Position numbers and translations under genes: made by a program
In this document: positions 1 to 34,218 of the stretch, piece after piece
Numbering within the stretch: the first letter of the stretch is position 1
How the letters are laid out: each line of letters starts with the position of its first letter
The notes under the pieces: generated by a model
Seen by the model: only the letters and a program-made list of their open reading frames with translations
Database searches by the model: none
Told to the model about the DNA's origin: nothing
Source of the DNA: Spartobacteria bacterium
Lineage (GTDB): Bacteria > Verrucomicrobiota > Verrucomicrobiia > Chthoniobacterales > UBA6821
DNA: 34,218 nucleotides
Direction: 5' to 3'
Assembly (NCBI GenBank): GCA_947482345.1
Contig: CANKJN010000015.1
Span: 1-34,218, forward strand

Positions 1-1
1 C

Positions 2-109
2 CTCAGGGACCGCGGCAAACCCTACAAATGCGCCATCGTCGCCGCCATGCGCAAACTCCTCATCCACATCCAATCCCTCCTCAAAAACGCCCACCTTCAA
101 CCAGCCTGA
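2..109 (+). CDS. IS110-family transposase, C-terminal fragment cut by the window edge
   Basis: The first 36 codons read in frame to a TGA at 107-109. They give [20 protein letters not shown] followed by a short leucine-rich tail. This matches the end of IS110/IS111-type transposases (Transposase_20 part), where RGKPxKxAxxAxxRKLL is a hallmark. The family uses an N-terminal RuvC-like DEDD domain and a C-terminal serine-containing domain. Only the last piece is visible here, so activity cannot be judged. Codon use is like that of the neighbours. IS110 ends have no clear inverted repeats, so the right boundary cannot be fixed. It probably lies within the next 100 bases. Confidence 0.75.
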
Positions 110-219
110 AAAAACACAGTTGCTTTGCGCCCGTTGCGTGAAAACATCATCTTTCAATCAACCCACTCCAAACAGCGAGGCGCCTCCCGATCCCATGCAC
201 TCCCGGAAACAGCGATTCC
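110..219. other. Short intergenic region with a CTTTGCG-type repeat, probable IS110 right end
   Basis: No gene is seen. The stretch holds GCTTTGCGCCCGTTGCGTGA, a degenerate CTTTGCG/GTTGCGT tandem. A related stretch lies at 20926-21030, sharing AAAACACAG, TTTGCG, GTTGCGT, CACTCC and AGCGA in the same order. It may be the non-coding right end of the IS110 element or an independent simple repeat. The segment ends with CAGCGATTCCTTA, a short match to the ends of the repeat family described at 4543, 11670, 21966 and 31463. Confidence 0.35.
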
Positions 220-1164
220 TTAATTAAAGCGGGCCAAAAGGGCGCGGATGGTCACCATCAGAAGCGACTCCTTGGTCGCGTCAAAGGCGTGCTTGTCCGG
301 TTCCACGGGATAAAAGACGGGATAGGCAAAGCGATATCCCCATGAGTTCTGATTCTCTGCGAGGGAAGTGATCGCGGCGCATCGCTCGGAACTGCTGAGT
401 TTTCCGATGTAGGCCTCGCAGTCGGGGTCGGCCTTGCCGCCTGTCGTGGTCGGCAGTTCCACCAGGATCGTGACATGATGCTTTTCCCTGAGGATTTCGA
501 TCTGGCGACGATGAACCTTCAGTTCCAAAGCCCTGACAACGATGTAGTCGACCCCCTCGGGAATCATCGAAAGGGGGCCGTCATAACCGGTCATTTTTCC
601 CTGGGAATGGGCATATGCAATCCCGTCTTCAAAGACTTCGGGATTCAGGGAGGTGTCGTCAGGAGCAATATGGAAGGTCCATGCATCGGGATGGACTCGA
701 GCCGAGATTTCCCTCATGCGACGGACAACGAGGTCACCCGAATGCTCACTCCCGGCATTCATCACGATGTCGAAGCGGCAGCCCTTTACAGAAGCAAGGA
801 CAGCGGTCCTCACTGCATTGAAGGCATCAACCTCGGCATTACTGAGGGAACCGCGATCAGGGATGCGCAGCAGGCCGGTGACGAAGGTCGGCTTGAGCGA
901 GGCAATCGTGCGGGCCGCAGTGACAGGTGTCTGTGAAGGATCGGAGAGTGTCCAGATCCCCTGATGATAGAGGCGGGCCTGAAGCACGCGCCGGAAAATC
1001 TCCCTTTGCGTACCCTTCAACTCGAATGCCGAGAGAGGTTGATTGATAACCTCGGAAGAAGGGGTGGCGGATGGTGTCTGAGCCGCATGCCCCTTGCCCG
1101 CTCCGGATGCATGCAGTGCGGCGACCGGCAGCAACAACGCCAGGAGGAGATAGGGCATTCCCAT
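220..1164 (-). CDS. Secreted protein of unknown function, possibly TIM-barrel-like
   Basis: This is a 314-residue protein with a clear Sec signal peptide (residues 1 to about 19, hydrophobic LLLALLLPVAAL followed by HASG). I do not recognise the family. The body has a repeating pattern of hydrophobic strands with polar ends (RFDIVMNAG, WTFHIAPDD, VDYIVVRAL, VTILVELP) alternating with helices, which suggests an alpha/beta barrel like that of glycosidases. No catalytic motif is certain. A 'LARLYHQGIW' type region follows the signal. The start is ATG at 1164, preceded by AAAGGA at a good distance, one of the few Shine-Dalgarno-like sites in the window. The stop TAA overlaps TAAGGAATCGCTG, which resembles the repeat-family end. 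It lies downstream of the sialate esterase homologue on the same strand, about 145 bases away. Confidence 0.7.
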   Translation of the reverse strand: MGMPYLLLALLLPVAALHASGAGKGHAAQTPSATPSSEVINQPLSAFELKGTQREIFRRVLQARLYHQGIWTLSDPSQTPVTAARTIASLKPTFVTGLLRIPDRGSLSNAEVDAFNAVRTAVLASVKGCRFDIVMNAGSEHSGDLVVRRMREISARVHPDAWTFHIAPDDTSLNPEVFEDGIAYAHSQGKMTGYDGPLSMIPEGVDYIVVRALELKVHRRQIEILREKHHVTILVELPTTTGGKADPDCEAYIGKLSSSERCAAITSLAENQNSWGYRFAYPVFYPVEPDKHAFDATKESLLMVTIRALLARFN

Positions 1165-1308
1165 GGATCCTTTCTGCCAAAGCAGTCCTGGTATGTCGAG
1201 AGATGAGGATGCAAAAAACTCGCGGCTAAAGTGGGATAGTCAAAAGGTTAGAAAGTGAAGGGATTACAAGAGACCCGAAGAGCCCAACAGCCAACACCCT
1301 CCCTGCAG

Positions 1309-2757
1309 TCACTCCGGTTGATCCGTATCGCTCCGGAAGGGAGGGGCAGGGAGGCCCGCTTTGTTGTAGAGATTCCCAACGGGGAAGCCCCTCCAGTTGT
1401 AACGAACCGCCACGGGATGAAGCACCGCATCGCTGGATAGGATGACATCATTTCCATCGATCCTCGCAGTCGCCGGAAACCATTTGCGGTTTTCACCCGC
1501 AACGGCGAATCCCTTGAGCGAGGTCGTGAGGCGCGTTCCGATACCATTGGCACCCTCAGCCATCGCCGGGGAAATGCCCGTGGCAAGTCCCCCACCCTGA
1601 CTCTTGAAAGTGACGCGAACCTTGTTCCCCTCGATCTTCATCGATTGGAAAAGGGGCCCGGAATCGGGAATCTCCTCACCATAGACGCGGTGACGGGCAA
1701 GAAGTGCCAGGCGCCGTCCCAGATCGAGCTTGTCGGGAGGATAACGGTCATCAGGAAGACCGAGATCCGTTGCAATGGCGATTCCCGTGAAGGGAAGCGT
1801 AGTGACACTTGCAACACCCTCACGAAGCCAGGGCAACGCACGGCGATGGGTTCCGTCGTCAGAAAACATGGGCTCGACTGCGGGGCCCTCCTCGGCACCG
1901 AACCCCGCCTGGGAGACGATGAAAAAGGGGTATGGTCCCTGCTTCCACTTCTCGCGCCAATCACGAATGAGTCTTGGGAGCAGGATGCGGTAGGGGATCG
2001 CTCCCTTGCCTTCGTCCGACTCCCCCTGATACCAGATGGCTCCCGTGATCGCGTAGGGGAGGATCGGCGCGATCATTCCGTTGAAATGCACCCCAGGTGG
2101 AGTCCGTGGTTTCCCACGCATTCCCGCAATCCCCTGCGAGGCACGGGGGCTCATCCAGGAGAAGATGGGAGCGGGATCAGCGGTGGAGCAGTTGATCATT
2201 CCGACGGGGATCTGGCGGGAGGCTCTCAAATCACGCGCAAAGAAGAACCCGACAGCCGGGAAGGAAGGCGCCGTTTCGGGATCGCAGACGACCCAATGCC
2301 CCGATCCTTTGGCATCAGGTCGCGAGGAGGCGCGCGATGTCGGGGTGAAGCATCGCAGTCCACGGTCGGAGAGCGCGGCAGCCTGCTTCCCGCCCGTCGC
2401 CTCGGAGAGCGGAAAGGCCATGTTCCCCTCACCCGCGCAGATCCAGACATCCCCGATGATGACATCGCGGAACTCGATCCGATTGGAACCGTTGATGACC
2501 ATGATCCCGGCGCCCGTGGAATAAGGGATCGGCCGAAGCGTGACGCGCCAGCGTCCCGTGGCATCGGCAACGGTCTCGCCATGGCGGTCGGCATAGGAAA
2601 CGGAGACACGCTCGCCAGGCGCGGCAGATCCCCAGACAGGCAGGGTCATCCCCTGCTGGAGCACCATGTGGTCGCCGAAAATCGCCGGCATCGTGACCTC
2701 GGCATGGAGGCGCGCACTCAGAAGTAAGAGGGAGAATATCTGGAAGACTCTGTTCAC
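1309..2757 (-). CDS. Sialate O-acetylesterase family protein, probably catalytically dead
   Basis: A 482-residue secreted protein with a signal peptide at 1-19 (LLLLSARLHA). The fold is recognisable from MPAIFGDHMVLQQ (23-35), the VWICAGEGNM block (104-113) and AIWYQGESD (240-248). Enzymes of this SGNH-related family remove acetyl groups from sialic acid or plant polysaccharides. They use a Ser in VWLCSGQSNM and an Asp/His in GDPxDIHP. Here the Ser position is Gly111, and the block TDLGLPDDRYP has Tyr339 in place of the His. The oxyanion and GES parts remain. It is therefore more likely a carbohydrate-binding or scaffold protein than an esterase. The start is GTG at 2757; no better ATG precedes the signal peptide. 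It precedes the unknown secreted protein on the same strand, so both may work outside the cytoplasm. Confidence 0.85.
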   Translation of the reverse strand: MNRVFQIFSLLLLSARLHAEVTMPAIFGDHMVLQQGMTLPVWGSAAPGERVSVSYADRHGETVADATGRWRVTLRPIPYSTGAGIMVINGSNRIEFRDVIIGDVWICAGEGNMAFPLSEATGGKQAAALSDRGLRCFTPTSRASSRPDAKGSGHWVVCDPETAPSFPAVGFFFARDLRASRQIPVGMINCSTADPAPIFSWMSPRASQGIAGMRGKPRTPPGVHFNGMIAPILPYAITGAIWYQGESDEGKGAIPYRILLPRLIRDWREKWKQGPYPFFIVSQAGFGAEEGPAVEPMFSDDGTHRRALPWLREGVASVTTLPFTGIAIATDLGLPDDRYPPDKLDLGRRLALLARHRVYGEEIPDSGPLFQSMKIEGNKVRVTFKSQGGGLATGISPAMAEGANGIGTRLTTSLKGFAVAGENRKWFPATARIDGNDVILSSDAVLHPVAVRYNWRGFPVGNLYNKAGLPAPPFRSDTDQPE

Positions 2758-2864
2758 GGAGGATTCTGATGAAACTGATTTAACCTGAACGCAAGAAATC
2801 AGGAATTGAATAGCAATCTCAGCACCCCAACTTGTGGTCAGGAGCGTTTTGCTTCGGAACCTAA

Positions 2865-2885
2865 CAGCCTTCAGCCTTCAGTCTA
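2865..2885. repeat. Heptamer tandem repeat CAGCCTT/CAGTCTA
   Basis: Three consecutive heptamers (CAGCCTT, CAGCCTT, CAGTCTA) lie between the stop of the helicase gene and the start of the esterase homologue. The same heptamer in another phase forms the array at 9781-9808. Confidence 0.6.
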
Positions 2886-2899
2886 TCAACCTCTGGTCA

Positions 2900-4456
2900 T
2901 TACCTCGGCCCTCGGTCTTTCTTGAATCCCTTGGAAAACTTCCCCGGTTTACCGGAAGTACCGGCACCACCTTGGTTTCCTTGATCGAAGTTCTTTTTGA
3001 AGCCGGGTTTAAAGCCCGTCTTGAACGCAGGCTTTCCTTGAGCGGGAGACTTGGGGACAAAGGGTGGCTTCTTCTTAAAGCCCTTGGGCTGGGCAAATCC
3101 CTCATCCATCGGGATCTCGACGGGCAGCGGCGCCGCCTTCGGGGCGCTTGAGGGTTCTGGAGTCCCCACCTGGCCGAGCAGCATTGAGAAAAGGGCGGAG
3201 CAGACCTCGGTGGCCTGGAACCCCTCCTCCATGAGACGGTCGGTGAACTGGGTCTGGTCGGAGAACTTCCCGGAGGCGAGCATGTCACGCACCTTGACGA
3301 AGAGAACCTCGGAACGCTTTCCCTCTACCTCGGAAGGGGTCGGAATCACTCCGCGACGAATGCGGGAATGGGTAAACTTCTCAAGATACTGGATCTTATA
3401 GATGTCGCGACCGCTCACGAAGGTAGCGGCCATTCCCTTGCGTCCAGCACGACCAGTGCGACCGATCCGGTGCACATAGTCCTCGGGATCATGCGGCAGG
3501 TCGTAGTTGATGACGACCTCTAGGTCATCGACATCGATGCCTCGAGCCGCCACGTCGGTCGCCACGAGGAACTCGAACTCCGAGTTCTTGAACTTGTTCA
3601 TCACGCGGGTGCGCTGGGCCTGGGTGATGCCACCGTGGAGACGGTCTGCCGAGAATCCCTGCGCCAGCAGGGCATCGGCCAGTTCGTCCACCATGCGCTG
3701 GGTATTGCAGAAGATGATGCCGAGGCGGAATCCGTGAAAGTCGACCAGGCGAATCAGTGACTGAGTCTTCCCTCGCGGAGGAATCTCGTAGAACCATTGA
3801 TCGATTGCGGGGGCAGTTACGTCCTTCCGTTCGATGGCAACTGTCTGCGGATCGCGGGAGTAGCGGTTGATCAGCTCCTTGATCTGGCGGGAGAGGGTGG
3901 CTGAAAAAAAGACGGTCTGACGTTCCTCCGGAGTCGCATCGAGGATCCTCTGGATGTCGTCGCGGAAGCCCATGTCGAGCATCCGGTCTGCCTCGTCGAG
4001 GATGGCAACCTTGAGCTGATCGAGCTTGAGGGTGCCGCGTTCGAGATGGTCGATGATGCGCCCCGGGGTACCGATGACGATCTGAACTCCTTTCCTGAGC
4101 TCAAAGAGCTGGCGCTCGTAGGACGCGCCGCCGTAGATGGGAACAGAATGAATGGAACGCTTGAAGGCGGTGAGCTGGTGCACCTCATCGGCCACCTGCT
4201 CGGCGAGTTCTCGGGTAGGGCAGAGGATGAGCACCTGGACGGCCTTGCTGGCAGGATCAACCTTTTCGATGGCGGGAATGGAGAAAGCCGCCGTTTTTCC
4301 GGATCCGGTCTGTGACTGGCCGACCAGATCGCCTCCGGCAAGAAGAACCGGAATGGCCGCAGACTGGATCGGGGTGGCCTCTTCGAATCCGAGCTGGGCC
4401 ACCGCCTTGAGAATTTCAGGTGAGAGACCCAGTCCGTCGAAGCGTTGTTTTTCCAT
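2900..4456 (-). CDS. rhlE: DEAD-box ATP-dependent RNA helicase, RhlE type
   Basis: A 518-residue helicase that unwinds short RNA duplexes, probably in ribosome assembly and RNA turnover. The motifs appear in order: Q motif (GFEEATPIQ, 23-31), motif I SQTGSGKT (48-55), PTRELAEQ (80-87), TPGR (130-133), DEAD (154-157), SAT, then in the second lobe ATDVAARGID and HRIGRTGRAG. The core ends near residue 380. A linker follows, then a tail from about 440 rich in Lys, Phe, Gly and Pro with FKKG/FKTGFKPGF repeats, typical of RhlE and used for RNA binding. The start is ATG at 4456. A promoter lies about 50 bases upstream (4506-4534). No Shine-Dalgarno is seen. Monocistronic by spacing. Confidence 0.95.
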   Translation of the reverse strand: MEKQRFDGLGLSPEILKAVAQLGFEEATPIQSAAIPVLLAGGDLVGQSQTGSGKTAAFSIPAIEKVDPASKAVQVLILCPTRELAEQVADEVHQLTAFKRSIHSVPIYGGASYERQLFELRKGVQIVIGTPGRIIDHLERGTLKLDQLKVAILDEADRMLDMGFRDDIQRILDATPEERQTVFFSATLSRQIKELINRYSRDPQTVAIERKDVTAPAIDQWFYEIPPRGKTQSLIRLVDFHGFRLGIIFCNTQRMVDELADALLAQGFSADRLHGGITQAQRTRVMNKFKNSEFEFLVATDVAARGIDVDDLEVVINYDLPHDPEDYVHRIGRTGRAGRKGMAATFVSGRDIYKIQYLEKFTHSRIRRGVIPTPSEVEGKRSEVLFVKVRDMLASGKFSDQTQFTDRLMEEGFQATEVCSALFSMLLGQVGTPEPSSAPKAAPLPVEIPMDEGFAQPKGFKKKPPFVPKSPAQGKPAFKTGFKPGFKKNFDQGNQGGAGTSGKPGKFSKGFKKDRGPR

Positions 4457-4505
4457 AAGAAAAAGATCTTACGCAGGCAAGAGCCCCGCGTCACCAAGGA
4501 ATGGA

Positions 4506-4534
4506 AATATATACAAAGGATGAAACCTTAACAA
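4506..4534 (-). promoter_or_regulatory. Predicted sigma-70 promoter of rhlE
   Basis: On the minus strand TTGTTA (4534-4529) and TATATT (4511-4506) are separated by exactly 17 bases, close to TTGACA/TATAAT. Transcription would start near 4499, giving a leader of about 40 bases. The solo repeat end at 4543-4573 lies directly upstream. Confidence 0.5.
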
Positions 4535-4542
4535 CGACTGGG

Positions 4543-4573
4543 GCCTCTATGAGACTTAATCAGCGATTCCCTA
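4543..4573 (-). repeat. Solo end of the TAGGGAAGCGCTGATT repeat family
   Basis: Read on the minus strand from 4573 the sequence is TAGGGAATCGCTGATTAAGT and continues to CATAGAGGC. This matches about 30 bases of the terminal repeats at 11670 and 31463. No partner end is found in the 85 bases before rhlE, so this is a solo or deleted copy. Its first three bases are the TAG stop codon of ispH. Confidence 0.6.
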
Positions 4574-5782
4574 AGCTTCCGGCAACTCCTCCCTGCGCAG
4601 GGAAAGGACTCTTAAAATCACTTCCTCGATCAGGTTATTCGGGCAGGATGCCCCTGCGGTGATCCCGATCTGAGCCTCTTTTCCGGCGACAGGCAACCAG
4701 TTGGTCCGGGAGGAAACCTCCTCCTTTCCGTGGAGATCGAAATGCCGGATCAGTTCCGGTGACTCCAGGCACTCCTGGTTTCGGATGAAGTAGGTCGGCA
4801 CTTTCTGCTCTCCCATTTCGGCGAGATGCGTGGTGTTGGAGCTGTTGTAGCCTCCGACGACGAGAAGCAGATCCAATGGAGCGTTGAGGAGCGACTTGAG
4901 GGCATCCTGCCTCTCCTGCGTGGCGCCGCAGATCGTGTCGAAGAGGCGAAAGTTCGAGGCATCACCATCCCTGGCGATGATCGCCTCTCGGAGGAGATTC
5001 TGGACGGCCTCGGTCTCCTCCCGGAGCATGGTGGTCTGGTTGGCGACTCCGATGCGTTGGAGATGAAGATCCGGATCGAATCCCTCGGAAAATCTTCCGG
5101 CAAACTCTCTTAGGAATTCCTCCCTTGTCACGGTTCCCGCAATGAAGTCGCGGACCCGGGCGGCCTCCTCAAGGTTCAGCACGATCAGGTAGCGGCCGTT
5201 GCCCTTCCCGAGGGCACGGGAAGCGGTGGCAAGGGTCTCCTCGTGGGAGGCCTTGCCATGGATGATGGAGGTGACCTCCTCGGAGGCATTCTGGCGGACC
5301 CTCTTCCAAACGCTCATGACATCCCCACAGGTGGTGTCGACGATTCGGCATCCATGCTGCTTGATCTCCTCGACGAGCGGCACGGTCGCGCCGAATGCGG
5401 GTACTATCACCACATCCTCTGGGCCGAGGTCCTCGACATGGGGGCGTCCGGAGGCATCCAGGAGATTGCGGATCCCGAGGGCGGCGATCTGGGCGTTGAC
5501 CTCGGGGTTGTGGATGATCTCCCCGATAAGGAAGAGGCGGGCATCGGGAAAGACCTTGCGGGCCGCATAGGCCAGGTCGATGGCCCGCTCGACGCCGTAG
5601 CAAAAGCCGAACTGCCTGGCGAGTCGGATGGTCGTCTGCGCGGCAACTAGAACACCTCCCTCGGCCCGGACACGCTCTACCAGACTGCTGTGGTAGTGGT
5701 GCTCGACCTGCTCCTGCACCAACTCCATCACCTCCGGGGTCCGGAGGTTCACTTTAGGAGCGGTTGGAGGAGTGACCGTCAC
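4571..5782 (-). CDS. ispH: 4-hydroxy-3-methylbut-2-enyl diphosphate reductase
   Basis: The last enzyme of the MEP isoprenoid pathway. It reduces HMBPP to IPP and DMAPP with a 4Fe-4S cluster. The three cluster cysteines are visible: Cys61 (FGFCYGVERA), Cys152 (DTTCGDV) and Cys285 (TICGATQ). The substrate-binding histidines lie in HNPEVN (91) and the HGKASHEE block (175-182, with Glu181 at the proton-donor position), and SSNTTHLAEM is also present. At 403 residues it is the long form, as in cyanobacteria and Bacteroidetes, with an N-terminal extension of about 45 residues. The start is GTG at 5782, four bases after the stop of the L,D-transpeptidase gene, so the two are co-transcribed. The stop TAG is the first triplet of a repeat-family end. 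Confidence 0.96.
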   Translation of the reverse strand: MTVTPPTAPKVNLRTPEVMELVQEQVEHHYHSSLVERVRAEGGVLVAAQTTIRLARQFGFCYGVERAIDLAYAARKVFPDARLFLIGEIIHNPEVNAQIAALGIRNLLDASGRPHVEDLGPEDVVIVPAFGATVPLVEEIKQHGCRIVDTTCGDVMSVWKRVRQNASEEVTSIIHGKASHEETLATASRALGKGNGRYLIVLNLEEAARVRDFIAGTVTREEFLREFAGRFSEGFDPDLHLQRIGVANQTTMLREETEAVQNLLREAIIARDGDASNFRLFDTICGATQERQDALKSLLNAPLDLLLVVGGYNSSNTTHLAEMGEQKVPTYFIRNQECLESPELIRHFDLHGKEEVSSRTNWLPVAGKEAQIGITAGASCPNNLIEEVILRVLSLRREELPEA

Positions 5783-5786
5783 GCCG

Positions 5787-6431
5787 TTACTGAAGGACAG
5801 CGGCCTTGATCCTCTGGAAGTAGCTGGGCGAGGTCATCTCGCCGTTCGGAAGATCGGGGTCGTTGTAATCCTGGGGGCGTGGTGTCTTGGCACCGAGCGT
5901 GGCATCTTCCGGTTGGGAGGAGGCGATCTTGACCGGGGTGCCGACCTTCACGATCTCGAAGAAATCCCCGGCATCGTTGGCGTGAAGTCGGATACAGCCG
6001 TGGGTCTTGGGACTCGGCCAGACCCATCCCTGATGGAAGCCGTAACCGGGAGCGAACTCGACCCAATAGGGCATCGGGTAGCCGACGTAGCGCCCCTTGC
6101 AGCTACCAGCCTCGCAGGGAAGGATTGCATCCTTGAGCACGGCGAACCCGTAGCTTCCGGAACGCTTGTTGCGCTCCTTGCGGGTCACGCAGAGGTTGCC
6201 CTTGGGGGTCGGCTTGGAAGGCATACCCACGCAGGCGGCGGTCACCAGCAGTGGCCTGTTCCCCTCCATGACGTAGACCATCTGCTTGTCGAGGGAGACC
6301 TTGACGACGACCTTGGAGGGATACTTCGGCTTATAGGCCGGCTGGTCGTAGGTGGTATGGAAGGGAGAGGTCGCGCATCCTCCGAGGAGGAGCAGGGGAA
6401 GGGTGATCAGGGCAAGGGAGCGTTTCATCAC
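5787..6431 (-). CDS. L,D-transpeptidase (YkuD) lipoprotein
   Basis: A 214-residue protein that forms or attaches peptidoglycan cross-links through an active-site cysteine. It has a lipoprotein signal with lipobox LLGGCA (Cys19 or so), so it is probably anchored to a membrane on the periplasmic side. The YkuD domain starts at VVVKVSLDKQMVYVMEG. It has a conserved His in a GYGFHQGW stretch and the catalytic motif THGCIRLH, followed by the typical end DFFEIVKVGTPVKI. An inserted cysteine-containing segment (LPCEAGSCKGRYVGYPMP) lies before the motif. The gene is divergent from the gene at 6553, and both promoters lie in a gap of about 120 bases. It is followed closely by ispH. Confidence 0.9.
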   Translation of the reverse strand: MMKRSLALITLPLLLLGGCATSPFHTTYDQPAYKPKYPSKVVVKVSLDKQMVYVMEGNRPLLVTAACVGMPSKPTPKGNLCVTRKERNKRSGSYGFAVLKDAILPCEAGSCKGRYVGYPMPYWVEFAPGYGFHQGWVWPSPKTHGCIRLHANDAGDFFEIVKVGTPVKIASSQPEDATLGAKTPRPQDYNDPDLPNGEMTSPSYFQRIKAAVLQ

Positions 6432-6435
6432 CTAA

Positions 6436-6464
6436 TGGAAACCCGAAACCGGCGCTCTGTCAAA
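6436..6464 (-). promoter_or_regulatory. Possible promoter of the L,D-transpeptidase/ispH operon
   Basis: On the minus strand a perfect TTGACA (6464-6459) is followed after 17 bases by TTCCAT, a poor -10. If used, transcription would begin at or within a base or two of the ATG at 6431, giving a leaderless message. The poor -10 keeps confidence low. Confidence 0.3.
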
Positions 6465-6509
6465 CCGGCGGGCGCACCGACCGAATCCGTTGGCCGAGCG
6501 GGGGGCGCG

Positions 6510-6538
6510 TTGACCTTTCGCCTCATCCTCCCTAGAGT
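6510..6538 (+). promoter_or_regulatory. Predicted promoter of the 6553-LysM-accA unit
   Basis: TTGACC (6510-6515), a 17-base spacer and TAGAGT (6533-6538). The start would be near 6545, only 5-8 bases ahead of the GTG (6550) or ATG (6553), so the message would be leaderless or nearly so. Confidence 0.45.
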
Positions 6539-6552
6539 CTCCTTATCAAGTG

Positions 6553-7074
6553 ATGATCAAAGCGGACGACTTTAACTATGCCATGGAGAATACCCGCGTC
6601 GTGGTGGCTCCGGCCAATGCGATCGAAACCTACGGGCAGACCAGCTTCCGATTCCGTCTAGTGACCGAACCGATGGATGAGATCGGATCGGTCCGCCTTC
6701 GCAAGGGAATGATCCATGCAGAGCGTCCCAGGATTCTGGCACCACAGTATGTGAGCCGGATGCTGCTGGAGGGATTCGGGGAGAGGGCCAGGGAATTCGC
6801 CGGATGGATGGAGGAGCAGAAGGATTTTCATATCCTGCGCTACGGTTTCTCCCTCAGGAAGACCGACCTTTCGGAGCAGCTGCTCCGGGAACCCAAGGAA
6901 GAACTGCTGCACCGAATTGAAGGGGAAATCCGTCGCGATGGTGATCCGATCGATGCCCTGATCGAGGGAATCGACGATGCCTGGGAGGTCTGCCTCATGA
7001 AGTTCACCATGGATCTGATCCAGCGATCCGCCGGTCCCAACGTTGCGGAATGGAAGCGCCGCGGACTCCTCTGA
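6553..7074 (+). CDS. Conserved-looking cytoplasmic protein of unknown function
   Basis: A protein of about 173 residues with no signal peptide or membrane segment and no family I can name. It has an N-terminal beta-rich part (TRVVVAPANAIETYGQTSFRF, VRLRKGMIHAERPRI) that mentions an 'ARPRIL' type strand, and a helical C-terminal half rich in Glu and Arg (SEQLLREPKEELLHRIEGEI, EVCLMKFTMDLIQRS). The ATG at 6553 is chosen. A GTG immediately before it (6550) is also possible. The gene has its own promoter and is 12 bases ahead of the LysM gene, with accA next, so it probably forms one transcript with them. Nothing in the sequence links it to a specific reaction. Confidence 0.75.
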   Translation: MIKADDFNYAMENTRVVVAPANAIETYGQTSFRFRLVTEPMDEIGSVRLRKGMIHAERPRILAPQYVSRMLLEGFGERAREFAGWMEEQKDFHILRYGFSLRKTDLSEQLLREPKEELLHRIEGEIRRDGDPIDALIEGIDDAWEVCLMKFTMDLIQRSAGPNVAEWKRRGLL

Positions 7075-7086
7075 AAAAAACAAACG

Positions 7087-8043
7087 ATGAGAACCTTCAA
7101 ATATCTTACCCTTCTGATTCTGGGATCCCTGATCTTCGGATCAGCCGGGTACTTCGGCTACATCCTCTTCATCAAACCCAACAGTGCTGAACGAAGGGAA
7201 AAGGCCGCAGCCGCCGCTGCTCCCGCCCCGACGGCGACGCCGGATCCCGCGATTCCCGAATTCGAGCGGCTCAGGAAGCTCCAGGCATCAGGGAACACCC
7301 CCTCGGTACGGGACGGATGGAATGACTGGATCGCCGCAAACCCCAAGTCCCCTCTCCTTGCCGAAGGACGCAGAATGTTGGGAGCGGCCAACATGGCCCT
7401 CTTCTTTAATCCCGACGAGAACCAGTCGCTGATTAGCTACACCGTGGTGAAGGGGGATTCCCTTGCGAAGATCGCCACCAAGCATCACTCCAACGCGGAA
7501 CTGATCCAGAAGGCCAACCAACTCCCCGGCATCAACCTCCAGATCGGACAGCAGCTCGTCATTCCCGAGCTTAAGCTGACTCTCGAACTGGACCGTGCCG
7601 CCAAGAGCCTCACGCTCCTTAACAACGGCACCTACCTCAAGGAATACCTCCTTCTCTCCGCACCGCCGGCACCGGCCACCCCTGCCAACATCACCACCAA
7701 GGTCCTCGATAAGTCGGCAATGGCTGGAACGAAGAGGGTGGCCTTCGGAGACAAGGCCTATGCCTCAAGCGAGAAGATCATCCTGATCGCCCAGGCCCCT
7801 TCGATCATCGCTGCCCCTGAGCTACCTGCAACACCTGCCGTGCCTGCAGAGGCCGCCCCCCAGCCGGCAACCTCCCCCACAGAACAGGGAGGAACCAATG
7901 CCGCGACTGCAACCGTTGCCACCCCAGCCCCGACAGCCCCACCGATGCCCCCACCGATGCCAAGTGGGTATGTGCTTTCCGGACCCGACTTGCAGGAGAT
8001 TTTTGCCCTCGTCTCCCGGAGTATGCCCGTCATCATCCACTGA
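7087..8043 (+). CDS. Membrane-anchored LysM protein with a remnant of an L,D-transpeptidase-like fold
   Basis: A 318-residue protein. Residues 7-29 form a single membrane segment (LTLLILGSLIFGSAGYFGYILF) with the rest outside. An Ala/Pro linker follows, then a helical part (55-105). A LysM domain spans about 117-160 (YTVVKGDSLAKIATKHHSN through GQQLVIP), which binds peptidoglycan. After it, LTLELDRAAKSLTLLNNGTY looks like the first strands of a YkuD domain. The very end, YVLSGPDLQEIFALVSRSMP, looks like that domain's last part. The middle is replaced by a Pro/Ala-rich stretch (230-290), and the His and Cys of a transpeptidase are absent. It is therefore probably a wall-binding, non-enzymatic protein. 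It lies between the unknown gene and accA. Confidence 0.8.
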   Translation: MRTFKYLTLLILGSLIFGSAGYFGYILFIKPNSAERREKAAAAAAPAPTATPDPAIPEFERLRKLQASGNTPSVRDGWNDWIAANPKSPLLAEGRRMLGAANMALFFNPDENQSLISYTVVKGDSLAKIATKHHSNAELIQKANQLPGINLQIGQQLVIPELKLTLELDRAAKSLTLLNNGTYLKEYLLLSAPPAPATPANITTKVLDKSAMAGTKRVAFGDKAYASSEKIILIAQAPSIIAAPELPATPAVPAEAAPQPATSPTEQGGTNAATATVATPAPTAPPMPPPMPSGYVLSGPDLQEIFALVSRSMPVIIH

Positions 8044-8109
8044 TCCCTTTTTTTAATCCGAACCCTCCCCTGTTACTCAAAAGCCACTCTTCACAAACCA
8101 CTCCCTATC

Positions 8110-9054
8110 ATGAATGTCCAACCGCTCGACTTTGAACTCCCCATCGCCGACTTCGAACGCCGCGTCGCGGAACTTGCCGAACGACGCCCCTCCGAGGACC
8201 CCCTCCTGAAGGCCGCAAGGGAGGATCTTGAGAAGGAACGCAAGGCACTCTACGGCAACCTGACCCCCTGGCAGCGCGTTCAGATCGCCCGCCATCCCGC
8301 CCGCCCCTACTTCCTGGACTACGTCGCCTCCTGCGTCACCGACTTTGTCGAACTCCACGGAGACCGCCTCTTCGGTGATGACAAGGCGATGCCCGCAGGC
8401 ATCGGCCGCATCGGGGGACACCGCTGCGTCATCATCGGCCAGCAGAAGGGCCGCGACGTGAAGGAGAATGTTCTGCGCAACTTTGGCAGCCCCCATCCCG
8501 AGGGATACCGCAAGGCGCTGCGCCTCATGCGCATGGCGGAGAAGTTTGACCTGCCCGTCGTCTGCATCATCGACACTCCGGGCGCCTATCCGGGCGTCGG
8601 CGCCGAGGAACGTCACATCGCCGAGGCGATTGCCGTGAATCTGCGTGAAATGATGGCACTCAAGGCCCGCATCATCGCCGTCGTCATCGGCGAGGGGGGC
8701 AGCGGCGGAGCGCTCGGCATCGGCGTGGCCGACCGCGTTCTCATGCTCGAGAACGCCTACTACTCGGTTATTTCCCCCGAGGGATGCGCCGCCATCCTAT
8801 GGAAGCACCGCAAGCACGCCCCCGAGGCCGCGGCGGCACTCAAGCTCACCGCCGACAATCTCCAGGAACTCGGTCTCATCGATGGAGTGGTCCATGAACC
8901 GACAGGAGGGGCTCACCGTGATCCGGCAACCATGGCCGACACCCTCACATCGACCATCGCCTCCGCCATCGAGACCCTGAACGCCATCCCACTCGAGCAA
9001 CTGCTTGAGGAGCGCTATGCCAAGTTCCGCGGGATGGGAGTCTTCTCCGAGTAG
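8110..9054 (+). CDS. accA: Acetyl-CoA carboxylase carboxyltransferase subunit alpha
   Basis: A 314-residue subunit that, with AccD, moves the carboxyl group from carboxy-biotin to acetyl-CoA to give malonyl-CoA for fatty acid synthesis. Conserved stretches are visible in order: ARHPARPYFLDYV, FVELHGDRLFGDD, QQKGRD, NFGSPHPEGYRKALRLMRMA, IIDTPGAYPGVGAEERH, the oxyanion-forming GEGGSGGALGIGVADRV, and SVISPEGCAAILW. Length is normal for the family. The start is ATG at 8110 with no Shine-Dalgarno. It is 66 bases after the LysM gene, probably in the same transcript. The last 40 bases overlap the end of rsmI on the opposite strand. Confidence 0.97.
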   Translation: MNVQPLDFELPIADFERRVAELAERRPSEDPLLKAAREDLEKERKALYGNLTPWQRVQIARHPARPYFLDYVASCVTDFVELHGDRLFGDDKAMPAGIGRIGGHRCVIIGQQKGRDVKENVLRNFGSPHPEGYRKALRLMRMAEKFDLPVVCIIDTPGAYPGVGAEERHIAEAIAVNLREMMALKARIIAVVIGEGGSGGALGIGVADRVLMLENAYYSVISPEGCAAILWKHRKHAPEAAAALKLTADNLQELGLIDGVVHEPTGGAHRDPATMADTLTSTIASAIETLNAIPLEQLLEERYAKFRGMGVFSE

Positions 9055-9794
9055 TCCTTCGCTGACTTTCTCTCCGCGGCTTTTCCGGCCATGGGATCGA
9101 TCACCAGGGTGATTTCTCCACGGGGAGGATTCACCCCGTAGTGCGCCGCCAACTCCACGGGTCTGCCGTGACGGTATTCCTCGTGAATTTTCGTCAGTTC
9201 CCTCGAAACACAGACTATGCATTCGGGGGCGATGGCGGCGAGATCGGCAAGGCAGTCGAGCAAGCGGTGGGGTGACTCGAAGTAGATCACCGTCATCCCC
9301 AGAGCAGTCCCCTTGCGGAGCTCCGAACGCCTTCCCGAACCGGATGAGGGCAGGAAACCGCCGAAGAAGAAAGGAACCGGGGGGAGCCCGCTGCCCACAA
9401 GGGCCGTGGTCACGGCGCTCGCTCCCGGCAACACCGTGTAGCCGATGCCTTCGGCCACACAGGCGCGCACCAGGCGGAACCCTGGGTCGCTCACCGAGGG
9501 GGTGCCGGCATCGGTCACCAGCGCCAGGCGCTCCCCTCCCCTCAATCGGGCCAGGATCTCGGGAAGGCGCCGCTCCTCATTGTGCTCGTGGAAACTGACG
9601 AGCGGTTTCCTCACATCAAGATGGGCCAGCAACTGCGAGGCACGGCGCGTGTCCTCGGCAATCACACCGTCACAGCTCCTCAGGGCATCGGCCGCCCGAA
9701 TGGTCAGGTCACCGAGATTCCCGATCGGCGTGCAGATCAGGGTCAGGGGGGGATTCAGCTTCCCCTGCTCGGATTGCAACCCTTCAGCCTTCAA
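9015..9794 (-). CDS. rsmI: 16S rRNA (cytidine-1402-2'-O)-methyltransferase
   Basis: A SAM-dependent enzyme of the tetrapyrrole-methylase fold that methylates the ribose of C1402 in 16S rRNA. Family motifs: CTPIGNLGDLTIRA, IAEDTRRA, the SAM-binding VTDAGTPSVSDPGF, LPGASAVTTAL and FFFGGFLP. The start is uncertain. The open frame begins at a TTG (9792-9794) that lies inside a heptamer array, and a second TTG at 9777-9779 gives a more usual N-terminus. No ATG or GTG is available before the conserved TPIGN. It is the third gene of a bamD-like/lptE/rsmI operon. The C-terminus extends some 25 residues past the conserved domain and overlaps accA by 40 bases. Confidence 0.93.
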   Translation of the reverse strand: MKAEGLQSEQGKLNPPLTLICTPIGNLGDLTIRAADALRSCDGVIAEDTRRASQLLAHLDVRKPLVSFHEHNEERRLPEILARLRGGERLALVTDAGTPSVSDPGFRLVRACVAEGIGYTVLPGASAVTTALVGSGLPPVPFFFGGFLPSSGSGRRSELRKGTALGMTVIYFESPHRLLDCLADLAAIAPECIVCVSRELTKIHEEYRHGRPVELAAHYGVNPPRGEITLVIDPMAGKAAERKSAKDYSEKTPIPRNLA

Positions 9795-9808
9795 CCTTCA
9801 GCCTTCAG
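9781..9808. repeat. Heptamer array, four units of CCTTCAG
   Basis: CCTTCAG, CCTTCAA, CCTTCAG, CCTTCAG, then CCTTTTCGG. It fills the space between lptE and rsmI. On the minus strand the unit reads CTGAAGG, which contains a Shine-Dalgarno-like GAAGG. The presumed rsmI start lies inside it. Confidence 0.85.
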
Positions 9809-9818
9809 CCTTTTCGGC

Positions 9819-10343
9819 CTACCATCCCTCCGCGACCTTGCTCACAAGCTTCTCGGCCATGCGTTGGGCGGCGATCGGGTAATTCATGTTCTGGTTGGTC
9901 ACGAGGTCCGAATTCACACGGTCGGTCTCGGTGAAGAACGGGGTCACGCCGACAGCCCGGCCCTCCATCAGGACGGCTCCAGTGATCCGGTCGATGACGC
10001 GGTATTTCACGATCAGCGTCAGCTCGAACTCAGAGGTCTGCAGCACATTGCTGGCGAAGACGCGCATCGGCTGGCGCTGCACCGACTCGATGGATCCCTC
10101 CACGATGGCATCGGCCCGGTCGGCGGACTCGATCCGGTAGGTTCCGTCCTGCTGGAACTGCTTCACCACGGCATCGGCGGTCTGCGCCTCGACCCGGGGC
10201 AGGAGGGTCTTGTTGGTGAACGTGTTGACCGCGATCGTGGTGACGCGGCGCATCGGCGTCGGCTTGATCTCACCGAGATGATATCCGCACCCCCCGAGGG
10301 AGAGGAGAAGTGGAATCAGGAGGAGAAATTTCTTCATCGTCAT
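9819..10343 (-). CDS. lptE: LPS-assembly lipoprotein LptE
   Basis: A 174-residue outer-membrane lipoprotein that plugs the LptD barrel and helps insert lipopolysaccharide. The lipobox LSLGGCGYHLG (Cys at about 19) followed directly by GYHLG is the family signature. After it comes the usual alternating pattern: VTTIAVNTFTNKTLLPRVE, helix AQTADAVVKQFQ, and two long beta strands (FELTLIVKYRVIDRITGAVL). The start ATG overlaps the stop of the upstream BamD-like gene by one base (TGATG), which implies translational coupling. rsmI follows 24 bases downstream. Confidence 0.88.
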   Translation of the reverse strand: MTMKKFLLLIPLLLSLGGCGYHLGEIKPTPMRRVTTIAVNTFTNKTLLPRVEAQTADAVVKQFQQDGTYRIESADRADAIVEGSIESVQRQPMRVFASNVLQTSEFELTLIVKYRVIDRITGAVLMEGRAVGVTPFFTETDRVNSDLVTNQNMNYPIAAQRMAEKLVSKVAEGW

Positions 10344-11572
10344 CAGGGGGTGAGAGGGGTCTTCTGAGCCGGCGACACGGCAGGAGGCTCCTGTAGCGGG
10401 ATCGGCTGGGCATCCCTCATGTCACCCTTCATCTGGGGGCGCGGAAGCGGGGCTTCTTCGCCGACGATCTGCTTCTTAGGCGGCCCGTCGTAATTGGCCA
10501 GTGCCGTGGTCTCGATCTGGGCCTGCATGCGGCGGCGCTCGGCGAGTCGCTCACCGGTCTCGGGGCGCTCCTGTCCGACACGGAGGGAATCCTCGCCGTA
10601 GAGTGCCTTGAGCTCATCGATGCGGGTCTTGGCGGCGGTTGATTCCTCACTTTGCGGGAAACGTCGAAGCACATCGTTGTAGTAGATGGAAGCCGCCTTG
10701 TAGTCCTTGTTGAAGTCGTAGAATCGGGCGATGCGTAGCGTGTCGGCCGATTCCCTGGAAACCATCTTCTTCATGTTCTCACCGGCCTGGGGCACCTTCT
10801 CGCTGTTCGGGTACTGAAGGAGGAAATCCTGGTAGTTATTCTGGGCTTCCTTGAGAGCTGAAAGATCCTGGGATTTTCCGGTCATGCCGAGACGCTGGTA
10901 GACATAGCCGATCTGATAGGAAGCCGAGGCGCATGCACTGCTGTTGGGATACTTGTCGAGCACCCGCTGGTAGGCGGCGATCGCCTCCTTGGCCTTGCCC
11001 TGCTTCTCAAGTGCCAGGCCGAGGTTGAACTGGGTGACCGGGGCGTGCTTGCTGTAGGGAGCGGACTTGAGGATCGCCGTGTACATCTCCTCGGCCTTCT
11101 CCATCGAGGGCATCAGGCGTAGCCCGAGCATCTTGACCCGGCGGCCCTTGAGGAAAGCATTGGCAATCTCGATCTGGTCGGCGACCGACTGCTCGAAGTC
11201 GGGTGTCTGCGGATACTTCTTGAGCAGGTTCTGGTACTCCTTGAAGGCGGACTCGAACTCCCCCTTGTTATTGAGTTGCTTGGCCAACCGGTATTGGGCC
11301 GAGGGAGCCTCCTTGGAGCCCGGAGCGCTCTTGGCAATGTAACGGTACGTGCTGATCGCCTTGTCGAGATCCCCGGAATCGGCAAACCCATCGGCGGCGG
11401 CAAGTTGATCGGCGGTGCCTCCCTCGGGAATCAGGTTGTTGGTGATGGGCTGTGACTTCACCAACCCCTCCGACTCGGCATGCAGAGCGGAAGCGAAAGC
11501 GGCAAGCACAGCCGCGGAAAGCGCGCTGAAGAATGACCTTCGCAGCGAAAAAATGGATCCTGAATCTCTCAT
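10343..11572 (-). CDS. BamD/YbgF-like tetratricopeptide protein
   Basis: A 409-residue exported protein with a signal peptide (residues 12-32, FFSALSAAVLAAFASALHA; no lipobox cysteine is apparent). It carries at least five TPR units: ADGFADSGDLDKAISTYRYI, AKQLNNKGEFESAFKEYQNL, FNLGLALEKQGKAKEAIAAY, QNNYQDFLLQYPNSEKV and RFYDFNKDYKAASIYYNDVL. Each contains the YPxS/FPxS turn typical of BamD (YfiO) and CpoB. Pro-rich residues follow at the end (380-409). The likely role is outer-membrane protein assembly or envelope constriction. Linkage to lptE supports the outer-membrane role. It is longer than E. coli BamD (about 245). The start is ATG at 11572. Confidence 0.8.
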   Translation of the reverse strand: MRDSGSIFSLRRSFFSALSAAVLAAFASALHAESEGLVKSQPITNNLIPEGGTADQLAAADGFADSGDLDKAISTYRYIAKSAPGSKEAPSAQYRLAKQLNNKGEFESAFKEYQNLLKKYPQTPDFEQSVADQIEIANAFLKGRRVKMLGLRLMPSMEKAEEMYTAILKSAPYSKHAPVTQFNLGLALEKQGKAKEAIAAYQRVLDKYPNSSACASASYQIGYVYQRLGMTGKSQDLSALKEAQNNYQDFLLQYPNSEKVPQAGENMKKMVSRESADTLRIARFYDFNKDYKAASIYYNDVLRRFPQSEESTAAKTRIDELKALYGEDSLRVGQERPETGERLAERRRMQAQIETTALANYDGPPKKQIVGEEAPLPRPQMKGDMRDAQPIPLQEPPAVSPAQKTPLTP

Positions 11573-11651
11573 CCGAAAGATGAACGCTAGAGAAGGAGGG
11601 ACACCATCGTCAAGGAGGGGCTCAAGCCAAACCTCCCCTCGCGAAACGACC
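11573..11651. other. Upstream region of the BamD-like operon
   Basis: No gene. It lies between the BamD-like start and the T-run side of the split terminator (11653-11670). I see no convincing promoter here. Confidence 0.4.
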
Positions 11652-11652
11652 C

Positions 11653-11670
11653 AAAAAAAGAGCCGGGCTT
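11653..11670 (-). terminator. 3' half of a split intrinsic terminator of hdeD
   Basis: The plus strand reads AAAAAAAGAGCCGGGCTT. On the minus strand this is AAGCCCGGCTC followed by seven T. The other arm, GAGCCGGGCTT on the minus strand, lies at 12054-12044, about 35 bases after the hdeD stop. The two 11-base arms match perfectly. The repeat element (11670-12020) lies between them, so the hairpin loop now holds about 370 bases. Confidence 0.7.
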
Positions 11671-12020
11671 AGGGAAGCGCTGATTTAATCACATAGAGGC
11701 CGTTGCGGAAAGCCGTAGCGGATGCGAAGCAACGACCGGGCAAGCTATGGGCCACGGGCAAGGCGGCTTGGCGCGAGCATCCCCGCAGTGGGCTGTAAGC
11801 GCCAAGCCTACACAGCTGGCCCCCGTGCCACGCCACGAAGCCAAAGGCTTTGTGGCCTTTGGCTTGGATCTCCGCAACCCAAAGGGCTGAAGCCATTTGT
11901 CGATTTTTGTGGCGTTGCTCGCTCGGGCGAAACCGCTGCGGGTATAGCCCAGCGCTCGCGCCTTCAAAAATCAGCAAATGACTTCAGCGGCCTTCATGGG
12001 ATTTAATCAGAGCTTCCTTA
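11670..12020. mobile_element. MITE-like non-coding element, copy A (about 350 bp)
   Basis: The left end is TAGGGAAGCGCTGATTTAAT, continuing CACATAGAGGCCGTTGCGG. The inverted right end, read from 12020, is TAAGGAAGCTCTGATTAAAT, continuing CCCATGAAGGCC. There is no open frame that looks like a protein. Inside, CCAAAGGC/GCCTTTGG and GCCACGAAGCC/GGCTTTGTGGC form strong, mutually exclusive hairpins. Blocks 11712-11745 and 11755-11795 recur in copy B (31463-31664) in the opposite order. The right part (from AAAAATCAGCAAATG) is like the right part of copy C (21966-22374). No transposase is present, so if mobile it is non-autonomous. A flanking TA is seen on both sides. Confidence 0.65.
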
Positions 12021-12043
12021 GTGAAGCGCTAAGCGCTTTCCAA

Positions 12044-12054
12044 AAGCCCGGCTC
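12044..12054 (-). terminator. 5' arm of the split hdeD terminator
   Basis: AAGCCCGGCTC on the plus strand. It is the perfect partner of GAGCCGGGCTT at 11660-11670, described there. It lies 35 bases after the hdeD stop. Confidence 0.65.
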
Positions 12055-12086
12055 CTTGGTGGTGAAACTCGAGGGGGAGATCAGGT

Positions 12087-12641
12087 CTACTTCTCGGAGG
12101 AGAGACCGAGCCCCAGCCAACCCACACCGGCAAAGATCAGTTCGATCCCCAGGAAGAGCCCAAGGATGTAGAGACCGGTGGCCGGCCACTGGGAAATGAT
12201 CATGCCACCCAGCACGATGGAGATGGCAGCACTGAAGAGAACCCAACCGGCTCCCCTGTGATGACGGATCCGAAAGGCAAAAACCGCACGGAAAATGCCA
12301 CCAATCAGGATAGCCCATCCAAGAAACAGGGTGAAGGCGATCGCAGCCTGGAAAGGATGGGCGATAAAGACATACCCTGCGACACCGTAGGCTATGGCCA
12401 CGGCGGCATACCAGAGATGGCTCTTCCAACTTCCGATGGTGAAGACCTTCATCAACTGGAAGGCGCATCCGATCATCAGGATGATTCCGATGAAAGTGGC
12501 CACGGCCGCAGTGGTGATGATCTCGTAGGTGAGCGCGAAGAAACCGAGGAGCATCATGGCGATGCCTCCGGCAATGGCCCAACCGCGGGAAACGGCAGGA
12601 ATAGGAAACGTGGGGATGGGGGAGGAGTTATTGGTGTCCAT
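12087..12641 (-). CDS. HdeD-family membrane protein
   Basis: A 184-residue integral membrane protein with six predicted membrane segments: GWAIAGGIAMMLLGFFAL, AVATFIGIILMIGCAF, LWYAAVAIAYGVAGYVF, AIAFTLFLGWAILIGGIF, GWVLFSAAISIVLGGMI and LYILGLFLGIELIFAGVG. This DUF308/HdeD arrangement is that of E. coli HdeD, implicated in acid resistance at high cell density; the biochemical role is not known. It stands alone. Its terminator appears to be split by a repeat element (11670-12020). The start is ATG at 12641 with no Shine-Dalgarno. Confidence 0.88.
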   Translation of the reverse strand: MDTNNSSPIPTFPIPAVSRGWAIAGGIAMMLLGFFALTYEIITTAAVATFIGIILMIGCAFQLMKVFTIGSWKSHLWYAAVAIAYGVAGYVFIAHPFQAAIAFTLFLGWAILIGGIFRAVFAFRIRHHRGAGWVLFSAAISIVLGGMIISQWPATGLYILGLFLGIELIFAGVGWLGLGLSSEK

Positions 12642-12768
12642 ACGACTCTGTCATACCCTCAGCGTGGGCTTGTGACAAGTATCAAAAGCCCAGCAGTGAC
12701 AGCAACCGGAGTTATAAAGTTAAAATGTTGAAGCGTTAAAAAGTGGAAACGTGGGAAACGCTTTCGAA

Positions 12769-12816
12769 CCTTGTAACCTTGTAACCTTGTAACTTTTTAA
12801 CTTTTTAACTTTTTAA
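12769..12816. repeat. Octamer array: three CCTTGTAA then three CTTTTTAA
   Basis: The units are in perfect register, 48 bases in all. The stop codon of the RND permease (12805-12807) and its last residues (KLKS) are encoded by the CTTTTTAA units. Upstream at 12715-12762 the complementary-type sequence (GTTAAAAAGTGGAAACGTGG) occurs, so the two could pair. Confidence 0.85.
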
Positions 12817-15800
12817 CTTTTCACCGCCTCCAGCCTTCCCCTTCTCGAACCATTTGAAGCAGACCGGGACGATGAAGATGGCGATCAGGGTCGAGGCGAG
12901 CATTCCTCCCACGACGGTCGAGCCTAGGATCCTACGGGAAACGGCACCCGATCCGGTGGCGATCGCCAACGGCACACAACCTAGGATGAAGGCGAAGGCG
13001 GTCATGAGGATGGGCCTCAGTCTGAGCTTGGCGGCATCGAGCGCCGCATCCATGACGGGACGTCCCTTCTCCACCTCCTCCTTGGCAAATTCCACGATCA
13101 GGATGGCGTTCTTGGCCGCCAGGCCGATGAGCATGATGAGTCCGATTTGGGCGTAGACGTCGTTGTCCATCTTGCGGACAAAGAGCATCGCCACCGCACC
13201 GAAGACAGCGATCGGCGTGCAGAAGAGCACGCTCATCGGGAGCGACCAACTCTCGTACTGTGCCGCCAGAATCAGGAAGACAAAGAGGAGCGAGAGGGCG
13301 AAGATCGCCGCTGGAGGAATCCCCTCTGCCGCCTGCTTCTCCTCGAAGGACATCCCGAAGTAGTCGAAGCCCATACCGGGGGGCATTGTCGTCTTGAAGG
13401 TCTCCTCGAGCGCCTTCATCACCTGGCCGGTGCTCACGCCGGGGGCGCCGTTGATGTTGATCTGGGCGCAGTCATACATGTTGAAGCGCATCACGAATTC
13501 GGGACCAGTGATCTGCTTTACCTGCAGGAGGCTTGAGAGCGGCACCGGATCGCCGTTCTTGTTGCGCACGTAGAAGAGGGATGCCCCCTTCGGATCGGTG
13601 CGGGCCGCCCCCTCCGCCTGGATGTAGCAGTAGTACTGCAGGTTGAATCTGTTGAAGTAATTCACCGGGATTCCTCCCAGGAAGGCCTGGAGTGTGGAGT
13701 ACGCCTCGTGGAGGTCAACACCGAGCATCAGGCACATGGCCGGATCGATGGTCATCGAGATCTGCGGCACGGAGGGGAGATAGGTCGTCGTGACCGAACC
13801 GACCTCCGGACGCTTCTTGATCGCCTCCATGAACTTGGCCGTATTGGTCGGCAGGAAGTTCGGGTCGGTGCCGAGACGGTCCTCGAGGATGAAGGTCGTG
13901 CCGCCCGATGTTCCGATGCCCGGGATCGCCGGCGGCGGGAAGGCGAAGTTGATCGCTCCGGGAAAGGGGGCGATCTTCTGGTTGATGGTCCGAAGGAGAC
14001 CGAAGGCATCCTCACCCGGCTTGGTACGCTCTTCCCACGGCTTGAGCGTGATGAAGTAGAAGGCGCTGTAGGTGTTCTGGACGCCGGAGAGGAGGTTGAA
14101 GCCGACGATGGTCGTGACATGCTCGACGCCCGGGATCTTACTGACGATGTCGGCAACCTGCTTGGAAACCGCGTCCGTCCTCTGCTGGGAGGAGGCGTTA
14201 GGGAGCTGGGAGAAGGCGTAGAGGTAGCCGTTGTCCTCTTCCGGCACGAAGGAACCCGGGAGCTTTGATCCAAAGAATCCCGAGAGGGCGACCATGCCCG
14301 CGAGCAGGAGACCTGTCACAAAGGTCTTGCGCAGGAGGAAGCGGCAGGTGCCGAGGTATTTGTTCCGCCCTGCGTCGAAGATCCGGTTGAACCCGCGATA
14401 GAAGGCTCCGAGGGGTCCCCCCACCTCCTTGCGCGGACGCAGGAGCATGGCCCCCAGGGCGGGGCTGAGGCTCAAGGCGTTGAAAGTCGAGATGATGACA
14501 GAGATCGAGATCGTCAGGGCGAACTGCTGGTAGAGTCCGCCGGTGATGCCGGGCAGGAAGACCGTCGGGATGAAGACGGCGGAGAGGATGAGTGCCGTGG
14601 CCACGAGCGGGCCGGTCACTTGCTCCATCGCCTTGGCGGCAGCCTCCTTCGGCGGGAGGCCCTCCTCGATGTGGTGCTCGATCGCCTCGACCACGACGAT
14701 GGCGTCGTCGACGACCAGACCGATCGCCAGCACGAGACCGAAGAGGGAGAGCGTGTTCAGCGAGAAACCGAAGAGAGGGAAGAGGGCGAAGGTGCCCACC
14801 AGCGAGACAGGCACGGCGAGGGCGGGGATCAGGGTCGCGCGCCAGTTCTGAAGGAAGACAAAGACCACGATCAGCACGAGGATCATCGCCTCGACGAGCG
14901 TCTTCTTGATGTCGTCCATGCTGGCCGTCACGGCCAGCGTGGTGTCGAGGGCCGTCTTCATCTTGAGTCCGGCCGGGAAGGTCGGGACGTAGGAGTTCAT
15001 CAGCTTGCGGGCCATGTCGGCGACCTGGAGCGCATTGCTGCCGGGGAGCTGGTAGACCGCGACGATCGCGGCGGGGTGACCATTGAAGCGGCCGGCAAGG
15101 TTGTAGGTCTGGGCACCGAGTTCGACGCGGGCGACATCCTTCACCTTCACGACCGATCCGTTCTTGTCAGCGCGGATGACAATGTTGGCGAATTCCTCCT
15201 CGGTGATGAGACGGCCCGGCGCACGGACGGTGAAGGTCATCTGCTGGCCGGGAGGAACCGGCTCCGCCCCGGTCTGTCCGGAGGGATTGACCGTGTTCTG
15301 CTGGTTGACCGCGTCGTAGACCTCCTGGGTCGTGATGTTGAAGTTGGCGAGCTTGGCCGGATCAAGCCAGAGGCGCATCGCGTAGGTCCCCGCTCCGAAG
15401 ACCGTGACGCTCGCGATGCCCGTGAGACGGGTGAGCGGATTGACGATGTTGACGTAGGCGTAGTTGGCCAGGAAGACCGAGTCGTAGCGATCGTCGTCGG
15501 TATAGAGGGCGAAGCAGATCAGGGGAGAGGGAGACGTCTTGATGACGTTGATGCCCTGCTGAACCACCTGCTGGGGAAGCTGGGACTGTGCCTGCGCCTG
15601 ACGGATCTGGGTCAGGATCTGGTCGGTGGTAGGGACCGTGTTATTGGCGAAGATGACGTTGAGCTGCGACTGCCCCGAACTGGAGTTCAGGGAGTACATG
15701 TACTGCATGTTGTCGACGCCGTTGACCTGCTGCTCGATCGGGGTCGCAACCGCCTGCTTCACCGTCACCGCGTCGGCGCCGGGATAGGTGGCGGCCACCT

Positions 15801-15930
15801 GGATCTGGGGCGGGACGATGTTCGGGAACTGGGAGACGGGAAGGCCCAGCAGACAGACCACACCGAGGATCACCGTGATGATCGCGATAACCATGGCCAC
15901 GATGGGCCGGTTGATGAAGAATTTCGCCAT
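12805..15930 (-). CDS. RND multidrug efflux permease, AcrB/MexB (HAE1) type
   Basis: A 1041-residue inner-membrane proton antiporter that would export drugs, detergents or bile-like compounds. The N-terminus [20 protein letters not shown] is the usual first helix. Two periplasmic loops of about 300 residues are present. The proton relay is complete: Asp408-Asp409 in [12 protein letters not shown] (helix 4) and a Lys in [13 protein letters not shown] (helix 10). The porter-domain motif [21 protein letters not shown] is also seen. The C-terminus (GEKLKS) is encoded by an octamer repeat. The gene starts 33 bases after the adaptor gene and is in one operon with it. No outer-membrane factor or TetR/MarR regulator is in the window. 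Confidence 0.97.
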
Positions 15931-15963
15931 GACGGGCTGGTGCTGGGTGCCGGGTAAGGCGGG

Positions 15964-17220
15964 TTACTTCTTGGCCGCGGCTCCGGCGGAGGACTTGGGA
16001 TTGGCAGAGGAGGCCGCCGGGATGGTTTTGGAGGCACCCTGTTCCGGGACAGGTGGGGGGGTGGATGTGGTGGCGGCCGCAGGTAATGGCATCACCGTGC
16101 AACCCTCGGTCACCTTCTGGATGCCCTGGACGACGATCTTTTCACCCTTGGAGACACCGGAGATGATCACGGCCTCCTCACGGGTCATGAAGCTGACGTT
16201 TACATTGCGGATCGACACCTTGTTGTCGGGACCCACTACAGCGAGTTGATGGAGGTTCTGGATCGTGATGACGGAGTCAAGCGGCACCACGAGGGCATCC
16301 TTCTGAACTCCCACAGTCGCCTGCACCCTGGCGAAGAGACCGGGTCGAAGGAGTGTGCCGGGATTCGGGAAATTTCCCTCCACGGTAATCGATCCTGTCT
16401 GGGTGCTGATCTGGTTGTTGACCGCACGGAAGGTTCCCTTCTGCGGGTAGAGGGTCCCGTCGGAGAGCACCATCTGCATGCCGGCCTCCCGATCCTCCTT
16501 CCTCTGCTCGTCAGCAGTGGAGGGGTTCTTGAGGCTTCCGGCGATCAGGCTAAGGTAGTCGTCCTGCCCGACCTGAAACACCACCTTGATCGGATCAATG
16601 GCGACGATCGTGGTGAGCGGTTGGGTCGATGAGGCACTCACATAGGTTCCAACCTCGTAGTTGGCGAGTCCGGCCATGCCGTCGATCGGGGCAACCACCT
16701 TGGTGAAGTCGAGATTGACCTGCGATGACTGGACGGCGGCCTGTTTGGACGCCACCTGGGCGACCATCGCCTGGTAATTCTGCTGCTGGTTCTGGAACTC
16801 CTGGACGCTGATGACCTTGCCGGCAAGCAGGTTCTGGGCACGGACGAAATCCTGCTGGACCTTGGTCTCCTGGGCGATAGCGGTGGCGAGATCGGCCTTC
16901 GCACGGTCGAGATCGGCCTGGAATGGGGCAGGATCGATCTGGAAGAGCGGATCCCCCTGCTTCACTACGCTTCCCTCGGTGTAGTAGCGCTGGATGATAT
17001 TGCCGGCGACATTCGGCTTCACCAGCGAGGTGACGGTGCCCTGAAGGTTTCCGATCCACTCCTTGTGGTTGGGCATGTCCTTCTGGACGACAGTACCGAT
17101 CGTAACCGGAACCGGGGGCTGAACCGCGGCGGGTGCGGGCACCTTCTTGCAACCGGCAATGGGAAGTATCAAGGCCCCCGCAATCAGGGGGAGCAACATT
17201 TGAGGATGGGAAATCTTCAC
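15964..17220 (-). CDS. RND efflux periplasmic adaptor (membrane fusion protein)
   Basis: A lipoprotein of about 418 residues that links the RND permease to an outer-membrane channel. The GTG at 17220 is chosen because it gives a compact signal peptide with a Lys near the start and the lipobox LPIAGC (Cys24). An upstream ATG (17271) and a later one (17199) are also possible. Next come the lipoyl halves (GNLQGTVTSLVKPNVAGNIIQRYYTEGSVVKQGD and VNLDFTKVVAPIDGMAGLA), a coiled-coil hairpin (QADLDRAKADLATAIAQETK to QSSQV), and the beta-barrel and membrane-proximal parts (GTLLRPGLFARVQATV, ALVVPLDSV). The C-terminus is a Pro/Ala/Ser-rich tail. It is directly upstream of its permease. The gene before it on this strand is the APC permease. 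Confidence 0.95.
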   Translation of the reverse strand: MKISHPQMLLPLIAGALILPIAGCKKVPAPAAVQPPVPVTIGTVVQKDMPNHKEWIGNLQGTVTSLVKPNVAGNIIQRYYTEGSVVKQGDPLFQIDPAPFQADLDRAKADLATAIAQETKVQQDFVRAQNLLAGKVISVQEFQNQQQNYQAMVAQVASKQAAVQSSQVNLDFTKVVAPIDGMAGLANYEVGTYVSASSTQPLTTIVAIDPIKVVFQVGQDDYLSLIAGSLKNPSTADEQRKEDREAGMQMVLSDGTLYPQKGTFRAVNNQISTQTGSITVEGNFPNPGTLLRPGLFARVQATVGVQKDALVVPLDSVITIQNLHQLAVVGPDNKVSIRNVNVSFMTREEAVIISGVSKGEKIVVQGIQKVTEGCTVMPLPAAATTSTPPPVPEQGASKTIPAASSANPKSSAGAAAKK

Positions 17221-17353
17221 AACTCTCGTGTCTAACAGACTCAACTGCCTGATGGCTAGAAAAGAGAACATTACTGAAGAACCCGTGATGGCCCCCTCAA
17301 CGCTTCGCTTCCCTGACAGTCTTTATCCTTCAGTCTAAAAACCTCTAAATCCT

Positions 17354-18754
17354 TCATCGTTTATCCTTCCCCCGCCCCATTCCCATCAACATTGCGAGCA
17401 CGGGTAGCAGGCACCATCCCAGCACGATCCAAGGGATGACCCCGAAGGCCCCCTGCTGGACGGGATAGACGCTCACCCAAAGTGTGTAGCCGATCGCCAA
17501 GGCAGCCAGTGCCGGAATCACGATTTTCCAGCGCCCTGTTTTCATCGGATCCCGGAGAAGTGAGATGCCCGCGCTGACCACCACGAGGAAATAAGCTACC
17601 AGCAGCGACAGCACCGAGAGGGTGGATGACCAGAAGAAGGGATCGGAACCCCTGCCCTGAAAAACGAACCTCATCACGGCATTGCCGGCAAACGCCGTTC
17701 CGATCACGCAGAGCGATGCAAGCACCGGGGATGATCCTCCCGCAGAGAGTTGCGCCAGACGACTTGTCGGCACGATCGAGCGCACCATGGCGAAGAGGAC
17801 GCGCGAAGCCCCCATGACCGAGGCAAGGCCGCAACCCAATGCGGAAAAAGTGGCAAGGATATCAAGCAGATCGCCGCACCATGATCCGAAATAGATTCCC
17901 CCCAGATCGCCAAGCAGGGAATGCGATGCCGCGAAGCGGGCCATGCCTGCAGGATCGGTGCCAAAACCGAGAACTTCCGCCGTCGTCACCAAGGTGTAGA
18001 CGACCCCTCCCCCGATCACCGTGCCGATCAACACACGCGGGATGGTGAAGGAAGGGTTCTTCACTTCCTCACCCATCGTGGCCACCTCCTCGAATCCCGC
18101 GAACGAGAGAAATCCGAAGGACAACGCCAAGGCGATTGAAGGGAGGGTGATACCCGCCGAGGGAATGAAGAGGTCTCTGACAGGCGGATCACCCTGCGGC
18201 CCATGGCCGCCGAGCACCCGCCAGATCACGGCCACGGAAAGAGTCAGCATCACCGCCACCGCCACCCCCTCCAGGGTGATAAGTGCAATCGCGGCACGTC
18301 GCGCCGCAGTGATGCTCAGTACGCCGACAAGCACGGCACCCACCAAGGTAAAGTAGAAGACGGAAGGATGGTGAGCCGGGTGAAACTTCGCGGCGAGATC
18401 ACCCCGGAAAAGACCGAACCCCGAGATCCCCACCATGCCGAAACAAAGATAGGCACCCAGCATGGCCCAACCGGCAATGAGCCCGGCCCTCGGCCCCATC
18501 ACGGCGGAGACGAAGCCGAAAGCGGAGCCGGCATTGGGATAGAGCCTCGAAAGCCTCGCAAAGCACCAGGCCACCATGATAACCAGAATCGTGCTTAGGA
18601 GAAAGATCAGGGGTGTTAACCGACCAACATGCTGGGAGGGTTCCTGAGGATTCAGGTTCATTGCCAAAGTCGGCCCCATACCGGCCACGCTCACACCGAT
18701 GGCATCCCGGATCCCTAGCCCACGGATAAAGGATGAAGAATCAGCGGTTTTCAC
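17354..18754 (-). CDS. APC-superfamily amino acid/amine permease
   Basis: A 466-residue inner-membrane transporter with about 12 membrane segments. The N-terminal helix 1 region GIRDAIGVSVAGMGP has the unwound Gly-rich pattern of the family. FGFLSFAGFEEVATMGEEVKNP is the helix 6 signature (FxGFE) with the typical following GEEVKNPxxxIPR. The substrate cannot be read from the sequence; amino acids or amines are usual. It starts 22 bases after mqnA on the same strand, so it may be co-transcribed. A perfect AT-rich palindrome lies at the junction. The start is ATG at 18754. Confidence 0.88.
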   Translation of the reverse strand: MKTADSSSFIRGLGIRDAIGVSVAGMGPTLAMNLNPQEPSQHVGRLTPLIFLLSTILVIMVAWCFARLSRLYPNAGSAFGFVSAVMGPRAGLIAGWAMLGAYLCFGMVGISGFGLFRGDLAAKFHPAHHPSVFYFTLVGAVLVGVLSITAARRAAIALITLEGVAVAVMLTLSVAVIWRVLGGHGPQGDPPVRDLFIPSAGITLPSIALALSFGFLSFAGFEEVATMGEEVKNPSFTIPRVLIGTVIGGGVVYTLVTTAEVLGFGTDPAGMARFAASHSLLGDLGGIYFGSWCGDLLDILATFSALGCGLASVMGASRVLFAMVRSIVPTSRLAQLSAGGSSPVLASLCVIGTAFAGNAVMRFVFQGRGSDPFFWSSTLSVLSLLVAYFLVVVSAGISLLRDPMKTGRWKIVIPALAALAIGYTLWVSVYPVQQGAFGVIPWIVLGWCLLPVLAMLMGMGRGKDKR

Positions 18755-18762
18755 GGAAATAG

Positions 18763-18788
18763 AACTTACTATTGTTCAATAGTAAGTT
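18763..18788. promoter_or_regulatory. Perfect AT-rich palindrome at the mqnA stop
   Basis: Arms AACTTACTATTG and CAATAGTAAGTT are perfect inverses with only two bases between. The mqnA stop lies at its centre. It is too AT-rich and has no T-run, so it is a poor terminator. It could be an operator for the permease gene or a scar. Confidence 0.45.
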
Positions 18789-19543
18789 ACGTTATTTGTA
18801 TTATTATTAGCGATATTTAACTTTTGTAGATAGTCGCCAAAAAGGGCCAACCCGCGCTTCTCCTCATCCCCAAGCTCGTAGCGAATATGCTCGCGTAAAT
18901 AGATCCTGGAAAAGTCAGGATCAGCTTCTCGAGAGGCGATCTCCTCAATGGCTCCGAGCCCCCTGATTTTAGCCGCTCTAATTGCATCTGAAATATACTT
19001 TTTTTCAGTATTTTCTTTTGCAAGTTCCCACAATGCAAAGATAAACGGAAGATTAGTATAACGATACCATTCTCCACCTAGATCCAGAAACTTAACCCCA
19101 TGTTCTTGATCCTCCCTCCTGAATAAGATGGCCCTGTCACCGATCATCAAGGACGGGGTAGAAATTGGATTTCTCTCTTTTAACTGGACATACTCCGGCT
19201 GAATTCCAACAAACTCTTCCAAGATAATTCTTAGGAGAGCGTTTGAGGTATGGGAAGCAGGGTCAAGGGCTACTTCAGTCACCTCTCGAAGCTCCCCGGT
19301 GTAGGCCATGACCACACTATAGACATCACCCTTGGAGGCGATCGAGACCCCATCAACTACCTGGGCATGAGCCTTGGAAATAACATCAATCGAGGAAAGC
19401 AATGCCACATCTAACTCACCTGCGCGAAACACATCATAGAGCTGCGCCGGAACAATTTTTCTGACCGGAAATGGAAGCCCCTCGAGAAGCGGTCGAGCAT
19501 TCAGGTAGGGAACGCACCCGACCCGAGGTACGTTTGGAATCAT
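18776..19543 (-). CDS. mqnA: Chorismate dehydratase (futalosine pathway)
   Basis: A 255-residue protein of the periplasmic-binding-protein fold that dehydrates chorismate to 3-enolpyruvyl-benzoate, the first step to menaquinone by the futalosine route. Typical stretches: GCVPYLNARPLLEGL, ELDVALLSSID, VDGVSIASKGDVYSVVMAY, VALDPASHTSNALLRIIL, LMIGDRAILF and FLDLGGEWYRYTNLPFIFALW. The start ATG overlaps the mqnE stop by four bases, so translation is coupled. The gene, chiefly its 3' half, is visibly more AT-rich than its neighbours. It ends in an odd Asn-rich tail (IANNNTNNVTYY) encoded by AT-rich triplet repeats, suggesting a replaced or drifting end. Confidence 0.95.
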   Translation of the reverse strand: MIPNVPRVGCVPYLNARPLLEGLPFPVRKIVPAQLYDVFRAGELDVALLSSIDVISKAHAQVVDGVSIASKGDVYSVVMAYTGELREVTEVALDPASHTSNALLRIILEEFVGIQPEYVQLKERNPISTPSLMIGDRAILFRREDQEHGVKFLDLGGEWYRYTNLPFIFALWELAKENTEKKYISDAIRAAKIRGLGAIEEIASREADPDFSRIYLREHIRYELGDEEKRGLALFGDYLQKLNIANNNTNNVTYY

Positions 19544-20676
19544 ACCGTGGCAGCCACCGCTGAAGCTCCCTTTTTGGATGAAGTTGACTCGATCCTCCGG
19601 TAGAAGGTGTCGCGCTGCATCGGTTCCCTCCCCGCCTCTCGGATAGCCTTCTCCATGGCGGCGACTGTCTGTTGCTGGGGGGTTTTGGCTCCGGCCATGT
19701 GGAAGATCTTCTCCTCCTGAATGGTCCCGTGCAGGTCATCGACCCCATAATTCAGGGCAATGGAGGCCAGCGGTAGACCGAGGCTGATCCAGTAGCCGGT
19801 GATGTGGTCGAAGTTGTCGAGCATCAGGCGAGAGATGGCCAGATTCTTCAGTTCATCAGTGGAGCAGGCTGGTCGGATATGGGCCAGTTCCGTGGTCTCC
19901 GGCACAAAAGCGAAGGGAATGAAAGCGGTGAATCCATGGGTCTCATCCTGCAACCCTCGGAGCTTGAGCAGGTGGTCGATGCGGTGTTCCGCTTTCTCGA
20001 CATGGCCGTAGAGCATGGTGGCGGTACTCCGCTGACCCATCTGGTGCCAGGTTCGATGAACCTCAAGCCACTCCTCCCCTGTCTCTTTGCCACGGCAAAT
20101 GGTGTCACGGATGACCGGATCAAAGATTTCAGCCCCTCCTCCGGTGAGGGCATTGAGACCCGCCTCCCGAAGGATTTCCAGTGTCTCACGAAGCGGCTTC
20201 TTAAAGACACGATCGGCGAGATGCCGGATCTCGATGGCAGTGAAGGCCTTCAGATGAATCCCAGGGGCGGCCTCCCTCATCGCCTTGAGCAGATCGAGAT
20301 ACCAGGAAGCGGGAAGGGTCGGATGAAGCCCCCCCACCATGTGGATCTCGGTGGCTCCCCCGTCCCATGCCTCCTTGGTCTTGGCCGCGACATCGGGAAT
20401 GGCCATCTCGAAGGCATGATCGTCACGCTTCTTGGCGCTGAAGGCGCAGAACTGGCAGTTCAGGATGCAGATGTTGGAGTAATTGATGTAACGGTTGAAG
20501 ACATAGGTCGCCACGTTCCCGTTCTTCCGATCTCGGACGATATTGGCCAGATAGCCGAGTCCGTTCAGATCCCGCGAGGCATACAGGGCCATCCCCTCCT
20601 CCCCGGTGAGCCGTTGCCCAGACTCGACCTTAACAAGGATCGGCAGAAGAGCTGGATCGAGAAGGCGCTTGTTCAT
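19540..20676 (-). CDS. mqnE: Aminodeoxyfutalosine synthase (radical SAM)
   Basis: A 378-residue enzyme that joins 3-enolpyruvyl-benzoate to SAM to give aminofutalosine, using a 4Fe-4S cluster. The radical-SAM cysteines are C70, C74 and C77 (NICILNCQFCAF). MqnE-type signatures support this over MqnC: EIHMVGGLHPTLPASWYLDL, HLKAFTAIEI, GLNALTGGGAEIF, ATMLYGHVEKAEHRIDHLL, FIPFAFVPETTELAHI and HGTIQEEKIFHMAGA. The start is ATG at 20676. It precedes mqnA with a four-base overlap. A small hairpin (20699-20715) lies just upstream of the start in the leader. Confidence 0.95.
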   Translation of the reverse strand: MNKRLLDPALLPILVKVESGQRLTGEEGMALYASRDLNGLGYLANIVRDRKNGNVATYVFNRYINYSNICILNCQFCAFSAKKRDDHAFEMAIPDVAAKTKEAWDGGATEIHMVGGLHPTLPASWYLDLLKAMREAAPGIHLKAFTAIEIRHLADRVFKKPLRETLEILREAGLNALTGGGAEIFDPVIRDTICRGKETGEEWLEVHRTWHQMGQRSTATMLYGHVEKAEHRIDHLLKLRGLQDETHGFTAFIPFAFVPETTELAHIRPACSTDELKNLAISRLMLDNFDHITGYWISLGLPLASIALNYGVDDLHGTIQEEKIFHMAGAKTPQQQTVAAMEKAIREAGREPMQRDTFYRRIESTSSKKGASAVAATV

Positions 20677-20782
20677 TAGAAAAACACCTTACACGGACCT
20701 GGAGGCAATCTCCAGAATCGAATCAGTGCAGAGTTGAATATCACCAGGTGGGAGTAAAAGCAGAGGGAGAAAGAATGGTGAT

Positions 20783-20876
20783 CCCCTAAATAGTGTCGTC
20801 ACGAGATAGGATTGTTGATAGAGGGAGCGGATGAACAAAGAGAGCGCCCTTCATCGTCACGGCACTATTTAAGGGG
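20783..20876. repeat. Small palindromic (MITE-like) element, 94 bp
   Basis: The left end CCCCTAAATAGTGTCGTCAC and the right end, whose inverse is CCCCTTAAATAGTGCCGTGA, match over about 22 bases with few differences. The middle has no long open frame. The size and ends are like those of small non-autonomous elements. I do not recognise the family. Confidence 0.5.
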
Positions 20877-20925
20877 TAAGAACGGGGGTTTTTTGAAAGT
20901 TCTTGCAACTACCCTGCCAGTAAAA

Positions 20926-21030
20926 ACACAGCAACGCGGAACCCCTCTTTGCGATGGTTGCGTCCTTTGCGTGAAACTCATTCCGTGTCTTTTCCGGAAC
21001 ATTACCCCACTCCCAATAGCGAAGAGCCGG
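20926..21030. repeat. CTTTGCG-type degenerate tandem, related to the region at 110-200
   Basis: It contains CTCTTTGCGATGGTTGCGTC then CTTTGCGTGAAAC. AAAACACAG, TTTGCG, GTTGCGT, GTGAAAC, CCCACTCC and AGCGA-GAG-GCC occur in the same order as at 110-200, after the IS110 fragment. It may be an IS110 end remnant or a widespread simple repeat. Confidence 0.35.
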
Positions 21031-21128
21031 TTTCTATTTTAGATATCAGATTTCATTTTTAAGCTTTTGTCGTCTACACTCAGAACTCCAGCCTCACAGT
21101 CTTTAGTCTAAAGTCCTGTTTCCTACTC

Positions 21129-21755
21129 ATGAACTTCTTCATCACCGGCACCGACACCGATGCGGGAAAAACCTTCGCCACCGCCCTTCTCACCCGCAGT
21201 CTCCGTAAGGCTGGATTCGACACCGTTGCGATGAAGCCTGTCTCCTGCGGGGAACCGGGAGACACAGGGGCGCTCCGTGCGGCGGCGGACGACGAACTTT
21301 CATCCGAGGAAGTCACCCCCGTCGCCTACAAGGCTCCCCTCGCCCCGATCGAGGCCGCGCGTCTGGAGGGGCGGACCTTCAACCCCGCCGAGGTCATGCA
21401 GGCATTCCATCATCTTCGCAGTACCCACCGTTCCCTTCTCGTGGAGGGAGTCGGCGGATGGCTCGTGCCGCTATCGTCAACCTATGACGCCGCCGATCTA
21501 GCCAAGGAGATGAATCTTCCCGTCCTGCTTGTCGTCCGCAACAGACTGGGGACGCTCAATCATGCGCTGCTCACCCTCGAGTCCATCAGGGCACGCGGAC
21601 TGACTTGCGCGGGAATTCTCCTCAACAACCATCCCGCCGATAAGGATGATCTGGCCCGCGAGGGGAACAGACGCCTCCTTGCCGAACTCGGTGGAGTCCC
21701 GATCCTCTTCGAGATCTTCCCGGGACAGACCGACCTGGAACTCGCGGTTGCCTGA
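21129..21755 (+). CDS. bioD: Dethiobiotin synthetase
   Basis: A 208-residue ATP-dependent enzyme that closes the ureido ring of biotin from 7,8-diaminopelargonate and CO2. P-loop GTDTDAGKT at 7-15. Other conserved parts are KPVSCG (36-41), LAPIEAARLE, VEGVGGWLVPL and LPVLLVVRNRLGTLNHALLT. Length is slightly short of usual (about 220). Other biotin genes are absent from the window. Biotin is the cofactor of the AccA-containing enzyme encoded at 8110. The start is ATG at 21129, with no Shine-Dalgarno. No clear promoter. Confidence 0.93.
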   Translation: MNFFITGTDTDAGKTFATALLTRSLRKAGFDTVAMKPVSCGEPGDTGALRAAADDELSSEEVTPVAYKAPLAPIEAARLEGRTFNPAEVMQAFHHLRSTHRSLLVEGVGGWLVPLSSTYDAADLAKEMNLPVLLVVRNRLGTLNHALLTLESIRARGLTCAGILLNNHPADKDDLAREGNRRLLAELGGVPILFEIFPGQTDLELAVA

Positions 21756-21965
21756 GTTGGAAAAATTGGGAAATCAGGGAGCCAAGAACGTGAACTGACG
21801 GGACGTTCTCGCGATCGGAGCGAAAACCACGAGTCCGAAGAAGGCGTAAGGGGAGGGCTCGGGGTTTGATCTTGTGGGTATTCTTTTGGCGGAATAACGA
21901 ATCACTTTGCCAAAATGCGACTTCAGTTTGTCCTTTTGCGTACAGCAATCAACCTGATCTCCCTT
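21756..21965. other. Intergenic region between bioD and repeat copy C
   Basis: No gene. It contains GAACGT/ACGTTC inverted arms (about 21788-21810). It ends at CTGATCT (21954-21960), which has an inverse copy AGATCAG (22374-22380) on the other side of the element. Confidence 0.4.
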
Positions 21966-22374
21966 TAGGAAATCGCTGATTGAACCCGAACTCCGAAGTT
22001 GAGCAGAGCGATTTGAAATAATCTGCTGACCGCAAAGAAGCATTGCCTCGCTCGCTTTGCCTCGGCCTCTCCCGAGGCCCACGTCCTTAGGAATGCTTCG
22101 CAGGCTTCATCGTGCATCCCTTCACTCAGTGTTCGCTCGGCTCGCTCTGTCGGGTTTGCCTGCGGCAAATCTACCCAAGCCACTCCCGTAGCTACGTGTT
22201 GCCTAGCACTAGCGCCTTCGACCAAGACTCTGGAAAGAGTCGTGGAGAAGCATGCCTAAGGCATGATCCACCATACCGATGCGGGATGGCACTTCTTCTC
22301 GGGAGAGAAGTGCCGTTAAAAAATCAGCAAATGGTCTTCAGTAGCCATCATGGGATTTTATCAGCGGTTCCCTA
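21966..22374. mobile_element. MITE-like non-coding element, copy C (about 409 bp)
   Basis: The left end is TAGGAAATCGCTGATTGAAC, and the inverse right end is TAGGGAACCGCTGATAAAAT, continuing CCCATGATGG. It has no credible gene. It holds a chain of perfect hairpins: GCCTC-GAGGC, TTTGCC-GGCAAA, GACTC-GAGTC, CATGCC-GGCATG and GCACTTCT-AGAAGTGC. The right end shares AAAAATCAGCAAATG and CATGGGATTT with copy A. Its last TAG is the stop of the dienelactone hydrolase gene. Confidence 0.6.
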
Positions 22375-23112
22375 GATCAGCTTCCTTTTGAAGAGTTCCA
22401 CGGTCATCTCCCACCCAAGACGCGTCGCCGCCTCGTCGTAGCGAAGCCCCTCGTCGCGGGCGAAGGCATGGGCGGCGTTGAACTCATGCCAGGTGAAGTT
22501 TCTCCCGGTCTCGGTGAGGTGATCGTAAATCTTGCGGCGCCCTTCGGTGGGTACATGGGGGTCCTGCCGGCCCCAGATCAGGAGCAACTCCGCGGAGATC
22601 TCCCCGCTCCGGGCCAGCGTATCGTCGCTTTTTCCTTTGCCGAGTGATGCGGAATGAATGTCCGTGGGATACCAGCAGGCCGAAGCGGCGACTCTCGTAT
22701 CCAAAGCCGCACGGAAAGCGAGATGTCCCCCAAGGCAGAAGCCGATCGTTCCAACACCCTTCCAGCGATACCCGGGTCGCGCGGTGACGGAATCAATCAA
22801 TGCCTTCGCATCGGAATCAAAAGCTGCGACCGGTTTCTCAAATTTCAGAAAGTTCCCGCGATCCGTCCCCTCCTTGTCATAGGCCAGCACCGTGCCGGGC
22901 GCTTCGTACTCGTGGTAGACCTCGAGGACGAGCACCTCGAATCCCTGGCAGGCAAGTCTCGCCGCAAGTCGCTGAATCGGTCCGGTCATCTGGTAGATCT
23001 CGGAATAGAAGATCACGGCGGGCCACATTCCCTCCTGCGGCAGGAAACGGTGCACGCGCATCGGGCCGGTCGGCGTGGACAGATCGATAAAGGAGGGCTC
23101 CTGCAGGGTCAT
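22372..23112 (-). CDS. Dienelactone hydrolase family protein
   Basis: A 246-residue alpha/beta hydrolase. The catalytic triad is visible as Cys126 (GFCLGGH), Asp184 (GRQDPHVP) and His215 (AAHAFARDEG). Cys as nucleophile separates it from ordinary esterases. Family members open dienelactones or act as promiscuous carboxylesterases, so the substrate here is unknown. The N-terminus lacks a signal. The stop TAG is provided by the end of repeat copy C. The start is ATG at 23112. A DinB-like gene lies divergently, with about 50 bases between them. Confidence 0.88.
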   Translation of the reverse strand: MTLQEPSFIDLSTPTGPMRVHRFLPQEGMWPAVIFYSEIYQMTGPIQRLAARLACQGFEVLVLEVYHEYEAPGTVLAYDKEGTDRGNFLKFEKPVAAFDSDAKALIDSVTARPGYRWKGVGTIGFCLGGHLAFRAALDTRVAASACWYPTDIHSASLGKGKSDDTLARSGEISAELLLIWGRQDPHVPTEGRRKIYDHLTETGRNFTWHEFNAAHAFARDEGLRYDEAATRLGWEMTVELFKRKLI

Positions 23113-23164
23113 GCAGAACAGATTAATCTGGAACTCGCGGACTCAGGAAGAGAGAACCAAGCCT

Positions 23165-23707
23165 GTGAGCAATCCGATCATCAAGACTGTTATCAGAACC
23201 AAGTTTCTACTTACCTCCAGGGAAAAGGCCTCATGGATGATCCGGAGTAATGCCGACGCCTACCTGAGGTTGGCGGATCGCTTCGGTGCCGGCAAGGGGA
23301 TGGAACAAGCGACGGTTCCTTCGATGATCGGCGTGGATCCGGAAATGCGCGGGTGGTCGTTCTTTCAGATCCTGGAACACAACGTGATCGTGAACCGAAG
23401 CATCGCCGCCATGGTGAAGGCCCTGGCACTCGGAAAGGAGCCCCGGGGCGCCGCGCTAATGAACACCAAGACCGATGTTCTTCCCAAGGGCGTATCTGGG
23501 TCCGAGCAGATCGGTTATTTCCGGCAATCGGTTTATGATTATCTGTCCATGGTCTCGGATTTGCCCTCCTTGCGTGGAACCGCCCAACGCACTCATCCGA
23601 TCTTCGGCCCCTTTGACGCCCACAAGTGGCACTGCATGTTGGGATTCCACCTCGGACTCCACCTCAAGCAGGCAGAGCGTGTCCTGGCCATGGTCACCGG
23701 AGAGTGA
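23165..23707 (+). CDS. DinB/YfiT-like four-helix protein (putative metal-dependent hydrolase fold)
   Basis: A protein of about 180 residues with a four-helix bundle pattern. Likely metal ligands are a His in ILEHNVIVNRS and His residues in DAHKWHCMLGFHLGLHLKQ near the end, as in DinB-superfamily proteins. Function is not known; members include thiol-dependent transferases and hydrolases. The GTG at 23165 is chosen because the longer frame (from 23075) would run into the start of the divergent gene. A purine-rich AGGAAGAG lies upstream. It stands between the hydrolase and recD2, in the same direction as recD2. Confidence 0.65.
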   Translation: MSNPIIKTVIRTKFLLTSREKASWMIRSNADAYLRLADRFGAGKGMEQATVPSMIGVDPEMRGWSFFQILEHNVIVNRSIAAMVKALALGKEPRGAALMNTKTDVLPKGVSGSEQIGYFRQSVYDYLSMVSDLPSLRGTAQRTHPIFGPFDAHKWHCMLGFHLGLHLKQAERVLAMVTGE

Positions 23708-23745
23708 GGCATTGGCGTCAAGGGATTCCCGTGGCATGATCAACC

Positions 23746-25992
23746 ATGCCTCCGCGCCGACCTTTCCGAAAAAAACCGGACAATGAGCCGGTCCCCGGCG
23801 GGCCCGATGACGCCCTCAGCGGGCAGGTGGAGCGTGTCACCTTCCATAACGAGGAGACCGGATTCTGCATTCTCAAGGTGAAGGTGCAGGGCCGGAAGGA
23901 ACCCGTCGCCGTCCTCGGCAGCCTTCCCTCCGTGGCCCCTGGAGAGTGGGTGACCGCCCAGGGGAGCTGGGAGCGTGACAGGGATCACGGAATCCAACTC
24001 AAGGCCCACAGGCTTAAGACCCAGCCGCCGACTTCCCTCGAGGGTATTGAGAAGTATCTCGGAAGCGGGATGATCAAGGGGATCGGCCCCGTCTACGCAA
24101 CGAAGCTTGTGAAGAAATTCGGAGAGAAGGTCTTCGACATCATCGAGAACCAGTCGAAGCGCCTTCAGGAAGTCGAGGGCATCGGTCGCGAGCGCAGGCA
24201 GAGGATCAAGGATGCCTGGGCCGAGCAGAAGGTGGTGCGCGACATCATGCTCTTCCTACATGCTCATGGCCTCGGAACCAACCGCGCCGTGCGTATCTAC
24301 AAGTCCTACGGTGCCGAGGCGATCGAACTCATCCGCGCCGATCCTTACCGTCTCGCCCGTGACATCCACGGCATCGGGTTCCACTCCGCCGACAGCGTGG
24401 CCGAGAAACTTGGACTGGAGGCCGACTCTCTGCTCAGGGCACGCGCCGCCATCGAACATCTCCTGGATCAGGCCACGACGGAGGGGCATTGCGCCCTGCC
24501 TCGCCGCGATCTACTGGAAGGGGCTTCCCGTCTCCTCGAAGTCGATGAATCGGTGGTGGCCGAAGCCTTCGAGCGCCATCTCAAGGATGAGCGGATCCTC
24601 TCCGAGAAGATCGCCGGAGAGGAACTGATCTTTCTTCCCAACCTCCGTGATGCCGAAGAGCGGATTGCCCGCCAACTTCTGAGACTCTCAAAAGCCAAGG
24701 AACCCGATCCTCCCATCGACACGGAGAAGGCGATCCCCTGGGTCGAAGAGAAGACCGGGCGCAAACTCTCCCCCAGCCAGCACGATGCCCTCAGGATAGC
24801 GCTGCGAAGCCGGGCCGTCGTCATCACGGGAGGTCCGGGCGTCGGGAAGACCACCCTGGTCCAGTCCCTCCTGAAAATCCTCACCGCCAAGAAGCTCAAG
24901 TGCCTTCTCGCGGCTCCCACGGGACGTGCGGCCCAACGCCTGGCCGAGGCAACTGGCCTGGAGGCCTCCACGCTGCACCGACTGCTGGAGTTTCAGCCCG
25001 CACGGGGCGGCTTCCAGAGAAATGCCTCCAATCCCCTCGAAGGTGATGTCGTGGTGGTCGACGAGGTCTCGATGGTCGACGTGCCACTCATGAGCCGCCT
25101 TCTCGACGCCCTTCCCGGGAAGGCACGCCTGATCCTCGTGGGCGATGCCGATCAACTCCCCAGCGTGGGGCCGGGGCTGGTCCTTGGCGACATCATCCGG
25201 AGTGGGATGATCCCGGTCGTCCATCTGCGCGAAATCTTCCGACAGGCGGGCGACAGCAGGATCATCAGCGGAGCCCATGCGATCAACCGCGGCGAGATCC
25301 CGGACATCATCGATGCTCCCAAGGATTCCGACTTCCTCTTTGTCGACCGCGAGGATGCTGAGGAGTGCGCCGCCACGCTCGTCTCACTGGTGCGCGACCG
25401 CCTGCCCAAGCATCTGGGAGTCGACCCGGTCGAGGGAATCCAGATCCTCAGCCCCATGCACCGCGGAAGCCTCGGCATCAAGGAACTGAATCTGCGCCTG
25501 CAGTCCGCGCTGAACCCACGCAGCGAATACCGCGACGAGTATCAGGCCTATGGGAACCTCTTCCGCACCGGCGACAAGGTGATCCAGACCTCGAACAACT
25601 ACGACAAGGAAGTCTTCAACGGGGACATCGGTCGGATCCGCTCCATGGACAGGGAGGAGAAACAGCTCGTGGTGCGTTTCGGCAAGCGGGAGGTCATCTA
25701 CGAATTCGGGGAACTAGACGAACTCGAGCTGGCCTACGCCATCACGATCCATAAGAGCCAGGGATCAGAGTTTCCCGTGGTCGTGATTCCACTCGCCATG
25801 CAGCAATATCTCCTGCTGCAGCGAAACCTGCTCTACACGGGAGTCACTCGCGGCAAGCGGATGGTCGTGCTCGTGGGGCAGAAAAAGGCGCTGGGAATGG
25901 CTGTCCGGAATGAATCCACTCGTCACCGGCACGGGGGGCTCCTCCATCGGTTGACCGATGGAGAGTTAAAAGGTGGAAAAGTGGAAAAGTGA
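23746..25992 (+). CDS. recD2: RecD2-family ATP-dependent 5'-3' DNA helicase
   Basis: A 748-residue RecD-like helicase that acts without RecBC in DNA repair and replication. An N-terminal OB-like part (25-95, VERVTFHNEETGFCILKVKV) is followed by helix-hairpin-helix stretches (KYLGSGMIKGIGP, QEVEGIGRERRQRI, YRLARDIHGIGFHSAD). The helicase core has Walker A TGGPGVGKTT (361-370), Walker B VVVVDEVSMVD, LVGDADQLPSVGPG, and the C-terminal YAITIHKSQGSEFPVV and YTGVTRGK. After RHGGLLHRL the expected end would come, but the frame runs on for TDGELKGGKVEK, encoded by a hairpin and an octamer array, and stops inside the array. The start is ATG at 23746. Confidence 0.95.
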   Translation: MPPRRPFRKKPDNEPVPGGPDDALSGQVERVTFHNEETGFCILKVKVQGRKEPVAVLGSLPSVAPGEWVTAQGSWERDRDHGIQLKAHRLKTQPPTSLEGIEKYLGSGMIKGIGPVYATKLVKKFGEKVFDIIENQSKRLQEVEGIGRERRQRIKDAWAEQKVVRDIMLFLHAHGLGTNRAVRIYKSYGAEAIELIRADPYRLARDIHGIGFHSADSVAEKLGLEADSLLRARAAIEHLLDQATTEGHCALPRRDLLEGASRLLEVDESVVAEAFERHLKDERILSEKIAGEELIFLPNLRDAEERIARQLLRLSKAKEPDPPIDTEKAIPWVEEKTGRKLSPSQHDALRIALRSRAVVITGGPGVGKTTLVQSLLKILTAKKLKCLLAAPTGRAAQRLAEATGLEASTLHRLLEFQPARGGFQRNASNPLEGDVVVVDEVSMVDVPLMSRLLDALPGKARLILVGDADQLPSVGPGLVLGDIIRSGMIPVVHLREIFRQAGDSRIISGAHAINRGEIPDIIDAPKDSDFLFVDREDAEECAATLVSLVRDRLPKHLGVDPVEGIQILSPMHRGSLGIKELNLRLQSALNPRSEYRDEYQAYGNLFRTGDKVIQTSNNYDKEVFNGDIGRIRSMDREEKQLVVRFGKREVIYEFGELDELELAYAITIHKSQGSEFPVVVIPLAMQQYLLLQRNLLYTGVTRGKRMVVLVGQKKALGMAVRNESTRHRHGGLLHRLTDGELKGGKVEK
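25942..25963 (+). other. Perfect hairpin within the recD2 3' end
   Basis: CTCCATCGG-TTGA-CCGATGGAG, a nine-pair stem and four-base loop, inside the last codons of recD2. It has no T-run after it on the plus strand, so it is not a good terminator. It may stabilise the 3' end of the mRNA. Confidence 0.45.
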
Positions 25993-25996
25993 AAAG
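25973..25996. repeat. Octamer array GTGGAAAA x2 plus GTGAAAAG
   Basis: GTGGAAAA, GTGGAAAA, GTGAAAAG in register. The recD2 TGA stop (25990-25992) lies inside the third unit. It relates to the sequence at 12715-12762. Confidence 0.75.
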
Positions 25997-26070
25997 GTCA
26001 GAAGGAGGAATCATATTTGGGAACGGCCCGATTCACCCCTTTCACCGTTTCAGCGGTTCCCTGGGCGTCT

Positions 26071-26931
26071 TTAAGCCGCATGGGCGAGGCCGAGGTTCTC
26101 GGGTTGCATTCTCTCCCGCTTGGCAAGCGCCCGGCGCATTTTTCCAAGGGCGATGTTCTGGAGCTGGCGGATTCTCTCCCGGGTGACTCCAAACTTCTCA
26201 CCGACCTCCTCGAGGGTGATCGGATCGGATCCATCAAGACCGAATCGGGAGTTGATAATCTTCCTCTCACGGTCATCGAGTTGCTCGAGCGCATCGCCGA
26301 CTTCCATCTGGATATTCTTGTCGCTCAGGCTCTCGAAGGGATCGACCGCCGCAGTATCACCCACCAGTTCCCCGAACTCAGTGGAGTCCTCCTCGCCGAC
26401 GGGCGCATCCAGCGAGGCTGGGCGAACCGCCGCCTGCTTGAGCTGGCTTACCTTGGAAGCGTTCATTCCGACCTCCTCGGCAATCTCCTCGTCGGTTGCC
26501 TCCCTGCCGAGCTCGTCGCTGAGACCGGCGCCGACACGGCGGATCTTGGCGATCTTGTCGACCAGGTGGACGGGAAGACGGATCGTCTTTCCCTGATTAG
26601 CCAGGGCCCTCTTGATAGACTGCTTGATCCACCAGGCTCCGTAGGTCGAGAGCTTGCCTCCCTTGGCGGGATCGAAACGCTCCACGGCCTTTACCAGGCC
26701 GATATTCCCCTCAGAGATGAGGTCAAGCAGCGGAAGGCCGAGGTTGGCGTAGTCACGGGCGATCTTGACGACCAGCCTGAGGTTGGCGCGGATCATCTCG
26801 GCCTTGGCAGCCTTGTTCCCTTTCTTGATCTTGGTGGCAAGCGCCACCTCCTGCTCCGGGGTCAGCAGCGGGTACTGCGCGATCTGGCGCAGGTAGAGTT
26901 GGAATCCGGCATCTGAATCTTCGTAGCTCAT
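26071..26931 (-). CDS. Sigma-70 family RNA polymerase sigma factor, short RpoD/RpoS-like
   Basis: A 286-residue sigma factor with regions 1.2 to 4.2 but no long N-terminal region 1.1. Region 1.2 is LYLRQIAQYPLLTPEQEVALA. Region 2 has NLRLVVKIARDYANLGLPLLDLISEGNIGL and FDPAKGGKLSTYGAWWIKQSI. Region 3 has IRLPVHLVDKI and ATDEEIAEEVG. Region 4 has DDRERKIINSRFGLDG, the helix-turn-helix TLEEVGEKFGVTRERIRQLQ and a final ALGKMRR. It could be a primary or group 2 sigma; short primary sigmas occur in several phyla. The start is ATG at 26931 with no Shine-Dalgarno. The upstream region contains a palindrome with TTGACA on both strands. Confidence 0.9.
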   Translation of the reverse strand: MSYEDSDAGFQLYLRQIAQYPLLTPEQEVALATKIKKGNKAAKAEMIRANLRLVVKIARDYANLGLPLLDLISEGNIGLVKAVERFDPAKGGKLSTYGAWWIKQSIKRALANQGKTIRLPVHLVDKIAKIRRVGAGLSDELGREATDEEIAEEVGMNASKVSQLKQAAVRPASLDAPVGEEDSTEFGELVGDTAAVDPFESLSDKNIQMEVGDALEQLDDRERKIINSRFGLDGSDPITLEEVGEKFGVTRERIRQLQNIALGKMRRALAKRERMQPENLGLAHAA

Positions 26932-26964
26932 GGTGTGTGGGGTTGGTTGTTTTCCTTTGCTCGT

Positions 26965-26980
26965 TTGACAAGGGTGTCAA
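26965..26980. promoter_or_regulatory. TTGACA-AGGG-TGTCAA palindrome between the sigma gene and yifB
   Basis: A six-base inverted repeat around AGGG. Both strands carry a perfect TTGACA. I find no good -10 at the right distance on either strand, so it may be an operator rather than a promoter core. Confidence 0.35.
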
Positions 26981-27106
26981 CCCGTGCGTTCGAAATAATT
27001 TTCATTCCCCTTTGGGGAGGCCCCTGCGTGGAGAGAGAAAAAAAATCCAAATCCCGATGTTTACAACCGGCCACACTCGTGGAATGTGTGTCGCACCCAT
27101 CCAGAA

Positions 27107-28651
27107 ATGATCACCAGAGTTTTTTCCGCCGCCGTCGTCGGTGTCGACGCCACCGAGATAGAAATCGAAGTCAACACGGGCCCCGGCGAGCCCTCGATCA
27201 TCGTCGTTGGACTTCCCGACACGGCCGTCAAGGAGAGCAAGGACCGGGTCATCGCCGCACTCTCCAACAGCGGCTACCGCTGGCCTCGCAAGCGTACCAC
27301 GGTGAACCTCGCTCCCGCCGACATCAAGAAGCAGGGTCCCAGCTTCGACCTTCCGATCGCGCTCGGAATGATCGCCACGGACACGGAGGAGGAGCTCCCG
27401 AGGCTCTCCCGCTGCGCGGTCGCTGGCGAACTCGCCCTCACCGGGGAGGTGCGTCCCGTCAAGGGGGCCCTTCCCCTCACCCTTGAGGCGCGGGCGCGCG
27501 GCAAGAAGGCGGTCATCCTCCCCGTGGCGAATGTCCGCGAGGCCTCCATCGTCCAGGGAATCGATGTGTACGGGGTCAGGAATCTCCGCGAGGCCTATGA
27601 GTTTCTCTCCAAGAAGTCGGAACTCACCCCCGAGCAGAGCAATGAGGCCGACTTGCTCTCCCAGAGAGATTCCTTCGATGTCGATTTCTCAGAGGTGAAG
27701 GGGCAGCACCAGGTGAAACGTGCCATCGAGGTGGCCGTCGCCGGAGGGCACAATCTCCTTCTTCTTGGCCCTCCCGGATCCGGGAAGTCAATGCTGGCCC
27801 GCCGCATCCCGACCATCATGCCGCCGATGTCTCTCGAGGAGGCAATCGAGACGACTAAGATCCATTCCGTCTGCGGCCTCCTCTCCTCGGGAGAGTCTAT
27901 CGTGCTGCGGCGACCCTTCCGCGATCCGCATCACACTATCTCCGACATCGGGTTGCTGGGGGGCACGGCGAACATCACCCCGGGCGAGGTGAGCCTCGCC
28001 CATCACGGCGTCCTCTTCCTGGATGAGTTGCCCGAGTTCCACCGTTCGACCCTCGAAGTGATGCGTCAACCTTTGGAGGATGGCAAGGTGACGATCTCCA
28101 GGGCCACGGGAACCATGACATTCCCCTCCGCCTTCATGCTTGTGGCCGCGATGAACCCCTGCCCATGCGGTTACTACGGCGACACGAAGCGAAATTGCCG
28201 CTGCTCCGACAAACAGGTCGAGCGCTACCGACAGAAGATCTCGGGCCCTCTCCTCGACCGCATCGACCTCCATGTCGAGGCACCGGCGGTGGAATACAAG
28301 GAACTTTCGGACACTCTCCCGGCAGAGTCCTCGGCCGTCATCAGGGAACGGATCCTAGAGGCACGAGCCATCCAGAACCACCGCTTCACGAAATCACGGA
28401 AGTCGAAAATCACAACCTGCAACGCGCGCATGAGTCATGCCCAGCTCAAGGAACATTGCCGCCTCGACGACCGCGGGAACGAACTCCTCAAGAACGCCAT
28501 GGCCGATCTCAACTTCAGCGCCCGGGCCTACGACCGGATCCTGAAAGTAGCCCGCACCATCGCGGACCTGGCTGGAAGCGAATCCATCGCTCCAGATCAC
28601 CTCCTTGAGGCCCTCAGCTACCGGAATCTCGACAGGAACGTCTGGCAGTAG
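27107..28651 (+). CDS. YifB/ComM family Mg-chelatase-like AAA+ ATPase
   Basis: A protein of about 514 residues. ComM-type ATPases are hexameric helicases that drive branch migration during natural transformation. The N-terminal Lon-like domain has the typical [22 protein letters not shown] and [13 protein letters not shown]. Walker [14 protein letters not shown] follows at about 221-233, then [16 protein letters not shown], Walker [30 protein letters not shown] and a Cys cluster [17 protein letters not shown] that is probably a zinc site. The end is the Mg-chelatase C-terminal part (LSYRN). The ATG at 27107 is chosen because [12 protein letters not shown] is the usual start; the frame is open for seven codons upstream. 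It ends seven bases from the convergent methyltransferase gene. Confidence 0.93.
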
Positions 28652-28658
28652 CAGTGCG

Positions 28659-29519
28659 CTACGAAAACTGCGGATGGGTGATGAGGCGGGCGTAGTCCTC
28701 CGGGGAGATCGGTCCCCGCTCGTAGTTACGGCCACGCAAGGGTGAGGAATTCGTCGAGGAGCGGACCCGACTCAACCACGCCCCATCGAGCGGCTTCTCC
28801 AGCAAACCGGGCCTGTTGGCGGCAATCGTTGTCTCCTCCTTCTCTCCGGTCGGGACGCCGGTTCCAACGAACCAACCGGCCAGCAACATCGTCACCCTCA
28901 CCGATGTCGATCGGGTGTAATTGGTCATCGTGCAGTGCGGGGCATCGGGATCGGCAACCGCATCCCTGATCATGCGAAAGGTCTCCAGGCTCCACATCTC
29001 GGCATTCCTCGCCGGGGAATAGGGATCAAAGAAGATAGCCGAAGGCGACGGGGCCTCGGGCCGCGATCGAGAGAAGTCCCCACGATGAAGATGCCAAGTC
29101 ATTCCCGGTGCAGGGCGAGCAACTCCGGATACAAGCAACTCCCCGACCGTGGCTTCCCATCCTGCGAGATACTTCAGGGCCGCGGCATGTAGAAGGGAGA
29201 ATTCCAGCACCGAGGTGTCGATCTCGTAGCTGTGGATCTCCACCGACTTAGCTACCATACCCACCCCGTTGAGTTCTTTAATCGCCGTGATCGCCGTAAT
29301 GGCATTCGCTGCAGGCCCGAGCCCGATGTCCCAAACAACGAAGGGAGGCGACTCAGAGCACGCCGCAACACGCTCGGCAAGACGCTGCTGGCCGACATGG
29401 AGTTCCATGGCCTCCGTGCAGGGATCCGTTCCGATATGCATCGTCTCCCCGTGTGCCGTCGAGCGGATGCTGTGCGCCCCTCCCCTCAGGGTCACAAGTT
29501 CATAGGAGGGAGCACTCAT
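28659..29519 (-). CDS. MnmD-like tRNA 5-(aminomethyl)-2-thiouridine methyltransferase (DUF752)
   Basis: A SAM-dependent methyltransferase of about 286 residues, like the N-terminal half of E. coli MnmC but without the FAD oxidase half. Family marks: STAHGETMHIGTDPCTEAME, the SAM site VWDIGLGPAANAI, IHSYEID, AIFFDPYSPARNAEMWS and TNYTRSTSVRVTMLLAGWFV. It probably methylates the wobble uridine side chain of some tRNAs; this is inferred from the family. The ATG at 29519 is chosen (MSAPSYELV). An upstream ATG at 29528 is in frame. It converges with yifB. Confidence 0.78.
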   Translation of the reverse strand: MSAPSYELVTLRGGAHSIRSTAHGETMHIGTDPCTEAMELHVGQQRLAERVAACSESPPFVVWDIGLGPAANAITAITAIKELNGVGMVAKSVEIHSYEIDTSVLEFSLLHAAALKYLAGWEATVGELLVSGVARPAPGMTWHLHRGDFSRSRPEAPSPSAIFFDPYSPARNAEMWSLETFRMIRDAVADPDAPHCTMTNYTRSTSVRVTMLLAGWFVGTGVPTGEKEETTIAANRPGLLEKPLDGAWLSRVRSSTNSSPLRGRNYERGPISPEDYARLITHPQFS

Positions 29520-29639
29520 CCGGCACATACCATGCAGGAATCCATGCCGAATTCACGGAAAACATCTCCGCCTGCTTGGAGGAAAACCGCTTTTCCTCGC
29601 TCACTCTTGTGTGATGCATGTGTTACACAATATTTTATT

Positions 29640-29739
29640 GCATCCCGTATCACTCTTTTCTACGGTCTTAAACATCTCCTCGGAGACATAGCGCAGCCTT
29701 GAGCTACCGGGGGGTATTCTCAAGGCTGCGTTATTTTTT
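29640..29739 (+). ncRNA. Candidate small RNA with its own terminator
   Basis: A strong intrinsic terminator (29692-29739) has no plus-strand gene before it for over 1 kb. yifB ends at 28651, and the gene in between is on the other strand. About 60-100 bases upstream are a weak promoter (TTGTGT at 29607, TATTTT at 29631) and a small hairpin TCTCC/GGAGA (29675-29686). A transcript of about 95-100 nt is plausible. No known RNA family is recognised. Confidence 0.4.
29692..29739 (+). terminator. Strong orphan intrinsic terminator
   Basis: CGCAGCCTTGAG (29692-29703) and CTCAAGGCTGCG (29719-29730) form a perfect 12-pair stem with a 15-base loop. TTATTTTTT follows. The plus-strand orientation does not suit the minus-strand genes on either side, so the reading is either a small RNA or a shield against readthrough. 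Confidence 0.8.
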
Positions 29740-29759
29740 CCCTGAAAGAACGTGCAGGA

Positions 29760-30197
29760 TCAGTAACGGAGAGGATCCGGTAGCGTGAAGGCACTCTCGA
29801 TCACCCTGATCTCAACGGGATCAGTCGCCAACACCTCGACCACATCAAAGCGAAAGGTAATGTCAGGCATCTCGAGGAGTCGGAGCCAGTAAAGTGCTCC
29901 GCGGCGGATAAGCTGCTGCTTCTTCCGATCCACGGCAGCAAGGGGGCGTCCCAGTTCTTCGGATCGACGGGTCTTCACCTCGGCAAAGACAAGCGTGTCA
30001 TGGTCACGGCAGACGAGATCGACTTCCCCTCCCCCCGGTGCGCGGAAGTTTCGGCGGAGAATCTTCCAACCAATCCGTTTGAGATGGCGTGAAGCCTCCT
30101 CCTCCCCCCACTTGCCCAGGGCGATGTGACTTTCAGAACCCGAAGGTGGGCTGGTCGACCGGCGCAAAACCGAGTCGATGATGCGGGCAAGGTCCAT
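29760..30197 (-). CDS. YraN family (UPF0102) endonuclease-fold protein
   Basis: A protein of about 145 residues of the restriction-endonuclease-like fold. Visible parts are LGKWGEEEASRHLKRIGWKI, RNFRAPGGGEVDLVC and LVFAEVKTRR, which give the E...D...EVK metal-binding pattern. Function is not proven; roles in recombination and DNA uptake have been proposed. The ATG at 30197 is chosen because it gives the usual length. The frame is open up to 30284. It overlaps the end of rnhB by 65 bases, so translation is probably coupled. The three genes rplS, rnhB and yraN form a cluster. Confidence 0.8.
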   Translation of the reverse strand: MDLARIIDSVLRRSTSPPSGSESHIALGKWGEEEASRHLKRIGWKILRRNFRAPGGGEVDLVCRDHDTLVFAEVKTRRSEELGRPLAAVDRKKQQLIRRGALYWLRLLEMPDITFRFDVVEVLATDPVEIRVIESAFTLPDPLRY

Positions 30198-30813
30198 GCT
30201 CTCGAAGCATAGCGAGATGGTCCGCCGTGGCATAGCCCCGATGACGGGCGAATCCGTATTGAGGAAACTCCCGGTCGAGCTCATCCATGATCTTGTCCCG
30301 GGTGACCTTGGCCAGAATGCTTGCCGCAGCGATGCTCAGACTCAACCCATCCCCCCCAACCAAGGCAGTCTGTTCCACAGGCAATCCCTTCACGGGCAAT
30401 CCATCCACCAAGGCGTGGGCGGGAGGATGCCCATTTTCCTTCAAGCCATCCAACGAGCGTTTCATGGCAAGATGAGTAGCTCTCAGGATATTGAGTTGTC
30501 CGATTTCTTCTGAAGTTCCCTCGGCTATTGCAAAAAACACAGATGCATTTTCTGTTAACCGGACATACAAAGCTTCCCTCTGTTCGTGCGTAAGCTTCTT
30601 GGAGTCATCAAGGCCCTCCAACTCAAAGTCATCGGGCAAGATGACAGCTGCGGCCACCACAGGACCAGCCAAGGGACCCCTCCCGGCCTCATCGATACCC
30701 GCAACGGGATGGATCCCCCGAGCATGAAGCTCCTTCTCGTGGAAAAGCGAAGGGCCCCCGGATTTAGTCCGGAGGCCCTTTTTGGAAATCTTCCCGAGAC
30801 GCTTGTCCGTCAT
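30133..30813 (-). CDS. rnhB: Ribonuclease HII
   Basis: A 226-residue enzyme that cuts RNA in RNA-DNA hybrids and removes single ribonucleotides. The active-site acidic residues are D41 and E42 (GIDEAGRGPLAG), D137 (VDGLP) and D155 (GGD). IAAASILAKVTRD is the conserved block after them. The N-terminal 25 residues (MTDKRLGKISKKGLRTKSGGP) are unusually long and basic and are encoded by a terminator-like hairpin. No other start is available before FHEKELHARG, so ATG at 30813 is used. It lies 32 bases after rplS. Linkage with rplS and YraN is common in other bacteria. Confidence 0.94.
   Translation of the reverse strand: MTDKRLGKISKKGLRTKSGGPSLFHEKELHARGIHPVAGIDEAGRGPLAGPVVAAAVILPDDFELEGLDDSKKLTHEQREALYVRLTENASVFFAIAEGTSEEIGQLNILRATHLAMKRSLDGLKENGHPPAHALVDGLPVKGLPVEQTALVGGDGLSLSIAAASILAKVTRDKIMDELDREFPQYGFARHRGYATADHLAMLREHGPCPHHRLGFAPVDQPTFGF
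30752..30783. terminator. Terminator-like hairpin inside the rnhB 5' coding region
   Basis: GGGCCCCCGGA / TCCGGAGGCCC, 10 of 11 pairs, loop TTTAG, then TTTTT on the plus strand (30779-30783). On the minus strand the same hairpin is followed by TTCGCTTTTC, a weaker T-run. It lies 63-95 bases after the rplS stop. It may act as an rplS attenuator or terminator, or stop plus-strand transcription. Confidence 0.55.
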
Positions 30814-30845
30814 CGGGTGGGTTGTAAAAACTTCCCTAAATCGGA

Positions 30846-31202
30846 TTAGGCTAGTTCCTGCGCCTTCTCCTTCACGGTGACGGCGGCCTTGCCCTTGCGG
30901 TTGCGGAGGTAGTTCAGCTTGGAACGGCGGACTGATCCACGCTTCTCGACCTCAAGCTTGGCGATACGTGGTGAATGAAGGGGGAACACACGCTCGGCAC
31001 CCTCGCCGAAGCTGACGCGGCGGACGGTGAAGTTGGCATTGATACCGGTGCCCTTGCGGCCGATGACGATGCCTGCGTACTTCTGGATACGCTCCTTGTC
31101 ACCTTCGATGACGCGTGTGTGAACGCAGATGGAATCACCCACCTCGAACTGGACGAGGTCGGTCTTGAACTGCTCTTTTTCGATGGTGGCGATGATGCTC
31201 AT
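30846..31202 (-). CDS. rplS: 50S ribosomal protein L19
   Basis: A 118-residue ribosomal protein at the subunit interface. Conserved parts: VGDSICVHTRVIEGDKERIQKYAGIVIGRKG, the middle FTVRRVSFGEGAERVFPLHSPRIAKLEV and the basic C-terminus RRSKLNYLRNRKGKAAV. Length is normal. The start is ATG at 31202 with no Shine-Dalgarno. The next gene, rnhB, is probably transcribed with it. The usual partner trmD is not upstream here. Confidence 0.97.
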   Translation of the reverse strand: MSIIATIEKEQFKTDLVQFEVGDSICVHTRVIEGDKERIQKYAGIVIGRKGTGINANFTVRRVSFGEGAERVFPLHSPRIAKLEVEKRGSVRRSKLNYLRNRKGKAAVTVKEKAQELA

Positions 31203-31462
31203 GTCAATAATTGTTGCCGGAAATTTGTCTCAAGTGGTCGGGTAGAATGCCCATTCCCAAGGCTCTTGGCAAGAAGTAATCCAAGATTTTGCAATGGAAG
31301 CAGGCCAACAGATCCGTAGCGTTCACCAAGATGGCGCGAGGCGATCGGGTTAAAAAGTTGAACCATTAAAAGGTTAAAAAAGGGCATTTCAAGCATGCCA
31401 TAAAATAGCCTCCATGTGGCAGATCATCAGGGAACAATGTTTCGTGATTCACACAATCCCCT
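31203..31462. other. Intergenic region upstream of rplS
   Basis: No gene. It contains the GTTAAAA-type array (31348-31383). No clear promoter for rplS is seen. A 65-residue open frame from 31396 reaches the rplS start but is spurious. Confidence 0.4.
31348..31383. repeat. GTTAAAA-type simple repeat
   Basis: GGTTAAAAAGTTGAACCATT, then AAAAGGTTAAAAAAGG. A degenerate form of the octamer seen at 12769-12816, on the opposite strand. Confidence 0.5.
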
Positions 31463-31664
31463 TAGGGAAGCGCTGATTAAATCCCATAGAGGCTGTTGCG
31501 GAGATAACCGACCGGGGGCTGTGTTGGCTTGGCGCTTTGCTTGCCCGGCCGTTGCTTCGCATCCGTTACGGCAGCCCACTGCGGGGATGCTCGCGCCAAG
31601 CCGCCTTGCCCGCGGCCAGTTCCTCCCGCAACAGCCTCTATGCGATTTAATAAGCGCTTCCTTG
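31463..31664. mobile_element. MITE-like non-coding element, copy B (202 bp)
   Basis: The left end starts TAGGGAAGCGCTGATTAAAT and continues CCCATAGAGGCTGTTGCGG. The inverse right end is CAAGGAAGCGCTTATTAAAT and continues CGCATAGAGGCTGTTGCGG. By eye about 35 of 39 bases match. The interior shares a 41-base identical block (31572-31612) and a 34-base block (31539-31572, two differences) with copy A, in the reverse order. No transposase is encoded. Confidence 0.75.
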
Positions 31665-31816
31665 GTCCTCATTGTAATAGTTCAACATTCTAACCTTTTT
31701 AACTTCTTCACCCATCGTTGATCCCGACCCTCATGCAATTTTCAGGACATCGGCCCTTCCCACCGCAGATTCATCCTTTTTTCATTTTTCATTTTTCCTT
31801 CATCCTCTTTTTCCAT
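31665..31816. other. Upstream region of xylB with T/C-rich simple repeats
   Basis: No gene. TTTTTAACTTCTTCACCC lies near 31700, then CCTTTTTTCATTTTTCATTT and similar to 31815. No clear promoter. Confidence 0.45.
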
Positions 31817-33316
31817 ATGATCACCCTCGGCATCGACAGCGGAACCCAAAGTACCAAGACAGTCGCCCTCGACATTTCCACAGGTGAGATTCTGGCCAGC
31901 GCCCAGCAGGCTTACGGATTTGTGGAAGCCAAGGGGGACGGTGCCATGGAGCAGGATCCCGCCGTCTGGATCGCCGCCGTGGAGTCCACGATTTCGCAGG
32001 TTTTGGAGAAACTGGGAAGCCGTCGGAGCGAAGTCGCCGGGATTGGTGTGAGCGGACAGCAGCACGGCCTCGTCCTGCTGGATGCCGCCGATCAAGTGGT
32101 CCGCCCCGCCAAACTATGGTGCGACACCTCGACGACCGCCCAGTGCGCCGAACTCACCAAGGCGCTCGGCGGCGAGGCCAAGGTAGTGGAACTCACCGGC
32201 AACGCCATGCTCACCGGCTACACCGCCCCGAAGATCCTTTGGGTGCGCCAGAACGAACCGCAGAACTGGGAAAAGACCTCCCATGTCCTTCTTCCCCACG
32301 ACTACATCAACTGGTGGCTCACCGGCGTGCAGTCGATGGAATACGGGGACGCCTCCGGCACCGCGCTCCTCGATGTGAAGACCCGCTCCTGGTCCGCCCC
32401 GGTCCTCGACGCGGTGGCCCCCGGTCTCGAGGCCAAGCTTCCCCCGCTCCGCACCTCGGCGGTGCCCGCCGGGGTGCTTCGTCCGGAACTCACCTCGAAG
32501 TGGAACCTCTCAGCCACCGTCACGATCAGCTCAGGCGGCGGCGATAACATGATGGGTGCCATCGGCACCGGCAATGTCCGCCCGGGCATCATGACCGCGA
32601 GCCTCGGCACCTCGGGTACGCTCTACGCTTTCAGCCCCTCCCCTGTCGTCGATCCAAAAGGAGAGGTGGCGGCGTTCTGCGACAGCACCGGATCATGGAT
32701 GCCGCTGGCCTGTACGATGAACGTGACCCTGGTCACCGAACTCACCCGCAAGCTCTTCAAGGACTGGAGCCACGACCAATACGATGCGGCGGCCGCGACG
32801 GTGCCCGCCGGTGGCGACGGACTCCTGCTCCTCCCCTACCTCGCCGGGGAACGCACTCCGAATCTGCCGCGCGGAAGCGGACTCCTCCACGGCATCACCG
32901 TGAAGAACCTCACCCCCGCCCACCTCACACGCGCCGCCATGGAGGGGGTGACCCTCGGGCTCGCCTACGGACTCGACCGCTTCCGGGCACTCGGCGTGAA
33001 TCCGACCGAGATCCGGATCACCGGAGGCGGCACCAAGAGCGCCTTCTGGCGCCAACTCTGCGCCGATGTCTTCGGCGTGCCGACCGTCTGCCTCACTTCC
33101 AGCGAGGGGGCAGCGCTCGGCGCAGCCATCCAGGCAGCCTGGGCCGCGGGAGGCGATCACTCCGAGGCAGCCCTCCACGCCCTCTGCACCCGCCTTGTCA
33201 CCCTTGACGAGTCGTCCCGCTGCACGCCAGATGACAAGAATACCGCCGTGTACAAGGAACTGCTCGATCGTGCCAACAAGCTACGCTCCGCCCTTACTGC
33301 AGTCTCACTCCTGTAG
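31817..33316 (+). CDS. xylB: Xylulokinase (FGGY family)
   Basis: A protein of about 499 residues that phosphorylates D-xylulose to xylulose-5-phosphate for the pentose phosphate pathway. ATG at 31817 gives MITLGIDSGTQSTKTVALD, the canonical N-terminal ATPase motif; the frame is open farther upstream but without family sequence. Conserved: GVSGQQHGLVLLD, LWCDTSTTAQC, LTGYTAPKILWVRQNEP, HVLLPHDYINWWLTG, SGGGDNMMGAIGTG, ASLGTSGTLYAF, the LPYLAGERTPNLP part and ITGGGTKSAFWRQLCADV. A xylose isomerase gene is not in the window. No Shine-Dalgarno is seen before the start. Confidence 0.94.
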   Translation: MITLGIDSGTQSTKTVALDISTGEILASAQQAYGFVEAKGDGAMEQDPAVWIAAVESTISQVLEKLGSRRSEVAGIGVSGQQHGLVLLDAADQVVRPAKLWCDTSTTAQCAELTKALGGEAKVVELTGNAMLTGYTAPKILWVRQNEPQNWEKTSHVLLPHDYINWWLTGVQSMEYGDASGTALLDVKTRSWSAPVLDAVAPGLEAKLPPLRTSAVPAGVLRPELTSKWNLSATVTISSGGGDNMMGAIGTGNVRPGIMTASLGTSGTLYAFSPSPVVDPKGEVAAFCDSTGSWMPLACTMNVTLVTELTRKLFKDWSHDQYDAAAATVPAGGDGLLLLPYLAGERTPNLPRGSGLLHGITVKNLTPAHLTRAAMEGVTLGLAYGLDRFRALGVNPTEIRITGGGTKSAFWRQLCADVFGVPTVCLTSSEGAALGAAIQAAWAAGGDHSEAALHALCTRLVTLDESSRCTPDDKNTAVYKELLDRANKLRSALTAVSLL

Positions 33317-33510
33317 TCCCCATCTCCCAGTTTCTTCATCCTTCACCCTTTTCCTTCGCCTCACTGCTCCGACCTTTTATCTGCCTGTCGTCCCTGACCA
33401 TGCATCCTCTCACGCGAATGCAGGATCGGACTACCTTCGGTATGATTAAGCCGCCTTTTGACTCGCTCGCTCCCGCTCGTCTCACCTAAAGGCTCCCTAT
33501 GGCAGTCTAT

Positions 33511-33545
33511 CTCGTGCCTCCAATCACTCGATTCACGAGCTTTTT
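33511..33545 (+). terminator. Weak intrinsic terminator after xylB
   Basis: A six-pair stem CTCGTG/CACGAG with a 17-base loop, followed by CTTTTT. Shorter than usual. Confidence 0.3.
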
Positions 33546-33583
33546 CATCCTTCATAATTCTTCATTCATCATTCATCATTTCC
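33541..33583. repeat. TTCATC-type simple repeat ahead of ubiX
   Basis: Consecutive TTCATCC, TTCATAA, TTCTTCA, TTCATCA, TTCATCA and TTTCC units, roughly seven bases each. Same style as the other border repeats. Confidence 0.55.
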
Positions 33584-33587
33584 TCCT

Positions 33588-34148
33588 ATGCGCCTCGTCC
33601 TAGCAGCCACAGGAGCCAGCGGCTCCATTTACCTCCAGCGGCTGCTCCATCACCTGGGGCAGGGTGACCATGAGATCCATCTGGTTCTATCCCCCTACGC
33701 CAAGCAGGTGATCCGTGAGGAGATCGGCGAACTGCAGCTACCTCCCGGAGTCATCGAGCACAGCGAGAAGTCGATGAACGCTCCCTTTGCCAGCGGCAGC
33801 GCCCTCTTCGACGGAATGATCGTGATGCCCAGTTCCATGGGAACGATCGGCCGCATTGCCTCGGGAACAAGTGAGAATCTGATCCTCCGGGCCGCCGACG
33901 TCTTCCTCAAGGAGCGCCGCAAGCTGATCATCGTTCCCAGGGAGACCCCCTGGAACCTTATCCATGCAAGGAACATTGTCACCCTCACCGAGGCGGGCGC
34001 CATCATCCTCCCTGCCTCCCCTTCCTTCTACAGCCATCCCAAGGACTTCAACGAACTCGCCGACACCGTCGTATGGCGGGTCCTTGATCAACTCGGCATC
34101 CACGCACCCAATGCCTGCCGCTGGCGCGAACCGGACATGATTGACTGA
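33588..34148 (+). CDS. ubiX: UbiX-family flavin prenyltransferase
   Basis: A 186-residue enzyme that attaches a dimethylallyl group to FMN to make prenyl-FMN, the cofactor of UbiD decarboxylases. Conserved parts: RLVLAATGASGSIYLQRLL with the FMN-binding GASGS, LVLSPYAKQV, FDGMIVMPSSMGTIGRIASG, NLILRAADVFLKERRKLIIV and PRETPWNLIHARN. With mqnE and mqnA in the same window, a UbiD-type decarboxylation late in the futalosine route is a plausible customer; this is inference. The start is ATG at 33588 with no Shine-Dalgarno. Its stop overlaps the next start (TGATG). Confidence 0.92.
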   Translation: MRLVLAATGASGSIYLQRLLHHLGQGDHEIHLVLSPYAKQVIREEIGELQLPPGVIEHSEKSMNAPFASGSALFDGMIVMPSSMGTIGRIASGTSENLILRAADVFLKERRKLIIVPRETPWNLIHARNIVTLTEAGAIILPASPSFYSHPKDFNELADTVVWRVLDQLGIHAPNACRWREPDMID

Positions 34149-34218
34149 TGGGGCTTCCGAACAAACAGCAACTCATTGCCTCGCTTGCAGCAGGGTTGGC
34201 CCGCCTCGTCTTCTCGAC
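34148..34218 (+). CDS. Start of an unidentified gene cut by the window edge
   Basis: ATG at 34148 overlaps the ubiX stop. The 23 full codons visible begin MGLPNKQQLIASLAAGLARL, a short basic start and a hydrophobic helix. Too little to name a family. Translational coupling suggests the same operon as ubiX. Confidence 0.5.
   Translation, partial: MGLPNKQQLIASLAAGLARLVFS

Follow-up and report, generated by a model that had tools for sequence, protein, structure and literature searches.

The window analysed here, that is, the whole stretch of 34,218 nt from contig CANKJN010000015.1 of an uncultured Spartobacteria bacterium (assembly GCA_947482345.1), holds three related repeat copies, A, B and C, which raise the question of how two copies of one element can carry the same internal blocks in different order. 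An earlier note had explained this by shuffled modules. The shared blocks it described in A and B are present: as reverse complements, 11712-11754 matches 31530-31572 (43 nt, 88%) and 11750-11795 matches 31572-31617 (46 nt, 98%). The left ends of the two copies match directly over 42 nt (93%), and both run on into AGCGCCAAGCC. C resembles A at its right end, with only a degenerate match at the left (62%). The difference in order is also literally there, as the 33-nt block precedes a hairpin block (11767-11808) in A and, when B is read on its minus strand, comes after the first half of the corresponding hairpin. The features are listed below, with B33 denoting the 33-nt element (the 34-base block of the earlier note), which has two fixed sites in the MITE.

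4542..4571, minus strand: lone fragment of a MITE end, carrying the TIR
11669..11672, no strand: TTAG target duplication flanking copy A on the left (read in the sequence; family flank statistics)
11673..12017, plus strand: MITE copy A, TIR GGAAGCGCTGATTTAATC ... GATTTAATCAGAGCTTCC; site 1 holds B33, site 2 is empty, m3 is present
11713..11745, plus strand: B33 at MITE site 1 of copy A, 33 nt, variant CCGTAGCGG..GACC
11767..11808, plus strand: MITE core hairpin of copy A, CTTGGCGC..GCGCCAAG
11817..11867, plus strand: optional module m3 of copy A, 51 nt; other copies have a shorter CCCCGGCC segment instead
11910..11965, plus strand: right-half MITE core (cR) of copy A; longer copies have E (m4) and F (m5) beside or within cR
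12018..12021, no strand: TTAG target duplication flanking copy A on the right (read in the sequence; family flank statistics)
21968..22372, plus strand: diverged relative C; left part differs, contains E, an F remnant and D
22057..22133, plus strand: element E in C, about 75 nt, four hairpins, beside or within F
22139..22199, plus strand: module F remnant in C, m5 family, positions 21-81
22221..22319, plus strand: element D in C, m6 family, four hairpins
31462..31465, no strand: TTAG flanking copy B on the left; its counterpart on the right, TTGG at 31662-31665, is imperfect
31466..31661, minus strand: MITE copy B, in opposite orientation to A; site 2 holds B33, the right half is absent
31539..31571, minus strand: B33 at MITE site 2 of copy B, variant CCGTAACGG..GGCC

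In other MITE copies the core hairpin reads CTTCGCGG..CCGCGAAG or CTTGGCAC..GTGCCAAG.

A and B belong to a family of miniature transposons (MITEs) in this Spartobacteria genome that have GGAAGCGCTGATTAAATC at their ends and duplicate a YTAR target, and C is a diverged relative. A 4-bp YTAR duplication is a mark of the IS5 family. The end sequence, at ≤3 mismatches, has at least 96 + 88 matches genome-wide (at least 184), compared to 1 + 1 for the reversed control, and B33 occurs in 34 + 30 = 64 copies in genome G000 versus none for the control (21 copies in G004). As both counts far exceed their controls, the shared blocks are not due to chance. Among the MITE copies fetched, one-ended copies and identical-sequence repeats being left out, 21 of 49 distinct two-ended copies have identical 4-nt flanks (1000 shuffles: mean 7.3, maximum 15), and the exact duplication is absent in the other 28; YTAR stands at the left side of 35/49 and at the right side of 35/49. 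Copy lengths of 276, 309 and 351 differ in steps of 33 and 75, and the longest copy (L074) contains five modules, arranged in the usual order.

Reading frames of ≥150 aa are absent from A, B and C, and the description of the family as non-autonomous, with TIRs and with hairpins that are conserved, is supported. A transposase gene bounded by the same TIR, which the earlier note proposed to look for, was not found: an autonomous IS5 partner was sought among four PF01609 loci, none of which has the MITE ends at ≤3 mismatches (assembly 93% complete). A lone MITE end at L020 runs into a stretch taken by eye for a transposase remnant. Plasmid or phage origin was rejected, the longest copy having no match in the plasmid or phage collection, as was Rfam membership, with no match above the gathering score at the elements. 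Below threshold there was a mir-2796 match (21.6 bits vs 72) overlapping the copy of the MITE in L069, besides three further weak matches; two tRNAs in L180 sit away from the elements.

Searching genome-wide for the blocks and the TIR, as the earlier note had suggested, returned many copies, and all four combinations of filled and empty B33 sites occur, so that the family is not confined to the window and A is not a simple local rearrangement: in 53 fetched MITE copies scored at both sites, B33 was found at neither in 33, at the second in 12, at the first in 4 and at both in 4. All copies read by eye share a single module order, and permuted or shuffled modules are rejected on this ground. The apparent permutation between A and B arises because homologous 33-nt elements fill different sites in each; modular variation as opposed to simple decay, suggested in the earlier note, is supported. 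Moreover, each site has its own diagnostic B33 variant, CCGTAGCGG..GACC at site 1 and CCGTAACGG..GGCC at site 2 (exceptions are L052 and L059, where the sites are fused), which suggests two old B33 insertions that were afterwards reassorted among MITE copies. Our preferred reading, to which we assign a probability of roughly 0.72, is that A, B and C are IS5-type MITEs that move as a unit, that they contain smaller elements, of which B33, D and E also insert elsewhere and in one another as set out below, and that the order differs because B33 fills site 1 in A and site 2 in B.

B33 is also found alone, in many unrelated contexts and with the same boundaries. The solitary set comprises 85 contexts at 75 loci, of which three (L128, L182 and L184) abut MITE site-2 sequence. 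An exact B33 pattern was also present in 5 viral contigs, whose flanks were among those compared. The element is dispersed in short tandem repeats; carriers without B33 also exist, and those with it show a net gain of 33 as judged by eye. At an orthologous intergenic site B33 was absent in 11/11 congener loci read. No target duplication was seen at dispersed B33 in the contexts examined. The predicted folding of B33 by itself does not surpass that of shuffled sequence, and its correlated changes indicate weak structure, most of them looking like subfamilies.

Two further elements, D (about 85 nt, at least 74 copies in G000) and E (75 nt), are likewise dispersed outside the MITE, with contexts drawn from the fetched loci and boundaries judged by eye. 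Their hairpins carry pronounced compensatory changes: D has 114 doubly changed paired cells compared to 29.4 ± 4.5 when shuffled and 10-28 when slid, and E has 64 compared to 18.4 ± 3.2 and 4-9, respectively. Such changes could alternatively stem from hairpin-templated repair, not from selection on RNA. Module F, of about 81 nt, is the least studied. The elements are nested in one another, B33 within D, E within B33 (net gain of 75, judged by eye), D and F, and an inverted D (m7) within E; nested elements often sit in hairpin loops, whose positions were judged by eye.

B33, D and E, three sequences without evident similarity, follow a common junction rule. In most cases the last base is C, the junction is (G/C)^AA and the flanks are rich in purines, where the AA of the junction is ambiguous between target and element and the contexts are partly dependent, since the carriers are themselves repeats. 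At 50 D left junctions outside MITE sites (from an earlier 56, six in MITE or doubtful contexts being left out), A occupied position -2 in 49 and position -1 in 46, G/C occupied -3 in 46, and 23 read TGAA. For E, the 15 junctions located elsewhere than at the standard MITE site all read N(G/C)AA with the element ending in GGCAA; in this set L098, L100 and L194 look MITE-like, and copy C of the window and one of L095 lie inside F. The B33 junction is looser, the preceding base being T in 14/85 and A in 4/85 contexts. Flanks are purine-rich on the element strand for B33 (76/85) and D (23/23), and on the other strand for E (14/15).

A sequence of events can be proposed from these patterns. The MITE family would move as a unit via its inverted ends and the YTAR target site. 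For B33, D and E, which also stand alone, insertion would leave no visible target duplication and would mostly occur at (G/C)AA between purine-rich flanks; the targets would include short tandem repeats and one another's hairpin loops, giving rise to nesting. The loops may expose single strands of DNA (or RNA) as the substrate for insertion, the enzyme following rules like those of IS200/IS605, and the combinations of filled sites may then have arisen through recombination among MITE copies. Non-autonomous IS200/IS605 elements lack target duplication, prefer certain 5′ bases, have a fixed 3′ end and end hairpins, and are strand-specific. The elements described here, with hairpins near their ends, would fit this pattern, and single-strand insertion of this type fits the junctions, but the junction AA is ambiguous and the target motif is short and loose. 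Moreover, the Y1 transposase (PF01797) was found in only 2/16 genomes of the genus to which B33 and D are nearly confined. In the 14 genomes without a Y1 match, 13 have B33 and 13 have D.

Could the solitary modules instead be MITE debris, left behind as an ancestral full-length MITE lost its modules by slippage at hairpins? The five modules of L074 in common order would suit such a history; with one diagnostic variant per B33 site, presence or absence in MITEs need not mean repeated insertion, and L052 and L059 join sites 1 and 2 via one B33, as recombination between them predicts. However, solitary B33 and D are embedded in short tandem repeats of unrelated sequence, and nothing else of the MITE adjoins them (save for the 3/85 B33 contexts above), E occurs in three different hosts, D is inverted inside E as m7, and carriers without the element occur. 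We regard deletion as improbable.

RNA-mediated spread, in which structured B33, D and E transcripts would be inserted and then copied into DNA, is suggested by analogy and deserves somewhat more credit, yet we still hold it to be rather unlikely. The strong compensatory changes in D and E, the strand-specific flanks and the independence from a Y1 gene argue for it, and the weak structure of B33 argues against it. Mobilisation of REP/REPIN-type palindromes by RAYT transposases seems the least probable. Here, the two Y1 genes of G000 match the model of REP-associated tyrosine transposases below its cut-off (56.4 and 63 vs 80 bits), short repeats without target duplication agree loosely, and GTAG repeats are reported for O. 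terrae, another verrucomicrobium. Against this, no GTAG/CGTC tag was seen in the B33, D or E ends read, the Y1 genes are bounded by inverted sequences of their own as judged by eye, and 14/16 genus genomes have no Y1 match. A RAYT flanked by B33 was not found at either gene: the nearest variant is found upstream of the C70 gene, at a distance of ~1.1 kb and with another reading frame between. Part of a D adjoins the C33 Y1 gene.

Compared with known systems, the preferred reading of MITEs with separately dispersed inserts combines features of several. IS5-family MITEs have TIRs, a 4-bp YTAR duplication and many copies, as the family here does, along with the lack of long reading frames; the differences are that the fixed sites hold modules which are optional and in several cases dispersed independently, and that no autonomous partner was found. 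The closest known kind would be the small dispersed repeats (SDRs) of cyanobacteria, reportedly described by Elhai et al. in 2008 as 21-27 nt long and as lying in tandem heptamers and minitransposons, nested, inserted at a precise point, limited to a single clade and showing compensatory changes. Elhai and colleagues are said to have proposed RNA-mediated spread for them. Very small size, occurrence in short tandem repeats and minitransposons, nesting, a precise insertion point and clade restriction are shared, as are compensatory changes in D and E (weak in B33). Conversely, cyanobacteria are another phylum, and the elements here are longer (33, 75 and about 85 nt vs 21-27) and have in common the (G/C)^AA junction and purine-rich flanks. 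The comparison to Nostoc SDRs is one of features. SDR5 is treated in PMC4390886.

Pneumococcal BOX, according to an excerpt of PMC3049150, is a composite of stem-loop modules in which the inner one can be missing or multiplied with the rest undisturbed. The modular build with stem-loops is similar, but boxB is described there inside BOX arrays, whereas the present modules also occur alone, in other repeats and in one another. REP/REPIN sequences with RAYT and TIR-associated Y1 genes are treated in PMC3116915 and PMC3733652; small repeats and Y1 genes apparently with inverted ends recur in G000, but the tag, a repeat-flanked transposase and, in most of the genus, Y1 itself were not found. One narrow search of the literature returned no paper on repetitive elements in Spartobacteria genomes.

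Taken further, and at somewhat less than even odds, one Spartobacteria genus may possess a separate system of very short mobile sequences, of 33 to about 85 nt, with one junction rule, entry into loops that spares the host fold, and nested tree-like composites, moved by single-strand-specific or RNA-based machinery. If mobile, B33, D and E would count among the smallest mobile elements known, and the pattern described for cyanobacterial SDRs, i.e. structured, nested and placed in tandem repeats and minitransposons, would extend to a second phylum. The junction rule common to three sequences with no evident similarity makes the mechanism testable. Nesting in hairpin loops suggests how large structured repeats can be built up stepwise with the fold kept, and nested repeats may explain assembly breaks at such repeats in these genomes.

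The features discussed lie in the window as follows:
11673..12017, plus strand: MITE copy A
31466..31661, minus strand: MITE copy B
21968..22372, plus strand: C, a diverged relative of the MITE
4542-4571, minus strand: a lone MITE end without a partner

The 34-base and 41-base matches between A and B claimed in the earlier note are real, the blocks matching as reverse complements. The opposite block order, read there as permuted modules, is only apparent: the MITE has two sites, each able to hold a 33-nt element (B33), and A is filled at the first only, B at the second only. The two differences reported within the 34-base block were correctly observed and represent the diagnostic bases that separate site-1 from site-2 B33. 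Among 53 MITE copies scored at both sites, B33 occupies neither in 33, the second in 12, the first in 4, and both in 4; five further copies are filled at the first site and lack a score at the second. In L052 and L059, a single B33 connects the left side of site 1 with the right side of site 2, a fused structure such as recombination between the sites would give.

The genome around the window comprises 2.36 Mb in 125 contigs, the window being on contig C15, and several contigs terminate within MITE copies. The MITE end GGGAAGCGCTGATTNAATC gave 96 + 88 matches genome-wide (≤3 mismatches) vs. 1 + 1 for the reversed control. The copies fetched and paired by their ends are among the matches listed, some copies being missing from the set, and their commonest length is 276 bp. 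Longer copies carry an extra 33, 39, 75, 81 or ~98 bases at fixed places. Forms of 29–56 bp, hardly more than both ends, occur in L017, L018, L028, L041 and L048. Identical 4-nt flanks were found in 21 of the 49 distinct two-ended copies (shuffled mean 7.3, maximum 15 in 1000) and not in the remaining 28; on each side, 35/49 fit YTAR, a target of the IS5 type. Based on ends and target duplication, the MITE would transpose by an IS5-type route; no partner with MITE ends was found at four PF01609 loci (≤3 mismatches; assembly 93% complete). Similarity to the longest copy was detected in 16/16 genomes of the genus, 4/6 of the sister genus and, weakly, 4/36 others. A second, distinct repeat with a MITE-like end holds B33 in L078 and is empty in L073.

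B33 (≤3 mismatches) occurs 64 times in the window's genome and 21 times in another genome, G004 (control 0). A separate set of 85 contexts was classed as solitary, three of them adjoining MITE sequence; in this set, conservation has a sharp onset at CCG and an end at GC(A/C)A. The carriers are varied short tandem repeats (CGCAG, ACTCAG, GGGAT, ACCTG, CACG, GGCTG and others), and B33-free carriers of the same kinds are present in a 434-kb sample of stretches picked irrespective of B33. Comparison by eye of carriers with and without B33 indicates a net gain of 33 nt without duplication. All 18 stretches with the exact pattern in genome_contigs stem from Spartobacteria or Chthoniobacterales MAGs, and on this ground the window's host is assigned to that group. 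A slightly wider pattern was detected in 15/16 genus genomes, 0/6 of the sister genus and 1/36 others of the order, the latter as one 3-mismatch match. At the B33 locus on contig C64, both flanking genes are conserved among congeners; B33 was absent (≤6 mismatches) from all 11 congener loci read, and the intergenic carriers there are different or missing. Exact copies also occur in five viral contigs (L222–L226). Separately, L230, L235 and L244–L246 contain numerous short tandem repeats rich in purines (CGCAGAGG, GGGATGAA, GGCTGAAG, CCTGAAA), a type that varies among congeners at the sole orthologous site compared.

Two further MITE modules are elements as well. Module m6 is element D (~85 nt), also found solitary, in tandem with itself, and inverted (as m7) within module m4, which is element E (75 nt). 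For both, hand-written structures were tested, that of D being derived from its alignment. The four-hairpin, 27-pair structure of D is paired in 92.4% of cells over 26 sequences, with 114 doubly changed cells vs. 29.4 ± 4.5 shuffled and 10–28 slid; an unconstrained consensus fold recovered the first and last hairpins and not the middle two. For E, 23 pairs on 18 sequences are 93.2% paired, with 64 doubly changed cells vs. 18.4 ± 3.2 shuffled and 4–9 slid. A covariance model located at least 74 D in the window's genome, and D in 15/16 genus genomes, 0/6 of the sister genus and, weakly, 2/36 others. The elements also nest: by eye, E lies within the B33 loop (L103, L104, L182), within F, an ~81-nt element (L095 and C), within a D hairpin (L246) and within CGCAG-type carriers (L191, L220). 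B33 lies within D in L141, L157 and L244.

For the junction counts, binomial probabilities would overstate independence, since the carriers are themselves repeats. Outside MITE sites, 50 left junctions of D (56 minus four m7 copies, C and L172) carry A at −2 (49/50) and at −1 (46/50), with G or C at −3 in 46, TGAA being commonest (23/50); the 26 aligned 3′ ends read TCAA (18), TCA (4), GTTC (3) or TTAA (1). On the other strand, E ends in GGCAA and shows N(G/C)AA at all 15 junctions that lie elsewhere than the standard MITE site, three of which look MITE-like. The base ahead of B33 is G in 63 of 85 contexts (T 14, A 4, C 4); B33 is followed by A or C in 81, with A as second base in 84. The junction AA may be part of either the target or the element. 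On the strand of the element itself, flanks are rich in purines for B33 (76/85) and D (23/23); for E they are so on the other strand (14/15).

The small elements combine a lack of visible target duplication, a fixed 3′ end, a favoured strand and entry into loops, properties from which we infer that the nucleic acid they insert into would be single-stranded. Chemistry of the IS200/IS605 kind fits these properties, and the window's genome has two genes for the Y1 transposase (PF01797). The Y1 gene of L176 adjoins the 5′ part of a D, the first half of the D hairpin standing ahead of the gene within a heptad carrier; by eye, GGGGTCAGTGT-type inverted sequence stands on either side of the Y1 gene in L176:1000-3333. 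However, B33 was not found directly flanking the two local Y1 genes, and Y1 was found in just 2/16 genus genomes; B33 occurs in 13 of the other 14, and D likewise in 13. The small elements may alternatively spread by an RNA route. In kind, they come closest to the cyanobacterial small dispersed repeats (SDRs; on SDR5, PMC4390886).
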